Part shown: piece after piece, positions 1 through 52,528 of the stretch | How positions within the stretch are numbered: the first letter of the stretch is position 1 | Layout: each line of letters begins with the position of its first letter | Virus record (IMG/VR): IMGVR_UViG_3300050821_012662 | Span: 1-52,528 of that record | Reading direction: 5' to 3' (one strand) | DNA length: 52,528 nucleotides | Origin: a virus | Notes under the pieces: generated by a model | What the model saw: only the letters and a program-made list of their open reading frames with translations | What the model was told of the DNA's origin: nothing | Database searches by the model: none | Translations under genes and position numbers: made by a program

Positions 1-406
1 CTAGCGGGGGGACGGGCACACCATCGAGACCCCCGAATCCGATATCGTAGGGTCCATTTTGGAAGACAAACCGCACGCCCGCTCGCTGATGATCTATCTC
101 CCACCTCGTCATCTGCTCCGGATCAAGACACGGCGAGTCCGGATGCCGCACGGGGAAGTAGGCGGACCGAATCTGGTCCGCCTCCTTCCATGCGATCGCC
201 GTCCCGCAGACGTGCCCCCCGGCCGCGCCGAACGCCCAGCCGGGACCGCGCCCGCGCTGGAGGCCGAGGTCGCAGGTCTCGCGATCCAGGGCGATCCGCT
301 TGTGTCGTCTCAGGTCCGGCAGCTCCTGCGGGACCCACGGACTGTCCGGCGATATGAGCACGAGCTGCTCGCCGCCGTCGTGCAGGTTCTTCTGCCTGCG
401 AGCCAT
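1..406 (-). CDS. DNA polymerase family A, N-terminal 3'-5' exonuclease domain (partial)
   Basis: The start codon ATG is at 406 and the gene runs off the left edge, leaving 135 visible residues. The stretch IALDRETCDLGL (about residues 36-47) fits the Exo I motif (DxE) of DnaQ/PolA-type proofreading domains. FQNGPYDIGF (about 116-125) fits Exo II (Nx3D). This is how phage family A replicative polymerases begin, so this is probably the phage DNA polymerase; a stand-alone exonuclease cannot be excluded because the polymerase domain lies outside the window. It follows the small membrane-protein gene at 408-542 by one base and is the last visible gene of the early transcription unit. Confidence 0.7.
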   Translation of the reverse strand, partial: MARRQKNLHDGGEQLVLISPDSPWVPQELPDLRRHKRIALDRETCDLGLQRGRGPGWAFGAAGGHVCGTAIAWKEADQIRSAYFPVRHPDSPCLDPEQMTRWEIDHQRAGVRFVFQNGPYDIGFGGLDGVPVPPL

Positions 407-407
407 C

Positions 408-542
408 TTACCAGAACTTGATCACGAAGTGCGCGACGATCCATATAGCGGCGACCCAGAACGCCGCGATCGCGAGGATTCCCGTCGACACTGCGATCAG
501 GGCGGCCCAGCCGGCCCAGTCGGTCTTTCTCTTCTTGTCCAT
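408..542 (-). CDS. Small membrane protein, 44 aa
   Basis: ATG at 542, TAA at 408-410, ending one base before the polymerase start. After a charged N-terminus (MDKKRKTD) nearly all of the rest is hydrophobic (roughly residues 9-43), enough for one or two membrane spans. Function is not recognised. It is too short for most gene finders, but it fills the space between its neighbours exactly. Confidence 0.6.
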   Translation of the reverse strand: MDKKRKTDWAGWAALIAVSTGILAIAAFWVAAIWIVAHFVIKFW

Positions 543-568
543 GTCTCACCTCGGTCTGCTTCGAGATC

Positions 569-853
569 TCACGGCGCGCACCGCATGTCGTGGTACACGG
601 CCGGCGTCCCGCATCTCGAGCACGTGATGCTGACGCAGCACTCGTCCTCGCTCGCGTAGTCCGGTCCGTCCCAGACGTGCTGACACGGCCCCTCGGGACA
701 CGCGCAGTAGCACGCGCCCGCGCCCGAGACGTGGACGCTCGCGGTCGCCGGGTCCCAGCCCCGCTCGGCGCAGATCGCCGCGACGTGCGCTGCGACAGAC
801 TCGTCGCGCTTTCTCTTGAGCTCCTCGAACTCCTCGTCGGTCGGTCTAGTCAC
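569..853 (-). CDS. Cysteine-rich putative zinc-binding protein, 94 aa
   Basis: The GTG start at 853 overlaps the stop of the upstream gene (GTGA), which decides the start. The N-terminal half is charged (EEFEELKRKRDES). The C-terminal half has many Cys and His residues (CYCACPEGPCQHVWDG, then CCVSITCSRCG), consistent with a small metal-binding fold. Similar Cys-rich proteins are common in phage early regions; no function is assigned. Confidence 0.7.
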   Translation of the reverse strand: MTRPTDEEFEELKRKRDESVAAHVAAICAERGWDPATASVHVSGAGACYCACPEGPCQHVWDGPDYASEDECCVSITCSRCGTPAVYHDMRCAP

Positions 854-1125
854 GCCTTTCTCCTTCTCACGTCGTCCCAGATCTGCACGCCGACCAGCTC
901 GCCGTTCCGGTCGTATCCCAGATCCACCGCGTGCCCCTCGTATGGTCCCCATGGGCACCAGACGATCAGTGTGTCCCTGATCGCGATGCTCGTCACTCTC
1001 ATGTTGCTGTCGTACATGACGTATGCTCGGCTCACTACGAGCAGTCTCAAGACGAGCGTGACGATCACAGCGACAAGAACTACGATGAGAATCAGCGAGC
1101 ACGCGAGATAGTCGATCGCAGTCAT
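850..1125 (-). CDS. Small membrane-anchored hypothetical protein, 91 aa
   Basis: ATG at 1125 overlaps the upstream stop (ATGA). Residues about 4-31 form one strongly hydrophobic helix (LACSLILIVVLVAVIVTLVL), followed by a soluble tail of about 60 residues ending in VGVQIWDDVRRRKA. Probably a bitopic inner-membrane protein with the tail on one side. Family not recognised. Confidence 0.65.
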   Translation of the reverse strand: MTAIDYLACSLILIVVLVAVIVTLVLRLLVVSRAYVMYDSNMRVTSIAIRDTLIVWCPWGPYEGHAVDLGYDRNGELVGVQIWDDVRRRKA

Positions 1126-2300
1126 TTTCCGCCCTCCGCCCACGCCGCGTGCTCGTCCCGCAGAATCCACTTCGCCGCAGCCTCGTCCCAGCGATACGCG
1201 CCGCGCCGCCACGGCTCCAGCTCGCCGTGCTCGTGCGAGTTGACCTCGCGCCGCAGCACCGGCCACAGATCGCGATCGGCCGGAGGTGCGCCGGCGATCC
1301 GCAGGACGTGGTGCTCGCCGCAGGCGACATAGAGGTTCACGACTTCGCGCAGAAATCGGCGACGAACCGCGTCGGTCTCGTTGTCTCCGATGCGAGAGAG
1401 CTGAAACTTCTGCGCGGAAGTGATCGCTGACTCCAGCACGACGTACGACTGCGTCCAGTCCCGATAGAGAATGGAGACGGCCTCTCTCGACCCGAGCACG
1501 AACGTGCGAGCACGGGCCAGCGTCCACGGCTCCACGTGTCCGCCGTCGGCGAGAGTGCCGGGGCGCTCGTCCTGATGAGTGAGTCCCGCCTCACTTATCC
1601 TCTCATTTCGGACTTCCACCTGTGACCTCTGGAGATCAACGTGCAGTTCCCCGCGTCTGGAGTGTCCGCTCGCTCGCGGTATGTCGGGGCGCTCGTCCTG
1701 GTGCGCGGCGCCCGCGCGCCTCGCGCGCGCCTCCTGATCAATCGCGTCCTGCACGGGATCGACGCCGTCGTCTCTCGCGTCCTGATCAGACTTGCGCGGC
1801 ATCCGCTCCGCTCGCACGCTGCCGTCCTCGTTAACAACGACAGGACCGCACGGCTCCCGCAGTACTCTCTCGAGAATCTCGACGCGTGTCTTCTCGTCCA
1901 CGGCCACCACGCCGCGCGCCATCATTTCTGCTTCCACAAGACACAGATACCGCCGCAGGTCCCTGATCTCTGCCAGCACCGTGCCGTCCTCGCCCCCCGG
2001 CTCCGCCTCGATCTTGAGGAAAATGTCCTCGGACACGTAGCACGCTCGAAGATACTCGAGATCGTCGTGATTTAGAACGACGCCCCCGATGCTCTTGAGA
2101 TCGAAACCCGCGGGAGCGGGGGGCCGCGCCATCATCACGAGCAGCCGGTCGATCTTCCTGCGCAGCATGAACCAGGCCGACCGGCCGCCGCTGCGCTTCC
2201 AGCTTCCCTGGTACGTGCGCTCGCGCTCCTCGAGAAAGCTGACGTCGCCCTCGGCGACGACGCGCAGATAGTCCAGGTGCCGCATGTCAATATTCGTCAC
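1122..2300 (-). CDS. Hypothetical phage protein, 392 aa, with an internal repeated motif
   Basis: The GTG at 2300 overlaps the TGA of the HD-domain gene (GTGA) and has GGAGAG seven bases upstream, so it is preferred over the in-frame ATG at 2333. Residues about 25-55 contain TYQGSWKRSGG followed by a helix with an IDRL segment. This resembles an N-terminal domain seen in phage proteins near nucleotide-modification genes (recollection only). The middle (about 185-255) is charged and low in complexity, with HQDERP occurring twice about 50 residues apart. The C-terminal half (WTLARARTFVLGSREAVSIL onward) looks like a second globular domain. It sits downstream of the thymidylate synthase and HD genes. 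Function unknown. Confidence 0.65.
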   Translation of the reverse strand: MTNIDMRHLDYLRVVAEGDVSFLEERERTYQGSWKRSGGRSAWFMLRRKIDRLLVMMARPPAPAGFDLKSIGGVVLNHDDLEYLRACYVSEDIFLKIEAEPGGEDGTVLAEIRDLRRYLCLVEAEMMARGVVAVDEKTRVEILERVLREPCGPVVVNEDGSVRAERMPRKSDQDARDDGVDPVQDAIDQEARARRAGAAHQDERPDIPRASGHSRRGELHVDLQRSQVEVRNERISEAGLTHQDERPGTLADGGHVEPWTLARARTFVLGSREAVSILYRDWTQSYVVLESAITSAQKFQLSRIGDNETDAVRRRFLREVVNLYVACGEHHVLRIAGAPPADRDLWPVLRREVNSHEHGELEPWRRGAYRWDEAAAKWILRDEHAAWAEGGK

Positions 2301-2791
2301 TGCTTGGCTCTCCATCTGTTCAGTGTATCCCATTCTCCTAGATCGCGCGCGATGCTCTCAGCCGCCGCCATCGTGTCCTCGATCACGGGAATCGCGTACG
2401 TGTTTCCCATGCAGTGCTCCACGAGTCCAGTCTCCCACATCTCGAGGAGATCGCAGATCTTGAACTTCTTGAACTCCTTGTCGCGAAGCTCGGGGAGCGT
2501 CACGCCGATTCGCGTTCGGCCGATCGCCTCGGCGTGGTTCACGGCTTCGCGAAGCTGAGGCGCGAGATCCTTGGCGGAGAAGGGAACGTCGCCCGAGGAG
2601 AGCTCTCCGCTGTCGTGATGCAGACAGTAGTAGAGAACTTCGGCGCGCGGCAGGCCCCAGAGCTCGCAGTACAGAGTCGCGACTCGCGCGCTGTGCGCCG
2701 CCACGGTCTGCTCGCGAATCATCGGCCACGTGTGCCAGCGACGCACGCGACCCGCGATCTGCGGAGACGACATTATCTTGTCTCGAGTCAC
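2297..2791 (-). CDS. HD-domain phosphohydrolase (YfbR-like 5'-nucleotidase), 164 aa
   Basis: The GTG at 2791 has AGGAGG six bases upstream and a GTGA overlap with the thymidylate synthase stop. HSARVATL (about 33-40) and HHDSGELSSGDVP (about 58-70) give the H...HD pattern of HD metal-dependent phosphohydrolases, and the later CDLLEMWE supplies a further Asp. YfbR-type enzymes dephosphorylate deoxynucleoside monophosphates. Directly behind a dUMP-using enzyme it may reshape the dNMP pool, removing a competing nucleotide while a modified one is made. That role is inferred from position. Confidence 0.8.
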   Translation of the reverse strand: MTRDKIMSSPQIAGRVRRWHTWPMIREQTVAAHSARVATLYCELWGLPRAEVLYYCLHHDSGELSSGDVPFSAKDLAPQLREAVNHAEAIGRTRIGVTLPELRDKEFKKFKICDLLEMWETGLVEHCMGNTYAIPVIEDTMAAAESIARDLGEWDTLNRWRAKQ

Positions 2792-3945
2792 TTCTGCCTC
2801 CTCTGAAGCCACTCGACGCAGGCGAAGCGCCAGTCGGGCGTCTCGATCCTGCCCGCGAGCTCGAGAGCCGTTGTCGGATCTCCGCGCTTGTGATGCCAGT
2901 GCGCCAGCATCGCCCTCTCGAGAGTCCCGCGAAACCACGGATTCTCGTAGCGCGGCAACGGCGCGGTCCCCTCCTGAATCGCGTCGTACCACCCCACGAA
3001 GCGCCGCACGTCCTCGTCGACGGAGTCGGGGGCATCGAACATCGGCCTCACAATTAGGCCGAGCCCGTAGTATCGGTCGTTCTCCAGTGTCTGCCGCAGC
3101 GCCAGCGGCCCGTCGGCGTGCGTCACGTGCTCGAGAGCTCGCCTCTCGAGTCGCTCCATCTCCGCGACGTAGACGTGCGCGTTGTTGCTCACCTGATACA
3201 TGACGCCGACCTCGACGCCGATCCGCGCGGCCAGATACTCCAGCAGCACGCTGAACGAGAAACTGTTCGCTCCCATCCCTCCCCATATCATGTCGTTCGA
3301 GCGACAGCAGACCGTGAGATCGAGCCACGGCCCCTCGATGACCTCCTCGCCGTCGCGGCCGGCGCTTCTCTCGGGCGGCCGCACGCGCAGCATGATGATG
3401 TCGTTGCAGGGTCTATCCTTCCACTTTCCGAGCAGATCGTTGCACCCAGTGTCCTCGTACGACACGACGCGATCTCCTGGCACCGTGGACGGCCCGTGGT
3501 CCACCTCGCGCGTTCCCGGAAGCGAGCAGTCCCACATCTGTACGACAGCCTGCCGCGACGACGGATCACGTCTCAGGATGTTCACCACCGCGTCGAGCTG
3601 ATCGAACCCGAACGCGCTGCGCCATCGCCGCCCGTACGCTCCGTGGATCACGCCCCCCGGCTCGCCGTAGTTCTCGCCGAACTTTCTGACGAATCGCCCC
3701 AGGGGCGCGGCGTCGTCCCTGCCGGCCAGGAGCCAGATCGCCTCGTAGCCGTGAAAGAAGATGTTGGCGTCGCGAACGGGGGCGAACAGCACGCGCTCGG
3801 TCGGGCGACGCGTGACCGTGACGACCGGGCCGGGCGCCACGAGCACCGGGCCGGCGCGCGAGCTCTCGACCGAGCCGCTGTCCTGCAGATACTCGACTAT
3901 CGCAGGCAGAGCCCGAGCGGTGTTCCTGACGTCGATCACGTGCAT
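2788..3945 (-). CDS. Thymidylate synthase family protein, probable dUMP hydroxymethylase, 385 aa
   Basis: ATG at 3945 follows GGGAG with good spacing. The fold is recognisable from RPCNDIIMLRV (catalytic Cys of the TS PC motif, about residue 209), CRSNDMIWGGMGAN (the RSxD...N motif) and a later AHVY that matches the HxY dUMP-binding motif. The Asn after the RSND segment appears retained; Asn there is typical of uracil-specific enzymes, while dCMP hydroxymethylases carry Asp. At 385 aa it is longer than cellular ThyA (about 264). Beside a 5-hmdU kinase-like gene and aGPT-PPlase-like genes, the likely product is 5-hydroxymethyl-dUMP for incorporation into phage DNA; ordinary dTMP synthesis remains possible. 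Confidence 0.85.
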   Translation of the reverse strand: MHVIDVRNTARALPAIVEYLQDSGSVESSRAGPVLVAPGPVVTVTRRPTERVLFAPVRDANIFFHGYEAIWLLAGRDDAAPLGRFVRKFGENYGEPGGVIHGAYGRRWRSAFGFDQLDAVVNILRRDPSSRQAVVQMWDCSLPGTREVDHGPSTVPGDRVVSYEDTGCNDLLGKWKDRPCNDIIMLRVRPPERSAGRDGEEVIEGPWLDLTVCCRSNDMIWGGMGANSFSFSVLLEYLAARIGVEVGVMYQVSNNAHVYVAEMERLERRALEHVTHADGPLALRQTLENDRYYGLGLIVRPMFDAPDSVDEDVRRFVGWYDAIQEGTAPLPRYENPWFRGTLERAMLAHWHHKRGDPTTALELAGRIETPDWRFACVEWLQRRQK

Positions 3946-4407
3946 GACTTTCTCCCCATCTCGTACATCTCCTCCAGAAGCAGCGACACGACATCGCAGC
4001 AGAACTGCTCGTTGTACCAGTGATTCCGACCGCTCGGATGCGGTGTCATTCTCCAGATCAGTCCGTCCCGCCAGACCGGATGCAGCAGCCGGCGCGGCAG
4101 GCCCAGCGCCCTTCGCGGCTCCTCTCCGAGTACCAGCACCAGGCGTCCAGTGTGTGTGTCTCACGGACGAGGCGAAGACAAGCGCAGCTTTCTTCGCCTC
4201 GCTCGCGTCCCACACTCGCGCGCTCAGCAGGTTCCGTCTGTCGAACGCCGCGAGATACTCGTCCTCCGTCACGTCCGGCAGTCGGCGACGCAGCAGACCG
4301 AGCAGGCGAGCGCCGGTGCAGCCCGGAGGAGAGGGCCAGAGCGCGTGTCGCGGATCGCTCGACAAGGGATTGTTCATGCCGATTATGAGAGGACGCTGGT
4401 CACTCAC
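3936..4407 (-). pseudogene. Uracil-DNA glycosylase superfamily-like gene, frameshifted
   Basis: The GTG at 4407 overlaps the upstream stop (GTGA) and follows GGGAGG. The first frame reads LIIGMNNPLSSDPRHALWP at the N-terminus and stays coding to about 4160. The rest (LVLVLGEEPRRALGLP, then a TPHPSGRNHWYN motif) continues in the +1 frame to a TGA at 3936. The glycosylase-superfamily signature is thus split between frames: the Gly-Met-Asn-rich motif near the start and the HPSGRN motif near the end. The break falls on a (GT)5 run at 4150-4159; a sixth GT would restore one uninterrupted reading frame. It may be a real disruption, a contingency tract or an assembly error. Confidence 0.7.
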
Positions 4408-4859
4408 CTGAGCACCTCCCTCAGGTCCACCGACTCCGTCGGCCTCGGCCGCGCCTCCAGCGTCTCGAACCACGCCCGCACGTCCCGCTTCATCTCGTCG
4501 CACACCCCCGGGTCCTCCAGACACGCCGACAGCCATCGCGCCATGGCGTCGGCCTCGGGCGACAGGGCAGCCTCCTGATCGTCGGCGATGTCCTCGTCCT
4601 CAATTCTCGTCTGATGCGTCCTCCGCCCGCGTCGGAAGGTCACGCCGGCCGCGTGCCCCGCCACGTGCCGATCCGCGTGGCTGCTGCCCGTGTGCCTGCC
4701 GTACTGCCCGACGCAGGGAACTCCGGCCTCCGCCCCGCATGCTGGGCACCCGACCAGCGCCACGACGCGCGCCGTGCGGATCCAGCGCCCGTACTCGCCG
4801 GGCGCCGGCACGAACACGAAGTGGCCGGAGCGATCCTCGAAGGCGACGACGCGAGCCAT
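4404..4859 (-). CDS. Small zinc-finger-containing hypothetical protein, 151 aa
   Basis: ATG at 4859; the stop overlaps the glycosylase-like start. Residues about 35-75 contain GCPACGAEAGVPCV followed by a His/Arg-rich stretch (GRHTGSSHADRH). That spacing resembles the small Zn-binding domain found in many phage and actinobacterial DNA-associated proteins (CPxCGx4GxxC...H...H). The C-terminal half is acidic and helical. Binding to DNA or to a modified nucleotide is possible but not shown. Confidence 0.65.
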   Translation of the reverse strand: MARVVAFEDRSGHFVFVPAPGEYGRWIRTARVVALVGCPACGAEAGVPCVGQYGRHTGSSHADRHVAGHAAGVTFRRGRRTHQTRIEDEDIADDQEAALSPEADAMARWLSACLEDPGVCDEMKRDVRAWFETLEARPRPTESVDLREVLR

Positions 4860-5087
4860 CTAGTTCTTCTTCCTTCTCACGGCGGCCAGAAACGCCTTGT
4901 CGGGCGCCCTCCGATGCATCAGCATCTCGAAGCAGTCGTCGCACACCACGCTGCACTCCTCCGCGGGCACCGCGCCGAACAGCTCGGTCTTCTCCTCCAG
5001 AGCCTCCTCGTCGCTCCATCCCTTCTCGAAGACTCCGCAACAGACAGCGCACTCGTACTCGTTCTTCCTCAGAGCACTCCCAGCCAT
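4860..5087 (-). CDS. Conserved phage zinc-binding protein, 75 aa
   Basis: ATG at 5087 with GAGGGAG eight bases upstream; ends with TAG one base before the next gene. It carries two Cys pairs, ECAVCC near the N-terminus and VVCDDCFEML near the C-terminus, around FEKGWSDEEALEE. This arrangement is familiar in small phage proteins of unknown role. It overlaps the preceding gene by 19 bases. Confidence 0.7.
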   Translation of the reverse strand: MAGSALRKNEYECAVCCGVFEKGWSDEEALEEKTELFGAVPAEECSVVCDDCFEMLMHRRAPDKAFLAAVRRKKN

Positions 5088-5452
5088 CTCCCGATCTCCC
5101 TCGTCGCGTCTCCCGCGGACCGCACGCTCGCGCCCATCCACCTGCTTCTCTCGTCCATCAGCCGCACGCTTCTCACGTCCAGGCCGCGTTTGCTCATCAG
5201 CCGCTCCCTCCTGTCGTCGTCTGTCGGACACAGCACGCAGTCGGCGCCCCAGCCGTGATGCAGAAGAGCGCGGGAGTAGAGTTCCTGCGTCCGGAGAGTC
5301 ATGCCGGGGATCCAGGCGCGCCGATCTGCTGTTCCGCAGATCAGGGCGCGTTGACCTTCACCCTCGTACGCGACGGTGAGAGTCCAGTCGTACAGCGCCG
5401 CGACGGCGCGGGCGACGGAGAGCTGGCCCAGGCCGCGGATCAGGACGATCAC
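5069..5452 (-). CDS. Hypothetical protein, 127 aa
   Basis: The GTG at 5452 gives a GTGA overlap with the upstream gene and is preferred over the in-frame GTG at 5467. The N-terminus VIVLIRGLGQLSVARAVAAL looks like a first beta strand and helix of an alpha/beta fold, and DERSRWMGASV is near the C-terminus. It lies next to a nucleoside deoxyribosyltransferase-like gene. No family is recognised. Confidence 0.55.
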   Translation of the reverse strand: MIVLIRGLGQLSVARAVAALYDWTLTVAYEGEGQRALICGTADRRAWIPGMTLRTQELYSRALLHHGWGADCVLCPTDDDRRERLMSKRGLDVRSVRLMDERSRWMGASVRSAGDATREIGRWLGVL

Positions 5453-5853
5453 GGCGCCCTGTCCCACGACATCGCAGCGACGATGTCATCCCGTCTGTAG
5501 ACTCCCGCGTGCGCGATCCACGATCCGATCGGCTTCAGTGTTCTGCCCTCCAGGTGCACGCCCGGCAGACAGATGACGACAGGCTTCTTCATCCCCATCG
5601 CGATGCCACACTCGATCAGTGCGCCCTTCAGCGGAAAATCGCTCTCCTCCGCGTACAGCACGACCTTGGACGCCGCCGTTATCTCACCGACTATGCGATC
5701 CCAGAGCTCGGCGAAGTCTTCGGTCTCGCCCTCGCCCGCCTCGTCGATCCACGTCGAAACTATGTTCCATCCCTCGTTCCTGAGATCCCTCCACATCTTC
5801 GAGCGAGCTGATATACTCGCTCTCGACGCTACGTATATTGGCTTCCTATGCAT
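5449..5853 (-). CDS. Nucleoside 2-deoxyribosyltransferase-like protein, 134 aa
   Basis: ATG at 5853 with AGGAG eight bases upstream. IYVASRASISARSKMWRDL at the N-terminus, WIDEAGEG in the first third, SKVVLYAEESD in the middle and ECGIAMGMKKPVVI in the C-terminal half follow the order of motifs in small deoxyribosyltransferase/nucleosidase folds; the Glu of ECGIA is the likely catalytic residue. These enzymes exchange or remove bases on deoxynucleosides. Among nucleotide-remodelling genes it probably salvages or clears nucleosides. Confidence 0.7.
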   Translation of the reverse strand: MHRKPIYVASRASISARSKMWRDLRNEGWNIVSTWIDEAGEGETEDFAELWDRIVGEITAASKVVLYAEESDFPLKGALIECGIAMGMKKPVVICLPGVHLEGRTLKPIGSWIAHAGVYRRDDIVAAMSWDRAP

Positions 5854-5885
5854 GCTACTTTCTCCTCAAGCAAAATTCAGGACGA

Positions 5886-6086
5886 TCACGACTCTGTCTC
5901 CGCCTCGCCGACTCGTCGTATCTTCTCGATCCTGTCGAGGACGCTCTTTGCCTCGGCGACCGACGGCGCGTAGACGTCTATGTCGTCGAACTTGACGCGA
6001 CATCTCGGCTCGCGCTGAGTCTCTGCGACCCAGATCACAGTCGCGCAGGCCATGATCCCACAGATAAGAACCACGATCTCCATCAT
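5886..6086 (-). CDS. Small membrane protein, 66 aa
   Basis: Two consecutive ATG codons (6086 and 6083) follow GAGGAGGAG. The second has the better spacing, so the true start could be 6083. Residues 3-20 form one hydrophobic helix (EIVVLICGIMACATVIWVA); the rest is soluble with an acidic end. Probably an inner-membrane protein. Bases 6087-6178 upstream hold no gene I can support. Confidence 0.6.
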   Translation of the reverse strand: MMEIVVLICGIMACATVIWVAETQREPRCRVKFDDIDVYAPSVAEAKSVLDRIEKIRRVGEAETES

Positions 6087-6178
6087 CTCCTCCTCAGCAA
6101 TGTCACGTACCGCCACCCAGCGTGATTCACTCGTGATCAATCTACAGCGTCTGCGAGGCGAAGGCTACCACCGCAGTT

Positions 6179-7075
6179 TTAGCGTAACGTCGAGCGCGTC
6201 AGTATTCTCTCTATCGCCGCCCTCGCCGCCTCCCTGCCCACCAGATGCGCCGCCGTCTCGAGATACCCCACCTCCAGATCGTGCCGATAGGAGCAGAACC
6301 TCGGCCACGGCCCATCGGCGTAGCGCTCGCGCCACAGTCTCGTCGGATCGCCGTCGTTCTCCAGCGCCATCCTCAGGAAGTCGCCGCACCACTCCCCGGC
6401 TCTCCGCACCTCCTCAGAGCTCAGCGTGCCGGGAAAGTGTCTGAACTCGATGGTGTCCGTCTGCAGGAGCTGCCGAAGATTGACCGCGCACCGCGGACGT
6501 ATGGCCCAGAGCAGTCTGCCGGTGGGCACGTGGAGCACCTCGGCGTCGAAGAACTCGCGCGGCGTGCGCGCTCTCGTCTGCCTCCCGACGATCTCCTCCG
6601 GCATGATCTTCTGATGCGAGACCCTGCGGCGTGCGTATCTCTTTCTTGCCCCTCGGTACGCCTCGGCGTCCGGATACTCCTCGCGCGTGGGCTCCGGTAT
6701 CGGCTCGATGAGCGGCAACACCTCGGGCAGCCACCGCGCGCAGAACTGCTGAGCGCGCTTCAGTCCTGCGAGATTCTCGCGCAGACCCGGCGCGCGCACG
6801 TGCACGTGCAGATTGGATCTGTAGTTCACGGTGGTCTTCTCGTGACCCGAGCCGCGCAGAAACTCATCGAGCTGATCCGCGACGCCGCTCGGCGAGTCGG
6901 CCGGTCGCGCGAGCACCTCGCCCCCCAGGTGAAACAGCTCGCCGCGCGGATCAACCGCGACGCCGCAGGAGTTGACCATCGTCACGTCCCTGAGATCCAG
7001 GTCCCAGGCGCACGGTGCCCGCCTGTCCCAGTCGCTGAGCTCGAACTCGGCGCCGTAGGTCCACTGCGCCATCAT
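6179..7075 (-). CDS. Putative amidoligase-family protein, 298 aa
   Basis: ATG at 7075 gives an ATGA overlap with the kinase-like gene. The N-terminal WTYGAEFELSDW resembles the GvExEf start of the putative amidoligase family (glutamine synthetase-like fold). Further family-like marks are VNSCGVAVDPRGELFHLGGE (about 34-53), NLHVHVR (about 88-94) and IEFRHFPGT (about 213-221). Amidoligases join an amine to a carboxylate using ATP. As the last gene of the five-gene overlapping block, it could attach an amino compound to the base made by the upstream enzymes; a general phage amidoligase role is the alternative. Family call moderately sure, role inferred. Confidence 0.65.
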   Translation of the reverse strand: MMAQWTYGAEFELSDWDRRAPCAWDLDLRDVTMVNSCGVAVDPRGELFHLGGEVLARPADSPSGVADQLDEFLRGSGHEKTTVNYRSNLHVHVRAPGLRENLAGLKRAQQFCARWLPEVLPLIEPIPEPTREEYPDAEAYRGARKRYARRRVSHQKIMPEEIVGRQTRARTPREFFDAEVLHVPTGRLLWAIRPRCAVNLRQLLQTDTIEFRHFPGTLSSEEVRRAGEWCGDFLRMALENDGDPTRLWRERYADGPWPRFCSYRHDLEVGYLETAAHLVGREAARAAIERILTRSTLR

Positions 7076-7641
7076 ATATTTTTCAGCTCCCTCAGCATCG
7101 CTGGCAGCAGCTCCTCTCGCGACACGCGCCGCACGTCGGCCCCCGCCTCCCGCATTCTCCGCGCGTAGCTGTCGTGACTGCGCTGGTCGTTGGCCGTGTT
7201 CTTGGGTGTGCCCCTGCCGTAGACGCCGCGCGCCTCCTGTCGCTGCCGAATGGACGCGTAGCACTGCTCCAGCGGCGTAGTCAGAAGGAAGACGTGCAGC
7301 GCGCTCCCCACCTCTCTGTAGAGTGGCAGACCACGCACGAAGTTCCGCACGAGCAGACCCTCCAGCACCACGGAGCGCCCGCCGCGCCACTCTCTTCTCA
7401 GAATATCGTCTATGAGATCCATGCTGCTGATCGTGTCGCACCCCCCGGTCGGGTTCTCGTACGAGCCCAGCACGTAGATCTCTTCTGTCACTTCTGGCAC
7501 TCTCAGCACGTAGCCGATCGGCAGCCTGCGTCCCTCGACGTGCTGTCTCTCAGAGCTCGCGGCCATGCTCACGAGCGCGCGCACGGCGTGCGACTTGCCC
7601 GAGCCGGACGTGCCGCACACCTGAATGATCTGTCCCATCAT
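7072..7641 (-). CDS. P-loop kinase, probable 5-hydroxymethyl-dU DNA kinase, 189 aa
   Basis: The ATG at 7641 overlaps the upstream stop, and a second ATG at 7638 lies seven bases from AGGAGG. Walker A is GTSGSGKS (about 10-17). VLGSYENPTGGCDTI (about 57-71) is a phage HMUDK-like segment, VVLEGLLV (about 91-98) is the Walker B region and LLTTPLEQCYASIRQR follows. In hypermodifying phages such kinases phosphorylate 5-hydroxymethyluracil in DNA to activate it for substitution. Its place between an aGPT-PPlase-like gene and an amidoligase-like gene fits. A paralogue with the same GGCDTI segment lies at 16122-16663. Confidence 0.75.
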   Translation of the reverse strand: MMGQIIQVCGTSGSGKSHAVRALVSMAASSERQHVEGRRLPIGYVLRVPEVTEEIYVLGSYENPTGGCDTISSMDLIDDILRREWRGGRSVVLEGLLVRNFVRGLPLYREVGSALHVFLLTTPLEQCYASIRQRQEARGVYGRGTPKNTANDQRSHDSYARRMREAGADVRRVSREELLPAMLRELKNI

Positions 7642-8414
7642 CTCACCTCCTCTGGCGCCGCTCTCAGCAGCCTGTCCGCCGTCTCACCCCACCCAGTCAG
7701 CGCGCGCCGCACCTCGGTCACGTCCTTTCCGACGGCGTATCGCCCAGCGCGGTGGGACTTCCACTTGCACAGCACCGTCTCGACCTCCTGCGGTCCGCAG
7801 GCCCGGTCGAAACCGGGGGGAGCGCGTCGTCGTCCGAAGTACCGCAGGAGGTCGCGATAGTGGTCCTGAACGCCTCGGCCCTCGGTCTCCACGAGAAGGT
7901 CGAGCGTGGACCTCGGCTCCGCGTATATCAGTCCGACGTCCGCGGCGAACGTCACGCGCTGCCCCGCGCACCGCTCCAGCATGTCGGCCGCCTTGAAGGC
8001 GATCCACGGTCCGTGCAGCGGCCACTCTCTGACCGCGCTCATGACCTCGGCGTCTGTCCGCAGGGAGGACAGGCTCTCGACCCAGTGCTCGGGGCTCTCC
8101 CGAGCGAGCCAGTCGACCGTTCTGACGCAGACGGCTCCGCGAAAGTGACGCCGCTCTGCCGCGCGTGGCCACCGCTCGCCTCTCGGCGTCGGCGCCGCGT
8201 TCTCGGCCGCGACGCGCACGACTCGCCAGTAGTCGTCGCTCTCGTGCTCGCTGAGCCACGCCGCCGCGCCCAGATGATAGAAGCACCAGTACGCCGTCAG
8301 CAGGCGGCAGAGCTGTGGCCGACGCAGACGCGCGCCGTGTATGGCCACGTACACCGGGTCCAGATCTCTGGTTCTCAACAGCTCGTCACCGAAATCTCTT
8401 ATGCCCAGCGTCAC
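7638..8414 (-). CDS. Alpha-glutamyl/putrescinyl thymine pyrophosphorylase-like (aGPT-PPlase) protein, 258 aa
   Basis: The GTG at 8414 overlaps the FAD-enzyme stop (GTGA). LTAYWCFYHLGAAAWLSEHE (about 39-58), then WPRAAERRHFRG and HGPWIAFKAADMLER, match the DNA-glycosylase-like helical family described as aGPT-PPlase. Members have been shown to act as amino acid:DNA transferases, replacing the phosphorylated 5-hydroxymethyl group with an amino acid. Translationally coupled between the FAD enzyme and the kinase, it is the likely transferase of this pathway. The identity of the transferred amino acid cannot be read from the sequence. Confidence 0.7.
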   Translation of the reverse strand: MTLGIRDFGDELLRTRDLDPVYVAIHGARLRRPQLCRLLTAYWCFYHLGAAAWLSEHESDDYWRVVRVAAENAAPTPRGERWPRAAERRHFRGAVCVRTVDWLARESPEHWVESLSSLRTDAEVMSAVREWPLHGPWIAFKAADMLERCAGQRVTFAADVGLIYAEPRSTLDLLVETEGRGVQDHYRDLLRYFGRRRAPPGFDRACGPQEVETVLCKWKSHRAGRYAVGKDVTEVRRALTGWGETADRLLRAAPEEVR

Positions 8415-9223
8415 GACAGCACCTCCCTCGCGATTCTGCGCGCCGCCCAGGCGGCGGCGGCCGTTCCGTTCTTCGCGCCGCCCGTCGCGGCCCACACGCG
8501 CCCGCGTCTGCGCACCAGGCACGGCTCGCCACTGGTCTCAGCGTACGGTCTCGCGCCCAGAATGCTGATGGTCCTCTCGACCGCGCATCCGGTGACCGCC
8601 AGGCATCTCGCCAGCGAGGCTCTCGCTCTCTCGTCGGTAATTCTCTTGAGCGCCGAACCGTCCCCTGCCCACGATCTGCCGTCCAGCATGTCGAACGCCA
8701 CCACCTGTCGGTAGGGCGCCCAGACGCTGATCACGGCGCGTCCGATGGCTGGTCCCCTGTGCGCCCAGCCCCAGCGACTCTCCACGGTGCCGACCCACGG
8801 ACAGAGGCTCTGCGTCCACACGCCGGCCGCCACCACGACGCCTCTGCGCGCCCCGAGCGTCTCGCCGCTTCTCAGCCGCACTCCGTCGTCGAAGACGCTC
8901 TCGCAAACGCCTCTCGTCTGCGCCGCGCCGAGCACGGTGGCGGGCTCCACGCAGTGACAGGTCGCGTGCCTGCCCAGAGGCAGCGAGAACCGCACGTCGC
9001 GCACGCCGTACAGCTCGCTCAGCATCTCCAGCGCCTCGCTCAGGTCGCTGGTGGTCATGCTGCCCACCCAGCTCGGGCGGATGACACAGCCCGCCGCCGC
9101 CGAGCCCGCGCCCTCGCGGTCGTCCGACACGACCGTCGCGACTGCCCCCTCGCGCGCCAGCCACGCGGCCGCGATCTTGCCGAAGAGACCACCGCCCACG
9201 ACGATCACGTCGCTCGTCGTCAC
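8411..9223 (-). CDS. FAD-dependent oxidoreductase, glycine/D-amino-acid oxidase-like, 270 aa
   Basis: GTG at 9223, AGGAGG five bases upstream, and GTGA overlap with the methyltransferase gene. The N-terminal VIVVGGGLFGKIAAAWLAR (about 6-24) is the GxGxxG dinucleotide-binding motif of the DAO fold. RGVVVAAGVWTQSL in the middle and WAATGGAKNGTAAAAW near the C-terminus are the later FAD contacts. At 270 aa it is shorter than typical DAO enzymes (350-400). In phage hypermodification, flavin enzymes trim a glycine installed on thymidine to an aminomethyl group. That reaction is the best inference here from the neighbours. Confidence 0.75.
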   Translation of the reverse strand: MTTSDVIVVGGGLFGKIAAAWLAREGAVATVVSDDREGAGSAAAGCVIRPSWVGSMTTSDLSEALEMLSELYGVRDVRFSLPLGRHATCHCVEPATVLGAAQTRGVCESVFDDGVRLRSGETLGARRGVVVAAGVWTQSLCPWVGTVESRWGWAHRGPAIGRAVISVWAPYRQVVAFDMLDGRSWAGDGSALKRITDERARASLARCLAVTGCAVERTISILGARPYAETSGEPCLVRRRGRVWAATGGAKNGTAAAAWAARRIAREVLS

Positions 9224-9789
9224 GTCTTCCTCCTCAGGCAGATCACGCGCCACCTGAGCACGGGCACCTTCTCGGCCACGCGCCAGTCCGCGGACGCGAC
9301 TGCTCTCGCGAACCTTTTCTCGTCGTGCACGGCGGTCGTGGCGCCCAGCACGTACTCCGGCCCCAGCCTGATCGTCAGCACGACCCTGCTCCTGGCGACG
9401 CGGCAGCACTCCAGCAGCGCCCGCGTCATGTTCTCCTCGCTCATCAGGTTCAGCAGGCGCACGCACACGACCGAGTCGTGCGACTTGCTCGCGTGCTCCA
9501 GCGATGTCGCGTCGCCGACCGAGAGAGTAGTTTTGTCGCCCCCTCGCACTCTCCTTCTGGCCTCCGCGAGCATGTGCTCGGAGATGTCCACGCCGGTCAC
9601 TGCGAGCCCAAGAGATCGGTACAGACCGAGAAATCTCCCAGTGCCCACGGGCACGTCCAGCACGCTGCCCCGCGCGTCGCGCAGCATCCCAGCGACGACC
9701 TCGTTCTCTCTCAACCACCGCCGACGAGACTCGCGCGTCGCGTCGTACGAGCGAGCGGCGGACCTGCCGTATCTCTGACTCATCGTCAC
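9220..9789 (-). CDS. Class I SAM-dependent methyltransferase, 189 aa
   Basis: GTG at 9789 (an ATG follows at 9783). Motif I is LDVPVGTGRFLGLY, with VTGVDISEHMLAEA as the acidic strand 2 motif and VGDATSLEH and DSVVCVRLLNLMSEE as later cofactor motifs. It is a small-molecule-type Rossmann methyltransferase, without the DPPY or PC motifs of common DNA methyltransferases. It is the first gene of the overlapping block 9789-6179, so it may methylate an amino group on the modified base. The substrate is unknown. Confidence 0.75.
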   Translation of the reverse strand: MTMSQRYGRSAARSYDATRESRRRWLRENEVVAGMLRDARGSVLDVPVGTGRFLGLYRSLGLAVTGVDISEHMLAEARRRVRGGDKTTLSVGDATSLEHASKSHDSVVCVRLLNLMSEENMTRALLECCRVARSRVVLTIRLGPEYVLGATTAVHDEKRFARAVASADWRVAEKVPVLRWRVICLRRKT

Positions 9790-9835
9790 GCGCCTACCTC
9801 GCAGAACACGACGTGCGGATGCTTCTTGGTCATGA

Positions 9836-9967
9836 TCACGACGTCTTCTCCAGTTCTGCCCGCCGCTTCTCCGACGCGACCCGCGCCGCCGCCTCGTCCG
9901 CGCACGGCCCGTGCACGCGGCCTCGCTCGTCGACCCAGTGCCATCCGTAGTGCGCGGCCCGGAACAC
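9836..9967 (-). CDS. Possible small protein, 43 aa
   Basis: Starts at GTG 9967 and reads HYGWHWVDERGRVHGP in its first half, then a charged Ala-rich helix. Its TGA overlaps the GTG of a 17-codon frame (9786-9839), which in turn overlaps the methyltransferase GTG, forming a coupling chain. No strong ribosome-binding site is visible, so it is tentative. The remaining bases 9968-10062 hold only a 14-codon frame. Confidence 0.4.
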   Translation of the reverse strand: MFRAAHYGWHWVDERGRVHGPCADEAAARVASEKRRAELEKTS

Positions 9968-10062
9968 GTCTCAGGCGCGCTCGCCGCCCCTTCCGACCAC
10001 TCTGCCGCTGATCATCGCTCTATCCTCGCGTCCATCTTGTCAGATCTTCAGCCGAAGCCAGA

Positions 10063-10299
10063 TCACTCGTCGAACTCCAGCGCCAGTCTCACGACCTGTC
10101 CGACCCTGTGGATCGGCCTCTCGCTCCCGACGCGCGTCGCGTACGGCTCCGGCGCCTCCGTCACGATCCACCAGCCCGTGCTGACGTCGATCATGTCGGC
10201 GTCCAGGCCGACTCCTGTCGTGCCTGGACGCCTCCGCTTCTCGAAGCGCTCCTCGACGCGGGCGACGTGCGTGCGGGCGACGTAGCGGTGGACAGTCAT
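10063..10299 (-). CDS. Hypothetical protein, 78 aa
   Basis: ATG at 10299 overlaps the exonuclease stop (ATGA). The protein is basic in the first third (HVARVEERFEKRRRPG) and beta-rich later (GWWIVTEAPEPY, then VGQVVRLALEFDE). No family is recognised. It is probably co-translated with the exonuclease. Confidence 0.6.
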   Translation of the reverse strand: MTVHRYVARTHVARVEERFEKRRRPGTTGVGLDADMIDVSTGWWIVTEAPEPYATRVGSERPIHRVGQVVRLALEFDE

Positions 10300-10841
10300 C
10301 TCTCGCCTCGCAATTTTTCATTCGCACTGCGACAGCAGGCAGCCTGATGACGCGCGTCGTCGAGAGCATTGTGATACACACCCCGTCGAGGGACGGAGCG
10401 CTGATCATACCCGGCCAAGTCGTAGAGAGTGCGGGTGTCGCGCACGTTGTAAAATTTCCAAGGGACAGGCGCGTCGACAGCGCGGCAGACTGCCTCCCAG
10501 ATATTTGGATCGAAGTTGGCGCCCTGACTCCAGATCTTGAGATCAGCCTGGTAGCCGAGATCTCTGAACCAGATAGAAAACTCTTCGACCACAAATTCTA
10601 GTGGCTTGGCGTTGACATCCAGAGCTTCTTTCGCCTCTGGCGACTGACTCTGCCACCACTCTGCGGTGCCTTTCTCTATGTGCAGGCGAGCATAGAGACA
10701 ACTGCGAGTCTCGATGTTGGCGTAGAACGACTTCTCTGGCATCAGCTCGGGACCCGACAGGGTGAAAGCCACGGCGCCGATACTGCGAACAGCGCAGCCT
10801 GGAGACGTCCCCCAAGTTTCAAGATCGAGCATCACTTCCAT
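10296..10841 (-). CDS. 3'-5' exonuclease of the Rv2179c/DexA-like DEDDh type, 181 aa
   Basis: ATG at 10841 with GGAGGAGG upstream; GTG at 10835 or ATG at 10832 are alternatives. MLDLETWGTSPG is Exo I (DxE), SQGANFDPNIWE is Exo II (Asp) and YHNALDDARHQA is Exo III (HxxxxD), giving a complete DEDDh set. Length suits the phage/mycobacterial family of RNA- or DNA-degrading exonucleases. Likely in nucleic-acid processing during replication; a distinct DEDDh enzyme lies at 12842-13612. Confidence 0.85.
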   Translation of the reverse strand: MEVMLDLETWGTSPGCAVRSIGAVAFTLSGPELMPEKSFYANIETRSCLYARLHIEKGTAEWWQSQSPEAKEALDVNAKPLEFVVEEFSIWFRDLGYQADLKIWSQGANFDPNIWEAVCRAVDAPVPWKFYNVRDTRTLYDLAGYDQRSVPRRGVYHNALDDARHQAACCRSANEKLRGER

Positions 10842-10968
10842 CTAGTGTCCTCCTCCGCTGGTCGTTGTCCTAGAGACAAGCACTTCCACGTCCGGCAGAC
10901 CGCGCACGCGGCGCGTCTCTTCTGCTCTGCCGTGCTCTGCCGTGCTCATCAGAGTAGCGCTCGTGCAT
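10832..10968 (-). pseudogene. Small Cys-rich protein gene, frame-disrupted at a 10-bp tandem repeat
   Basis: ATG at 10968 opens MHERYSDEHGRA. A convincing small zinc-protein tail in another frame (RRAACAVCRTWKCLSLGQRP) ends at a TGA at 10832-10834. That frame has no start codon of its own. Between them the plus strand carries TGCTCTGCCG twice (10923-10942). A third copy would join the two frames into a 48-residue protein. The tail's stop also forms a GTGA with a possible start of the exonuclease, which supports its being coding. Confidence 0.45.
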
Positions 10969-10975
10969 GTCGTCA

Positions 10976-11074
10976 TTAGTGAGAAGTCGCCATGACCATG
11001 TAGCATCCATGCATAGAAAGCCCGACGAATATGGCCAACGCTAACATCCTGATCGCGCTTGCTATCTCTGGCAT
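10976..11074 (-). CDS. Very small membrane protein, 32 aa
   Basis: ATG at 11074, preceded by AAGG at seven bases, ending in TAA at 10976. The sequence MLALAIFVGLSMHGCYMVMA is one hydrophobic segment. It overlaps the upstream 23-codon frame by 13 bases. Function unknown; length makes the call tentative. Confidence 0.4.
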   Translation of the reverse strand: MPEIASAIRMLALAIFVGLSMHGCYMVMATSH

Positions 11075-11133
11075 GTAATCGCCTTCTGAATGTACCACTC
11101 ATGGCCGACGCGAACGCGGATCTGGTCGGTCAT
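11062..11133 (-). CDS. Possible small peptide gene, 23 aa
   Basis: ATG at 11133 overlaps the stop of the 11130-12032 gene (ATGA) and reads MTDQIRVRVGHEWYIQKAI before a TAG. Coupling is its only support. It could equally be a chance frame between real genes. Confidence 0.35.
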   Translation of the reverse strand: MTDQIRVRVGHEWYIQKAITCQR

Positions 11134-12032
11134 CGGTAGACTCCTCGGGGACGGCCCTCGCCGTTCTGCACTCTCATCATCTTGTCGACCTCGCAACTGA
11201 GATGCTCGATGTCGCGCATCTCCAGCGCGGGCCAGTCTCTCTTGTTCTTCTGCGGCCAGTTCTTCTCGTCCCCCGACATCGCGAGCAGCTCCCGCATCTC
11301 GCCGACGAGCTCGTCCTGACTCAGCGACTTGTCGCGCTTGTCCCTGCCGGCTATCCGGTTCAGCCCCCTGCGAGCCCCCGGCCCCGCGTGCGCCCACGTC
11401 ATGATGTCCGGCGCGCGATCCAGCAGGCTCGTCCATCGCAGATCGGAGACGATCTCGTAGGAGTGGAAGCTGCCCATCCAGGGCTGCGCTCGGAACCAGA
11501 CATGCGCCTCCTGCAACGAGTACGGCGTCTTCTGCATCATGCACTCCGCAACGTCCCTCCACCCACTCTTCCTGTGAAAATTCTGCAGTACGCTCATCAC
11601 TCCATCCAGCTTGGATTTTCCCTGCGGACTAGAAATGATGTAGGCACCCGTAACAAAGGGACCTCGCTTTCCAACGAGCGCCAAGATGTTTCTCTTCAAC
11701 TCACTCGCCATCTCGGTCCTGTAGAACAGGTCGAACCCAGTTCGCCCACCGAGGTCTGGCTGACAAAACATCGCCTCGCCGACCTCGACCCGGTTGAGCA
11801 TGCGAAAGACCACCGTGGCCAGAAGCACCTCGGGTCGGTCGCGCATCGGGTCGCGCACGTGCTCCCGGAACCAGATTGTCGTGCGGTCGTCCTCGCGGCG
11901 AACGCAGGTGAAGCGATATCGCTGGAGAATCGGGTCGCGAGTCCACTCCTCGCGCGGTAGGCCGGCCCGTCGGCGCAGGAGAATATTTTGTCGCTCGCGG
12001 GCGTAGGCGAAGAAGGTGGAGGCGTGTTTCAC
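11130..12032 (-). CDS. aGPT-PPlase / 5-hmdU DNA kinase helical-domain family protein, 300 aa
   Basis: GTG at 12032 overlaps the upstream stop (GTGA). The N-terminal half has the family hallmark: FAYARERQNILLRRRAG (about 8-24), EWTRDPILQRYRFTCVRRED (about 29-48) and the Arg-rich segment after it. No Walker A motif is present, so the nucleotide-kinase half found in some fused members is absent. In the hypermodification literature this helical domain is associated with 5-hmdU DNA kinases and thymine pyrophosphorylase-like amino acid:DNA transferases. With the protein at 7638-8414 it gives this phage two such enzymes. Confidence 0.7.
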   Translation of the reverse strand: MKHASTFFAYARERQNILLRRRAGLPREEWTRDPILQRYRFTCVRREDDRTTIWFREHVRDPMRDRPEVLLATVVFRMLNRVEVGEAMFCQPDLGGRTGFDLFYRTEMASELKRNILALVGKRGPFVTGAYIISSPQGKSKLDGVMSVLQNFHRKSGWRDVAECMMQKTPYSLQEAHVWFRAQPWMGSFHSYEIVSDLRWTSLLDRAPDIMTWAHAGPGARRGLNRIAGRDKRDKSLSQDELVGEMRELLAMSGDEKNWPQKNKRDWPALEMRDIEHLSCEVDKMMRVQNGEGRPRGVYR

Positions 12033-12241
12033 AGCTCGTACCTCTTGAGATTCTCGTACGCTCTCAGCATAGCGACGACATCGTCCTCCGCCATCGCTCT
12101 CGTCACCGCGTCCAGGTCCGCTCGTATCATCGTCAGCGCGAACGCGCCTGCCGGTCCTATCTCAATATAGGTCGGCATCAGAACGTCTCGAACCCGAGCC
12201 ATCACGCGAGGAAGCGCGTCGCCAAGCGAGTCTACGGACAT
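12029..12241 (-). CDS. Small hypothetical protein, 70 aa
   Basis: ATG at 12241 with GGGAG eight bases upstream, so longer in-frame starts were rejected. The sequence is helical with PTYIEIGPAGAFALTMI in the middle and AYENLKRYEL at the end. Its leader (12242-12325) contains a perfect hairpin holding the ACTTTACTTCG element, suggesting independent control. Family not recognised. Confidence 0.65.
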   Translation of the reverse strand: MSVDSLGDALPRVMARVRDVLMPTYIEIGPAGAFALTMIRADLDAVTRAMAEDDVVAMLRAYENLKRYEL

Positions 12242-12270
12242 GATGTGATCTCCCGTATCTACAGAATGCG

Positions 12271-12307
12271 CCCGACCGAGGACGAAGTAAAGTCGCCCTC
12301 GGTCGGG
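12271..12307 (-). promoter_or_regulatory. Perfect 11-bp hairpin enclosing the ACTTTACTTCG element
   Basis: The plus-strand arms CCCGACCGAGG (12271-12281) and CCTCGGTCGGG (12297-12307) are perfectly complementary. The 15-base loop contains CGAAGTAAAGT (12283-12293), that is ACTTTACTTCG on the coding strand. No U-tract follows, so a plain terminator is unlikely. It lies in the only gap of this stretch, about 40 bases before the ATG at 12241. Likely a promoter, operator or mRNA-processing/leader element. Confidence 0.55.
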
Positions 12308-12325
12308 ACGGAGCGATCCCATCGC

Positions 12326-12684
12326 TCAAGACGAGACCCTATCGTGCGACGGGTCACCATGTGGGTCGGAGTGCTGAGCTCCAGTCTTGGGGTCCTCCGG
12401 GCTGATGTTCGCCGCGGACGGCGCGGCGGCCGACTCGAACACGCTCCTGAGCGTGCGAATTCTTCTGAGAGCAACCTCGATCTCGCGCTCCGCGATGGCG
12501 AGCGTGCTGCCGACGTTCTCGATCCTCGCGTACTCCAGCGGCACCTCGATCGTCGTCCATCGGTGCTCGCATCCGATCCAGACGCAGCGGCGCCGTCGCC
12601 TGATTCCGACGCTCGTATGGCGCGCGAGTCGACGACCTCGTCGCCTCGGCGACCGCACGCGGGGCACTGGCCCGACTAGCTCAT
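12326..12684 (-). pseudogene. NrdR-like zinc-ribbon protein gene, nonsense- and frameshift-disrupted
   Basis: The expected ATG (12684) makes an ATGA overlap with the membrane-protein gene, but its third codon is TAG. After it the frame reads GQCPACGRRGDEVVDSRAI, then the protein continues in another frame as GIRRRRRCVWIGCEHRWTTI. Together these give the CxxC...RRRRRC..CxHRWTT pattern of NrdR/Ogr-type zinc ribbons. One extra C beside 12606-12607 would rejoin the frames. Re-initiation at GTG 12667 would give an intact 113-residue protein lacking the first Cys pair. Probably decayed, or misread in the assembly. Confidence 0.55.
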
Positions 12685-12845
12685 GGTCTCGCCTCCGTCA
12701 TCGCGTATGCGCCCGCTAGCATCGCGAGAATGATCCATTTGATAGGCAGCGGAGTGATCCATCCTTCGGGATCCCGCGTGTGCCAGACGATCAAACCAAC
12801 CCAGAGAACGATCAGCACCGCGACGACGACGTGCAGCGATCTCAT
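12681..12845 (-). CDS. Small membrane protein, 54 aa
   Basis: ATG at 12845 overlaps the exonuclease stop (ATGA). Two hydrophobic stretches, HVVVAVLIVLWVGLIVW (about 5-21) and IKWIILAMLAGAYAM (about 35-49), flank a polar turn (HTRDPEGW). This is a two-span inner-membrane hairpin of unknown role. Confidence 0.65.
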   Translation of the reverse strand: MRSLHVVVAVLIVLWVGLIVWHTRDPEGWITPLPIKWIILAMLAGAYAMTEARP

Positions 12846-13612
12846 GCTCGCTTCTCCTTCTTGTCCAACCAGTGCTGAGCCGTGTATTTCTCATCATCCC
12901 CGAAATCACGCTTCAGGATCCACCTCATCATCCCCGGGTCCAGGTCCTCCCAGAGCTTCCCCCGATGCTGCCCGAATCGCACGGTGCGCAGCAGCACCGG
13001 CAGCGTCGTCAGCTCCAGCAGCCGCTCCACGGTCTCGGTCTCGAGCATTTGCTCCAGAATCGCGGCGGTCGTCAGTGCGTCGGCGAGCGCTCTGTGCGGA
13101 GCCAGTCCGCACAGAGGCACGTCTACTCCTAAGTAGTACCGCAGCACCTGATTGCTGTGGCTTGGAGCATCAGGAAAAAGATGCAAGGCTACGCGCCATG
13201 TGCATATTGTCCTTGGCGGCAGCAGATCGGGATGCACTCCAGACTGCACGAGCATCCGCCGATCGAAACCGGCGTTGTGGGCGACGAGCACGACGTCGTC
13301 GACCGCGGGGACATTCGCGACCTCACTCTCGCCGGGATGCCCGAGCTCAGGCAGACCTCTTCGCAGCAGAAGCGCCGCCACGCTCGGCGCGTCTCTCAGC
13401 TCGTCGTTGCCTATGTGGTGCGTCGCCCGCGCCTGGACCGACACCGGGCAGCTCGGCCTGATCAGCGTGCTCCACTGCGGCAGCGCCCGCCACGACAGAT
13501 CCCCCGGCGTCAGACTCACGATCGCGAGCTCCACCACCTGGTCCTGCTCCGTCAGTCCCGTCGTCTCCACGTCCACGACCGCCAGCCGCCATCTTATTCT
13601 CTTCGCTGACAC
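12842..13612 (-). CDS. DnaQ/ExoX-like 3'-5' exonuclease, 256 aa
   Basis: GTG at 13612 with GGGAG seven bases upstream. AVVDVETTGLTEQD (about 11-24) is Exo I, VLVAHNAGFDRRML (about 107-120) is Exo II and HRALADALTTA (about 178-188) is Exo III, a full DEDDh set. The C-terminus FGQHRGKLWEDLDPGMMRWI resembles the C-terminal motif of exodeoxyribonuclease X-type proteins. It probably trims single-stranded 3' ends during replication or repair. Confidence 0.85.
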   Translation of the reverse strand: MSAKRIRWRLAVVDVETTGLTEQDQVVELAIVSLTPGDLSWRALPQWSTLIRPSCPVSVQARATHHIGNDELRDAPSVAALLLRRGLPELGHPGESEVANVPAVDDVVLVAHNAGFDRRMLVQSGVHPDLLPPRTICTWRVALHLFPDAPSHSNQVLRYYLGVDVPLCGLAPHRALADALTTAAILEQMLETETVERLLELTTLPVLLRTVRFGQHRGKLWEDLDPGMMRWILKRDFGDDEKYTAQHWLDKKEKRA

Positions 13613-13757
13613 TTCTGATCTCCCTCTCGATCTCCGCGAGCGAGTCGGCCCACGCCGACAGATCGCTCCTTCTCGCCGATCGCCTCTCGAGCGTGAGAGA
13701 GATCTGGCCGGCCACTCTCGCCAGAGTCCTGTGCCATCGCTCCAGCTTGTCCCTCAC
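13347..13757 (-). CDS. Coiled-coil-like hypothetical protein; 3' extent uncertain
   Basis: GTG at 13757 overlaps the stop of the HNH-like gene (GTGA), so a gene starts here. The first 55 codons (RDKLERWHRTLARVAGQISL onward) are helical and charged and lie outside other genes. The frame then stays open for over 80 codons inside the exonuclease gene, where it looks like a shadow (Gly/Arg/Ala-rich). Either the overlap is real or a small indel hides an earlier stop; a TAA in another frame falls near 13595. Confidence 0.4.
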   Translation of the reverse strand: MRDKLERWHRTLARVAGQISLTLERRSARRSDLSAWADSLAEIEREIRSVSEENKMAAGGRGRGDDGTDGAGPGGGARDRESDAGGSVVAGAAAVEHADQAELPGVGPGAGDAPHRQRRAERRAERGGASAAKRSA

Positions 13758-14231
13758 GAACGATAGAATCCATTTCGATTCCTCTCTATGAACTCATCGT
13801 GAACCGCCGCTGCCTCTGCGACAAAGGTATATGTTCCAAGATCAAGGCACACGCCAGACAGTGTCTTTGCTCGCGCTCTCCATCTATAGTGATTTCTGGT
13901 GACACCTACGCGACCGCTCTCATTTTCTTTTGTGGCACGCATATTCAGCGCGTTCAACCTTCTAGTCGCCAATCGAAGCGTTCGACTCGTCTCCGTCCTT
14001 ATGATCTATCTCCTTCCAACCAGGGTCTTTTCCAGTCTGCAGTTTCCAGATAACTCGAGACGCGATGTACTTCACGTTCTCTATTCTTACGATTATACGC
14101 GCACCGTTCTTTCTAGAGTTGGCGCCAACAATCTTCCCCCTCTTTCTCAGGACACCTGTCGCAGGATCGTACGACAGAATCTTTCTCAAGATCTTCATCG
14201 AAGGAAGAACTAGCCGTTCACCTACACCCAT
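13754..14231 (-). pseudogene. HNH homing-endonuclease-like gene with AP2-like domain, disrupted
   Basis: ATG at 14231 overlaps the helicase 3' end. The first frame reads ILSYDPATGVLRKRGKI and a core HNH motif EIDHKDGDESNA before a TAG at 13962. The next frame continues at once with LRLATRRLNALNMRATKENE, then an AP2-like segment (GVTRNHYRWRAR, VAEAAAVHDEF). In intact relatives DHxxGxxxxN is followed by an N-L-R-L-A-T segment in one frame. Here four or five codons seem to be lost around CTTCGATTGG (13968-13977), consistent with deletion between direct repeats. Likely an inactivated free-standing homing endonuclease. Confidence 0.65.
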
Positions 14232-15754
14232 GGATATCCTCGTCCATTAGTTGACTCAACGATCGTCAACTTCTCCCTGGCTCTTGTCACGCCGACATAG
14301 AAAACGCGGGCCTCGTCCTCCGGATTCTCACCCATCTCTCTCCACGTGCGCCCCGCCATCTCCTTCATCAGGATCACGTGATGCGCCTCGCCGCCCTTGC
14401 TGCCGTGGATCGTCGACACGATCACGCGCGGTCTGCCCCCCGGTCTCTCGCCTCGCTTCAGCGCGGCCCGCAGATATCCCACGTCGTCTCTCGGCAGGCG
14501 GTCCAGCGCGTCGTACCACGGATCGTTCCGCAGCAGCCCGTGATCCGCTCTCAGCTCCTCCGCGGAGATCTCGCGCTCGTCGTCCTCGCCGCTCAGCGTC
14601 TTGTGTCCTCGGGACACTCCCAGTCCCGAGGACATCTGCTCGTATATGAATCGCGCCTCAGCGATCCGTATCTTTCCGCCCTTTCGCAGTCGCTCCCAGT
14701 CCCGTATGACGGAGAGCGTGCGATCCGAGATGCTCGGATGCCCGTGCCTCTCGTAGATCACGCCGCGCCGTCGCAGCTCGGGCTCGACCTGCTCGCGCAG
14801 GACGTAGGTGTTGCGCGCGAGAACGAGAACCGGAGGGTTCTTGTCCTCGTCTCCCCACGGATCATCGGCCTCGACCTCGTCGATCTTCGCGGCGCGCTCT
14901 ACAGTCCCGACAGAGCTCTGTCGGGGCTCCCACTTCTTCTCGCGGCGATACTTGACCTCGCGGATAACGCGACCAGCGATCCGCTGCACGACCGGGGGGA
15001 CGCGCCAGGACTGGCCGAGAACGCGGACGTCGCCCTCCATCGATATCAGATGATTGACGTCGGCGCCAGCCCACGCGTAGATCCCCTGGTCGTCGTCTCC
15101 GGCCACGGCGAATCTTCTGCATCCCTCGGCGAGACGCGCGATCACCTGATGCTGAAGCCAGGAGAGGTCCTGATCCTCGTCTACGAGAAGAACCTCCAGC
15201 CCCAGCCTGATCCCCGATCTCACGAACTCGCTAAGCATGTCCGTGAAGTCCATCAGCCCGTGCGCCGCCTTGAACACGCGGAGGCACCGCGCTATGCGGC
15301 TCACCTCGCTCCAGTTCAGACGGTCGTCTCCCTCGTCGTAGAGCTCGCGGAGATCTCTGCCTCTTATTCGCGCGAGATTCTCCATGAACATGGCGCGGTC
15401 TCCTAGGTCGAAGCCGGACAGCGTGCCGTCCTCGCTGAACTTCCCAGAGATTCGCACGCCCGCGTAGTGCGCGAACCGCTGGAGGCGCTGGCCCTCGAGA
15501 ACGTCGCCGCGCTGGAGGCCGAGCTGGCGGTACGCCAAAGAGTGAATCGTGCTGAAGAACGGAAAGTCCTTGCGCGTCATGGAGAACTTCTGGCAGGCGC
15601 GGTCCATCGCCTCGGTCGCGGCTTTGCGAGTAAAACTGAAAAACCCAATGCGATCCGGCGCGGTGCCGCGCTCCAGCTCCTCCTCGACTATGCCGATCAG
15701 GGCGGTAGTCTTTCCGCAGCCAGGTGGCCCGAGTATGATCTCCGGGACCGTCAC
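14222..15754 (-). CDS. SF1 UvrD/Rep-type DNA helicase, 510 aa
   Basis: The GTG at 15754 overlaps the Tat-leader gene stop (GTGA). Walker A is ILGPPGCGKTTAL (about 7-19), followed by FFSFTRKAATEAM (motif Ia) and STIHSLAYRQLG. Motif II is LLVDEDQDLSWLQ, motif III is VAGDDDQGIYAWAGA, and the C-terminal motifs are VIVSTIHGSKGGEAHHVIL and FYVGVTRAREKL. It is complete but at 510 aa lacks the large insertions of cellular UvrD. It probably unwinds DNA at the phage fork or in recombination. Confidence 0.9.
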   Translation of the reverse strand: MTVPEIILGPPGCGKTTALIGIVEEELERGTAPDRIGFFSFTRKAATEAMDRACQKFSMTRKDFPFFSTIHSLAYRQLGLQRGDVLEGQRLQRFAHYAGVRISGKFSEDGTLSGFDLGDRAMFMENLARIRGRDLRELYDEGDDRLNWSEVSRIARCLRVFKAAHGLMDFTDMLSEFVRSGIRLGLEVLLVDEDQDLSWLQHQVIARLAEGCRRFAVAGDDDQGIYAWAGADVNHLISMEGDVRVLGQSWRVPPVVQRIAGRVIREVKYRREKKWEPRQSSVGTVERAAKIDEVEADDPWGDEDKNPPVLVLARNTYVLREQVEPELRRRGVIYERHGHPSISDRTLSVIRDWERLRKGGKIRIAEARFIYEQMSSGLGVSRGHKTLSGEDDEREISAEELRADHGLLRNDPWYDALDRLPRDDVGYLRAALKRGERPGGRPRVIVSTIHGSKGGEAHHVILMKEMAGRTWREMGENPEDEARVFYVGVTRAREKLTIVESTNGRGYPWV

Positions 15755-16125
15755 GATTCTGCCCTGATGACTATCGTCCCCGGCTCCGGTTCTAAAACTA
15801 GAACAGATCCTGCGACGATGTCCCTCATTTCCGCCTCTACGTGCACGAGCACGCCCATTGGTCTCACCTGATCGATACAGTCGTCGATCATCTCCGAGAC
15901 CTGCTCACGCTCTGTCTCGCTGAGTGGCCCCATCGCTACGACCTGCCTCGCTATCTCGGATATCGTGTCGATCAGCGTCTGCGCCGTGCACAGCCAGCCC
16001 TTCGGGCTGATCATGATCGGCGGTAGCACACGGGCGACTGGCGACGGCACCGCGATCGCAGGACACGCCGTTGCAACGATCGTTGCACCGAGACCTGCGA
16101 GAAATCGTCTCCTGTCTGCAGTCAT
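15751..16125 (-). CDS. Exported protein with Tat-like signal peptide, 124 aa
   Basis: ATG at 16125 overlaps the upstream stop (ATGA). The N-terminus MTADRRRFLAGLGATIVATA is a twin-arginine-type leader (RRRFLAG then a mild hydrophobic stretch), with a likely cleavage near PAIA. The mature part is helical (TLIDTISEIARQVV, ETEREQVSEMIDDCI) and ends in beta-like EPGTIVIRAES. Tat export of a phage early protein is unusual. Function unknown. Confidence 0.7.
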   Translation of the reverse strand: MTADRRRFLAGLGATIVATACPAIAVPSPVARVLPPIMISPKGWLCTAQTLIDTISEIARQVVAMGPLSETEREQVSEMIDDCIDQVRPMGVLVHVEAEMRDIVAGSVLVLEPEPGTIVIRAES

Positions 16126-16663
16126 GACCTTTGCTCCAACCCAAGCACCGCGCGCGGCCGCCCCGGCGCCGTCTCCCTTGTCACCTTCTCACACGGAATC
16201 CCGAGGAAGCGCATCTTCGCGCAGAACGACTGACTCGTTCTGTAGTGATCGCCCGTCTTCTTCTCGGAGAGCTCGCGCTCGTCGCCTCGCCGCGCTCGCC
16301 GCTCGCGCACGCCCGCGAGGCAGACGTCCAGAGGCGTCACGAGCTGAAGCACGTGCACCGGCAGATCGCGCGCCAGCAGCGGCACGCGCCTCATGCTCAT
16401 GAGAAAGATGCCCTCCATGATCACGTGAAGTCCCTCGGCGGCTCTCTCTCGGGCTGTCCCTCTAGGTCACGTATCGTGTCGCAACCGCCGCACTCCCCGT
16501 CGGCGTACGACCCGAGCGCGAGAATTCGCCCACCAAGAAGATGCCCGATCGGGACGCGGCGACCAGGAACGAACTGCGGCTCGTCGCTCAGCTCGTCGAA
16601 GAGCCCGCGCACGATCGTCGACTTGCCCGAGCCGTAGGTTCCAGCGATCTGAACTATGGCCAC
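16122..16663 (-). pseudogene. Second P-loop 5-hmdU DNA kinase-like gene, frameshifted
   Basis: GTG at 16663 follows GGAGG by seven bases. The first frame has Walker A GTYGSGKST, then GRRVPIGHLLGG and ALGSYADGECGGCDTI, colinear with the kinase at 7072-7641. It then stops at 16421. The rest (VIMEGIFLMSMRRVP, LQLVTPLDVCLAGVRERR) continues in a second frame to 16122. The break lies at the CTCTCTCT run 16442-16449; removing one CT unit restores a single frame of about 180 codons. Whether the enzyme is really inactive depends on confirming that run. Confidence 0.7.
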
Positions 16664-17016
16664 TTCTTCACCTCCGTCTCGCTTCTGAACACTGCGATCT
16701 CAGCCAGCAGCCGCGCTCGACACGCTGCCATCTCGGGGTCGCTGTCCTCTCCTAGCTCTTTCTCGAGTAGAGCGAGAGCCGCGCCGAGGCTTGTCAGTCT
16801 TGCTCTCAACTTCTCCGCGTCGATCCAGTCTCCAGTCGTAGCGTCCGACACGGCCACCACACCGACAATAGTGAGAAACACGAGAAAGAAAGCCATCAGC
16901 CAGGCTCCCGCGTCTATCTTGATCGCCGCGACGAGCATGCCACCTGCCACGCTCGCGACGACCGCAAGAACTCCAGCTCCTATCAGAGTCTGCACTCTGC
17001 CGATGTGACTGATCAT
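16654..17016 (-). CDS. Two-span membrane protein, 120 aa
   Basis: ATG at 17016 overlaps the upstream stop (ATGA). Hydrophobic segments at about 10-31 (LIGAGVLAVVASVAGGMLVA) and 36-56 (WLMAFFLVFLTIVGVVAV) precede a helical, partly acidic C-terminus. Its end overlaps the second kinase-like gene by 10 bases. No family is recognised. Confidence 0.65.
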   Translation of the reverse strand: MISHIGRVQTLIGAGVLAVVASVAGGMLVAAIKIDAGAWLMAFFLVFLTIVGVVAVSDATTGDWIDAEKLRARLTSLGAALALLEKELGEDSDPEMAACRARLLAEIAVFRSETEVKKWP

Positions 17017-17312
17017 TTCTTCATCTCCACGATCTTCGGCCCGTCGTCCCGCTCCAGCCACGCCAACCACGCGTCCAGCGCTCTCTCGTCGTCGAAGAAC
17101 TGCGCGCCCTCCATGTCGTCCAGCGACAGGAGCTCCTTGACCGGCGGCCCCCCGGTCATCGGTCGCATGCGAACGAGATAGAACGTGCCCTCGCCGAGCG
17201 ACTGCTCGACGTGGCCGACGCGGTAGTAGTCGTCGCAGGACACGAAGATCCAGTGGCCGACGAGATCACTTGGTCGCTCTACTTTTTCGTCTGCTGCTGC
17301 CACGCTCCGCAT
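17013..17312 (-). CDS. Hypothetical protein, 99 aa
   Basis: ATG at 17312, preceded by a GAGGGGAAGG stretch inside the upstream gene; the overlap is 34 bases. GTG at 17303 is an alternative. The core VGHWIFVSCDDYYRVGHVEQ and the mixed charged end RALDAWLAWLERDDG suggest a small alpha/beta domain. Function unknown. Confidence 0.55.
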   Translation of the reverse strand: MRSVAAADEKVERPSDLVGHWIFVSCDDYYRVGHVEQSLGEGTFYLVRMRPMTGGPPVKELLSLDDMEGAQFFDDERALDAWLAWLERDDGPKIVEMKK

Positions 17313-17518
17313 CCCTTCCCCTCGTAGTCCGCCGTGCGATACGAGATGTCCTGAGCCCAGAACGGCGAGAACTCGTTGTCGCCGTAGAACTCCGCGGTCC
17401 GCGGCATGAGCACCGCGCACTGCCCGACGTTGCCTATGCCCTTCGGCGTCAGATCACCCCGTCTCCAGTGGCGACAGGTGCCGCAGCATTTCTTTCCGTC
17501 ATCAGCCTTCTTACTCAT
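17279..17518 (-). CDS. Cysteine-rich putative zinc-binding protein, 79 aa
   Basis: ATG at 17518 overlaps the HAD gene stop (ATGA). KCCGTCRHWRRGDL near the N-terminus, GQCAVLMP in the middle and KGCGAWQ near the C-terminus give a four-Cys metal site. Small CxxCxxW proteins of this kind are common in phages. Role unknown. Confidence 0.65.
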   Translation of the reverse strand: MSKKADDGKKCCGTCRHWRRGDLTPKGIGNVGQCAVLMPRTAEFYGDNEFSPFWAQDISYRTADYEGKGCGAWQQQTKK

Positions 17519-18057
17519 CCCTGTGCCTTCCCTCCCAGCGCCGTCAGCTCCGCCTCGTGCTCCTCGCACAGCGATCTCCCCGTGTTCGGCACGACCTGCA
17601 CCGCGCGGTCGTCCCAGAGCTCGATCATGTTCACATCCTTGACGCACGTCACGTCCAGAGCGACACCGACGTGCTCGAGAAGCCAGCCCTGGATCGCAAG
17701 CGTCATGTCCTCCTCGGAGAACGACACGCCCGTCAGCCTGCAGACGCCGGGGCACGCCGCGACGCGCGCCGTCATGATCTTCACCGAGTGGCCCTCCGCC
17801 AGCCAGCCGCGCACGCGCCGCACCATAGGCTCCAGCGGCTCGCCGATCACGTTCCACGCGACCCACTCGTCGTATCTCGCGAGCGTGCCGTCGAGGTCCA
17901 CGCCGATCCAGCCTCGGCCGAGGTGCTCGCGGCGACGCGCGTCGAGCTCGGTCGTCAGTCTCGCGATCACTCCCGATCGCGGCGCAGTGTCGAGTCGATC
18001 GCCGCATCTCGGACATCTGTCCTCGCCAAGATCAGTGCTCGTCAGAGTCGATGTCAT
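17515..18057 (-). CDS. HAD-superfamily phosphatase with N-terminal zinc ribbon, 180 aa
   Basis: ATG at 18057 overlaps the upstream stop (ATGA). CPRCGDRL (about 15-22) is half a zinc ribbon. GWIGVDLDGTLARYDEW (about 49-65) is the HAD nucleophile motif (DxDGT), SVKIMTARVA is motif II (T) and CVKDVNMIELWDDRAVQV supplies the motif IV acidic residues. Phage members of this group are small phosphatases, possibly acting on nucleotides or on polynucleotide ends. Confidence 0.75.
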   Translation of the reverse strand: MTSTLTSTDLGEDRCPRCGDRLDTAPRSGVIARLTTELDARRREHLGRGWIGVDLDGTLARYDEWVAWNVIGEPLEPMVRRVRGWLAEGHSVKIMTARVAACPGVCRLTGVSFSEEDMTLAIQGWLLEHVGVALDVTCVKDVNMIELWDDRAVQVVPNTGRSLCEEHEAELTALGGKAQG

Positions 18058-18263
18058 CTCTTCCCCTCCACTATCTCCCGCACGCTCTGAGATATCAGCT
18101 CCACCGCTTCTCTCTGCTGCGCCGGCGTCACGCATCGCCGAACGTGTACGCCGACCGCGACGGCGATCGCCGCGTAGAAGTCGCTGGGCGTGTGGCCTTG
18201 CCCAAGCATGACAATCTTCTGGGCTAGAGCCTTGATGCGGACGTCCTGAGCCACGTCGGTCAT
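18054..18263 (-). CDS. Small helical hypothetical protein, 69 aa
   Basis: ATG at 18263 overlaps the upstream stop (ATGA). The sequence is mostly helical (VRIKALAQKIVMLGQGHTPS, then VTPAQQREAVELISQSV). No metal site or leader is visible. Unknown function. Confidence 0.55.
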   Translation of the reverse strand: MTDVAQDVRIKALAQKIVMLGQGHTPSDFYAAIAVAVGVHVRRCVTPAQQREAVELISQSVREIVEGKR

Positions 18264-18487
18264 CTCGTGTGCTCCTCGACATAGTCTCTCAGCACCGCGA
18301 TCTCCGGCAGTCGCCTCCCGCGCTTCTCGCCGACGACCGGCACGATCCCGTGCTCCGAGTCCGAGAACCTGATCCGCGGAATCTGCTCGAACCGCATCTT
18401 TCGTTTCACCGACGACGTGTACGCGCGGTATCGCACGTCGGACCAGTCGGCCGTGGATCGCATCTCGAGGCACCACGTCGGCATCAT
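18260..18487 (-). CDS. Hypothetical protein, 75 aa
   Basis: The first of two ATG codons (18487) overlaps the upstream stop. The protein is basic (YTSSVKRKMRFEQIPRIRF) and ends in a helix (PEIAVLRDYVEEHTR). It is not recognised. The tight overlaps on both sides support it as a gene. Confidence 0.5.
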   Translation of the reverse strand: MMPTWCLEMRSTADWSDVRYRAYTSSVKRKMRFEQIPRIRFSDSEHGIVPVVGEKRGRRLPEIAVLRDYVEEHTR

Positions 18488-18681
18488 CTCGTCGTCCTTC
18501 TCATCGCCCACGTCAACAGTCTTGAGAAGTCTCTCACCATCCGCCTGGATCTCTCGATCGAGACGCCGAGACGCTCGGCGATCTCCCTGTGACGCAGTCC
18601 CTCGCACCGCAGAAGAAAGGCGTGCTCGCGCTGCGCCATCGCGAAGTTCTTCCCAGTATTCGGGCACGTGGGGTACGGCAT
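18484..18681 (-). CDS. Small helix-turn-helix protein, 65 aa
   Basis: ATG at 18681, three bases after the upstream stop. REHAFLLRCEGLRHREIAER followed by LGVSIERSRRMV forms a sigma-region-4/LuxR-like helix-turn-helix. It probably binds DNA as a regulator or as part of a small switch with the HTH gene next to it. The ribosome-binding site is weak, and the internal ATG before AQREHAF is an alternative start. Confidence 0.6.
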   Translation of the reverse strand: MPYPTCPNTGKNFAMAQREHAFLLRCEGLRHREIAERLGVSIERSRRMVRDFSRLLTWAMRRTTR

Positions 18682-18684
18682 GAC

Positions 18685-18972
18685 CTACACTCTCGTTCTT
18701 GTTCGAGACGAAGGCAAGCCTCTGCGCTTCCGCACGTACGTTCTCTTGAGATACTCGGTAGGATCGATGCAGAAGATCACGCAGAGCGACAAATACACCT
18801 CCACGCAGCACGGTCTTCCCTGCATGATGTACCAGAGATTATTGTGCCTCGGAGCTCCTCCGAGTTCGTCTCTCAGCATTCGCGTGCTCGTTCCCGACTT
18901 CTCCATCTCCCGCCGCAGTCTGCGACCGAACTTCTTCCAGTCGAACGCGCCGTCCATGCTCTTGTGCGCCAT
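18685..18972 (-). CDS. XRE/Cro-like DNA-binding protein, 95 aa
   Basis: ATG at 18972. FGRRLRREMEKSGTSTRMLR is a first helix and turn, followed by a recognition-helix candidate (NNLWYIMQGRPC) and LSLCVIFCIDPTEYL, the order of Cro/C1-type domains. The tail is basic. A likely repressor, perhaps acting on the 24.6-24.9 kb divergent region; that target is inference. Confidence 0.6.
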   Translation of the reverse strand: MAHKSMDGAFDWKKFGRRLRREMEKSGTSTRMLRDELGGAPRHNNLWYIMQGRPCCVEVYLSLCVIFCIDPTEYLKRTYVRKRRGLPSSRTRTRV

Positions 18973-18976
18973 CGCG

Positions 18977-19450
18977 TCAGGCCCCCGGTCTCGGCCACGT
19001 GCCTGGAATTTTGAAAAGCCTCTCCGCCCGCACGTGACAGTGCAGCCCGCGCGGGTCCAGAGCCATCGGGATCAGCCAGTAGAGATTGCCGATCAGTCGC
19101 GGATCCGTGACGCGCGGGTCGTACAGGTCGGCGATCCGCCACCACTCCAGTTCCTCGCCCACATCGTTGATCGGAGGAGTCACTGGTCTCGCTCCTCGCG
19201 CTCTCGCCCAGAAGAAGTGAACGACGGCGTCCGGCGTCGCCTCCTCGGCGCAGAAGCCCGTCCACGACGGAACGTCTAAGCCCGTCTCCTCGTAAAACTC
19301 CCTCTGACACGCGTCTATCGAGTTCTCGAGCGGCTCTATCTTCCCGCCGACGGCGTTGAGACAGCCGACCTGCCACGGCGGACGCGTCTTGCGGACGAGG
19401 AGGACGGAGTCCTCGTGGAACAAGAAGGCGGCGACGTAGGAAACGAACAT
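18977..19450 (-). CDS. NUDIX hydrolase, 157 aa
   Basis: ATG at 19450 with AGGGAA upstream. The Nudix box is complete: GGKIEPLENSIDACQREFYE continuing into ETGLDV (about 35-60), matching Gx5Ex7REUxEExGU. Flanking strands (FVSYVAAFLFHEDSVLLVRK, then ATPDAVVHFFWARA) fit an MutT-like fold. Phage Nudix enzymes hydrolyse nucleoside diphosphate derivatives; here it may sanitise or adjust dNTPs for modified-base synthesis. Confidence 0.9.
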   Translation of the reverse strand: MFVSYVAAFLFHEDSVLLVRKTRPPWQVGCLNAVGGKIEPLENSIDACQREFYEETGLDVPSWTGFCAEEATPDAVVHFFWARARGARPVTPPINDVGEELEWWRIADLYDPRVTDPRLIGNLYWLIPMALDPRGLHCHVRAERLFKIPGTWPRPGA

Positions 19451-19469
19451 GACATCTGTTCCCTGTTCT

Positions 19470-19970
19470 CTATTCCGCTGCTTCTTCAGTAGTGTCCCAG
19501 TGCTGACGATTCCAGTCTCCGAGGCGTTGATCCATGTGCTCTTCCATCTCGGGATAAAGATGCAGATCGTGGCAGCACCGCAGATAGAAATCCGACCATC
19601 GACGCCGGAACAGTTTGTCCGAGTGTTTGTAGCCAGCTATCTGCGCACCGTGCATCAGGTGCATGTAGTAGTGGTGCGGCAACTCGTCGACGTTTTCGAA
19701 GAACCAACGAACGATGATCTCCCATTGGGCGTCCACGCTGAAATCAACAAGGGTCATGAACGTGGTATTGTCGCCCTCGTCTATTCGCATTGGTCTGCCG
19801 AGATAGGCGGCCTTGAGCACCGTCGCGCGATAGCGAGCAACAAGCGCCTTCGTCGGGTGAAACTTGCCAACACCATCAGGACCGCGGCAGGCAAGCACAA
19901 GGACAGACTGTTGCTGCATCGTCAGGTCGAGTATCCAGTCTTGAAATACTAATGTTCGCTTCTCGCTCAC
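19470..19970 (-). CDS. Hypothetical protein, 166 aa
   Basis: GTG at 19970 overlaps the upstream stop (GTGA), with AGGAGGAGAAG a little further upstream. The central part (PTKALVARYRATVLKAAYLG) is helical, and the C-terminal half is rich in Trp, His and Tyr (DELPHHYYMHLMHGAQIAGY, RRRWSDFYLRCCHDLHLYPE). The His-rich stretch could bind metal. No family is recognised. Confidence 0.6.
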   Translation of the reverse strand: MSEKRTLVFQDWILDLTMQQQSVLVLACRGPDGVGKFHPTKALVARYRATVLKAAYLGRPMRIDEGDNTTFMTLVDFSVDAQWEIIVRWFFENVDELPHHYYMHLMHGAQIAGYKHSDKLFRRRWSDFYLRCCHDLHLYPEMEEHMDQRLGDWNRQHWDTTEEAAE

Positions 19971-20296
19971 GACTTCTTCTCCTCCTGTCGTATCCTGTCC
20001 GCCACGCACCGCGCGTATCCCGCGATGTCGTCCCACGAGTCAAGGTACTCGGGGTCCTCGCCGGTGAGTATCCTCGAGATCTTCAGGGCGATCAGGTCGA
20101 GCCCCTCTCGCAGATCCGGCGCGACAGTGCTCCACTGTCGTGTCGACCTCATCAGATCCTTCATGCGTTGCGCGATCTCGGCGTTGCCGGCGAACGCGCC
20201 GTAAACCGAGCTGCGCTGCTGTGTCAGCGCGGTCGTCGAGTCGCCAGTCACGTTCTTCGCTCTCGACTTTCTCAGATCGTCGTTGTCTATGTCCAT
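19967..20296 (-). CDS. DUF6378-like protein, 109 aa
   Basis: ATG at 20296. SVYGAFAGNAEIAQRMKDLM and LDLIALKISRILTGEDPEYL followed by DSWDDIAGYARCVAD match the phage family known as DUF6378, whose function is unknown. The invariant-looking D-S-W-x-D-I-x-G-Y motif is intact. It is often found in phage early regions. Confidence 0.75.
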   Translation of the reverse strand: MDIDNDDLRKSRAKNVTGDSTTALTQQRSSVYGAFAGNAEIAQRMKDLMRSTRQWSTVAPDLREGLDLIALKISRILTGEDPEYLDSWDDIAGYARCVADRIRQEEKKS

Positions 20297-20299
20297 GTC

Positions 20300-20404
20300 C
20301 TACATCTCCCCAGCGTGAATCTCATAAAATCCCACAATCATCAGCGCAGCTCCTGCTCCAACCGTGACGAACCCAAGGCCCATTAGAATAATCCCTACGA
20401 ACAT
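20300..20404 (-). CDS. Very small membrane protein, 34 aa
   Basis: ATG at 20404 begins two bases after the primase stop. Almost the whole chain is hydrophobic (IILMGLGFVTVGAGAALMIV) with a short polar tail (EIHAGEM). Likely a single-span membrane protein. Function unknown. Confidence 0.5.
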   Translation of the reverse strand: MFVGIILMGLGFVTVGAGAALMIVGFYEIHAGEM

Positions 20405-20406
20405 TC

Positions 20407-22002
20407 TCACACCTCGTCTCCTCCTGGATCCGGCGCGTCCACCTCCGGCGCCGCCCGCACCGCGTCGCTCGGCACCCACCAACACGACAGTCCGCGCGTG
20501 TTGCCGAAGTTGAAGCTGTGATGGCCGCCGCGCAGCACGTTCCTGATGAGCAGAGTCATCTGCCCGCGCCGCACGTCCCGCATCCCCTCCTGCGTCAGGT
20601 GACGCTGGAGCGCGCGAAGCGTGAAGTAGTGGCGCTTCTCCTCGGAGTCCTCCCAGGGGCGGCCGGAGAGAAGATCTTCTCTGCGTGTTCCTCGCGATCT
20701 GTTCGTGAGGAACTCCTCTAATAGCTCGCGGAACCTCCCCCGCTCCCCCGCGTCCTCCGGCGCCGGCATCGGCGCCTGCATCCGCTCCATCGCCTCGCCG
20801 ACGAGCGCGAGCCACGCCGGCTGCTGCATGTGGCGATAGATCTTGTTGATGCGAATGGCGCACGCCGTCAGGAATCGCGAGTAGTTGAGCAGCTCCTCCG
20901 TGCCGAGCTCCACGGTCTTGCCCTCCACGTCGGCGAACCAGATGGGGGGATCGCAGTCCAATTTTCGCAATTCTAGTTGCGGAAATTCCCCTCCTAATCC
21001 GACACCGTGCTTGCGCGTGCGACAGAGAGCGGAGTTGCAGTGACTGCGAAACGGCTCCTCCTTACATTGATATTCGTAATCTTTCTTCTTGAGCGACTTG
21101 ATGACGCCGTTGACTTCGGACGCGGGGAGCGGGGGGCTGAACCGCTGGTTAGCGACCTCCAGCTTCTCCGTCCACCCCTCGGGATCGGCGCGCTTGAGAT
21201 AGATGCCGATCATGAACAGGATGCGCTTGCGACCGTCGCTCGCGGCGTGGCCGTTGCCGGCGAGGTGCTGGAGGCAGGGCGGCCCGTCACTGAAGTCGCA
21301 GGGGCTCTTGCCCCTGGCGCGCTTGCCCTTCTTCTCGCCGCCAGCCACGCGACTGAGAAGCAGACGCGCGAAGACGTCCGTCGACGTCCGAGCTCTCTCG
21401 GCCGCCGCGAGAAACTCCGTCAGCGTCATGTCGGCGCCGGTCCTCGGCTTCAGGCCGTGCTGGCGTTGCAGTTTCCCCTCGTAGTCCCCGCCGAAGTACG
21501 GCACGATCATCCACGACCCCGAGTCCCCCCGGTCGGCCGCTATGGCGGTCTGCTTCGGGAAGATCTCGCACTCGGCCACTCCGAGCGCGGCGGCGGCGTC
21601 CCTGAGAACCGACTGGACGTCGGCGGCCGGCTCGGGCTCGCTCAGGAAGAGAAACAGATGCAGGCCGCCCGACTTGCTGCGCACCGGCACGAGTGGAAAC
21701 TTGGCGGTCTCCACTCGCTGGATGAGCTCGACGAGATCCACGTCGTACTCGTCGTAGTCCACGCTGCCGAAGACGCACGAGCTGTCCTCTCGTATGGGGA
21801 CGATCCCGAGCGGGCGCTCGCCCTCGAGATGCTGCCGCCACATCTCGTCTGTGGTCGGTCCCGCGTGCCACCGCGCCGTGCGCTTAATGTTCCACTTGAG
21901 CGCGCCCGGCTCGCGGTCGGGGACGCCGTGCGTGCCGGACTTGCGCTCGTAGCCTCGAAAGAGAGACATCATGCGCTGGATCTGCTGTCGGGTGACGGGC
22001 AC
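20407..22002 (-). CDS. Archaeo-eukaryotic-type (AEP) primase, 531 aa
   Basis: GTG at 22002. VFGSVDYDEYDVDLVEL (about 77-93) holds the catalytic D-x-D, FPLVPVRSKSGGLHLFLFLS (about 102-121) is the sugar-binding H motif, and ECEIFPKQ follows, as in AEP primases of the kind found in TOTE-type elements and phages. A PriCT-like part (GRKRILFMIGIYLKRADPEG) and a Cys/His cluster (CKEEPFRSHCNSALC) lie in the middle, then a helicase-loader-like C-terminus of unknown fold. It probably primes phage DNA replication together with the nearby helicases. Confidence 0.8.
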   Translation of the reverse strand: MPVTRQQIQRMMSLFRGYERKSGTHGVPDREPGALKWNIKRTARWHAGPTTDEMWRQHLEGERPLGIVPIREDSSCVFGSVDYDEYDVDLVELIQRVETAKFPLVPVRSKSGGLHLFLFLSEPEPAADVQSVLRDAAAALGVAECEIFPKQTAIAADRGDSGSWMIVPYFGGDYEGKLQRQHGLKPRTGADMTLTEFLAAAERARTSTDVFARLLLSRVAGGEKKGKRARGKSPCDFSDGPPCLQHLAGNGHAASDGRKRILFMIGIYLKRADPEGWTEKLEVANQRFSPPLPASEVNGVIKSLKKKDYEYQCKEEPFRSHCNSALCRTRKHGVGLGGEFPQLELRKLDCDPPIWFADVEGKTVELGTEELLNYSRFLTACAIRINKIYRHMQQPAWLALVGEAMERMQAPMPAPEDAGERGRFRELLEEFLTNRSRGTRREDLLSGRPWEDSEEKRHYFTLRALQRHLTQEGMRDVRRGQMTLLIRNVLRGGHHSFNFGNTRGLSCWWVPSDAVRAAPEVDAPDPGGDEV

Positions 22003-22011
22003 GAGACGTTC

Positions 22012-22377
22012 TCAGTGCAGATTCGCTCGCACCCAGGCATCGAACTCCGGCAAGAATCTCAACAGGAACTCGTTCGCGCTCTCTCTGTCGGTGACGCCCC
22101 TGATCTGCGCGAAGTTCGTAGCGCAGGGAGCGCCTCCGCCCTGAAAGATGTAGACTCCCTTCGTCGAGAGCCACTCGTACATGTCGGCACGGTCCGCGTC
22201 GTAGCAGTTCTTCGGCAGATCGAACCCAACGTTATACCCCATCATCGTGTTCTTGTAGCGCGTCGCCACGACGCGATCGGTTCTGTAGCCGTGCTCCAGT
22301 TCGACGACTCGAACTTGAGCATCGCTGCCGCCACACGCAGACAAGAGCAGCGACGCGAGAAGTGCGAGATTCCTCAT
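22012..22377 (-). CDS. Putative lipoprotein, 121 aa
   Basis: The ATG at 22377 opens MRNLALLASLLLSACGGSDA, a short signal peptide with an LSAC lipobox; lipidation at Cys15 is predicted. The mature part has two more Cys and a Trp-rich end (RFLPEFDAWVRANLH). A lipoprotein expressed with replication genes could act in superinfection exclusion or envelope modification; that is inference. Confidence 0.65.
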   Translation of the reverse strand: MRNLALLASLLLSACGGSDAQVRVVELEHGYRTDRVVATRYKNTMMGYNVGFDLPKNCYDADRADMYEWLSTKGVYIFQGGGAPCATNFAQIRGVTDRESANEFLLRFLPEFDAWVRANLH

Positions 22378-22410
22378 CGTGGAAGACTTTCCTCTGAAGT
22401 TGACTGACAA

Positions 22411-22462
22411 GGGCCGCGCGCCGGGTCGGCCGGGGAGGGTCAGAGTCCTCGGCGCGCGGCCC
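22411..22462. other. GC-rich 13-bp perfect inverted repeat
   Basis: GGGCCGCGCGCCG (22411-22423) and CGGCGCGCGGCCC (22450-22462) pair perfectly around a 26-base loop. It occupies the gap between the 22482-23411 gene and the lipoprotein gene. No U-run follows on either strand, so it may be a factor-dependent terminator, an mRNA-stabilising stem or a protein-binding site. Confidence 0.5.
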
Positions 22463-22481
22463 CGCTCATCCGAGCTCTCGC

Positions 22482-23411
22482 TCAGATCTCCTCGCGCTCG
22501 CTCTCGCGATCCTCATCGCGAGAGCGACCTCCCGCAGGCTCGTCGCTCAGGTCGGCGGCCTCCTCGTCGGCTCGCTTCGCGCCGCTCGCGAAGCCCTCGT
22601 AGAGAGCGCGCCCGCGCTCGTAGTCCTCGACGGTTTCGACGTACCCCTCCTTGGAGACGGAGTACATGTACCAAGAATTATTGTCGCGAGTCACGAGGTT
22701 CGTCTTGAGCCTGTAGAGCAGCGCGAACGACGGAAGCTTGTTCCCCTCGCCGTCGGTCTCCTGATTCATCGAGAACATCCACGCCTTGCTCACGGTGTGG
22801 CCCGTGCTCGAGAGCGGAATCATGTACTCCAAGCGACGCCCGTCGTCGAGATGCACGATGCCGGCGTGATACCTCGTCTCGACGACGCGATTTCCGTTCG
22901 GCATGAGCCACGCCATGCGGGACTTGCCGTCGTCCCCCTCCACCTCCTGCTGCTCGGCCACGTCAGGCCGCGTCTTGTGACGACCCGCGAATCCCTTGCG
23001 CTCTGGCTGCCACTCGACCCACTCCTTCTGGAAGTAGCACGGCTGAAACACGAATCCCTCGTCGGAGGACACGATCTGGTCCTCCTCGGGCGCGTTGCGC
23101 AGCCACATGTCGCCGGCCTGAGCGCCGTCGATGTACCGCGCGTGCCCCCGCATGGCCGGCGGACTGTTGGCCTGTAGCACGTAGATCAGCGGAACGAGAT
23201 TGTCCGAGATGTCCGTGCTCACGCCCTTTCCGGCGTCCTCGCGGACGCGATCAGCGATCGCGGCCGGCAGAATCTTCTTCTCGCGAGTCGCGACAGCTGT
23301 CGTCGGCTTTCGCGGTTCTTCCTGCTTCGGAGCCTGCGATCTCGGGGGGCTCGCTCCCTGAGATCGCCCAGTCTGCGTCTGCTTCGTCTTCGTCTGCGTC
23401 GCCATCTTCAC
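22482..23411 (-). CDS. Conserved phage protein, possible single-strand DNA-associated, 309 aa
   Basis: GTG at 23411, or ATG at 23405 two codons later. A low-complexity Gln/Thr/Pro/Lys-rich N-terminus (about 50 residues) is followed by a globular core (NLVPLIYVLQANSPPAMRGH, then GFVFQPCYFQKEWVEWQPER and LMPNGNRVVETRYHAGIV). The C-terminus is strongly acidic (the last 30 residues include EEAADLSDE and ESEREEI). Acidic tails of this sort are typical of ssDNA-binding proteins, but no OB-fold motif can be read by eye. Confidence 0.6.
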   Translation of the reverse strand: MKMATQTKTKQTQTGRSQGASPPRSQAPKQEEPRKPTTAVATREKKILPAAIADRVREDAGKGVSTDISDNLVPLIYVLQANSPPAMRGHARYIDGAQAGDMWLRNAPEEDQIVSSDEGFVFQPCYFQKEWVEWQPERKGFAGRHKTRPDVAEQQEVEGDDGKSRMAWLMPNGNRVVETRYHAGIVHLDDGRRLEYMIPLSSTGHTVSKAWMFSMNQETDGEGNKLPSFALLYRLKTNLVTRDNNSWYMYSVSKEGYVETVEDYERGRALYEGFASGAKRADEEAADLSDEPAGGRSRDEDRESEREEI

Positions 23412-23529
23412 TCTGTCCTTCTGCTCGTTGCTTCATCTTCTCTGCGAACAACCCTAGCCGCGTCGCACGGCCGCCGAGAACTCGGATACCTGTCTCGGTG
23501 CTTCTGCGCTCGGGCCACAGTCGCATCAC
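23251..23529 (-). CDS. Small acidic hypothetical protein, overlapping the next gene
   Basis: The GTG at 23529 overlaps the upstream stop (GTGA). The first 40 codons (LWPERRSTETGIRVLGGRAT onward) are outside any other gene. The rest (EDGDADEDEADADW and on) overlaps the N-terminal low-complexity part of the 22482-23411 gene by about 160 bases in another frame. The start is well supported; the end less so. Confidence 0.45.
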   Translation of the reverse strand: MMRLWPERRSTETGIRVLGGRATRLGLFAEKMKQRAEGQSEDGDADEDEADADWAISGSEPPEIAGSEAGRTAKADDSCRDSREEDSAGRDR

Positions 23530-23726
23530 TTCTTCACCTTCTCCTGATCGTACCGCTTTCGCTCCCTTCTTATCATGCACTCGTCCTCGTTGACGGGGGC
23601 GCCATTCAGGCCGTGTCCGAGAGGACACGGCGTCGAACTCAGCGTCGCGTTGTCGAGACAGGTCTGACAGCGACCGAGAAACTCGTCTGGATACTTCGTC
23701 AACGTGTCACTCCTTAGTTCACCCAT
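23526..23726 (-). CDS. Small zinc-binding protein, 66 aa
   Basis: ATG at 23726 lies in an eight-base overlap with the upstream gene and has GGAGAG before it. CQTCLDNATLSSTPCPLGHG and a later Cys (NEDECMIRR) could form one metal site. Ends in a basic tail (RRERKRYDQEKVKK). Function unknown. Confidence 0.6.
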   Translation of the reverse strand: MGELRSDTLTKYPDEFLGRCQTCLDNATLSSTPCPLGHGLNGAPVNEDECMIRRERKRYDQEKVKK

Positions 23727-23979
23727 CTCTCTCCAACTTCTTCTCGATTCCTTCAATCCTGCGAAGTCGTCGGTATTGCTTGTCACGTAAATCATTGTAT
23801 CCAGGAACGCCACAGCCCGGACAACAGACGCCACCGTTGCGCCAGAAGTTATCCGACATCTCGAGCATTCTCTCATCATCAGCAGCGTACGACCTGCGCA
23901 GATTCTTCAGTTCAATCTTCAACGGACTCAGTCGCCGCTGAGAATCAAAACCGAAGAACTTCTTTATCGACGAAAGCAT
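23719..23979 (-). CDS. Small zinc-binding helical protein, 86 aa
   Basis: ATG at 23979 overlaps the TAA of the upstream gene (TAATG). The N-terminus is basic and helical (SSIKKFFGFDSQRRL), and CCPGCGVPGYNDL sits in the C-terminal half, then a basic helix. A nucleic-acid-binding role is plausible but not shown. Confidence 0.6.
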   Translation of the reverse strand: MLSSIKKFFGFDSQRRLSPLKIELKNLRRSYAADDERMLEMSDNFWRNGGVCCPGCGVPGYNDLRDKQYRRLRRIEGIEKKLERDG

Positions 23980-24578
23980 TACTCCTTCCTCGCCATCAGC
24001 ACCACGACCTTGCCCACGGTCGCGCCTATCGTCTGCAGATCCGCAGGCGCCAGCGGCCTTCCGCTCTCGAAGCGCTCGCGCACCCACGCTGTGAGAGTAG
24101 AGGCGTGAACGCCGGTCTTCTGCACGAACGGGATGCGCATCTTGCGCAGCGCGGTCGCCATCTTCTTCAGGGCGGCGCCCTCCCCGCGACCGAACTGAAT
24201 CTCGACCTTCGTCTTGCTGAGATCCTCGGCCTTGTTCGCCTTCAAGAACGCCAAGGCGACGTCTCTCGCCTCCTCGTCCTTCGGCAGATTCGCGCTGTAG
24301 TACGGCTTGAGTGCCGCGTCGTACGCCGGGAGGTTGCCGTCGGCGCTGATGTCGATGCCCGTCGTGCCGAGCCTCTCGAACAGATCCACGAGCTCTCTCG
24401 TTCGGAGATCGGTCAGCAGGGTGGTCTTCTCCTGCATCTCCTCCGCGAGCTGAGCGATCTCGAGCTCCAGGCTCCTCCCGTACGCGATGCGACTCCGCAG
24501 ATGCGCGATGTCGCCCTCTCTCGGCTTCGGTCGCTCGGCTATCGCCGCCACGGACTTTGGTAGTGTCTTCGCTGCCAC
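23979..24578 (-). CDS. Hypothetical protein, 199 aa, first gene of the early unit
   Basis: GTG at 24578 with GGGAGGA six bases upstream; the longer in-frame start at 24611 lacks a site. Residues about 30-70 are coiled-coil-like (LEIAQLAEEMQEKTTLLTDL). The middle (PAYDAALKPYYSANLPKDEE) and C-terminus (GVHASTLTAWVRERFESGRP) suggest a DNA-associated fold. It is transcribed divergently from the helicase and carries the ACTTTACTTCG element about 52 bases upstream. Confidence 0.65.
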   Translation of the reverse strand: MAAKTLPKSVAAIAERPKPREGDIAHLRSRIAYGRSLELEIAQLAEEMQEKTTLLTDLRTRELVDLFERLGTTGIDISADGNLPAYDAALKPYYSANLPKDEEARDVALAFLKANKAEDLSKTKVEIQFGRGEGAALKKMATALRKMRIPFVQKTGVHASTLTAWVRERFESGRPLAPADLQTIGATVGKVVVLMARKE

Positions 24579-24629
24579 GTGCTGTCCTCCCTCGGCTGGT
24601 AGGCCGCACATCCTGCGGCAGACCGGGGG

Positions 24630-24640
24630 CGAAGTAAAGT
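24630..24640 (-). promoter_or_regulatory. ACTTTACTTCG element, copy upstream of the 23979-24578 gene
   Basis: On the minus strand this reads ACTTTACTTCG followed by CCCCC, about 52 bases before the GTG at 24578. It is flanked by GGCAGAC/GTCTGCC, which can pair. Orientation relative to the gene is the same as in the other two copies. Confidence 0.5.
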
Positions 24641-24811
24641 TCGGCGCGTCTGCCTATAAGTTTATAACGCATCTCGCGCGCGGCTGTGTACGCGCGCGCC
24701 CGCGCACGAGAGAAACTAATAATTCAATAGCGTGCGTGCGCGGGGTGTCGGAAGAGGCTGCGGCAGAGGCGTCTGAGATCGCGGAGGAGCCTACAAGACG
24801 GGGCGACTGGA

Positions 24812-24817
24812 TATAAT
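24812..24817 (+). promoter_or_regulatory. Candidate -10 box (TATAAT) before the helicase gene
   Basis: A perfect TATAAT lies about 60 bases before the ATG at 24875. No good -35 (TTGACA) is seen 16-18 bases upstream, so it may need an activator or a phage factor. Transcription from here would include the ACTTTACTTCG element in the leader. Confidence 0.45.
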
Positions 24818-24837
24818 AGGAGCGGCGTGCTGACAAC

Positions 24838-24848
24838 ACTTTACTTCG
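24838..24848 (+). promoter_or_regulatory. ACTTTACTTCG element, copy upstream of the helicase gene
   Basis: Plus-strand ACTTTACTTCG followed by CCCCCC, 26 bases before ATG 24875 and 53 before ATG 24902. With the copies at 24630-24640 and 12283-12293 it forms a set in the same orientation relative to the downstream gene. Confidence 0.5.
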
Positions 24849-24874
24849 CCCCCCAGTTAGGGCATTTGTTTTCT

Positions 24875-26728
24875 ATGGGTCTCTATCTTCAAAATAAACA
24901 GATGAGCATTTCTTCGAGAGTGAAGTACGTGATGCAGACTACCGCGATGAGACATCAGTCAGAAGCTCTGATTAGACTCTCTAATAGGCCGTCTGGAACT
25001 TCAGACGTGTTTGCTTTTTTGATGGACATGGGAGCCGGAAAATCGAGAGTAATTTTGGAGGAGTTCCAGAACATGGTGTCCTCCGGCTACGCGAACGACC
25101 TACTCGTCGTCGCGCCGGCCGGCTCCTACCGCAACTGGTGCGTCGACAAGAGCAACGAGCAGCCCAGCGAGCTGCGCCGACATCTCGATCCTCGACTTCT
25201 CAAGATCCTCCGCGTCGCCTGCTGGAGCGGCAAGAAGATCGCTCGCGACGAGGTTCGCAGACTAGTGAAGTCGGCGGACGACCACCCCCGCGCCCTGTTC
25301 GTCAACGTCGAGGCGATCAGCACGTCCGAGGAGGTGACGGAGCTCTGCGCCGAGTTCCTCCGCGCCGGTCGGTGCCTGATGGCTGTGGATGAAAGTACAG
25401 TTATAAGAGGCGCCCCGAAGATCAAGCGAACCGGCTCCATCCGCACGAAGCGCGTAGTTCTCGACCTCGGTCCTCTCGCGAAGGCGCGTCGCATTCTCAC
25501 CGGCCTGATCACGCCGAAGAGCCCGCTGGACCTGTACTGGCAGTTCTACTTCCTCGACAAGAGGATTCTCGGACACGACTCGTACGTCACGTTTCGCGCG
25601 CGGTACGCCAAGGTCAAGCGGTCGTGCTTCGAGCCGAGCGAGATCATTCGCGGTCAGCTCAGGAGGGCGATGGGTCTCAAGACGCCGGGGGCGAGCGACA
25701 GCTTTCTGCGAAACAGGCTGCGCGTCGCGTGCGCCGTGTCGGCGGAGTTCAGGGAGGCGGAGTCGGGATGCCGGGTCGCGCCGCGCAAGATACCCGACAA
25801 CACGACGCGAAGGGAGATGCTCGACGAACTGAGCATCTTCGCCGACGGCATGTCCCGCGACATGGCCGTCGAGTGCATCCTGCGCATGGGCTCGTGGATC
25901 AGGAGCACGATACAGGTGGCGAAGGGGAAGGACGGAGCGCCGCAGTTTCAGCGACTGGAGGAGCTCCAGGCGCTGATCGCGCCCTTCTCCTACCGCGTGC
26001 TCAAGTCCGACTGCATGGATCTCCCTCCAAAGGTCTACCAGACGCGCGACGTCGAGCTGACGCCCGAGCAGCGTCGCATGTACGACGAGATCCTGAGACA
26101 CGCGACGACGGAGCTGGAGGGACAGCACGTCGTGGCGAAGACCGTGATCGCGCAGATGCTGCGGCTGCATCAGGTCGCGCTCGGGCACTGCGCGGACAAC
26201 GAGAGGCACGTGTTCGACGTGCCGTCGAACCGCATCGATGCGCTGATCGAGGTCCTGGAGGACCACGACGGGCCGGCGATCATCTGGAGCCACTATCGCT
26301 TCGAGCTGGACAAGATCGTGTGGAGACTGCGGAAGCACTTCGGCCCCCGGTCCGTCGCGCAGTTTCACGGCGGCAACCGGGGGGAGCGCGACGAGGAGGA
26401 GAGAAGATTTCTGGGGGGAGACGCGGAGTGCGACTACATGGTGTCCACGCAATCCGCCGGGGGAAAGGGGAACACGTGGGTCGCGCAGGCGCGCGAGGTG
26501 GGAAGGCGGCCGATCGGCCTCATGGTCTACTGCTCCAACTCGTTCGACCTGGAGCATCGGCTTCAGAGCGAGGACCGCGCGCATCGGCGCGGGCAGACGG
26601 GAGGCCTGACGCTGGTGGACCTGATCGCGAGAGGAACGGTGGAGGAGAGAATCGTGAGGGCGCTGAGGCAGAAGATAGATCTGGCGTCGGCAGTCACTGG
26701 AGAAGGATGGAGAGAATGGCTCGTTTAG
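24875..26728 (+). CDS. SNF2-type SF2 helicase, 617 aa
   Basis: FLMDMGAGKSRVILEEF is Walker A (MGAGKS), LLVVAPAGSYRNWCVD motif Ia, LMAVDESTVIRG the DExx-type motif II (DES) and ARRILTGLITPKSPLDLYWQ motif III. In the C-terminal half, GPAIIWSHYRFELDKIV, VAQFHGGNR and LEHRLQSEDRAHRRGQTG (motif VI) are typical of SNF2-like phage helicases, followed by LIARGTVEERIVRAL. The ATG at 24875 was chosen because the regulatory element lies just upstream; 24902 and 24932 are alternatives, and the GTG at 24827 would put the element inside the coding region. It probably remodels or unwinds DNA in replication or recombination. Confidence 0.85.
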   Translation: MGLYLQNKQMSISSRVKYVMQTTAMRHQSEALIRLSNRPSGTSDVFAFLMDMGAGKSRVILEEFQNMVSSGYANDLLVVAPAGSYRNWCVDKSNEQPSELRRHLDPRLLKILRVACWSGKKIARDEVRRLVKSADDHPRALFVNVEAISTSEEVTELCAEFLRAGRCLMAVDESTVIRGAPKIKRTGSIRTKRVVLDLGPLAKARRILTGLITPKSPLDLYWQFYFLDKRILGHDSYVTFRARYAKVKRSCFEPSEIIRGQLRRAMGLKTPGASDSFLRNRLRVACAVSAEFREAESGCRVAPRKIPDNTTRREMLDELSIFADGMSRDMAVECILRMGSWIRSTIQVAKGKDGAPQFQRLEELQALIAPFSYRVLKSDCMDLPPKVYQTRDVELTPEQRRMYDEILRHATTELEGQHVVAKTVIAQMLRLHQVALGHCADNERHVFDVPSNRIDALIEVLEDHDGPAIIWSHYRFELDKIVWRLRKHFGPRSVAQFHGGNRGERDEEERRFLGGDAECDYMVSTQSAGGKGNTWVAQAREVGRRPIGLMVYCSNSFDLEHRLQSEDRAHRRGQTGGLTLVDLIARGTVEERIVRALRQKIDLASAVTGEGWREWLV

Positions 26729-26952
26729 CGATACTTTGTACGGATGGTCCGATCGCTGATCGACAGCGTCGGTGGATCTTGAAATTCGACGACTGGGATA
26801 AGGATGACATGCACTTTGACAGGGAGAACGACGCGATGCGCGCTTGGGATTGCGCCAAGGACAACTGGACCTGCACGCTGTTCGTGACTGCTGAATTTGT
26901 GCAGCCACAACACTGGACGACAGAGTTACAGGAAGCTACGAACGGGAACTGA
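26716..26952 (+). CDS. Hypothetical protein, 78 aa
   Basis: ATG at 26716 after GGATGGAGAG, overlapping the helicase end by 13 bases; ATG 26707 is an alternative. ILCTDGPIADRQRRWILKFD, DENDAM-like acidic stretches and CAKDNWTCTLFVTAEFV suggest a compact alpha/beta fold. Co-transcribed with the helicase. Not recognised. Confidence 0.6.
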   Translation: MARLAILCTDGPIADRQRRWILKFDDWDKDDMHFDRENDAMRAWDCAKDNWTCTLFVTAEFVQPQHWTTELQEATNGN

Positions 26953-26956
26953 TGAG

Positions 26957-27193
26957 ATGAGCTCTTTGTCGGTGAAGATAGACTACACGAACTGGCGAGG
27001 CGAGCGCCGCGTCAGGCGCGTTCAGCCGGATCGCATCGTCTTCGAGTCCAGCGAGTGGCATCCGGAGCCGCAGTGGGTCCTCAGGGCAATAGATCTCGAG
27101 GACGAGGACCACGCGGAGAAGGCGTTCGCGATGAGCGGCGTCCACTCGTGGGAAAATGAAAGAGGCCCCGGCACGACGAGTGCCGAGGCCTAG
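26957..27193 (+). CDS. WYL-like domain protein, 78 aa
   Basis: ATG at 26957, four bases after the previous stop. VKIDYTNWRGERRVRRVQPD and FESSEWHPEPQWVLRAIDLE match the short WYL-like proteins found in many phages (a Y-T-N-W-R-G-E start and a W-H-P-E-P-Q-W motif). WYL domains bind nucleic acids or ligands. It may regulate the helicase island. The 3' end overlaps the terminator hairpin. Confidence 0.7.
   Translation: MSSLSVKIDYTNWRGERRVRRVQPDRIVFESSEWHPEPQWVLRAIDLEDEDHAEKAFAMSGVHSWENERGPGTTSAEA
27164..27190 (-). terminator. Rho-independent-type terminator, minus strand
   Basis: On the minus strand GGCCTCGGCAC, a five-base loop and GTGCCGGGGCC (one mismatch) are followed by TCTTTCATTTT. The stem and T-rich run fit a terminator for the structural unit coming from the right. 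The same stem ends the plus-strand island, but no T-run follows on that side. Confidence 0.7.
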
Positions 27194-27227
27194 TCAGGGA
27201 GGAACCTTCCTCTCGCGAGGAAGCTCT

Positions 27228-27374
27228 CTACGCGGCGGAAGTCGGCGGTGGAGTTCTCGCCGCCGCCTCCAGCGCCTGAAGCCGACTCTGCAGATCCGTC
27301 AGTCCCTCCTTGAAGATCTGCATGTCGTTCGCGAGCTCGAAACCGCTCCGCGTCTCGTTGACCGCCGCCGACAT
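27228..27374 (-). CDS. Small helical protein, 48 aa
   Basis: ATG at 27374 with GGGAGG six bases upstream, overlapping the previous stop. The sequence is an amphipathic helix (LANDMQIFKEGLTDLQSRLQ) with a Pro-rich tail. It is the last gene before the terminator. Function unknown. Confidence 0.55.
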   Translation of the reverse strand: MSAAVNETRSGFELANDMQIFKEGLTDLQSRLQALEAAARTPPPTSAA

Positions 27375-27826
27375 CACGTTCCTCCCTTGACCACGCCGAG
27401 CAGGCGCCTGTCCAGCTCGTTGACGTGCTCCTGCAGCCGGTCTATGGACTTGCCGATATTCGACGACCCGTGCAGCTCGTTCTCCAGCGTCAGCAGGCGG
27501 TTGGCCTGCCCCTCCATGCGCGACGTGTTGTTCATCTCGAACTTCGACATCTCGTCCTTGGACACGTTGCTGGCGCGAAGGCGAAGCAGCTCGGCCTCGG
27601 TTCTCGCCATGAAGGCGTCTATGGTGTGGTGGAACTCGTCGTGCTCGCGTATCGAGAGCTTCTCGTGGTTCAGCTTCTCCTGTCCGTTCTGCAGCGGCGC
27701 GATGCCGCCGATCCACATGGCCGTGAACGGTATGCTGGCGACGAGCACGGTCTGAAGGACCGAGCCGTACTTCGCAGTCCATCCGTCGCCGTTTCCGTTA
27801 CCGTTTCTGTACGGCGCTGACGCCAT
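27374..27826 (-). CDS. Membrane-anchored coiled-coil protein, 150 aa
   Basis: ATG at 27826 with GAGGAG six bases upstream. After a Gly/Asn-rich start, residues about 20-40 form one hydrophobic segment (VLQTVLVASIPFTAMWIGGI). A long coiled coil (EHDEFHHTIDAFMARTEAEL to the end) follows. Small membrane-coil proteins near lysis genes often take part in lysis control or spanin-like functions; that is a guess here. Confidence 0.6.
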   Translation of the reverse strand: MASAPYRNGNGNGDGWTAKYGSVLQTVLVASIPFTAMWIGGIAPLQNGQEKLNHEKLSIREHDEFHHTIDAFMARTEAELLRLRASNVSKDEMSKFEMNNTSRMEGQANRLLTLENELHGSSNIGKSIDRLQEHVNELDRRLLGVVKGGT

Positions 27827-28334
27827 CGGGTACTCCTCTTGTTCCACCGAGCAGGCTGCCCAGCTCCGCCTCGACTCCGGTCGCCACCTCCGGCGCGAAG
27901 TCCATCCACAGGTGCGGCGCTCCGGCCACGTCGTGCACCACGTCGAAGCCCAGATCGCCGCCCGCGCCCGACAGCACGCCGGGCCCGCGCCACAGGACGG
28001 AGCGGGTAGTCTTGGCGTGGTCGATCGGGTAGTTCTGCCCGAGCCTGCTGCCGGCGACGCACAGCACGAGGTCGAACTTGCGGCCGACGTGTCCGCTGAA
28101 GCTGGACTGAGCGTAGGTCAGCGCCGACACGCCGAGCGAGTACCCCAAGCCGGCGATCAGGTAGCCGGTGGTGCGGTGCGCGTCCACGGCGGCGGCGATC
28201 TTGTCGGTGTCGCCGTAGGCGAACACGTCGGCCTGGATGCCGAGCTGCTCGGTGGTCTTGGCCATGCGAGCTACGCCGTAGCTGGTGAGCCAGCCGCCCT
28301 GACCCATGATGGCTGCGAGGTAGACTTTCGGCAT
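27798..28334 (-). CDS. Possible alpha/beta-hydrolase-like protein, 178 aa
   Basis: ATG at 28334 with GGAGG nine bases upstream. VYLAAIMGQGGWLTSYGVAR begins like a Rossmann/hydrolase strand-turn. GYLIAGLGYSLGVSAL (about 80-95) contains a GxSxG-like GYSLG. VLCVAGSRLGQNYPIDH follows, and Asp and His residues are available downstream (DVVHDVAG). It could be a lipase/esterase-type enzyme released at lysis or a host-directed protein. Family uncertain. Confidence 0.5.
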   Translation of the reverse strand: MPKVYLAAIMGQGGWLTSYGVARMAKTTEQLGIQADVFAYGDTDKIAAAVDAHRTTGYLIAGLGYSLGVSALTYAQSSFSGHVGRKFDLVLCVAGSRLGQNYPIDHAKTTRSVLWRGPGVLSGAGGDLGFDVVHDVAGAPHLWMDFAPEVATGVEAELGSLLGGTRGVPDGVSAVQKR

Positions 28335-28336
28335 CT

Positions 28337-28990
28337 TCAGTGTCCTCCGCGGACGAAATATATGGTGGCGAACAGGCCGCCCGCCGCCACAAGAAACGAC
28401 AGCACCGAACTCACGCCGACCGCCACGGCCAGGACCCGCATGCGCCCGGCGGACTCGCCCTCGCTGATCTTGCCAGTCTCGCGCAGCTCGGCGATACGCT
28501 TCAGCGCCTCGGCGGTCGACGGATCGGTGACGCTGGTCTTGCCGGCCTGCTCGTAGCGGAAGCGCTCCTGCTCGCGCAGGCGCTCCGAGAGGGCGTTGAT
28601 GCTGGCGTTGAGCTGATCGCCGAAGGACTTGGTGAGCGCGCCGATCTGGGCCGAGAGGCTGTCGGTGACCTTGGTGAGCTGAGTCGATATGAGTTCCGAC
28701 GTCGTCTTGACAGCGTCCGCGTTGATGCTGAAGAGCAGCGCGTCGTTCGCAGCCTTCATGGCGGCAAGAGCGTCGCGTTTCGCAGACTCGGCTGCTCTCA
28801 TGTCGTCCTGATATCGAGCCTCGGCCGCGCGGATCTCCCGGTCGTGAGTAGCAAGCAGATCTCGTATCTCCTTGTGGTGCTCCTTCTCGGCGAGGACGAG
28901 GCTCTTGACGTTCTCTGTGGGATCGACGACCGGCCCCCCGGTCGCGTCGACTCCTAGTCCGGTTGACATGACCGGGGGGCGCTTGGCCAT
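28337..28990 (-). CDS. Coiled-coil protein with C-terminal membrane anchor, 217 aa
   Basis: ATG at 28990. Residues about 30-165 are a long charged helix (AEKEHHKEIRDLLATHDREI, LNASINALSERLREQERFRY). One hydrophobic segment ends the chain (VLSFLVAAGGLFATIYFVRGG). The tail-anchored coil may have a lysis or membrane-associated role. Not a recognised family. Confidence 0.6.
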   Translation of the reverse strand: MAKRPPVMSTGLGVDATGGPVVDPTENVKSLVLAEKEHHKEIRDLLATHDREIRAAEARYQDDMRAAESAKRDALAAMKAANDALLFSINADAVKTTSELISTQLTKVTDSLSAQIGALTKSFGDQLNASINALSERLREQERFRYEQAGKTSVTDPSTAEALKRIAELRETGKISEGESAGRMRVLAVAVGVSSVLSFLVAAGGLFATIYFVRGGH

Positions 28991-28994
28991 ACAC

Positions 28995-29651
28995 TCATGG
29001 GGGTGTCGGTGTGACGGGGGCAGGCGTCGGCGGCGGCGTAACCGCCGGCAGCGTCGGGTCCGCCACGGTCGGCGTGGAGCGGATCACCGGAATCTTGCTG
29101 CACACGCTCGCGAGGCTGGGGATCGGTATCGAGAACCCTCCGGCGCCCGCCGCAGCGGTCGCGAGGTTGGCGGCGTCCGAGAATAGCTGCGTACAAGCCG
29201 AACTGGCGCACAGGTCGTTGGCCGACATCACCAGCAGGCGGATCGCCTGGAGGTCGAGCGGAAGCTGGAGCGTGATAGGGACGGGATGCGCCTTGAACAC
29301 CGCCGAGGTCTTGCGCATCTGCATCCAGCACTGCTGGCCCACGCCGTCCGGCAGGTCTGGAATCGCCACGGCGAGCTGTTCGGCCTCCGTCACGCCCTGA
29401 TCCACGAAAGTGGCGAGACTAATGAAGACCTGCGTGATGGCCTTGCTGGCGTCGGACGTGACGGTCTGGCCGGTGACGGGGGACTTGCACCCGGGCAGCA
29501 GGTTGAGAGGGTCGCAGATGAGAGGCGTCAGGCCCACCGCGCTCTCGCGCGGCTCGGCCTCCGGGGGGCGAGGCCGGGGGGTGCGGTCCTGCTGCGCCGA
29601 CGCGAGCGACGCGGACAGCAGAAGGGCGGACAGCGCGACGATTACTCTCAT
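28995..29651 (-). CDS. Secreted Cys-containing protein, 218 aa
   Basis: The ATG at 29651 opens a clear Sec signal peptide, MRVIVALSALLLSASLASAQ. The mature part has Cys at LICDP, LPGCK, QQCWM, LCASSACTQ and VCSK, suggesting disulfides and periplasmic or extracellular folding. The C-terminus is Pro/Thr-rich (TPPPTPAPVTPTPP). It lies in the lysis region. Function unknown. Confidence 0.6.
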   Translation of the reverse strand: MRVIVALSALLLSASLASAQQDRTPRPRPPEAEPRESAVGLTPLICDPLNLLPGCKSPVTGQTVTSDASKAITQVFISLATFVDQGVTEAEQLAVAIPDLPDGVGQQCWMQMRKTSAVFKAHPVPITLQLPLDLQAIRLLVMSANDLCASSACTQLFSDAANLATAAAGAGGFSIPIPSLASVCSKIPVIRSTPTVADPTLPAVTPPPTPAPVTPTPP

Positions 29652-30046
29652 GATACCACCTTTGGGCTTGCGGTCGCGTCCGCCATTGCTGGAGAGGCGA
29701 CAATCTTGGTGACCCCCGGCACGGTCGCCGCCGCGTCCAGGATGACGGCGGGAGCGGCCTTCGCTACCGCAGCCGCGACCACCTCGGGGTGCGCGTCGCG
29801 AACGTCCTTCACCTTGGAGGACATGAGCCCCTTGACGGTGGCCCACGCGCCCATGGCGACGGGGGCGAGCACGCCGACGCCGATCGAAAGCTCGTTCAGA
29901 CCCTTGAAGATGTGATCGAAGCCCTCTGTGATCTGGTCGGAGGATACGCCGTAGAGCGAGTGGACGCCGATGCCTGCGCCGAACGCCGCTGCGGCGGTGA
30001 CGACGTGCCGTCCGCCGGACAGATAGGGGGAGATGTCGAAGGACAA
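29648..30046 (-). CDS. Putative holin-like membrane protein, 132 aa
   Basis: A TTG start at 30046 is indicated by AAGGAG six bases upstream and by the stop of the previous gene ending one base before it. DISPYLSGGRHVVTAAAAFG and VGVLAPVAMGAWATVKGLM are two hydrophobic segments around a polar loop; the C-terminus is Ala/Val-rich. Size, topology and position beside peptidase-like genes fit a holin, which is not proved. Confidence 0.5.
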   Translation of the reverse strand: MSFDISPYLSGGRHVVTAAAAFGAGIGVHSLYGVSSDQITEGFDHIFKGLNELSIGVGVLAPVAMGAWATVKGLMSSKVKDVRDAHPEVVAAAVAKAAPAVILDAAATVPGVTKIVASPAMADATASPKVVS

Positions 30047-30047
30047 G

Positions 30048-30587
30048 TCAAGCTCCTTGTGGATTGAGCGGAACGCCCGCCATGTTGGGGATATCGACGC
30101 GACCACTGAGCACCAACAGCAGGTCGCGCGGCGACACGTGACTGTCGATGGCGGCGAGACGCGGCAGATAACCGCAGCGCTCCAGCGCCGCCGCCTGTAG
30201 CTCAGAGCAGAACCAGGAATCGGCACGGTGCCAGTCGCGATCGAATGCAGCGCCGGCCAGGGCCATGAGATCATACGGTTTGCCGAGTTGCGCGCGCAGG
30301 AAATCATAGAAGCTCTCACGGCATTGCTGCGCGGCGATGTCCTGCGGAGTCCCGACCGACAACGCGCCGAAGCAGTTCTCCTCGCGTAGGTCCACGATCA
30401 GTGCGCGTGTCGCTTTCCCCTCGTCGTATCCCGCAGGCCGCGCCTGCACGCCGCCGTCGAGATGCGCGCCGAGCAGTGTCCCGTCCGGCATTACGGCTTC
30501 GACGTGGGTGCACCAGCCGTCGCGCTCGCCGACGCGGATGGCGTTGGATATCCAGTCGTCGCCGGTGACGAAGCGTAGGCGGATCAT
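30048..30587 (-). CDS. NlpC/P60- or YiiX-like papain-fold protein, 179 aa
   Basis: ATG at 30587 overlaps the upstream stop (ATGA). GWCTHVEAVMPDGTLLGA (about 25-42) gives the His motif and ADSWFCSELQAAALE (about 122-136) the Cys motif, the permuted order of YiiX-like enzymes. LRAQLGKPYDLMAL also fits these folds. Such proteins cleave peptidoglycan stem peptides or lipid esters; here a lysis or entry role is likely. Confidence 0.65.
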   Translation of the reverse strand: MIRLRFVTGDDWISNAIRVGERDGWCTHVEAVMPDGTLLGAHLDGGVQARPAGYDEGKATRALIVDLREENCFGALSVGTPQDIAAQQCRESFYDFLRAQLGKPYDLMALAGAAFDRDWHRADSWFCSELQAAALERCGYLPRLAAIDSHVSPRDLLLVLSGRVDIPNMAGVPLNPQGA

Positions 30588-31345
30588 AGGCTCGCCAGAT
30601 ATGCCTGGAGCTTCGGCATGTCGAAGCCGCGAGGCGACGTGCCAGATCGCAGCATCTCCTCGCTGATGTAGGCGTAGCTCTCGTCGTTATACTTCTCGAC
30701 GAACGGGCGCGTGATCGCTGTCTCGCCGCCCCACGTGCTGGCGACCGCGTTGCCGTGCGAGTTGCGGCCGAACATCGCAACGTAATGACCGCCGACGATG
30801 GGCGAGCCCGGCACCATGTCCCACGGCTTCCCCTCTGCGAACTGATCGTTGATGGAGGCTGGAACTTCGAAACCAAAGCCGATGGCCTCGAATATGTAGG
30901 CCGCGACCATGTGCTGATCCCAGTCCCCCTTGTGCAGCAGAAGGGCCGCAGCGACGCGGTGGCGCTTGCCAGTCGCGTCCACGACGCCTACGGTCTGCCG
31001 GTACTTGGCAGCGTCTCCCATGTTGGTGCCCTGGTCGCTCGACGGATCGTTGAGGTTGAAACCCGTTACGGCGCTGTAGTCGGCCAGAATATTGTCGTCC
31101 GTGAAAGTGACGGGGGTGCCCGTGCCTTCGCGTGACCACAAGCGTGTCTCGTGCGCGGCCCCGGCGAACACGCAGCAGCCCCACTTGTCGTTGGCGTACA
31201 TATTTTGCACATCCACCGATCGCTCGCGCCCAAACATCGCCGGTACCTCGGGCAGTACTGCGGCATGATCCAGGAAATCCGAGAGCTTGAGCGAGTGTAC
31301 GAGGTGTGCGGGACTCGCCGGTTTCTTTCCAAACTTGAGGTTCAT
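30584..31345 (-). CDS. Papain-like (C1-type) cysteine peptidase-like protein, 253 aa
   Basis: ATG at 31345. ANDKWGCCVFAGAAHETRLW (about 51-70) resembles the Cys active-site helix (G-x-C-x-F/W-A), and IVGGHYVAMFGRNSHGNAVA followed by STWGGE gives the His and the W-G motif of papain-like enzymes. No leader is seen. It could be a second lytic enzyme or a virion protease. The gene before it in the same frame carries a typical C1 N-terminal segment. Confidence 0.6.
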   Translation of the reverse strand: MNLKFGKKPASPAHLVHSLKLSDFLDHAAVLPEVPAMFGRERSVDVQNMYANDKWGCCVFAGAAHETRLWSREGTGTPVTFTDDNILADYSAVTGFNLNDPSSDQGTNMGDAAKYRQTVGVVDATGKRHRVAAALLLHKGDWDQHMVAAYIFEAIGFGFEVPASINDQFAEGKPWDMVPGSPIVGGHYVAMFGRNSHGNAVASTWGGETAITRPFVEKYNDESYAYISEEMLRSGTSPRGFDMPKLQAYLASL

Positions 31346-31351
31346 GTCGTG

Positions 31352-31639
31352 TTATCCTCTCTGGTTCATCACATCAAGGGCGACGGTGAAGGGCGCGTCG
31401 CGATAATCCGGCAGGGACCGCCGCCAGCCGTAGCCGCCGTGGGGATTGGTCATTGTATCTCCTCGCCGAAGCTGACACTCGACATGGACAATTGTAACGC
31501 CAGCGTATGCTTTGTCGTCATTGAGCAACATCTCCATAAGACGAGCATGATCGCGGCATTGAAACTCTGGACCTACATCTGGCACCTCACCTATTACGGC
31601 ACCGTTGATCGAGAATACTAGGCTGAGAACTACGATCAT
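31352..31639 (-). CDS. Small protein with leader-like start and C1-peptidase-like N-terminal motif, 95 aa
   Basis: ATG at 31639 begins MIVVLSLVFSINGAVIGE, which is leader-like. The end (GYGWRRSLPDYRDAPFTV) resembles the N-terminal Y-G-W-x-x-D-L-P-D-x-R-D of C1 peptidases and has its own in-frame ATG with GAGGAG before it (31453). The stop TAA lies in the same frame as the peptidase gene four codons later. It may be one gene split by a stop, or two coupled genes. Confidence 0.5.
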   Translation of the reverse strand: MIVVLSLVFSINGAVIGEVPDVGPEFQCRDHARLMEMLLNDDKAYAGVTIVHVECQLRRGDTMTNPHGGYGWRRSLPDYRDAPFTVALDVMNQRG

Positions 31640-31709
31640 TTTTCCCTATCTCCTTATGCGGCTTGCGCCAGCCACGCGGGCGAGTTGTCGTTGGATGCGG
31701 GCAGGCTTT

Positions 31710-33044
31710 TCATAAACTTGATCCGTTTCTCATATTGGTATTTGTGCCGACAGTCATTCCCGAAACAGAAAATCCAGCCGCCGATATTGACCCGCCATAC
31801 CAAAATGATCCCAACGTGCCAAATATGTCAGCGTAGTTATCATGGATCGTACTGCTACTGAAAGTGCCATTCATGTGACCAAGCATATAGGACATCGTGC
31901 CAGCCCCAGGGGCCACCATGGTGTTTCGTCCAATTTCCATCGTCCAAGTTGTTGCGGCTGATGTCATAAGGTAGCCCTGCGACGCGGTTCCTACAGTCGT
32001 CATATAAGACGTATTATAAATAATCGTATAAGTCGGTGATCCGCTGGTTCCTTCCTGTTCCCAGTCGGGATGCGTGCCAACCGCCTGCCCGTCGTTCTCG
32101 TACAAGTTAAATTCGCGTAGGTGAACGCCAGATGCGCAACTGTCCGCTGTATCCACGTCGTCAGCACCGGCGTTGAGCATCCACACGTATTTCAAGGTCG
32201 TATTGCAGCCAATGGAATAGACGAAAGGATTCCCGTCCGTACCGCTTCCCGTATATTTTGAATAGGTTACAACAATATTTCCAGCGTTTGAAGCACTTTG
32301 AATCGGCTGAATTTTGTTGCCGCCCCCGCAAAAATTTGAATTGGTGACAGTCAGCGTCGTACCTGTTGCTCCTGTATAATACAGGCCGACCTCTCCACTC
32401 GCAGTGTTACAAAAATCATAGCCCGTAATAGTTGCCTGAGATGAGCATCCCACCAATTTTTCCGCACCGTTGTAGCCACATCCGCTCGGCAACGTCGCTG
32501 TAGTTGGGTCCTTGAAACTCACACCGTCAGGTATTCCAACGGGGTAGTCTACACCCGCTATTTTCCACGGAGGACGTACCGCATAGCTATTTAATATGGT
32601 TGGCAGTTGCGCCCCCGCCGCGACCGTAGGCGCGTTAGTCGAGCCATCTGCGTAGACATTTACGATGACGGATGCCGATCCGCTACCGCTACTGTTTGTT
32701 GCTTGGACGGTAAGATTTTGCGTCACGACAGCCGACGTGTCATTGGCGGCTAGATTGCTAACTCCCGTCGCCGTGGTCTTGATCTGAAGATTTCCCCCGC
32801 TGACTGTGCATGAGAAATTACCGGACGAGTCACCCGCCGTAATGGTACATGAAGTAGGCGAGTTGGTAGCGCCGACGTTGCCAACAAGCGCATTAAGCAC
32901 AGCAGGTGAGGAACCGCTAAGGGTTGTAGATTGAACAACCGGCGTATTGCCCCCACTATTTGATGGATTCCCGCCATAGATAGCCGCAAGCGCAGGTGCT
33001 GAAATCAACCAAAATATTATTACACTATGTTTAAAATCCACCAT
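31710..33044 (-). CDS. Secreted-type tail spike/fibre-like protein, 444 aa
   Basis: ATG at 33044 overlaps the upstream stop by 14 bases. The N-terminus (HSVIIFWLISAPALA) is a Sec-type signal peptide. After an Ig-like Ser/Thr/Gly-rich segment (NTPVVQSTTLSGSSPAVLN) comes a repetitive Asn/Gly/Thr-rich part compatible with a right-handed beta-helix (GYDFCNTASGEVGLYYTGAT, VVTYSKYTGSGTDGNPFVYS). DNA is visibly AT-richer than its neighbours, suggesting recent acquisition. Probably a receptor-binding or polysaccharide-binding protein. Confidence 0.65.
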   Translation of the reverse strand: MVDFKHSVIIFWLISAPALAAIYGGNPSNSGGNTPVVQSTTLSGSSPAVLNALVGNVGATNSPTSCTITAGDSSGNFSCTVSGGNLQIKTTATGVSNLAANDTSAVVTQNLTVQATNSSGSGSASVIVNVYADGSTNAPTVAAGAQLPTILNSYAVRPPWKIAGVDYPVGIPDGVSFKDPTTATLPSGCGYNGAEKLVGCSSQATITGYDFCNTASGEVGLYYTGATGTTLTVTNSNFCGGGNKIQPIQSASNAGNIVVTYSKYTGSGTDGNPFVYSIGCNTTLKYVWMLNAGADDVDTADSCASGVHLREFNLYENDGQAVGTHPDWEQEGTSGSPTYTIIYNTSYMTTVGTASQGYLMTSAATTWTMEIGRNTMVAPGAGTMSYMLGHMNGTFSSSTIHDNYADIFGTLGSFWYGGSISAAGFSVSGMTVGTNTNMRNGSSL

Positions 33045-33936
33045 AGGCCGCTCTCATATTAGTGTTGAGCGATGTTCGCGTTGTACCTCCTACCGTACCA
33101 GCTACAAACCCCGCTTCACACATCAAGCCTTGCAATGTCGCAGTAAGTTGAGTGCTGTAATCTGCACCCAACACAATAGGATTGGCGCCCGTAGCTTGGG
33201 ACCCAGCGTTCGATGGACCGACTTCGGTACCGTTGACGCGATTGATGGAGGATGCACCGGAAAGTAACGCCTGTAGTGCATACCAAGTTGACAATGAAAG
33301 AGCCCCAGAGTTTACGCTGGTCCCGGCATATATATTGAATGGATTAGCGGTTTGAAACTGCGTCGTCGCACCACCATACGATGAATTATTTATCGATACG
33401 ATCCCTCTATCGCTGTCGCCCGCAGTCTTGTTGGCAATAGCACTGAAAAAATATGGCTGACTGACATTTTCATTGGACCCGCTTATAAGCGCGGTCGTTC
33501 CAGTGAATGTCATGCAATAGGACGTTCCCAAGGCGTTTGCAGTAACCGCCGGGCGATTAGCGTCGGTGGATTGCGTTACGTCATTGGTTCCTGCCTTATC
33601 GTAACAAGTCACTACTTTGCCTGTTGTCGAGGTCAAAAAAGTCGTCAACGTCGCTGCGTCAAGATTGCCGTTTGCTAGCGTATTAATATCCTGCTGTGTG
33701 CTATCGCTAGCTCGCACCACGCGAATCGCTTTGGTGCCTGCTGTCGCCGCGTTATAAGCTCTGAAACCGCACCAAAAAGTGTACGATTGTATGTCTCCGG
33801 GACCTGTATAGGATGCCGACGCAGAATCAAGAGCTGCGCGATTCTCAAACATTCCGGGCGGAAAACTACTGAATGGCTGCGCTTGAACCTGCCAAGAACA
33901 GCACAATGACAGCAATATGCCGATAAAGTGCCGCAT
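33031..33936 (-). CDS. Secreted-type protein with arabinofuranosidase-B/lectin-like domain, 301 aa
   Basis: ATG at 33936 overlaps the previous stop (TGATG). The signal peptide is MRHFIGILLSLCCSWQVQAQ. Next, SYTFWCGFRAYNAATAG and AIRVVRASDSTQQDINTLAN to KVVTCYDKAGTNDVTQ resemble the jelly-roll of alpha-L-arabinofuranosidase B-type domains in phage tail proteins. The second half (WYALQALLSGASSINRVNGT) looks like a concanavalin-type sandwich. A sugar-binding adhesin is likely. Confidence 0.6.
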   Translation of the reverse strand: MRHFIGILLSLCCSWQVQAQPFSSFPPGMFENRAALDSASASYTGPGDIQSYTFWCGFRAYNAATAGTKAIRVVRASDSTQQDINTLANGNLDAATLTTFLTSTTGKVVTCYDKAGTNDVTQSTDANRPAVTANALGTSYCMTFTGTTALISGSNENVSQPYFFSAIANKTAGDSDRGIVSINNSSYGGATTQFQTANPFNIYAGTSVNSGALSLSTWYALQALLSGASSINRVNGTEVGPSNAGSQATGANPIVLGADYSTQLTATLQGLMCEAGFVAGTVGGTTRTSLNTNMRAAYGGF

Positions 33937-35150
33937 CACGAAAACTTTCCGTAACAGACAACAGTCTCGTTTGCGCCAGTCGTAACTTTCCATGCCCCTG
34001 CGGTACTAACGGCTCCTACCGGAATCGCTATAGGGGCAAGATTAGAAAGCGTTCCTGTCGTAAATTCGATCACATTGGTTGATGCCGCATTGGCATTGTC
34101 AAATACCGTGACTGATCCGGCAGCAGTCGTTGACGGGTAAATGACGCAGTGAGAGAGATAATCCCCGGCAGCTCCGGTTGAAGTTTGAAGCACAGCGGCG
34201 GTCTGCGATGCAGCAACGTGCTGATACGTGCTACCGCCATTAACGACGCCGACACCACCTTTAACCAGCGCCGCTCCCGCATTAGTAGCCTGATCGGTCG
34301 ATACCGTGAAGCGCTGTGCCCCTGCGCCCGTGGCGCCCGTTCCAGTAAGGACAGTAACACCATTGATCTGTACCGTATTGGTGTTGGCCGTCGCCTGTGC
34401 GGCAAGAATAAGCGCAGCAAGGTTTTCTGCCCCCGCCTCGGCCGCAATAGTGGCGCTCTGCCCCCCTGTGGCTGACGTAATGATAGCACGTGCCTGTTGC
34501 CAACCACCAACCGGTACGAGCCATTTACCGTTGGTGTTGACAGTAGAACCTGCGGCGATGACAGTTCCCGTCCCGCCTTCCCATGCTGGGATATCGTACC
34601 ACGTTGATTGGTTGTCGAGCCCTTGGAACTTGATAGTCGGCGCGTTGGCGATCGACGTGACAGTGAAGATTGCCGACGCAGCACCCTGCGTGACCACCGC
34701 AACGTTGGCGTTCTGCGCCGTGATGGTCGCAGCGGCGGTTTTGCTATCGAGCGACGGCGCCTGTGGGGTGTTCTGTACGCTGCCACCCGTCATCTGCATC
34801 GGCGTGCCGAGCGTCGTGTTGATCGTGGTGAGCGCCGTGTTGCCGGTCGTCTGTAGCGCGGACGTGGCGGCGCCGGTCGGAAGCGGCAGCGAAGCTGCGC
34901 TAATCGGCTGCGTGGTCGCGCTCGCATCAGTCAGAACAGCGCCTCCCGCCGATACAGTTGCGCAGCGATTCGCCGTCGTGGCGTCGCAGATGCCCGTCTC
35001 GCTGATGACGTTGCCGCCCGCGAAACTGATCAGATTCGCGGTTTTGCCGCTGCCGGCCGTGACACCGATCGTGTCGTTAAGCGCGAGCGCGGGATGCGAG
35101 GCGAAGAGCCAAACAGCCGCGTAGACAGCTAAATTGCGTGCTCTACTCAT
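33936..35150 (-). CDS. Secreted-type virion-associated protein, 404 aa
   Basis: ATG at 35150, overlapping the upstream gene by 8 bases. Leader: NLAVYAAVWLFASHPALAL. The body is Ala/Thr/Ser/Val-rich beta-structure (SAASLPLPTGAATSALQTTG, TVITATSATG-like stretches), with GLDNQSTWYDIPAWEGGTG in the middle and SHCVIYPSTTAAGSVTVFDN near the C-terminus, as in phage tail fibre domains. It has no catalytic motif. Confidence 0.6.
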   Translation of the reverse strand: MSRARNLAVYAAVWLFASHPALALNDTIGVTAGSGKTANLISFAGGNVISETGICDATTANRCATVSAGGAVLTDASATTQPISAASLPLPTGAATSALQTTGNTALTTINTTLGTPMQMTGGSVQNTPQAPSLDSKTAAATITAQNANVAVVTQGAASAIFTVTSIANAPTIKFQGLDNQSTWYDIPAWEGGTGTVIAAGSTVNTNGKWLVPVGGWQQARAIITSATGGQSATIAAEAGAENLAALILAAQATANTNTVQINGVTVLTGTGATGAGAQRFTVSTDQATNAGAALVKGGVGVVNGGSTYQHVAASQTAAVLQTSTGAAGDYLSHCVIYPSTTAAGSVTVFDNANAASTNVIEFTTGTLSNLAPIAIPVGAVSTAGAWKVTTGANETVVCYGKFS

Positions 35151-35418
35151 TTGGCTTCGTCTCCTTCGAGATCGCGGCCTTCGCTTCTAGTTCGCGCACG
35201 CGAGCGGCGAGCGCCGCGTTGTTGAGTTTCAGTGCCTCGATCTGCGCAAGGGCGGCGTCGCGCTCGTTGGACACCTGGGAGCGGCTGACGCTGCACCAGT
35301 ACATCGGGTCCGTAGGTTGCTGCGCCACGGCGACATTATCCGTGCCAATGACAACCGCGACTATCCCCACAACAATAAACAAGATGGTTGTGCCATAGAT
35401 AGCTTTCATCTCATCCAT
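35143..35418 (-). CDS. Membrane/leader protein with coiled coil, 91 aa
   Basis: The ATG at 35418 overlaps the previous stop (TGATG). Residues 6-32 are hydrophobic (IYGTTILFIVVGIVAVVIGT) and end in AVAQQ, so the segment could be an anchor or a cleavable leader. The rest is a leucine-rich coil (ALAQIEALKLNNAALAARVR). The layout recalls inner-membrane spanins. Confidence 0.5.
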   Translation of the reverse strand: MDEMKAIYGTTILFIVVGIVAVVIGTDNVAVAQQPTDPMYWCSVSRSQVSNERDAALAQIEALKLNNAALAARVRELEAKAAISKETKPNE

Positions 35419-35543
35419 CAGAACAACACTCCCAAAATGAAACCAACGACAACCCCGAAGGCAAAGCAAACGATAACAGTGTATCCGAGTTCGCTCCGAG
35501 TGATGGTGCTGCGCGGACTTTTGTGACCGAGAATATCGTCCAT
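35418..35543 (-). CDS. Small membrane protein, 41 aa
   Basis: ATG at 35543 overlaps the upstream stop (TGATG). Polar N-terminus (MDDILGHKSPRSTITRSE) then one hydrophobic helix (YTVIVCFAFGVVVGFILGVL). Function unknown; possibly a holin or antiholin partner. Confidence 0.5.
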   Translation of the reverse strand: MDDILGHKSPRSTITRSELGYTVIVCFAFGVVVGFILGVLF

Positions 35544-35887
35544 CAGAACAGCACTCCAAAGGCGACCAACTGCGCGCAGCCGGTCGAGAGGTCGAGGGCA
35601 CCGACGCCGCATGACGCGGGAGGCGGCCCCGGCGACGCCCCGCTCAGCCCGCCCTGCGGCACGCCCGGCCCGAGGCCACCGGGAACGCCGGCCTGTCCCC
35701 ACGCGACGAAACTCATCCCCAACCAAGTCAACATAGCGGCGACAACAAGTAAAACGGCCCCGGAACCATTGCTCCAAATTCCGTGCCGCTCTCGAAACCC
35801 GAAAACCAATAGCCACACCCCAAATACGCTGACGCCGCTAGCTGCGGCGAGGGCGATGATGGCGAGGAGCGTGAGGGAGAGGCGCAT
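35543..35887 (-). CDS. Membrane protein with Pro/Gly-rich tail, 114 aa
   Basis: ATG at 35887 overlaps the spike-gene stop (TGATG). Hydrophobic helices at about 2-30 (LTLLAIIALAAASGVSVFGV) and 44-66 (AVLLVVAAMLTWLGMSFVA) precede a Gly/Pro-rich stretch (GVPGGLGPGVPQGGLSG). Two-span topology suggests a membrane role in lysis or assembly. Confidence 0.55.
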   Translation of the reverse strand: MRLSLTLLAIIALAAASGVSVFGVWLLVFGFRERHGIWSNGSGAVLLVVAAMLTWLGMSFVAWGQAGVPGGLGPGVPQGGLSGASPGPPPASCGVGALDLSTGCAQLVAFGVLF

Positions 35888-38523
35888 CAGTGGTGCCTCC
35901 GCTTGAGAGACGAAATCTCTCGCTGCTGCGACTGCACGGCAGCCACAAGGTCGGCGATCATGTCGAGGTAGCGCACCTTGAGAGGCTTGCCGTCCTCATC
36001 GAAGGCCGCGAGCGTCGGATCGACTGCCGCCACGTTCTCGGCGATCAGGCCGTGGTGGACGCCGGGGTTCGACGCCTGATCCCTGTACTCGAAGCTCGAC
36101 GGCTTGAGCGCCATGATCTTCGGCATCACGTTCTTGAGCGGAGCGATGTTCTTTTTGAACCGGCGCGACGACACGAGACAGGTGTTCGTACCGTCGTAGG
36201 TCAGCGCGCCGCCGCCCGTGTTCCAACACACCGAGCCGGTCTTGGCGGTGGTCGCATTAGCGAGGCTCGGCAGAAATGGATTTCCAGAACTATCAATATG
36301 GATGGCATTCGTGCCGCCGCCAGACAGCCACATGCTCGTGATGGCGTTGAGTGTGACGCTGTTGGCTCCGTTTCCACCCGAGTTGCCGGAGCCCTCCACG
36401 ATCAAGCTGAACTCGTTTGCGGTCACGTTTCCCACGTCAAGTTCTGTCTGCGCGGAGCCGCCGCCCGACGTGTTCTGCAACTGAGCCTGAAGATTTCCGT
36501 TCGCCGATATGTGACCAAGATACATAAACTGCCCCGCCCACTGCGCAATCTGATTACCGTTATTGCAAAGGGCGAGCGTGTTGATGCTCGGCTGATAAAA
36601 CCAGTTATTGCCGCCCACGCATCCCGCTCCGATCGTCGGCGAGTATGCCGGCTCGTAGGCGGCGGGCGCCAGTCCGTTGGCTGCCAATGTCGTGTTGGTT
36701 CCAATCGTTCCGGTCTGCACGATCGAATTGGCCGAAGTCAGCGCCCAAGTATTCGACCACTTCGACCCAACAACGACCACGCTCTGGCCGGTCGCTATAA
36801 CAATGCCCTGAGCCGTGTAGACCGTATTGTTAGACCATCCGAACGAGTTTCCGGTGGCCGTGGTGTTCGCCCCATTCATGGCGAGCAGAGCCGTGGCCGC
36901 GCCATCAAACTCGTGGGCGTGGATCAGGGCGCCGCCGCTCACATCGTTGATGCCGTCTGTAGCGTAGTAGTCTGGATTAGGAAAACCGTAGGTGTGATTG
37001 CTTAAAAAATGGTTGTTGCCGCCATTGTTGTAGATGTTGGCGCTCGACGCGTTGTAGAACGTCGAATTGCTTATGAAATTATCGCCCGTGTTGTTCAGTT
37101 GCAAATTGTAGGTCGATCGTGCGCTCGCCGGAAAATACTGGTAGTCGGTATGGCAGTCGATCTTGTCGAGGTGATACCCGCCGCCGACACCGGTCCCATC
37201 GCCGAACAGGCACTCAACGGTCGTCGCGTTAAGCGCGGCAACGTTCTCCACGAACAGCGACTGCCCGCCGTGGATGTTGAGTACGTTGGTCGCCAGCTTG
37301 AAACCATTGAGCGTCAGATCGCGGATGCCGCCGCCCGTCGAGTAGTTAGCCTGCGGCCTCTCGATCATGTTCGTCATCGACGCAAGGGCAAAAATCTGAG
37401 TGCTGTTGATCCCCGCACCTTGAAGGATCGAAGGGGAAACAAGGATGCCGTTCCCCGCCAATGTGATCTGCGAGGCAATACCGCAGCCCTGAGGTGGAAA
37501 ATTGATCTGCTTCGCACCGATCAAGAACGCTGCCGTCACGGCGCTGTTGATGGCCGCCGTATCGTCATTTCCATAGTACCAGAATTGTTGGATGGTTCCG
37601 GCCGTGGTGAACGTGGCACCCGTGCCGCTTCCCGACGTTGCACCCTGAGCGGTCGGATTCGTCGGCAGGACCGTGTACGTACCAGGCGTCGTCACATTCG
37701 GCGTCAGCACACCCATGCGGATGCTTAACGTGGCGCCCGTGAGGTTAGCGCCCGTGACCGGCTCGGCCGTAAGCGTGGTCGGATTGACCGTATACGCCCC
37801 TGGCACTGTGATCGAGTTGATCGCGGTGATGCCGCTGCCGTTAGTTGCTGTCACATTGGCCTGAAACTTGATCCCGGTCCCGGTCGTGCCTGTCACAGTG
37901 ATGGCGCCGGTCGTGCCCGTGTAGGTGCCGGCCGCCGCGATGGTCCACGCTGCGACGTTGGCCGCCTGCGTATTTCTGACCGTCAGGACGCCGTTGGCGC
38001 TCTCAGTCCCGCCCGTGAGCGTGATCGTATCGCCCGGCGCGTAGCTCCCGGCGCCGGCCTGCGGCGTGACGACGATAGCGCCGCCTATCTGCATCGCCGG
38101 AACAGTGGTTGAAGCGTTGGCGGTCAGCGTAACCGTTGTGCTGTTCGTGAATCCCGCGATGGTCGTCGCCAGCGGCGCACCCGACGCGCCAGCACCATTG
38201 ATGACGATGCTCTTCCCGACATCGGCCGCCGTGAACGTGACGACCGACGACGTAAAGATATTCATGCCCGACGTGATCGCGCCGTCGTACGCGGTGAATA
38301 CGACGTTGCACTTCGCCCCCGCGTCCAGGACGCTGTAGGTGCGCCCCAGAACAGTATTGAGTGCTGATGCTACCGTGCCAGGAACCGGAGTGACCGATTG
38401 GGTCGCCGGATTTATGCCCGCTCCCCCGATCGGAATCCCTGCCTGCCCCCACGCCCCGCCGCAGGCCGCCAGCAGGGCGAGCGCCGCAGCGCCGACGCAT
38501 CGCGCGATCGTGGTCGTTCTCAT
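35887..38523 (-). CDS. Large tail spike/fibre protein with beta-helix and S74 chaperone domain, 878 aa
   Basis: ATG at 38523 overlaps the upstream stop (ATGA). The N-terminus TIARCVGAAALALLAACGGA is leader-like with a lipobox-like LAAC. DDTAAINSAVTAAFLIGAKQ opens a pectate-lyase-type beta-helix (GGIRDLTLNGFKLATNVLNI, HGGQSLFVENVAALNATTVE). The C-terminus SSRRFKKNIAPLKNVMPKIM to LKVRYLDMIADLVAAV is the peptidase S74 intramolecular chaperone, which cleaves itself off after trimerisation. Probably the main receptor-binding spike. Confidence 0.8.
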   Translation of the reverse strand: MRTTTIARCVGAAALALLAACGGAWGQAGIPIGGAGINPATQSVTPVPGTVASALNTVLGRTYSVLDAGAKCNVVFTAYDGAITSGMNIFTSSVVTFTAADVGKSIVINGAGASGAPLATTIAGFTNSTTVTLTANASTTVPAMQIGGAIVVTPQAGAGSYAPGDTITLTGGTESANGVLTVRNTQAANVAAWTIAAAGTYTGTTGAITVTGTTGTGIKFQANVTATNGSGITAINSITVPGAYTVNPTTLTAEPVTGANLTGATLSIRMGVLTPNVTTPGTYTVLPTNPTAQGATSGSGTGATFTTAGTIQQFWYYGNDDTAAINSAVTAAFLIGAKQINFPPQGCGIASQITLAGNGILVSPSILQGAGINSTQIFALASMTNMIERPQANYSTGGGIRDLTLNGFKLATNVLNIHGGQSLFVENVAALNATTVECLFGDGTGVGGGYHLDKIDCHTDYQYFPASARSTYNLQLNNTGDNFISNSTFYNASSANIYNNGGNNHFLSNHTYGFPNPDYYATDGINDVSGGALIHAHEFDGAATALLAMNGANTTATGNSFGWSNNTVYTAQGIVIATGQSVVVVGSKWSNTWALTSANSIVQTGTIGTNTTLAANGLAPAAYEPAYSPTIGAGCVGGNNWFYQPSINTLALCNNGNQIAQWAGQFMYLGHISANGNLQAQLQNTSGGGSAQTELDVGNVTANEFSLIVEGSGNSGGNGANSVTLNAITSMWLSGGGTNAIHIDSSGNPFLPSLANATTAKTGSVCWNTGGGALTYDGTNTCLVSSRRFKKNIAPLKNVMPKIMALKPSSFEYRDQASNPGVHHGLIAENVAAVDPTLAAFDEDGKPLKVRYLDMIADLVAAVQSQQREISSLKRRHH

Positions 38524-38921
38524 CGCCGGTGGTTCCTCGTCGAGCCGTCGCAGCGCCACAGCGGCCAGCAGACGTGCTTCGGCGGCCCGTTGGTGTTGTG
38601 CATCATCACGTCGTACCCGTTGCGCCACCGCGCGACGTCGCGGCGGCAGTATCGTTCCGAATGTCCGGGGCGGCCGATCCCATTAGGTCCGTTGACGCAG
38701 GCAGCGTAGCGCATCCACGTTGGATAATCGCGAATGGGCTCACGGGTCGCAGCATCAGCCGGCGCGGCGGCGAGCAGCATCGCGGCCACCGAGCCGAGCG
38801 CAACGACCCTGCCGGTCACGGCGTGGAGTCTGATAGCGAGGCCGCAGGCGAGGCACGCGCGCGGAAGCGCGGCGGGAGGCGGGTTGAAGTAGTGGGCGCA
38901 GCGGGGACAGAAGCGCGTCAC
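38520..38921 (-). CDS. Cys-rich protein with internal membrane/leader segment, 133 aa
   Basis: GTG at 38921 overlaps the endolysin stop (GTGA). CPRCAHYFNPPPAALPRACL plus AC forms an N-terminal zinc ribbon. ALGSVAAMLLAAAPADA is hydrophobic and ends with a signal-peptidase-like site. The rest has several Cys and Trp (YAACVNGPNG, VCWPLWRCDG). Function unknown; an internal leader after a zinc ribbon is odd. Confidence 0.5.
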   Translation of the reverse strand: MTRFCPRCAHYFNPPPAALPRACLACGLAIRLHAVTGRVVALGSVAAMLLAAAPADAATREPIRDYPTWMRYAACVNGPNGIGRPGHSERYCRRDVARWRNGYDVMMHNTNGPPKHVCWPLWRCDGSTRNHRR

Positions 38922-39601
38922 GCGACCGCCTCCGGCGCCGGCAGCGGCGCCCCCGGCCACCCCGCCGCGAACGCCGCGCGGTCGCCCCGGTACACGTTCA
39001 GATCCGCCTTGTTCTCGACACCCGGCATCTTGTGCGGAGCCGGTCCGGCGCCGTCCGCCGCGTACTGCAGATAGGTCCAGTGCTTCCACGGCGGCGGCAC
39101 GCTTATGTGCCGGTCCAGCTCGTCCAGCGTGCTGGCCTGCACGTTCTTGTACTGACACAGCCACAGGGGCGTGACAGCCGCCATATCGATCCACTTCTTG
39201 TCCTGCGACCCGACGTGCTCGCGAATGCGGTTGCCGCCGTACAGGGTGGCCGCGCGCCCCATCCGCTGGTTGACGCGGTCGAGCCACTCGTGCGCCTGGT
39301 CGCCAGACATGGCGTGTCGCGCGAGATCCTCGAAGTCCAGCTCGGCCTGCGTCGTCGGGCCGGGACTGAGAAGCCCGAGATAGCGCGTCACGTTCGCGGC
39401 CACGTCGTCGTCGGTCGAGAAGTCGTAGCCACCGACCAGGATGCCGCGCTTCTCGGCCTCGACGCGACGCGACGCGAAGGTGTGGTCGGTCATTCCGAGA
39501 CCCTGCGCGACCTTGAGCGAGCAGCCCCAGGCCCAGGTCGCCACGGCGTCCCAGTCCACGTCGTTGTCGTGATTGCAGTCGAACATCACCGGCGTCAGCA
39601 T
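38918..39601 (-). CDS. GH25 muramidase-type endolysin, 227 aa
   Basis: ATG at 39601 with GGGAG eight bases upstream. MLTPVMFDCNHDNDVDWDAV starts like GH25 (catalytic Asp after a beta strand), GILVGGYDFSTDDDVAANV is the second strand, and TTQAELDFEDLARHAM carries the D-x-E catalytic pair. LWLCQYKNVQ and HWTYLQYAADG are later strands. It has no leader, so it should need a holin. The best candidate for the phage lysin. Confidence 0.8.
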   Translation of the reverse strand: MLTPVMFDCNHDNDVDWDAVATWAWGCSLKVAQGLGMTDHTFASRRVEAEKRGILVGGYDFSTDDDVAANVTRYLGLLSPGPTTQAELDFEDLARHAMSGDQAHEWLDRVNQRMGRAATLYGGNRIREHVGSQDKKWIDMAAVTPLWLCQYKNVQASTLDELDRHISVPPPWKHWTYLQYAADGAGPAPHKMPGVENKADLNVYRGDRAAFAAGWPGAPLPAPEAVA

Positions 39602-39603
39602 GA

Positions 39604-39831
39604 CTACTTCTCCCTCTTGTCCGCGATCTGTTTCTCGAGTTCTGAAATCCTCGCGCGAAGCGCGACGATTTCGTCGCTGAGCGCGCTCGCCTGCGCCAGC
39701 GCGTGCGCGTGCATGGTCCACGCCATCTCGCGCTGTCTCTGGAGCGCGTCGATCAGGCGCGCGGGATCGGTCGTCCCCTGCTGAGCGAGGCAGGGAGAAG
39801 ACAGCATAAGAAATGCGACCAGAGCTCTCAT
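39604..39831 (-). CDS. Exported coiled-coil protein, 75 aa
   Basis: ATG at 39831; the signal peptide is RALVAFLMLSSPCLAQ. The mature part is one helix (DALQRQREMAWTMHAHALAQ, then DEIVALRARISELEKQIADK). It ends two bases before the endolysin start. Periplasmic coil next to the endolysin suggests a spanin-like role. Confidence 0.55.
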   Translation of the reverse strand: MRALVAFLMLSSPCLAQQGTTDPARLIDALQRQREMAWTMHAHALAQASALSDEIVALRARISELEKQIADKREK

Positions 39832-39833
39832 TC

Positions 39834-40586
39834 TCAGAATCCCTTGAGGCTGGCGACGATCGTGGCGGTCTGGACGAGTCCGCCCGACCACATCGGCGTG
39901 TAGGCCACGCTCGCGGTCGACGCGACGATCACGTAGTCCGCGGCGAGCGTCGTGCCGGACGGCACGTTGACATCGAACAGGCTCGAGAACCCCGCCGCGC
40001 CCCCGTAGCTGAAGCCCGCGCGAACCGACGCGCCGAGCACGATCTCGTTCGCCTGCGACAGAGTTCCCGTGGACAGAGACGGATTGGCCGTGCTCGCGAC
40101 CTTGTTGGTGACGTCCACCGGCGCCGAGCGCAGCAGACCGGAGATCGCCACGGCGCCCGCCGCGTTCGCGTCGCTCGCGACCGTCAGACCGTGCGTGATC
40201 GTTATGGACGTGCCGACCGGAAGTGGCGCCGAGTTCGCGACGCCCCACATCTCCACGTTCGAGAGCGAGCCTCCGTTCTCCTTGACGACGAGCACGTACG
40301 AGTTGGCGGACCCGTCGCCGATCCCGGACACCTGCGTGAGCGAGTTGCTGGAGTCGGCGAAAAACACCACGACCACGTCGCCCGCGTTGATCGCGGCGGT
40401 CGTCGTGATCACCGTGGTCGTGTTGCCGGAGCCCGACTGCGAGGCGGAGCCGAGGGAGCGGGGGGTACCGATGACAGGCTTGCTCGCGGGCGAGATGATC
40501 CCTGACATCAGTGGTCCGGGTCCGACCTGCGCGAGCGCGGGACACGCGAGCAGCAAAAACGAGAGAAGTGCGAGAGCGCGCGTCAC
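39834..40586 (-). CDS. Secreted-type virion/accessory protein, 250 aa
   Basis: The GTG at 40586 overlaps the upstream stop (GTGA). The signal peptide ALALLSFLLLACPALAQ is clear, with a lipobox-like LLAC inside it. The body is a Ser/Thr/Gly/Val-rich beta sandwich (GNTTTVITTTAAINAGDVVV, SSNSLTQVSGIGDGSANSYV). No catalytic motif. A carbohydrate-binding or capsid/tail decoration role is possible. Confidence 0.55.
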   Translation of the reverse strand: MTRALALLSFLLLACPALAQVGPGPLMSGIISPASKPVIGTPRSLGSASQSGSGNTTTVITTTAAINAGDVVVVFFADSSNSLTQVSGIGDGSANSYVLVVKENGGSLSNVEMWGVANSAPLPVGTSITITHGLTVASDANAAGAVAISGLLRSAPVDVTNKVASTANPSLSTGTLSQANEIVLGASVRAGFSYGGAAGFSSLFDVNVPSGTTLAADYVIVASTASVAYTPMWSGGLVQTATIVASLKGF

Positions 40587-41665
40587 TGGCCCGACGCCAC
40601 GCGATAGAAGTTGTTGCCGGCGATCCCCCAAACGAAAATCGAGAAGGCGTGTCCGACCACAGTGTCCAACGCGTCCCCCGTGTTCGAGCTGTTGTAGTAC
40701 TGACCACCACTGTGATTGAACGTGATGGTCCCCGCGCCCGAGATGTTCGTGATGAGAATCACGCAGCTGCCAGAGTTTACCGGCGCGTCGAACGTGAACG
40801 CACCTCCGTTCGATATGTACTGAAGAGGACGAGCTCCACAGTCCGGCGTGAATGTTCCATTCGAACCTGTCCCGTACGTTCCGCTACTGAGTGCCGTAAC
40901 ATTGGCCCCACCCGACACGGTCTGATCCGCGAGATCCAGCGCAGCTAGATGAGTAGATCCAGCCGGAAATGTCGCGCTCGTGGCACCTCCGTCTGTTCCT
41001 ACGGTGAGACCAATAGTAGACCCACCGAACGTCACGTCCAACGAATACGAGAGAGTCTTCGTCCCGTTGTTGACGCCCGTCCCCCCGTTCGCCGCGGAAA
41101 CCGGCGTCAGCAGCGCGAGATTGCCCCCCGTGCTCAGCAGTCCCGCGCCCACGCCGAGAAACGCGAGCGCGCCGAACGCCGTCCCGCTCGACTTCGTGCA
41201 CGTAACGTTCGGCACCGCGAACGTGCAGTCCCCACTCATCGTGAAGCCCGCGATGGACCCGGCCGAGTTGTACTGAATCTGCCCACTCGTGCCGCCCGCG
41301 CCGGCCGACACCGACGTAGCGAACGGCCCCACCGTGCTGCCGTTGATGTAGCCGTACAGCCCGGCGGATGTCGTCCAGAAGTCGCCGTTCGCCGGCGTCG
41401 AGGGCGGAGAGCCGGGGGGCAGATTGATGCTGGCGATGGACGCGGTAGGCGTAACGGTCGTCAGCTTTCCGAGCATGACGTCGCCGTTTCGGTTGACGGG
41501 CGCGTAGCCGAGCGCGTCCTGCTTGGCGCTGAAGAAGCTGTTCCACTGCGCGGCGGTCGGAACCTGACCGGCGATCAGGTTCGGCGTCGACTGGGCGAGT
41601 GAGTTCCCGAGCGAGGCGAGAAGCGCGACGACGGAGGCGGTCGACCTGAGCAGAGATGATCTCAC
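40583..41665 (-). CDS. Secreted-type tail fibre-like protein, 360 aa
   Basis: The GTG at 41665 overlaps the collar-gene stop (GTGA). Leader: LLRSTASVVALLASLGNSLAQ. QVPTAAQWNSFFSAKQDALG followed by APVNRNGDVMLGKL is a common phage-fibre N-terminal segment, and NGDFWTTSAGLYGYINGSTV and the Thr/Gly-rich repeats continue as fibre shaft. That fibre segment normally sits at the very N-terminus, so the leader appears added. Confidence 0.65.
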   Translation of the reverse strand: MRSSLLRSTASVVALLASLGNSLAQSTPNLIAGQVPTAAQWNSFFSAKQDALGYAPVNRNGDVMLGKLTTVTPTASIASINLPPGSPPSTPANGDFWTTSAGLYGYINGSTVGPFATSVSAGAGGTSGQIQYNSAGSIAGFTMSGDCTFAVPNVTCTKSSGTAFGALAFLGVGAGLLSTGGNLALLTPVSAANGGTGVNNGTKTLSYSLDVTFGGSTIGLTVGTDGGATSATFPAGSTHLAALDLADQTVSGGANVTALSSGTYGTGSNGTFTPDCGARPLQYISNGGAFTFDAPVNSGSCVILITNISGAGTITFNHSGGQYYNSSNTGDALDTVVGHAFSIFVWGIAGNNFYRVASGQ

Positions 41666-42711
41666 AGCCGCACCATGAAGTTGACGAAGGTGGTCGGCTG
41701 CATCTGGTTGAACGGCGTCGTGCTGCCGGTCGTGCCGAGGAAGCCGGAGGCTACGTTGGTGCTGCCGTACGCCGTGGCGCCCGTGCCGAAGTTCAGCAGG
41801 GCGATCGAGCCGGATCCGCCTCCGGTCGGCGAGCCGGACGGACCCGTGATCGTGTGCGAGTGCGAGTCCGAGTGCGAGTGCGCCACGAGCTCTCCCAGGC
41901 TCATGGTGTGCGTGTTCTCGCCCGTGGTCTGCCCCAGCGCGTACGCCGTCAGCCCGGCGCCCGCGCCCGCGCTCGCCAGCGCGCGGCCGAGAGCGAGAGG
42001 CAGAGTCATCGCCTTGTTGGCCGCGAAGTCCGTAGCCGCGCTCGCGCCGCGCCCGCCGACCACGGGCGCGTACGAGTTGGACACGTTGTTCCAGATCAGC
42101 ACGTAGAGCGCCTGCGTGTCGGCGTTCGCCCGCGTCGTGGCGCCCGAGCCGGCGCTGCCGATGCTGCCGTCGTTCAGCATCACCCAGCCGGGATCGGCCG
42201 TCGTCTTCAGCGTGGCCTTGACGTCGCCCGTCGTGAAGCCGATGAGCGAGACCTGCTGCCAGTTCGCTCCGCCCGCGTCCGGGTTCGTCGAGTTGTTGTC
42301 CACGAGCGAGAGCCAGACGTAGCCGAACGTCGCGGACGCGATCGTCGCGCCCTGCGGATAGCCGCCGACGGAGGCCGAGAACGCAGAGTCGTACTTGACG
42401 GGTCCGCCGGCCTGCTGCCACTGATTCCAGAGCGTGATCTGGTTCAGGATGCCGTTGAAGTCCTGCCCGAACGGAGGCGTGCCTCCGGCGCCGACCGGCA
42501 GAAACGTGACCGGGGGGAAGCCGTCCGTGAGGGACGCGGCGCCCGCCTGCACGCCGATCTGCGACGACTGCGGAATGGGGCGGATGTACGCGCCGCCCGC
42601 GCTGGCGCCCCACGGAATCGGGAACTTCGCCGGTATCTGCGCGTCGGTCAGCGCCGACGCGGCGGAGCAGAGGCCGAGCAGCAGAAGCAGCGCTAGTCTC
42701 AATCTTGTCAT
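41662..42711 (-). CDS. Tail fibre/collar-type protein with signal peptide, 349 aa
   Basis: ATG at 42711 with GGAGG upstream. Leader: MTRLRLALLLLLGLCSAASA. The body starts FPIPWGASAGGAYIRPIPQS, with PPFGQDFNGILNQITLWNQW typical of phage fibre N-termini. The C-terminus (VAHSHSDSHSHTITG) has the HxH repeats of tail-collar domains, where they bind metal ions, and ends MQPTTFVNFMV. It is the first fibre gene downstream of the baseplate. Confidence 0.7.
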   Translation of the reverse strand: MTRLRLALLLLLGLCSAASALTDAQIPAKFPIPWGASAGGAYIRPIPQSSQIGVQAGAASLTDGFPPVTFLPVGAGGTPPFGQDFNGILNQITLWNQWQQAGGPVKYDSAFSASVGGYPQGATIASATFGYVWLSLVDNNSTNPDAGGANWQQVSLIGFTTGDVKATLKTTADPGWVMLNDGSIGSAGSGATTRANADTQALYVLIWNNVSNSYAPVVGGRGASAATDFAANKAMTLPLALGRALASAGAGAGLTAYALGQTTGENTHTMSLGELVAHSHSDSHSHTITGPSGSPTGGGSGSIALLNFGTGATAYGSTNVASGFLGTTGSTTPFNQMQPTTFVNFMVRL

Positions 42712-42722
42712 CTGGCCTCCAG

Positions 42723-43382
42723 TCACGGCGTCACCACGGTCGCCGACACTCCCGTCGGTCTCGGCAGAACGCCCGAGTTGTTCACGATGGCCTGCTCGGC
42801 CGGCGAGAGCGGGAAGGTGAAGGTGTACGTCATCGTCATGTCCTCGCCGTCCGTCACGTAGGTGTTGCCTCGGTTCGGGAACAGCGCGAGCAGTATCGCG
42901 TTGATCGACCGAATCGAGCCGTCGGTTATGTTGGCGAGCGCCTTCGCGTATATCAGCGTGCGAAAGCTCGCGTCGTCCAGGTGGTAGTTGCTCGTGACCG
43001 GCTGTCCCGAAAAGAACGGCTGCTGCCCGAAGCCGAAGCCGGTCGGCGCGGCCTCCTCGAAGCCGAGGTAGGACTGCGAGCCCGTGACCTGCAGGACGCG
43101 CGACACGCCCACGATGCGCCCCCAGACATCGAGCCCGGGACCGACCGCCGTGGTCACGTTCCACAGGTTGTCGAAGAACAGATCCATGTTCGCGGTCTGG
43201 TCGACGCACTGGAAGAAACTCTCGATGATTCCCGCGATCGCCGCGCTGTTCGCGTACTGCGATATGATCGTGCTCCACCAGTCGAACGGCGGAATCGAGC
43301 CGATCGGGCTGAGGCCGACGACGAACGACCCGATCGCGTTGGAGCCCGCGACGGGGCGAGGAAGCGTGGGACCCGACATCAC
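42723..43382 (-). CDS. Baseplate DUF2612-type protein, 219 aa
   Basis: The GTG at 43382 overlaps the J-like gene stop (GTGA). [20 protein letters not shown] and [17 protein letters not shown], then [20 protein letters not shown] and [20 protein letters not shown], are the order of DUF2612/P2 gpI-like proteins. They join the baseplate to the fibres. Position between J and the fibre genes agrees. Confidence 0.85.
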
Positions 43383-44818
43383 ACGAGAGTCAGAGACACG
43401 TTCTGCGGCGAGAAGATCGGCACCTGGTTCGCCCCCACGGACACGAGGTTCGACGCCGCGATCGCGGCGGTGATCGTCTGCGACGGCACGGTCTGCGGAT
43501 TACTCACGGTGTAGGTGCCGATCCCTCCGGTGCCGGAGACGAACGCCGTTATGGTCGTTCCAACTCCGATGACCGCCGTGCCGCTCACTCCCGTGCCGCT
43601 CGAGAGCACGTCGCCAACCGCGAGCGCGCCGGACGTCAGACTCGACACGGTGAGCGTCGCTCCTCCGATGCTGCCCGTGACCACGGCGGCGGGCGCGTTG
43701 TTGGACCCGACGCTGATCGAGATCAGATCGACCCACGACCCGAGCGCCTGAATGGGCGCCGCGTAGCGCAGCGCGTAGATGACCGAGCCGATGGCGGCGC
43801 GAGGACCGCCGTCGTCGCCGAGAAACGCCGACGATATCGCGCCCTGAATCAGCGCCAGCGCGTTGGACGGAACCTGAGCTCCGTTGACGACGCTGACCGC
43901 GTACAGGATCTGCAGGCCACTCGGTCTGTCGAACTTGATCTGGTAGGACGGCAGCGGCGGCGAGTAGCCAGAGTTGGAGTCAGCGACCGTCACGGTCGTG
44001 TTGCCGTTGAGCGCGCAGCCCGGAGCCTTCTTCGTCCAGATCGCCGTCGCGACGTCCAGATCCGCGCCCCCGACCGCCGCCACGTAGAGCGAGTGCGCGA
44101 CGAGCGTGGTGCCCCCGACCGTCGTGGTTCCGCTCGTGGTGTTCTCCGTGACGTACGCGTCCAGCACGCCGGGCACGCTCAGCACGGCGCCGCGCACGGC
44201 CGGAAGCGAGCCGAGCGAGTTGACGGCGACGGACGCCTGTCTTCGCGCCTCGAACTCCGCTCTCGTCTCCACGTCTCGTCCGGTCACGCCGGAGACGACC
44301 GAGACCGAGTCCCATCCGGGGATGGCCTGGAAGATCGAGACGCCGCTCGCGGCCGGAATCGCCGTCGGGCCGGGCACGATCGCCGAGAAGGACAGCGTGA
44401 CGTTGCCCCCCGGCCCGATGACTCCGGAGCCGGAGCACCCGTACGAGTTTCCGCTGACGTCCTGAATCAGCGCGTTGACCGATATCGTGACGCCCGGCAG
44501 ACCCGAGCACAGGATCTGCAGCACGGTCGGCTCGGACGGCAGGCGCTCGATGAAGTAGATGCGCCCTATGGCGTCCTGCATTCGGCCCTGAGCGAAGGCC
44601 GGATCTGTCTGCGTGGCGTAGTAGAGAAAGGTGTCGTTCGCGTTTCCGATGATCGCGGTCTCGCTCGTCGCGAGCTGACCCTGCGGAGTCGTCAGGCCTG
44701 GATTCAGACCACCGCCCATCGCTGCGTCGATGTCGGTCTGGCGACCCGCGAGTATCTGCGCCTCGGTCGGCGCCTGAAATCCGGCGGGGCCGAACGTGAC
44801 CGGGGGGACGGCGGTCAC
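43379..44818 (-). CDS. Baseplate J-like protein with inserted beta-domain, 479 aa
   Basis: GTG at 44818. [19 protein letters not shown] and [20 protein letters not shown] are the N-terminal gpJ pattern; [20 protein letters not shown] and [20 protein letters not shown] are its central domain. Residues about 385-455 are an inserted Gly/Thr-rich domain ([36 protein letters not shown]) also found in the sheath-like protein at 51041-52528. The gene builds the baseplate wedge. Confidence 0.85.
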
Positions 44819-44819
44819 G

Positions 44820-45170
44820 TCAGAACGCCGCGACCTGCTGCTGACCCGACGACGTCGTGATCTGCACCTGTCCGGACACGACGCGGCTCTCGAACGAGGA
44901 GATCACGCATCGCGCGGCGGCCGTGTCCGGCACCGTCAGCGCGGCTGCGACGAGCTTGGCCTTGACGAGCGACAGGGGAGGCCCCTGGCCGAGTATCTGC
45001 TGCCAGTACGGCACGCCCTGCGTCGTGTCGTAATAGACCTCGCCCAGAAACGTTCGCATCGCGCTCGCCGCGTCCTGCGCGACGGAGTACGGATCGGACG
45101 CCACGGCGATGTCGCCGCTCGCGTCGATCACGAGATCCCAGGTGGTCTGGTCGAGAAGAAGAGTTCTCAT
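44820..45170 (-). CDS. Baseplate wedge gp25-like protein, 116 aa
   Basis: ATG at 45170 overlaps the upstream stop (ATGA). [20 protein letters not shown] and [20 protein letters not shown] match the gp25/lysozyme-like wedge family, with short beta strands at the C-terminus ([18 protein letters not shown]). Acts in the inner baseplate. Confidence 0.85.
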
Positions 45171-45712
45171 GGCACCGCGATCGGAGTTCCGTTCCAGGTG
45201 AGAGTGGCCGAGGTGAGAGCGAGCGCGCCGAGCGACACGATGTTGATGCCGAGAGCAGTGAACTCGACATACTGCGTCGGCACGCCTCCGAACAGTCCGC
45301 CGACGTACACGCCGTCCGCGAGCGAGAAGACGCGCCGCGATCCCGGGTTGGACTGCGCCCCGGCGTTCGCCTTCACCGTCGACAGGTCGCGGTCGGCCAC
45401 GGCCATGAAGCCCACGTCGCCGACGACCGGATCGAGAATGACCGCGCCGAGCGCGGACTGCGGCCTGAAGACGAGAACGCCGAGCACCGTGCCGTGCGGA
45501 ACGGAGTTTCCCGCGCCGTCCATCTGATTCACGAGCGGCAGCACGTCCACGGTCGGCGGCGCCGCGACTCCGCCTCCGTACACCGCGAGCACCCTGACGA
45601 GCGTCATGGTCCGCGTGCGGAGCAGCGTCTGCTTGATCAGGAACGAGTGGCGATTGAAGTCGCCGACTCGGTCGGTCAGGCTCTGCTGGCCGGCGTAGGC
45701 AACGTCGCTCAT
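45167..45712 (-). CDS. Gp138-type baseplate spike protein, 181 aa
   Basis: ATG at 45712 overlaps the upstream stop (ATGA). DFNRHSFLIKQTLLRTRTMT and VDVLPLVNQMDGAGNSVPHG match the Gp138 N-terminal family. DPVVGDVGFMAVADRDLSTV and NPGSRRVFSLADGVYVGGLF continue it as the OB-fold and beta-prism start. It is the puncturing-spike/hub component. Confidence 0.85.
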   Translation of the reverse strand: MSDVAYAGQQSLTDRVGDFNRHSFLIKQTLLRTRTMTLVRVLAVYGGGVAAPPTVDVLPLVNQMDGAGNSVPHGTVLGVLVFRPQSALGAVILDPVVGDVGFMAVADRDLSTVKANAGAQSNPGSRRVFSLADGVYVGGLFGGVPTQYVEFTALGINIVSLGALALTSATLTWNGTPIAVP

Positions 45713-45918
45713 CTCACTCTCGCCCTGTCTAGAATCCTAGATCTGTCGCTCTCTGCCGCTCCGCGGCTGCTGTAGGTCTTTCCGCCAGACAAGATGTTCC
45801 AGTCGTTGTCCCCAAGATAGAACGACCCCGCCAGGAACCTTCCGGCGTCGAGCTCTTCGCGCGCGTACTTGGCGGGAGTTCTAGCGTCCAGCGCCAATTG
45901 TCCGAACCGACCAGTCAC
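45709..45918 (-). CDS. Small baseplate-region protein, 69 aa
   Basis: The GTG at 45918 overlaps the hub gene stop (GTGA). TGRFGQLALDARTPAKYARE is near the N-terminus and GDNDWNILSGGKTYSSRG in the middle. The N-terminal G-R-F-G-x-L-A-x-D is shared with the 62-residue protein at 47782-47970. Possibly a baseplate accessory or chaperone. Confidence 0.6.
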   Translation of the reverse strand: MTGRFGQLALDARTPAKYAREELDAGRFLAGSFYLGDNDWNILSGGKTYSSRGAAESDRSRILDRARVR

Positions 45919-46859
45919 GGACTCACTCTCACGAGACCCGGCAGCGTCGCGACCACGCTGCACTCCCACTTGCCGCCCGGCACGTTGGCGTCCAGATCGT
46001 ACGACAGATTCTGCACGGCCCACGTTCCGGCGGCCGGAGTCAGCGAGCTTCTCACCTGAATCTTTCCTCCCACGCCGAGCAGCCCGGCCACGAACACCGT
46101 GCGCAGCACGATGCCCGCGTTCGTGTAGGACGGATACCCGATCATGCCGCCGTCCGGCGGCGAAGCGATCAGCGGAATCAGCCCGCCTCTGCTGCCGCCC
46201 CTCGGCCATATCGCCAGGGTGCCGTTGTCGCCGCCGTTCCACTCTATCCCGGCGTCGCGAACGATCGCGGCCGCCTGCTCGCGCGCGGTGCCCGGCCAGT
46301 ACGAGGACGGAAGCTGAGTCGCCACGCCGTTGTTCTCGAACGCCCAGCCCATCTGCGTCGCGAGACCCGACAGCGCGCCGGCCGCGTCCACCGGACCTCT
46401 CAGGCTGAGCGGCGCGACAGGCGCGAGCGAGGCGTTGCGCCCGACGTTCGCGAGAACGTGAAACGGCACGCTCGGCATTCCGTCGAAGTCGCCGTACGCC
46501 TGCACGATCTCGCCGACGAAGACCGTGGACATGCCAGAGACCGCGTCGCCGGCCTCCACGATCATCCGATTCTTGTCGAACGCCATAGGCACGCTGCCCA
46601 GCGTCGACAGGTCGTTCATCATGCTCAGCGTCAGCCCGTAGATCTGCAGATGCGCAGAGCTGAACGCTCGCCCCCCGGCCTTGACGATCCGGGAGGAGAT
46701 CCTGAGACCCGACAGCTTGACCGTGTTCGTGCCGCTCTCGGCGAACGTGCGCTTCTCGAGCACGAACGTGACATCGATCAGGCGTCGGACGAAGCTGACG
46801 CCGCTCGGCGCGACTGCGACCGGAGGAGCCGGGGGGCCGACCGTCAGCGACAGGGTCAT
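45915..46859 (-). CDS. Baseplate hub-like protein, 314 aa
   Basis: ATG at 46859 overlaps the upstream stop (ATGA). SFVRRLIDVTFVLEKRTFAE and VKLSGLRISSRIVKAGGRAF at the N-terminus, VFVGEIVQAYGDFDGMPSVP in the middle and VLRTVFVAGLLGVGGKIQVR near the end fit phage hub proteins of the gp44/gpD group. It would join the tube end to the spike. Confidence 0.7.
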   Translation of the reverse strand: MTLSLTVGPPAPPVAVAPSGVSFVRRLIDVTFVLEKRTFAESGTNTVKLSGLRISSRIVKAGGRAFSSAHLQIYGLTLSMMNDLSTLGSVPMAFDKNRMIVEAGDAVSGMSTVFVGEIVQAYGDFDGMPSVPFHVLANVGRNASLAPVAPLSLRGPVDAAGALSGLATQMGWAFENNGVATQLPSSYWPGTAREQAAAIVRDAGIEWNGGDNGTLAIWPRGGSRGGLIPLIASPPDGGMIGYPSYTNAGIVLRTVFVAGLLGVGGKIQVRSSLTPAAGTWAVQNLSYDLDANVPGGKWECSVVATLPGLVRVSP

Positions 46860-47164
46860 CCCGACGGAAGCTCCGTGGCCGACAGATAGACAAGGAAGTA
46901 GCGGACGCCGAGTCCGTCGAACGTCGGGTCGCTGTCGCCCTGCGTGTCGACGAAGGCGAGATCGCCGCCGAAGCCGAGATAGACCGAGCGCACGATCCTG
47001 TTCAGGTTCTCGCAGATCGTTCCCGCGACGATCAGCGATCCGCCAACGCTCAGGTCGAGAAACAGACCGAACGCCTTCTGGTAGACGCTGATCTGGCAGT
47101 CCTGGCCGGAGAGCTGCGTCCCGACGACCTGAGAGGGGACGGGCTGAAGCGGGATGACGAGCAT
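46856..47164 (-). CDS. Baseplate plug-type protein, 102 aa
   Basis: ATG at 47164. QLSGQDCQISVYQKAFGLFL and GSLIVAGTICENLNRIVRSV followed by YLGFGGDLAFVDTQGDSDP match the small phage baseplate plug family. It is placed, as usual, between the hub and the gp53-like gene. Confidence 0.8.
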   Translation of the reverse strand: MLVIPLQPVPSQVVGTQLSGQDCQISVYQKAFGLFLDLSVGGSLIVAGTICENLNRIVRSVYLGFGGDLAFVDTQGDSDPTFDGLGVRYFLVYLSATELPSG

Positions 47165-47170
47165 CGCACT

Positions 47171-47782
47171 TCAGCCAGTGAGCAGAGGCGCGGCCATCTG
47201 CTGCTGCGTCTGCGTGGGCGTCTGCGGCAGCGCCACGCCGCCGCTCTGCGGGCTGGCGCCGCTGGGCGCCTGCGTGCCCGTGGAGCTGAACGCGGCCGTG
47301 GCCGAGAGGCGCACCTCCTGCAGGCGAACGTCGATCTGAAGGAGGCCGACGCCCTCGGTCGCGGTGCGATCGTAGTCGTAGTCCAGCACGTTCGCGTCCG
47401 CGTAGACGGTCTCCGGCGTCACGACGTCGAAGACCTGCGTCGAGCCGGCTATCGCCGCGACGGAGTCGAGCAGCGCCTGCCTGTCGGCATCCGATCCGCC
47501 AGTCGAGAACCTGACGCGCGCGTCGTACGGCGTGTCCACCTTGTCGTAGGAGGCGAAGCCGCCGCCCTCGATCGGGTAGTCCGCGATGCGCCAGCCCTGC
47601 TTGTAGCCGACCGATATCACGCTGTCGGCGACCACGACGGGCGAACCGTCCAGGAAGATGCCCCACTGCGGCGCGAACGCGCCGAGAACCGAGGCGACGA
47701 GATCGACCGCGAGCAGCGTCACCGTGTTCGCGGCGTAGCTGGACAGGGGCGGCACGCCGGGCACGTTGGGGACGTTTGGCAT
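47171..47782 (-). CDS. Baseplate protein, 203 aa
   Basis: ATG at 47782 overlaps the upstream TAA (TAATG). QWGIFLDGSPVVVADSVISV, GYKQGWRIADYPIEGGGFAS and TVYADANVLDYDYDRTATEG match baseplate proteins preceding the plug gene in related myoviruses. The tail is Gln/Pro-rich low complexity (PQTPTQTQQQMAAP). Confidence 0.7.
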   Translation of the reverse strand: MPNVPNVPGVPPLSSYAANTVTLLAVDLVASVLGAFAPQWGIFLDGSPVVVADSVISVGYKQGWRIADYPIEGGGFASYDKVDTPYDARVRFSTGGSDADRQALLDSVAAIAGSTQVFDVVTPETVYADANVLDYDYDRTATEGVGLLQIDVRLQEVRLSATAAFSSTGTQAPSGASPQSGGVALPQTPTQTQQQMAAPLLTG

Positions 47783-47970
47783 TATCTGTAGACTCTGCAG
47801 ACGATGCGAACAAATCTGCCGTAGTCTCGTGATTTCTTGATTGCCTCGCGCTCGGTCGGTGCTGATATCTCATGGTGCGACTGCTGACCGTGGGCGTTCT
47901 CAACGACTATGTCCCAGGTCTTCATCTCTTCGCCGTCGTCAACAGCAAGACTGCCGAATCTTCCACTCAT
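47782..47970 (-). CDS. Small baseplate-region protein, 62 aa
   Basis: ATG at 47970, right after the tape-measure stop. SGRFGSLAVDDGEEMKTWDI at the N-terminus shares the G-R-F-G-x-L-A-x-D motif with the 69-residue protein at 45709-45918. The rest is alpha/beta (HEISAPTEREAIKKSRDYGR). Function unknown. Confidence 0.6.
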   Translation of the reverse strand: MSGRFGSLAVDDGEEMKTWDIVVENAHGQQSHHEISAPTEREAIKKSRDYGRFVRIVCRVYR

Positions 47971-47971
47971 G

Positions 47972-49411
47972 TCACGCCGCCCCGAAGTCCGCGTTCGCCA
48001 CGTACGCCACGTCGTCGAGCGCGCCATAGATCTCCCGCGCGATGCTCGTCGCGTCGGTCGCCTGCGGAGCGTTGACATTCAGCGTGCCGATGTGAACCTC
48101 CTTGCTCACGCTGCTGCTCCTGTTCGTGACGCCGGCGCCCGGCCGACCGCCGACGGAGCCGACGCGACGCGCCATCTCCTCGTCGCTCAGTTCGACGTGA
48201 ATGTGCGGCCCGGTGGCGCGGCTCGACGGGTGATTCTTCTCGTCGATCACGCGGGCACCAGGGCCGAGCAGAGCCCGCACGCGATCAGCGATCTCCGCGT
48301 ACTTGCTCTGATCGGCGATCGTGAAGTCCAGGCCGCGTCCCGCGCCGTGCGCGCCGCGACTGCCGTGATACGCGTCGTCGAACGCCGTGAACTCCCGGAG
48401 CTCCGGGATCTTCGACTGAAGCTGCGACGCGAGGGCGAGCGCGCCGAGACTGATCTCGCCGGAGCCGGGCTTGACGCGGAGTCCCGCGCCGCCGGTCTGC
48501 AGTGCGGGGCTCTCTGTCCCGAGGCCGAACGACTTCTTCAGCGCGTCGAGATACGACGCCCCGAGACCCTTGCCGCTCTCCACTCCGCGCCGAATGAGCG
48601 ACAGATACTCCGTGAGCTCCCTGAGCGTGCCCGTCATACCGGGCGTGAGACTGTTCAGCAGCGACTCCCCGAGCCCCTCCGCCGCCACCGACGCCCGCTG
48701 CCACGCCGTCGCGAGCGCCTCGGCGTTGTCGAGCTGCTCTCTCGTCTTCGGGTTCAGCGCGGCGACCTCGTCCAGCACGGCCCGCGTCGCCGCGCGTCCG
48801 CGCACGAGCAGATTGATCATGCTCTCGTCGAGGCCGAGCCTGCGACCGAGCCAGTGCGCCTGAGCAGGATCCCGTCTGCTAATAACCGAGAGGTCGTCCG
48901 CAAGATCGAGGAAGATAGAGTGCAGCGGCCGATTGACGTCTATCAGCCTGCCGCCCGCGCGCCCTATGGCGTACAGCGTCGGAATCAGACTGGACTCGCC
49001 CGTCGCCTGGAGCTCCTGCATCTCGTCCGAGAAGCCGCGAAACGAGCCGGCCATCGCCTCGGCGCTGCCGCCGACCAGTCGCGCCGCGTTGCCCCACGTC
49101 GCGATCTCGACCGCCGACACGCCGATGCTGCGGCCGAGCCTGTTGGTCGCGGCATTCGCGGTCGTCATGCTGACCACGAACTCCTTGATCTCGTGACCGC
49201 CGACCAGCAGCGCGAAGAAGCCGAGCGCCTCGTTCCGCAGCCTCGTGAAGAACTGCGCCGCGCGCTGCCCCGCCGCCTCGATGGCCTTGGCGCGAAGAGT
49301 CGCCTCGTCCTGCGTGCGCTTGAACGCTGCTATGGCGGCCTGCTGCCCCTGCGTGAACTTCTTCGGGTCGAGACCGAGCTCGACGACGAGCTCGTCGATG
49401 ACGGTCGTCAC
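47972..49411 (-). CDS. Short tape measure protein with M15-like peptidase domain, 479 aa
   Basis: The GTG at 49411 overlaps the chaperone gene stop (GTGA), with AGGAGAG upstream. DELVVELGLDPKKFTQGQQA and the helical GRSIGVSAVEIATWGNAARL are tape-measure-like. Residues about 330-415 (AFDDAYHGSRGAHGAGRGLD, then TGPHIHVELSDEEM) have the H...D...HxH pattern of D-Ala-D-Ala/M15 metallopeptidases. It is short for a tape measure (479 aa), implying a short tail, or it could be a separate tail-tip protein. Probably helps cell-wall penetration. Confidence 0.75.
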   Translation of the reverse strand: MTTVIDELVVELGLDPKKFTQGQQAAIAAFKRTQDEATLRAKAIEAAGQRAAQFFTRLRNEALGFFALLVGGHEIKEFVVSMTTANAATNRLGRSIGVSAVEIATWGNAARLVGGSAEAMAGSFRGFSDEMQELQATGESSLIPTLYAIGRAGGRLIDVNRPLHSIFLDLADDLSVISRRDPAQAHWLGRRLGLDESMINLLVRGRAATRAVLDEVAALNPKTREQLDNAEALATAWQRASVAAEGLGESLLNSLTPGMTGTLRELTEYLSLIRRGVESGKGLGASYLDALKKSFGLGTESPALQTGGAGLRVKPGSGEISLGALALASQLQSKIPELREFTAFDDAYHGSRGAHGAGRGLDFTIADQSKYAEIADRVRALLGPGARVIDEKNHPSSRATGPHIHVELSDEEMARRVGSVGGRPGAGVTNRSSSVSKEVHIGTLNVNAPQATDATSIAREIYGALDDVAYVANADFGAA

Positions 49412-50027
49412 GTCTTGTCTCTCCTGGAGTAGAGTATCTCCTGATTTCTCCTGCTCACCGCGACCACCTCCAGCATGTCGTAGCAGTCCTCTGCGGAGTA
49501 GAATACTTGCAACTCACGAAGAGTTGCAAGTCCAGACGCGATCACTGCGGCGACGACTCGGGGAACGTTTGCGGGCTCGACGAGTCCCGAGTCCTCTGGC
49601 TCTCCCTCAAGGCCGAGAGCTGCTCGTCGATGGAGAAACCCAGGTGGAGCTCCAGCAGCTCCCGTCGTATGCGCCAGCGCGTGCTGACCTCCTCGATCTC
49701 GCCCGGCAGAATCGGCCCCGACCGGGGGGCGCCCGGTCGTCCCGCCGGATCCGGGCAGAACTGAACGCACGTGAACATCTCGTCCAGCAGGGGCTCCGCG
49801 TCCGCGAATCTCAACCCGCCGAGCAGCGTCTGGATCCCCAGAGTCGCCACGCCCGCCAGTCCCCCCGCTCGCACGCCCTCCACCACGTCGGCGCCCGACT
49901 GAGCGGCGAGAAACAGAGCGCGCATCCCCCACTTCTCGGCCTGATCGGCGGGCATCTCGGTCAGGAGATACTGGCGCCCCTTGTCCCTGTTGTCCTCGTC
50001 GATCGTGATCACTCTCGTCTTTCTCAC
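49408..50027 (-). CDS. Tail assembly chaperone, extended (-1 frameshift) product
   Basis: The frame joining the chaperone start (50027) to the stop at 49408 by a -1 shift at 49635-49641 reads GLEGEPEDSGLVEPANVPRV, then VVAAVIASGLATLRELQVFY and SAEDCYDMLEVVAV. This is the T-like extension found in Mu/P2/lambda-type tail chaperone pairs. The downstream part also has its own GTG (49545) overlapping the short form's stop, so it could be made separately as a 45-residue protein. Both routes are plausible. Confidence 0.65.
49542..50027 (-). CDS. Tail assembly chaperone, short form, 161 aa
   Basis: GTG at 50027 with GAGGAGG upstream. RKTRVITIDEDNRDKGRQYL, then LTEMPADQAEKWGMRALFLA and a helical middle (GIQTLLGGLRFADAEPLLDE) match the gpG-like chaperone of Mu-like tails. 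It ends at the TGA 49542-49544. It lies, as expected, between the tail tube and tape measure genes. Confidence 0.8.
   Translation of the reverse strand: MRKTRVITIDEDNRDKGRQYLLTEMPADQAEKWGMRALFLAAQSGADVVEGVRAGGLAGVATLGIQTLLGGLRFADAEPLLDEMFTCVQFCPDPAGRPGAPRSGPILPGEIEEVSTRWRIRRELLELHLGFSIDEQLSALRESQRTRDSSSPQTFPESSPQ
49635..49641 (-). promoter_or_regulatory. Slippery heptamer GGGTTTC for -1 frameshifting
   Basis: On the minus strand the chaperone reads CTG GGT TTC, so G_GGT_TTC fits the X_XXY_YYZ rule in the zero frame. Slippage into -1 gives GGG TTT CTC and then an open frame to 49408. It lies about 97 bases before the short form's stop, as in other phage tail chaperone genes. Confidence 0.7.
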
Positions 50028-50037
50028 TCGCCCTCCT

Positions 50038-50253
50038 CTACAGCGGCTTGAACACGTCCACCGACTGAACGAAACTTCTTCCGAACTGATCACGAGCGAG
50101 CTGAAAGCCGATCTGAAGTCCGGCGCGACTGGCCCGGTTCTGCACCTCGACGACCTGATCGAGAAGCGGTCGCATCTCCGCGCGAATCTCGGCGGCCAGA
50201 TCGACGTCGGACTGCCCCGCCACGAGAGTGACGAGCTGATCAGACATCATCAC
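50038..50253 (-). CDS. Small helical tail-region protein, 71 aa
   Basis: GTG at 50253 overlaps the tube gene stop (GTGA); ATG 50250 is the next codon. VDLAAEIRAEMRPLLDQVVE and AGLQIGFQLARDQFGRSFVQ are amphipathic helices. It lies between tube and chaperone genes. Function unknown. Confidence 0.6.
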   Translation of the reverse strand: MMMSDQLVTLVAGQSDVDLAAEIRAEMRPLLDQVVEVQNRASRAGLQIGFQLARDQFGRSFVQSVDVFKPL

Positions 50254-50678
50254 AGCACCGACGGGAGGTTCGACTCCCACGTGATCGTGAACTTGCGCGG
50301 CTGCAGGAGCTTCTTCGCGTCCGGCACCGGCTTGAAGCTGGTGAGCGCCCCTTTCGTCTGGATCCACTTGGACCCGAGGCTCGGCAGCACGGTCGAGCCG
50401 CTCGCGTAGAAGACGTCCTTCGCCTGCTGCTGCGTGGCCCACCACGTGTCGAAGATGAACGCGGAGGCAGAGTCGGCCTGCAGAGTGAAACTCTGCTTCA
50501 CCGGCACGTAGACGAAGCCGGCCGTCATGCGGCCGTCGACGCCCATGGACACCTCGGCCGACTCGATGGCCTCGACGTCGTACACGTCGTCGGCGGCGAA
50601 GCCCTGTATCTGCTGGGGGACCGGGAACAGGCCCGGAATGCTGATCATCAGCACCGCGTTGGCGGCCGTGATGGACAT
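50250..50678 (-). CDS. Tail tube protein (DUF3277-like), 142 aa
   Basis: ATG at 50678. SITAANAVLMISIPGLFPVP, then QQIQGFAADDVYDVEAIESA and EVSMGVDGRMTAGFVYVPVK are the N-terminal half of the phage tube family; LQPRKFTITWESNLPSV ends it. It follows the sheath-like gene, with one DUF6527 gene between them. Confidence 0.85.
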   Translation of the reverse strand: MSITAANAVLMISIPGLFPVPQQIQGFAADDVYDVEAIESAEVSMGVDGRMTAGFVYVPVKQSFTLQADSASAFIFDTWWATQQQAKDVFYASGSTVLPSLGSKWIQTKGALTSFKPVPDAKKLLQPRKFTITWESNLPSVL

Positions 50679-50682
50679 GGCG

Positions 50683-51039
50683 TCAGTCTCCTCTCGTCTC
50701 GTCCCGCAGGTGAGGCGGGAGATCGGGCATCTCTATTGTCTTGCCGGCCATCGCGTGCGTGCAGTCGCCGCAGTAGGCGACCTGACCGTTGGTCACGACA
50801 TAGTGACAACACCAGTCGACGGCTCTGCCACTCTCGTCGCAGACCCACTCTCCGTTCCACTTGCCGTCGATCTTGACGATTTGCTTCCCGGAGTGTCTGA
50901 AACTCGGACTGAAAGTCGGCTTGTCGAGATCGCCGTTGAATGTCCAGCCTGATGGCAGCGGATGCACCTCTTCGCACGCGGGACACCACCACGCGAATCC
51001 GTGTGTCGTGCTGCGCAGCTTGGGAGTGATCTGACCCAT
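50683..51039 (-). CDS. DUF6527-type zinc-binding protein, 118 aa
   Basis: ATG at 51039, just after the sheath-like stop. GFAWWCPACEEVHPLPSGWT, then DKPTFSPSFRHSG and the end (YCGDCTHAMAGKTIEMPDLP) match the DUF6527 family: CxxC...H, a CCH motif and DCTHxxAGxT. The Cys and His residues likely bind zinc. Such genes often sit among phage structural genes; role unknown. Confidence 0.75.
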   Translation of the reverse strand: MGQITPKLRSTTHGFAWWCPACEEVHPLPSGWTFNGDLDKPTFSPSFRHSGKQIVKIDGKWNGEWVCDESGRAVDWCCHYVVTNGQVAYCGDCTHAMAGKTIEMPDLPPHLRDETRGD

Positions 51040-51040
51040 C

Positions 51041-52528
51041 CTACTGTACGGCGATGCTCGCCATGCTGATTCGCTGCACGTCCTGGCCGTCGGTGTACCA
51101 GAAGTTGACGATCGGGCTGCCGCGCGCCGCGCGCACTGTCGGCCCCGGATCAAGAACCTGCAGATACCAGCCCTGCTGCTGAAGCGTGGGCGCCACGTTA
51201 GCGCCGGCCGCGCTGTTGACCTCCAGGATCTGCGAGGATGACAGCGCGACGCCGGCCCGGAACGCGCCGAACGCGAGGCCGGCCTGAATGGGCGTGGCGA
51301 GCGCGTTCTCGATCGTGGTGTAGCCAGCCTGATTGTACGGGATCGAGCCGATCGTCGTGATGAGCTCCATCAGCGCGAGCTGAAACTGCGCGTTGAGCCA
51401 CACCTGGTTCACGAAGGAGTCCATCCACTGGAACGGACCCGACACCGAGCCCGGCGTGAGGAACTCGAAGCCCTGATTGGCCGTGGCGTACGCGCCGTAA
51501 AAGTTGTATCCGTTCGCCTCGAGATTCGCGGCGGTCGTCGAGTCGGTCACGCCGGGGACGATGCCGGCCTGCGACCGGAAGTCGAAGTCCGTGCGCCCGT
51601 TCGGCGCCGAGAAGTCGATGGACGCCGCGATCCCGAGCACGAACGCCGCGAGATACGAGTTGACGGCCTCCCAGACCGGAAAGATTCCCGCGTACGCGGC
51701 GGCCACGATCTGCGCGCCAAGACTGCTCGGCGCCGAAGTCGACAGCATGGGCGTCGGGTCGGTGTCCCACGGCACGTAGGCGTAGCGATCGCTCTGCGCG
51801 CTCGTCCACGCGGCGAAGAGCAGCTTGTTCGTGTTCGTTCCGACCGCAGAGTCGGGATTGAACGCCGTCATGAACAGAGCCCAGTTCTGGTTCTGGTTGA
51901 CGATCGAGTTCATGAACGGAGTCGGCGTCGCCGCCGCCGCGCCCTGCGACAGCACCGCGCCAGAGACCTGAGTGAGACTGAGGGACGCGGACAGCGAGCC
52001 CGTGGCGTACGCCGAGGTGGACAGCGTGCCCGTCAGTCCGGAGGTGATCACGAGACCACCGGACACCGAGTCGTAGAGCACGGACACGGGCGTCGGCTGC
52101 GTCATCAGCGTGCCGCTCGCGGTCGTCTGCGAGCCGCTGACCTGATACGTGCCCGTCCCGCCGGTCGTTCCGGAGAGCTGCGATACGACGATCGTGCTCG
52201 CCGCGACGACGGTTCCCTGCGCGACGGTCTGCCCGGCCGCGATGGGACCACCGGACGTGGTGCCCGTCACGGTCATCGTGCTTCCGGCGATCGAGCCGAC
52301 GAACGTGGCGAGCGTGGACAGCGCGCCGTTCAGCCCCGTCTGTATCAAGGACGCGGCCGACGAGAAGCTGGAGGCCGCCGCGAGATTGATCGCGGCTCCG
52401 GTGCGCGAGTAGCCGTCGAACACCACGGTTAGCGAGCCGCTCAGCGCCTGGAGCTGAGAGAGCGACAGCGACGCGACGCTCGCGCTGCGCAGATACGCCG
52501 CGACCGCCGAGCCGGGATACTGCGCGAA
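51041..52528 (-). CDS. Tail sheath-like DUF3383 protein (partial, start outside the window)
   Basis: The frame is open to the right edge (495 visible residues). GTG 52426 is not the start, because SLSQLQALSGSLTVVFDGYS immediately upstream is part of the DUF3383 pattern. An inserted beta-domain (about residues 75-145, GSIAGSTMTVTGTTSGGPIA, GTGTYQVSGSQTT) separates the two halves. Later, WALFMTAFNPDSAVGTNTNK, LFAAWTSAQSDRYAYVPWDT and NFYGAYATANQGFEFLTPGS are typical of the family, which forms the contractile sheath in related phages. Confidence 0.85.
   Translation of the reverse strand, partial: FAQYPGSAVAAYLRSASVASLSLSQLQALSGSLTVVFDGYSRTGAAINLAAASSFSSAASLIQTGLNGALSTLATFVGSIAGSTMTVTGTTSGGPIAAGQTVAQGTVVAASTIVVSQLSGTTGGTGTYQVSGSQTTASGTLMTQPTPVSVLYDSVSGGLVITSGLTGTLSTSAYATGSLSASLSLTQVSGAVLSQGAAAATPTPFMNSIVNQNQNWALFMTAFNPDSAVGTNTNKLLFAAWTSAQSDRYAYVPWDTDPTPMLSTSAPSSLGAQIVAAAYAGIFPVWEAVNSYLAAFVLGIAASIDFSAPNGRTDFDFRSQAGIVPGVTDSTTAANLEANGYNFYGAYATANQGFEFLTPGSVSGPFQWMDSFVNQVWLNAQFQLALMELITTIGSIPYNQAGYTTIENALATPIQAGLAFGAFRAGVALSSSQILEVNSAAGANVAPTLQQQGWYLQVLDPGPTVRAARGSPIVNFWYTDGQDVQRISMASIAVQ

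Follow-up and report, generated by a model that had tools for sequence, protein, structure and literature searches.

The locus analysed here raises the question of which DNA base its modification genes would produce. The window, by which we mean the whole stretch of 52,528 nucleotides that was analysed (an IMG/VR-type record), comes from an uncultured virus and carries on its minus strand a PaMx11-type thymidine-hypermodification cassette, which is interrupted by unrelated genes (Table 1). A preliminary description of this DNA had listed a set of such genes, all enclosed by its span 2788-16663, and the HD-domain 5'-nucleotidase is an additional member. We hold with moderate confidence that four known steps followed by one new amide tailoring step give the best account of the cassette.

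Table 1. Features of the cassette, with positions in the window
Feature	Position	Strand	Evidence and remarks
HD-domain YfbR-like 5'-deoxynucleotidase	2297..2773	-	YfbR-like E 4e-8; phrog_6047 E 3e-23; start 2773
TS-family dUMP hydroxymethylase (makes 5-hmdUMP, predicted)	2788..3945	-	phrog_5131 E 7e-80; Pfam Thymidylat_synt E 8e-16
phrog_12275 family gene, upstream of TS	3936..4377	-	phrog_12275 matches; split over two frames
Nucleoside 2-deoxyribosyltransferase/DUF4406-like	5449..5853	-	Nuc_deoxyrib_tr E 0.015 only; between AMID and TS
AMID, predicted ATP-dependent carboxylate-amine ligase on modified base	6179..7072	-	Amidoligase_2, fold, conserved residues
P-loop GGCDTI protein (KIN), 5-hmdU DNA kinase P-loop partner, like PaMx11 gp49	7072..7641	-	AAA_33 E 2.5e-7
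Amino acid:DNA transferase (ADDT), predicted glycinyltransferase on 5-phosphomethyl-dU in DNA	7638..8414	-	PF18724 E 1e-11
Flavin-dependent lyase (DAO fold), predicted Nalpha-GlyT to 5-aminomethyl-dU	8411..9223	-	PDB 8z2o/8z79
Class I SAM methyltransferase (MTase)	9220..9789	-	Methyltransf_25 E 2e-16
5-hmdU DNA kinase helical-domain protein, like PaMx11 gp50	11130..12032	-	PF18723 (HMUDK_hel) E 6e-41; phrog_2396 E 2e-54
Second P-loop (GGCDTI) kinase gene, frameshifted	16122..16663	-	Halves 16421-16663 and 16122-16424

Predicted enzymes of the aminomethyl-dU route

The proteins of the preliminary description are real and far from chance, with profile matches for the TS, both helical-domain proteins, the P-loop protein, the FAD enzyme and the methyltransferase; for the helical-domain and TS families that it had named, the searches returned PF18723, PF18724, Thymidylat_synt and phrog_5131. 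The TS shares its catalytic Cys180 and its dUMP-type Asn227 with PaMx11 gp51 and with five other cassette members. The TS gene starts with the ATG at 3945, and the long frame 2788-4536 was rejected as a single protein. The HD nucleotidase matches the PaMx11 HD protein and lies downstream of the TS, the same position as PaMx11 gp52. Upstream of the TS, the phrog_12275 gene has its N-terminal part in the TS frame and its C-terminal part ('TPHPSGRNHWYN') in the adjacent frame, and relatives of it are unbroken in three other loci (L059, L020 and L063). Judged by eye from its sequence, the protein appears to resemble uracil-DNA glycosylase; a Pfam search with it gave no match. Membership of the DUF4406-like gene in the cassette is uncertain, and a DUF4406 protein is also encoded close to the TS of Rhizobium phage RHph_TM26.

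The P-loop partner KIN belongs to a family found in nearly all related cassettes, and its homolog in a Rhizobium phage matches HMUDK_HMUD1 (E 5e-12). Two P-loop proteins with a GGCDTI segment had been described; the one at 7072-7641 is intact, whereas 16421-16663 proved to be the N-terminal part of a frame-broken gene, the two halves of which match the cassette kinase with phmmer (E 3e-11 and 1e-9). ADDT matches PDB 8z2m ('Glycinyltransferase', E 1.8e-51), and the flavin lyase (hereafter DAO) matches PDB 8z2o/8z79 ('Flavin-dependent lyase', E 1.8e-45) over residues 4-268, aligns with PaMx11 gp47 at 42% identity and carries the FAD motif GGGLFG. A single FAD protein at 8411-9718 was rejected, as this frame runs over the methyltransferase gene and the real start is at 9223. 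As the preliminary description had noted, radical SAM is absent, with no PF04055 (Radical_SAM) match at E <= 1 anywhere in the record; the check for a PLP gene used an HMM of the PALP-type enzyme from radical-SAM cassettes. The homology of ADDT and the flavoenzyme to proteins of solved structure, a glycinyltransferase and a flavin-dependent lyase, together with the absence of radical SAM, bears out the earlier proposal of a PaMx11-type aminomethyl-dU route, and 5-aminomethyl-dU is, by known chemistry, the intermediate to be expected from these sequences. No member of the GNAT family was found in the window's cassette, which has an amidoligase (AMID) instead, and the cassette is therefore a variant of the PaMx11-type system.

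The genes MTase-DAO-ADDT-KIN follow one another with successive 4-nt stop/start overlaps, the ADDT GTG start overlapping the DAO stop, and AMID begins at the stop of KIN; the five genes are therefore translationally coupled. A decayed or unexpressed cassette, which would leave DNA with 5-hmdU or thymine only, we regard as very improbable. Frame breaks in the second kinase and in the phrog_12275 gene would fit such decay, but every catalytic gene on the main route is intact, with GC3 in the coding-type range of 0.79-0.87, and a frame break seen in a single metagenomic contig may be due to sequencing error.

The amidoligase and its gene neighbourhood

The AMID of the window, searched alone against Pfam Amidoligase_2, gave E 8e-4 and 19.7 bits, under the 22-bit cut-off, and 18 of 22 members of its family match the same profile, some above the cut-off. 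In the family alignment the GxExE motif, Glu52, Arg194, Glu209 and Arg211 are invariant. The AlphaFold (AF2) model has a pLDDT of 96.5, and all 50 Foldseek matches listed for it belong to the GS/GCL/Dop superfamily (YbdK, GS, GshA, GmaS, Dop), with YbdK at the top (E 8e-4, probability 0.99) and low TM-scores of 0.3-0.44. Profile-profile comparison (hhalign) gave no significant match to E. coli YbdK or GshA (probability about 1% or less), and the AMID profile found nothing meaningful among PDB sequences. Given the family matches, the invariant residues, the confident model and the Foldseek result, we rejected chance as the source of the amidoligase similarity, and the predicted membership of the GS/GCL-like amidoligase superfamily is clear.

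In 63 of 71 non-redundant AMID loci, and in 40 of the 46 among them without DAO, AMID lies no more than 5 kb from an ADDT-type gene, on siphovirus-like and T4-like contigs alike, compared with a detectable ADDT in 96 of 50,697 deposited phages. An LMW-phosphatase-like partner is present in 59 of the 71 loci and missing from the window. AMID itself occurs in only 2 of the 50,697 deposited phages and is frequent in metagenomic ones; culture-based nucleoside surveys would therefore have missed it. The isolated phage Simon (PQ683277) has ADDT, DAO and AMID together with an LMW-phosphatase-like gene, the kinase pair and a TS. The 'unfamiliar combination' of the preliminary description is accordingly unfamiliar against cultured phages and not among metagenomic phages, where DAO with an amidoligase is common. 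It is distinctly unlikely, in our judgement, that the pathway ends at 5-aminomethyl-dU and that AMID and the methyltransferase are chance companions of the cassette with protein or metabolite substrates, for instance in host takeover: phage Amidoligase_2 proteins are generally without an assigned substrate, and Vibrio phage 2.275.O has a distant AMID homolog beside 7-deazaguanine genes but no such cassette in the surrounding 7 kb, yet chance travel fails to explain the ADDT linkage across both siphovirus-like and T4-like loci.

The genes with which AMID alternates may hint at what it acts on. Of 49 DAO loci, 24 have AMID, 12 the PaMx11-type GNAT, 13 neither and none both (Fisher p 7.6e-4, a value that ignores the relatedness of the loci). 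On the DAO tree the AMID and GNAT labels are interleaved, AMID requiring 11 changes, and few pairs of independent branches are both supported and informative for the alternation. In two loci (L021 and L032) AMID adjoins a different GNAT. AMID is also found in metagenomic cassettes of the radical-SAM and PLP type (L061, L063, L072, L093 and L159), and the product of such a cassette in M6 is an amine. The amidoligase family recurs, is linked to ADDT and alternates with the acetyltransferase, and this speaks for the further amidation that the preliminary description had inferred.

A different order of events is conceivable, in which AMID acts earlier, activating the GlyT carboxylate and adding an amine or ammonia to give a glycinamide- or peptide-like base, with the lyase working on part of the bases or in another branch. 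Many loci have AMID with ADDT and without DAO, such as L062 and T4-like loci, and the AMID acceptor may therefore be something other than an aminomethyl group. In 34 of the 71 loci AMID has a class II glutamine amidotransferase no more than 5 kb away, which could supply the ammonia, and CmoY turns a carboxylate on DNA into an amide (PMC12783734). Against an early role, AMID accompanies in 25 of the 71 loci the flavin lyase, which removes that very carboxylate, it alternates in DAO loci with an amine acetyltransferase, and no DAO locus of the set has an amidotransferase within 5 kb of AMID. We consider such an early action rather unlikely.

A proposed pathway with amide tailoring

The TS would make 5-hydroxymethyl-dUMP, which would then be polymerised into DNA, where its hydroxymethyl group would be phosphorylated by the helical-domain and P-loop proteins. 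ADDT would swap the phosphate for glycine to give Nalpha-GlyT, with its 5-carboxymethylaminomethyl group, and the flavin lyase would strip two glycine carbons, leaving 5-aminomethyl-dU. These four steps are predicted from homology to characterised proteins. In the fifth, the GS/GCL-like AMID would use ATP to link the carboxylate of an amino acid, most likely the gamma-carboxylate of glutamate, to the primary amine, a step that would replace the acetylation of PaMx11. We infer this amide-forming step from the fold, the conserved residues and the gene linkage; AMID probably places an amino acid, perhaps glutamate, on the exposed amine, and this points to an undescribed DNA base. Beyond this virus, we tentatively suggest a widespread undescribed branch, in which a GS-like amidoligase amide-links an amino acid to 5-aminomethyl (or aminoethyl) uracil in phage DNA.

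The methyltransferase may add to this. Its gene overlaps that of the flavin lyase by 4 nt (GTGA stop/start, order MTase-oxidase) and has a GC3 of 0.86, similar to neighbouring genes, and its closest PDB relative is the phospholipid N-methyltransferase 8ys9 (E 1.7e-8); a single-sequence structure model reached a pLDDT of 40. It may be an N-methyltransferase of the aminomethyl group or of the added group, so that the amide branch may be combined with N-methylation in this virus. The overlap and the amine N-methyltransferase as closest relative also favour a final base that is methylated aminomethyl-dU (deoxy mnm5U), made by the lyase and then the methyltransferase as in MnmC, the amidoligase acting elsewhere. 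The chemistry would be that of cmnm5U to nm5U to mnm5U by MnmC, or by MnmM, a separate methyltransferase for nm5U to mnm5U in Gram-positives (PMC9976899), and methylated 5-aminomethyluracil is already listed as a natural phage base (PMC11550810). This outcome is nonetheless unlikely, as Pfam, NCBIfam and PDB searches placed the enzyme among Methyltransf_25/UbiE-type relatives and outside the MnmC and MnmM families, no homolog was found near any cassette in about 90 related records, it had no match in deposited phages and, by pattern, none in viral contigs, and its relatives on plasmids are generic small-molecule methyltransferases.

If tailoring by AMID after the lyase is correct, phage DNA would carry gamma-glutamyl-type side chains, with a predicted [M+H]+ of 387.151 for gamma-glutamyl-5-NmdU and 401.167 with a methyl group. 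This reading thus supplies exact masses to seek and one isolate, phage Simon, in which to seek them. The tailoring of hypermodified thymidine is reportedly the work of radical SAM enzymes, PLP enzymes, flavin lyases and acetyltransferases (so Lee et al. 2022 are said to have found). An amide ligase would introduce a kind of bond new to thymidine bases, with a route to peptide-like groups on viral DNA, and such tailoring bears on phage evasion of restriction.

Comparison with known systems

The steps to 5-aminomethyl-dU are already known, and what is new is the proposed tailoring by the amidoligase. PaMx11 (gp46-gp52, Nalpha-GlyT/5-NmdU) has homologs of its ADDT, lyase, P-loop kinase, helical kinase, TS and HD nucleotidase all in the window, and in both the TS-HD pair lies near a DNA polymerase. 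The gene order is rearranged, with the window's helical protein set apart by about 1.3 kb, and the PaMx11 lyase is followed by a GNAT acetyltransferase, in place of which the window has both an amidoligase and a methyltransferase. With M6 and YuA, in which radical SAM and PLP enzymes give 5-aminoethyl-dU, the window shares TS, kinase and ADDT (37% identity to YuA gp10); these phages use a radical SAM enzyme that the window lacks. In tRNA, MnmEG with MnmC or MnmM places the same substituents on uracil C5, namely a glycine-derived group, its FAD-dependent removal and SAM-dependent methylation, but on a tRNA substrate, and the window's methyltransferase and lyase are outside these sequence families, so the analogy is functional only.

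Among ligases, YbdK, GshA, GmaS, glutamine synthetase and Dop share with AMID the predicted fold and the pattern of GxExE, Glu and Glu-x-Arg; AMID differs from YbdK and GshA in its lack of detectable sequence homology to them and in its linkage to DNA-modification genes. The closest precedent for amide ligation of a DNA base is the CmoX/CmoY system of Synechococcus phage S-B43, which makes the glycine amide of 5-carboxymethylcytosine (PMC12783734), with an ATP-dependent ligase forming an amide on a hypermodified phage pyrimidine. There the base is cytosine rather than thymidine and the ligase is asparagine-synthetase-like (AMP-forming) rather than glutamine-synthetase-like, and, if our reading of AMID is right, the roles of amine and carboxylate are reversed between the two.

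Cassette layout and the probable route to 5-aminomethyl-dU

The window, a virus record of the IMG/VR type, has a GC content of 64% over its 52,528 bases. Its thymidine-modification genes are encoded on the minus strand, from 2.3 to 16.7 kb. The cassette has no DNA-level relative among 50,697 deposited phages, and our evidence base for it is one contig of an uncultured virus. Four-base stop/start overlaps are found at three junctions (methyltransferase-lyase, lyase-ADDT and ADDT-kinase, ADDT being the amino acid:DNA transferase), and the amidoligase start coincides with the kinase stop, making these five genes translationally coupled. All of the coupled genes have a codon-position composition typical of coding DNA.

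Features of the cassette and of the left end of the window
Feature	Position	Strand	Remark
Helical kinase protein	12032-11130	-	most upstream of the cassette series
Exonuclease-like gene	10841-10296	-	between helical kinase protein and methyltransferase
Methyltransferase	9789-9220	-	
Flavin lyase	9223-8411	-	
Amino acid:DNA transferase (ADDT)	8414-7638	-	
P-loop kinase partner	7641-7072	-	
Amidoligase	7072-6179	-	
Deoxyribosyltransferase-like gene	5853-5449	-	between amidoligase and phrog_12275 gene
phrog_12275 gene	4377-3936	-	directly upstream of TS; split over two frames
TS	3945-2788	-	
HD nucleotidase	2773-2297	-	most downstream of the cassette series
DNA polymerase/3'-5' exonuclease-like gene, start only	2-406		left end of window; identified by eye

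Judging from sequence, the window very probably encodes a route to 5-aminomethyl-dU (5-NmdU), since the ADDT matches the solved 'Glycinyltransferase' (PDB 8z2m, E 1.8e-51), the DAO-fold protein matches the solved 'Flavin-dependent lyase' (PDB 8z2o, E 1.8e-45), the catalytic Cys is conserved in the TS along with the dUMP-type Asn, the 5-hmdU kinase is represented by its two halves, and no radical SAM was found in the record. According to the title of Wen et al. 2024 (cited in PMC11946847) and the PDB names, the glycinyltransferase gives Nalpha-GlyT, from which the lyase then yields 5-aminomethyl-dU. Taken by itself, this route is already known.

The class I methyltransferase (189 residues) shows by eye no DNA-methyltransferase catalytic motifs; its relatives are generic small-molecule methyltransferases, with a phosphatidylethanolamine N-methyltransferase as best PDB match, and it was in no other lyase or amidoligase cassette that we found. 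Methylated 5-aminomethyluracil is listed among natural phage bases, with no specific source given (PMC11550810), so such a product may not be new.

Beside the intact cassette kinase, a second P-loop (GGCDTI) kinase gene (16122-16663, minus strand) is split by a frameshift; this break and that in the phrog_12275 gene may be sequencing errors. Two or three such kinases also occur in cassettes L019, L041, L047 and L048. The phrog_12275 gene, uracil-DNA-glycosylase-like by eye and with an HPSGRN motif, has intact homologs in other hypermodification cassettes (L059, L063, L142, L144), and its protein may read or process the modified base.

The amidoligase and its neighbours across phages

The amidoligase is a genuine family member. 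Pfam Amidoligase_2 matches the window protein alone at E 8e-4 only; homologs that adjoin flavin lyases elsewhere can be aligned with it from end to end (24-46% identity), with GxExE, Glu52, Arg194, Glu209 and Arg211 invariant, and 18 of 22 homologs match Amidoligase_2. An AlphaFold model built from 41 sequences was confident (mean pLDDT 96.5), and Foldseek against the PDB placed YbdK first (E 8e-4, prob 0.99), followed by glutamine synthetases, Dop, gamma-glutamylcysteine synthetase and the gamma-glutamylmethylamide synthetase GmaS. The 50 matches listed all belong to this superfamily, though with low TM-scores, and comparing its profile directly with those of E. coli YbdK and GshA gave no significant result. 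In this superfamily the GxExE, Glu and Glu-x-Arg residues bind metal and ATP, and the enzymes use the gamma-carboxylate of glutamate as acyl donor.

A search of IMG/VR with an amidoligase profile gave 146 relatives, 80 of them retained, but among deposited phages it found only two. Phage Simon (PQ683277) carries a complete lyase-amidoligase cassette; its record, from sewage, is unannotated and labelled 'unverified'. Vibrio phage 2.275.O has no such cassette within 7 kb of its distant homolog (332034-333146), which adjoins 7-deazaguanine (QueF/queuosine) genes, not thymidine genes, a hint that a different base may undergo amide tailoring there.

An ADDT-type gene lies within 5 kb of the amidoligase in 63 of 71 non-redundant loci, including 40 of the 46 that have no lyase; divergent T4-like ADDTs were confirmed by Pfam, and as a rough yardstick, 96 of the 50,697 deposited phages have a detectable ADDT. 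The lyase, present in 25 of the 71, was itself used to find part of them, and locus counts vary with contig size and HMM thresholds. A low-molecular-weight-phosphatase-like gene (PF01451, E 4e-19, C-x5-R kept; loci L059-L133, e.g. L017:10118-10582, L120:8972-9403) accompanies the amidoligase in 59 of the 71, mostly directly downstream, and is absent from the window. A class II glutamine amidotransferase (GATase II) lies nearby in T4-like contigs (34/71 loci). L130, L120, L105, L094 and related T4-like contigs carry a compact module with no flavin lyase (GATase II, amidoligase, LMW phosphatase, ADDT, P-loop kinase), for which we found no description and which is nearly absent from isolates.

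The amidoligase also occurs in radical-SAM+PLP cassettes (L061, L063, L072, L093, L159), the M6 product of which, 5-aminoethyl-dU, is also a primary amine. L061 encodes in addition a short-chain dehydrogenase-like protein (8783-9529), and in two loci (L066:8740-10026, L070:8854-10050) a SPASM-type radical SAM protein sits between amidoligase and lyase or ADDT, where further tailoring chemistry is possible. On the simplest reading, the amidoligase is a tailoring enzyme that acts generally on amino-acid-derived thymine bases and in lyase cassettes would acylate the exposed amine; the resulting base is a prediction.

Amidoligase and acetyltransferase in lyase loci

Searching with a lyase profile yielded 49 loci in IMG/VR as well as one contig of a bacterial MAG. 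With duplicate contigs dropped and the window and deposited phages counted in, the non-redundant set also numbers 49: amidoligase is present in 24, a PaMx11-type acetyltransferase in 12, neither in 13 and both in none. This exclusion gave a Fisher p of 7.6e-4 over the 41 lyase loci with ADDT and HEL (helical kinase protein) or TS, a test that ignores relatedness of loci. Amidoligase and acetyltransferase labels are interleaved on the lyase tree and the amidoligase requires 11 changes on the best tree, so the two were probably exchanged repeatedly; four changes are forced by well-supported branches, and an independent-pair test had too few supported pairs. GNAT proteins that the PaMx11 acetyltransferase profile does not match are encoded after divergent amidoligases in two of the lyase cassettes (L021:9111-9641, L032:9680-10210), so the exclusion is limited to the PaMx11-type acetyltransferase.

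Relation to known pathways

One precedent exists for joining an amide to a phage base: CmoY, which acts on carboxymethylcytosine (PMC12783734) and is a ligase unrelated to the window amidoligase. The tight methyltransferase-lyase coupling recalls how methyltransferase and oxidase are arranged in MnmC, and nm5U methylation is also carried out by a separate enzyme, MnmM, on tRNA (PMC9976899), but the window methyltransferase belongs to neither family. The DNA polymerase-like gene start at the left end places TS and HD close to the polymerase, an arrangement shared with PaMx11. Up to 5-NmdU, each step places the window in the PaMx11-type pathway, from which it differs at the tailoring step.

Follow-up and report, generated by a model that had tools for sequence, protein, structure and literature searches.

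The window, by which we mean the whole 52,528-nucleotide stretch of viral DNA analysed (IMG/VR record IMGVR_UViG_3300050821_012662), carries genes for thymidine hypermodification of the amino acid:DNA transferase (AADT) type, recognized by sequence family: an AADT (PF18724), an HMUDK_hel protein (PF18723) together with a P-loop kinase, and a thymidylate-synthase (TS)-like gene. We slightly favor reading five overlapping genes on the minus strand (9789-6179) as the tailoring part of this post-replicative pathway, with acylation by a ligase and a probable N-methylation. The genes concerned are as follows.

9220..9789, minus strand: class I SAM-dependent methyltransferase of 189 aa that opens the block; putative N-methyltransferase acting on the aminomethyl base (PF13649, PF08241)
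8411..9223, minus strand: homologue of flavin-dependent lyases, 270 aa, which would convert the glycinyl base to 5-aminomethyl-dU (PDB 8z2o/8z79; phrog_16743)
7638..8414, minus strand: AADT (formerly aGPT-PPlase2), 258 aa, proposed glycinyltransferase (PF18724; PDB 8z2m/8z2n)
7072..7641, minus strand: P-loop kinase-like protein, 189 aa (AAA_33, E 2.5e-7; homologous to the kinases of relatives)
6179..7075, minus strand: carboxylate-amine (amido) ligase-like protein, 298 aa, predicted glutamine-synthetase/YbdK-type fold (PF12224 below cut-off; predicted structure)
11130..12032, minus strand: HMUDK_hel protein (5-hmdU DNA kinase, helical domain), in the pathway but outside the block (PF18723, E 5.8e-41)
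2788..3945, minus strand: TS-like gene, candidate dUMP hydroxymethylase, in the pathway but outside the block (PF00303, 3.1e-16; phrog_5131, 2.3e-80; extent taken from the codon-usage gene call)
2297..2791, minus strand: HD-domain, 5'-nucleotidase-like gene, adjoining the TS-like gene as in relatives (similar to the HD gene of viral locus L044)

The AADT scores above the PF18724 cut-off (E 6.3e-12) and matches the solved "Glycinyltransferase" 8z2m/8z2n with an E-value of 1.1e-51. The flavin enzyme aligns over its full length (residues 4-268 of 270) with the "Flavin-dependent lyase" 8z2o/8z79 (phmmer E 1.8e-45) and also matches phrog_16743 (E 3.9e-42). Since these two proteins match a solved glycinyltransferase and a solved lyase, the block would very likely make 5-aminomethyl-dU from 5-hmdU. 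A scan of viral_contigs with the single lyase sequence gave one locus, alignments being needed to reach more; a narrower lyase alignment returned two loci already known and nothing further, and relatives were absent from the bacterial and archaeal genomes scanned with the lyase alignment. In phages already characterized, we take the AADT, lyase and acetyltransferase steps to be those given by Lee et al. 2022, Wen et al. 2024 and the PDB molecule names.

In the pathway that we propose, the TS-like enzyme would make 5-hmdU, which would then be placed in DNA and phosphorylated there by the kinase system. AADT would exchange the phosphate for glycine, giving N-alpha-glycinyl-thymidine (chemically 5-carboxymethylaminomethyl-dU), and the flavin lyase would trim the glycinyl base to 5-aminomethyl-dU. 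The amidoligase-like enzyme, with ATP, would link the free amine to a carboxylic acid, which is probably an amino acid, taking the role that an acetyltransferase has in phage PaMx11 and its relatives. The methyltransferase would probably place a methyl group on a nitrogen, either the amine of the base itself or that of the added group, paralleling the methylation that follows the flavin step of MnmC in tRNA. What was observed is that AADT and lyase are homologous to solved enzymes, together with the fold and the genomic association of the ligase; we infer the substrates, the order of the steps and everything concerning the methyltransferase.

The ligase falls short of the curated Pfam cut-off for Amidoligase_2 (PF12224; E 8.5e-4, 19.7 bits against 22), for which reason we keep the name "amidoligase-like". 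Twenty of the 35 alignment rows, the window's included, match PF12224 at E 0.01 or better, the best at 1.5e-8. The structure model (pLDDT 96.1) finds YbdK as its top structural match (Z 9.9, rmsd 4.2, 209 residues), followed by glutamate-cysteine ligase (Z 9.2) and glutamine synthetase (Z 9.1), and Foldseek pairs it with 3ln6 (E 7.6e-4, prob 0.99). As modelled, the protein has the carboxylate-amine ligase fold of the glutamine-synthetase/GCS type. Residues E10, E12, E53, R195, E210 and R212 are invariant in 34 alignment rows and may serve as metal or ATP ligands; N199 is invariant as well. Relatives emerged with alignments; a single-sequence ligase scan of viral_contigs produced no match.

The original prediction that the amidoligase belongs inside the pathway was borne out independently of the gene overlaps: relatives of the ligase are almost confined to AADT-type clusters, an AADT gene being present at 31 of the 32 viral loci recovered with the ligase alignment. 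The remaining locus is a 4.3-kb fragment that holds lyase, kinase and HMUDK_hel genes. The case that would have spoken against the prediction, a related phage with its ligase sited elsewhere, was rejected by searching the whole of 49 AADT records with no ligase nearby; a ligase turned up in a single record, as a fragment lying immediately upstream of AADT and truncated where the contig stops. Among 56 flavin-lyase clusters, a set that takes in loci contributed by the ligase and lyase searches, 23 have the ligase, 14 an acetyltransferase, none both and 19 neither (Fisher p 2.7e-4). The 30 lyase clusters from the AADT scan alone divide into 9, 10, 0 and 11, respectively (p 0.013). Limiting the AADT-scan set to full flanks gives p 0.062, and across the full set of 65 AADT clusters, obtained by collapsing the best 80 of 148 loci at 85% identity, the exclusion has p 0.34. 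These counts lack phylogenetic independence, and too few pairs were available for an independent-pairs test of ligase against acetyltransferase. On the lyase tree the ligase and acetyltransferase labels change 12 and 11 times (at least 3 and at least 2 of these forced by starred branches), and it is because of these many changes that we regard the two genes as exchanged between phages. The ligase does not always follow lyase-type chemistry, since 17 of its 32 loci fall in a second AADT clade, and these loci yielded no lyase, TS-like or HMUDK_hel gene. Five more have a clade-1 AADT and no lyase: four of these carry the radical-SAM and PLP genes of an alternative route to the amine, and the contig of the fifth breaks off at AADT. 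A literature search on amidoligases with hypermodification or DNA modification, with PMC7824862 in its scope as a partial text and Iyer 2013 outside it, found no link to AADT clusters.

The block itself lies exactly at 6179-9789, as originally stated, with all five ORFs on the minus strand, and the four 4-base overlaps read as claimed.

Methyltransferase/flavin enzyme, 9789-9220 / 9223-8411, minus strand: common GTGA
Flavin enzyme/AADT, 9223-8411 / 8414-7638, minus strand: common GTGA
AADT/kinase, 8414-7638 / 7641-7072, minus strand: common ATGA
Kinase/amidoligase-like, 7641-7072 / 7075-6179, minus strand: common ATGA

Four consecutive overlaps are somewhat unusual, yet not peculiar to this block. 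According to a codon-usage gene call trained on the window, an exact 4-base overlap occurs at 20 of the 65 same-strand junctions of this genome and is possible at 27 of them; a second series of such junctions, at about 569-2791, takes in the dUMP-hydroxymethylase-like and HD genes. Because they are so common here, reading stoichiometric production and a shared pathway from the overlaps is a weak inference, and we rejected them as evidence by themselves. It is in fact rather probable that the coupling has no special meaning and reflects the dense gene packing usual in phage operons, an explanation that both the genome-wide count and the second series favor and that accounts for the overlaps, but not for the co-travelling of AADT, lyase and ligase in dozens of viral contigs. 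The identical five-gene order was seen in no relative found. Across relatives, tailoring genes vary and AADT, kinase and TS-like genes are constant; gene counts between these core genes are approximate, given that the six-frame calls in the relatives' loci are rough.

Of the labels first given to the five products, "FAD enzyme", "aGPT-PPlase-like" and "amidoligase-like" stand, while "kinase-like" denotes more exactly a P-loop protein of a family that adjoins AADT genes in relatives.

The place of the methyltransferase within the pathway is a different matter: adjacency in the block agrees with the early claim, but no relative in the collections searched backs it, so that on genomic grounds the link consists of adjacency only. 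The protein matches seven Pfam families, PF13649 (E 1.9e-16) and PF08241 (E 8.4e-15) among them, and its best solved relative by sequence is a phosphatidylethanolamine N-methyltransferase (1.7e-8); a model folded without alignment was poor (pLDDT 40). Neither a search of 50,697 phage records nor a single-sequence scan of viral_contigs brought up a relative. In 49 related records nothing reached E 0.001, the lone match (E 0.0016) containing an internal stop, and in the extra AADT loci from a narrower AADT alignment the protein was unmatched at E 0.1. DNA N6/N4 methyltransferases bear the motif (D/N/S)PP(Y/F). This motif IV is absent from the 189 residues on reading, as is any DNA-methyltransferase Pfam match, and a role as a DNA N6/N4 methyltransferase was rejected on both counts. 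Whether the enzyme is instead a passenger in the transcript, acting on a metabolite, a host target or tRNA, is a question that we would answer in the affirmative with a little less than even confidence. Such a passenger would fit the lack of a relative in any related block seen (one other lyase block, that of L061, contains an unrelated methyltransferase), the finding that PF13649 matches at or above the cut-off occur in 3 of the 49 related records and the frequency of 4-base overlaps in this genome. However, the gene heads an unbroken overlapping series with the lyase immediately downstream, the missing motif IV fits a small-group methyltransferase, and tRNA has a flavin-cleavage and methylation pair acting on the same side chain (PMC9626948). 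By analogy, the probable role of the methyltransferase is N-methylation, at the amine of either the base or the group added to it.

The block falls short of the whole pathway, because the HMUDK_hel and TS-like genes sit outside it. By its PF00303 and phrog_5131 matches the TS-like gene classes as dUMP-hydroxymethylase-like, with dUMP as the putative substrate of its product. The neighboring HD gene is 61% identical over 157 aa to that of L044, and its family is present in 34 of the 65 AADT clusters described above. Another kinase-like gene, at 16122-16663, is divided between two reading frames. It is conceivable, if doubtful, that this copy is the canonical 5-hmdU DNA kinase and the block kinase a paralogue with another substrate: besides the existence of the second gene, the block kinase groups in the tree (support 95) with the kinases of L045, L046, L047 and L052, every one from a two-kinase locus. 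Nevertheless, the copy at 16122-16663 seems disrupted, so the functional kinase may be that of the block, and L044, where one kinase was found, has it directly after AADT.

The ligase might also work in reverse, acting ahead of the lyase and joining an amine or an amino acid to the glycinyl base's carboxylate, much as CmoY does on carboxymethylcytosine. An ATP-dependent amide ligase that joins glycine to a DNA carboxylate is described in PMC12783734, and the 17 second-clade ligase loci have AADT without lyase. We find this unlikely, however: where lyase and ligase coexist the lyase would strip that very carboxylate, ligase and acetyltransferase are never together in the 56 lyase clusters, and four of the five lyase-less clade-1 blocks carry alternative amine-making genes. 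We infer that the ligase acylates the amine of the base, substituting for the acetyltransferase.

If the proposed pathway is right, amide-forming ligation, and perhaps N-methylation, join the tailoring reactions on phage thymidine. The last step would seem exchangeable among phages (acetyltransferase or ligase, both together never seen), something that would pay off in an arms race against host nucleases; the thymine decoration probably armors the phage's own DNA against bacterial defences. Flavin cleavage followed by methylation would then occur on the same side chain in tRNA and phage DNA, via different proteins. That single thymidines bear a 5-aminomethyl group both N-methylated and amide-linked to an amino acid is improbable; if true, this would be a DNA counterpart of the tRNA wobble base mnm5U, from an MnmC-like but unrelated gene pair, and a glutamine-synthetase-fold ligase would form a peptide-type bond on DNA, its family then being a widespread alternative to acetylation in thymidine hypermodification.

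Among known systems, the thymidine hypermodification cluster of Pseudomonas phages PaMx11/Ab18 shares with the window homologous AADT, lyase, kinase, HMUDK_hel and TS-like genes. In PaMx11 the AADT, lyase, acetyltransferase, kinase, helical-protein and TS-like genes are consecutive, with 4-base overlaps at AADT/lyase and lyase/acetyltransferase. The window, in contrast, lacks the acetyltransferase, has the amidoligase-like gene and the methyltransferase, places the lyase upstream of AADT and has HMUDK_hel apart. Viral contig L012 (IMGVR_UViG_3300047160_014927) shows AADT, kinase, kinase and ligase consecutively, with ATGA overlaps at AADT/kinase and kinase/ligase as in the window, a 54% identical ligase and, further downstream, the UDG, TS-like, HD and X genes that the window also has; it differs in having an LMW-phosphatase-like gene and in ending inside AADT, which hides any lyase or methyltransferase. 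Phage Simon (PQ683277), sequenced from raw sewage, and contigs such as L013, L021, L083 and L119 likewise combine AADT, flavin lyase and ligase in a single block, but their ligase lies directly or soon past the lyase, followed by an LMW-phosphatase-like gene, and a methyltransferase was not found.

MnmC cleaves cmnm5U to nm5U with its flavin activity and then methylates this to mnm5U with SAM (PMC9626948), the same pair of reactions on the same side chain as proposed here. Membership of the MnmC family was rejected: the lyase matches PRK01747 (E 0.012) and TIGR03197 (E 0.038) far below their cut-offs, and the seven Pfam families of the methyltransferase include none specific to MnmC. The carboxymethylcytosine-glycine system of phage S-B43, CmoX/CmoY, likewise has an ATP-dependent amide ligase decorating a phage DNA base (PMC12783734). 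There, the base is cytosine, the handle a carboxylate and the ligase of asparagine-synthetase type, whereas the window would modify thymidine with a ligase of glutamine-synthetase type.

The original prediction described five overlapping genes on the minus strand of the window, and both the coordinates and the bases common to successive neighbours (GTGA, GTGA, ATGA and ATGA, in gene order) prove correct to the base. The features considered here are:

9789-9220, minus strand, methyltransferase, first gene of the block
9223-8411, minus strand, flavin lyase (FAD gene), second gene
8414-7638, minus strand, amino acid:DNA transferase (AADT), third gene
7641-7072, minus strand, P-loop kinase-like gene, fourth gene
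7075-6179, minus strand, amidoligase-like gene (ligase), fifth and last gene
11130-12032, HMUDK_hel (5-hmdU DNA kinase, helical domain protein), pathway gene outside the block
2788-3945, thymidylate-synthase-like (TS-like) gene, pathway gene outside the block
16122-16663, minus strand, another P-loop kinase related to the block's, split over two frames into N-terminal (16421-16663) and C-terminal (16122-16424) parts

The four 4-base overlaps, from which stoichiometric production and a shared pathway had been argued, are compatible with translational coupling but do not single out the block. A codon-usage gene call over the whole window gives an exact 4-base overlap at 20 of 65 same-strand junctions, with such an overlap possible at 27, and a second run takes in the TS-like and HD-domain genes. 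The overlaps thus point only weakly to a shared pathway. Pathway membership is right for the ligase, on account of its association with AADT; the methyltransferase may belong, judging by its adjacency. A UDG-like gene, split over two frames, lies at about 3936-4400 (minus strand) and adjoins the TS-like gene in three related contigs (L044, L045 and L012); in viral locus L167 (11345-13234) the TS-like gene, about 630 aa long, is apparently interrupted by an intein-like stretch.

AADT matches PF18724 (E 6.3e-12) and, among solved proteins, the DNA 'Glycinyltransferase' 8z2m/8z2n (E 1.1e-51). The solved 'Flavin-dependent lyase' 8z2o/8z79 aligns with residues 4-268 of the 270 encoded by the FAD gene (E 1.8e-45). 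From the PDB entry names, we take the pair to yield N-alpha-glycinyl-thymidine and then 5-aminomethyl-dU, products reportedly described by Lee et al. in 2022 and Wen et al. in 2024. The ligase resembles PF12224 weakly (19.7 bits, below the cut-off of 22) and is therefore not filed as a member. Its model (alignment of 34 rows; pLDDT 96.1, pTM 0.91) matches YbdK best (Z 9.9, rmsd 4.2, 209 aligned), then glutamate-cysteine ligase (9.2) and glutamine synthetases (about 9), and residues E10, E12, E53, R195, N199, E210 and R212 are invariant. The predicted fold supports an ATP-dependent carboxylate-amine ligase of the YbdK/glutamine-synthetase type.

An AADT gene is present in 31 of the 32 loci recovered by the ligase alignment. 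The window's clade accounts for 14 of these genes and a second clade for 17; both second-clade examples that were scanned match PF18724 as well. The remaining locus, a fragment of 4.3 kb, carries lyase, kinase and HMUDK_hel. Whole-record search of 49 AADT records lacking a nearby ligase gave one match, an incomplete gene directly upstream of AADT where the contig ends, and nowhere a ligase apart from the block, the arrangement named beforehand as contrary to the shared pathway. The ligase belongs to the AADT-type pathway. A distant relative in Vibrio phage 2.275.O (L006:7866-8978) adjoins 7-deazaguanine (queuosine-type) genes, which suggests that the family may also contribute to further kinds of DNA base modification.

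Of the 65 AADT-scan clusters, 30 have a lyase and 35 lack one. The ligase occurs in 9 of the former and 1 of the latter (p 0.004), and an acetyltransferase in 10 and 0, respectively (p 1.7e-4); radical-SAM (p 7.5e-7) and PLP (p 6.3e-6) genes avoid the lyase. In 56 lyase clusters, a set that includes loci brought in by ligase and lyase scans, 23 have the ligase, 14 the acetyltransferase, none both and 19 neither (p 2.7e-4); the 43 with full flanks divide 19, 10, 0 and 14 (p 0.0011). This exclusion is weaker when the lyase clusters from the AADT scan are taken by themselves (p 0.013; 0.062 with full flanks) and over all 65 clusters (p 0.34). On the best lyase tree the ligase label switches 12 times and the acetyltransferase label 11 times; on starred branches there are at least 3 and 2 such switches, respectively. 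A lyase is missing from five ligase loci with a window-clade AADT. Radical-SAM and PLP genes occur together in four of these and represent the other amine-making route, reportedly described by Lee et al.; the last of the five is L012, which is truncated. For this clade, the ligase thus turns up at loci that should provide a free amine.

An LMW-phosphatase-like gene is present in 16 of the 23 lyase clusters that have the ligase (e.g. L013, L021, L083) and in 0 of the 33 that lack it; the window's block has none. A second kind of cluster (L026-L039, L042) combines ligase, LMW-phosphatase-like gene, second-clade AADT and kinase, with no TS-like or HMUDK_hel gene within the locus; one example, L038:2630-8152, additionally has GATase and glycosyltransferase-like genes. 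In L050 (8874-10001), L051 and L153, a radical-SAM/SPASM protein, missed by the profile of the other route's radical-SAM family, lies between ligase and lyase or AADT.

In the proposed pathway, 5-hmdU in DNA would first be phosphorylated, AADT would add glycine, and the lyase would leave 5-aminomethyl-dU, to whose amine the ligase would couple an acid; acetylation takes that place in other phages. The ligase might instead act on the base's glycine carboxylate, and a passage of PMC12783734 offers CmoY as precedent for a ligase on a DNA carboxylate, but the lyase in the block agrees less well with such use. Coupling to the amine thus remains the better fit; the literature searched yielded no assay of such a step.

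The methyltransferase may N-methylate the amine, as its adjacency suggests. N-alpha-glycinyl-thymidine is the chemical DNA counterpart of cmnm5U. A passage of PMC9626948 has MnmC convert cmnm5U to nm5U via flavin, then to mnm5U via SAM. The profiles searched rejected the window's lyase and methyltransferase as MnmC homologues. The window's methyltransferase, a small protein of class I (PF13649, E 1.9e-16), lacks a DNA-methyltransferase motif and has no relatives in 50,697 phage records, the viral contigs or the last AADT-scan loci. The sole match in 49 related records (2.4 Mb together) has E 0.0016 and an internal stop and is distant from the block. PF13649 reaches the cut-off in three of them; one (L061) has such a gene within its lyase block, between radical-SAM gene and kinase, with no similarity to the window's. 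Methyltransferases of this kind are thus rare additions, not a set feature, and the place of the window's enzyme in the pathway, argued from adjacency, is putative.

The block kinase belongs to the P-loop family that adjoins AADT genes in relatives. In a tree of 106 kinases it groups (support 95) with those of L045, L046, L047 and L052, loci that each have a second kinase. The split copy at 16122-16663 is either a broken gene or a sequence error; either it or the block copy may serve 5-hmdU.

Relatives of lyase, AADT and ligase occur in 18, 96 and 2 of the 50,697 phage records. In PaMx11, AADT, lyase, acetyltransferase (identified by Pfam), kinase, HMUDK_hel and TS-like genes are consecutive. 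The window's five-gene order was in none of the loci listed from viral-contig scans (32 ligase loci, the best 80 of 148 AADT loci, 49 lyase loci); the lyase may precede or follow AADT, and the set of tailoring genes differs between loci. The block represents a variant form of the known DNA hypermodification clusters, one whose proposed ligase step is open to test. Its nearest backbone relatives have AADT, kinase, TS-like, HD and one further gene in common with the window. Radical-SAM and PLP genes replace the window's lyase, ligase and methyltransferase in L044 and L045, whereas contig L157 has the lyase, with no ligase found in the locus or by whole-record search. In L012 (IMGVR_UViG_3300047160_014927), cut off inside AADT, AADT, two kinases and a ligase 54% identical to the window's follow one another with ATGA overlaps.
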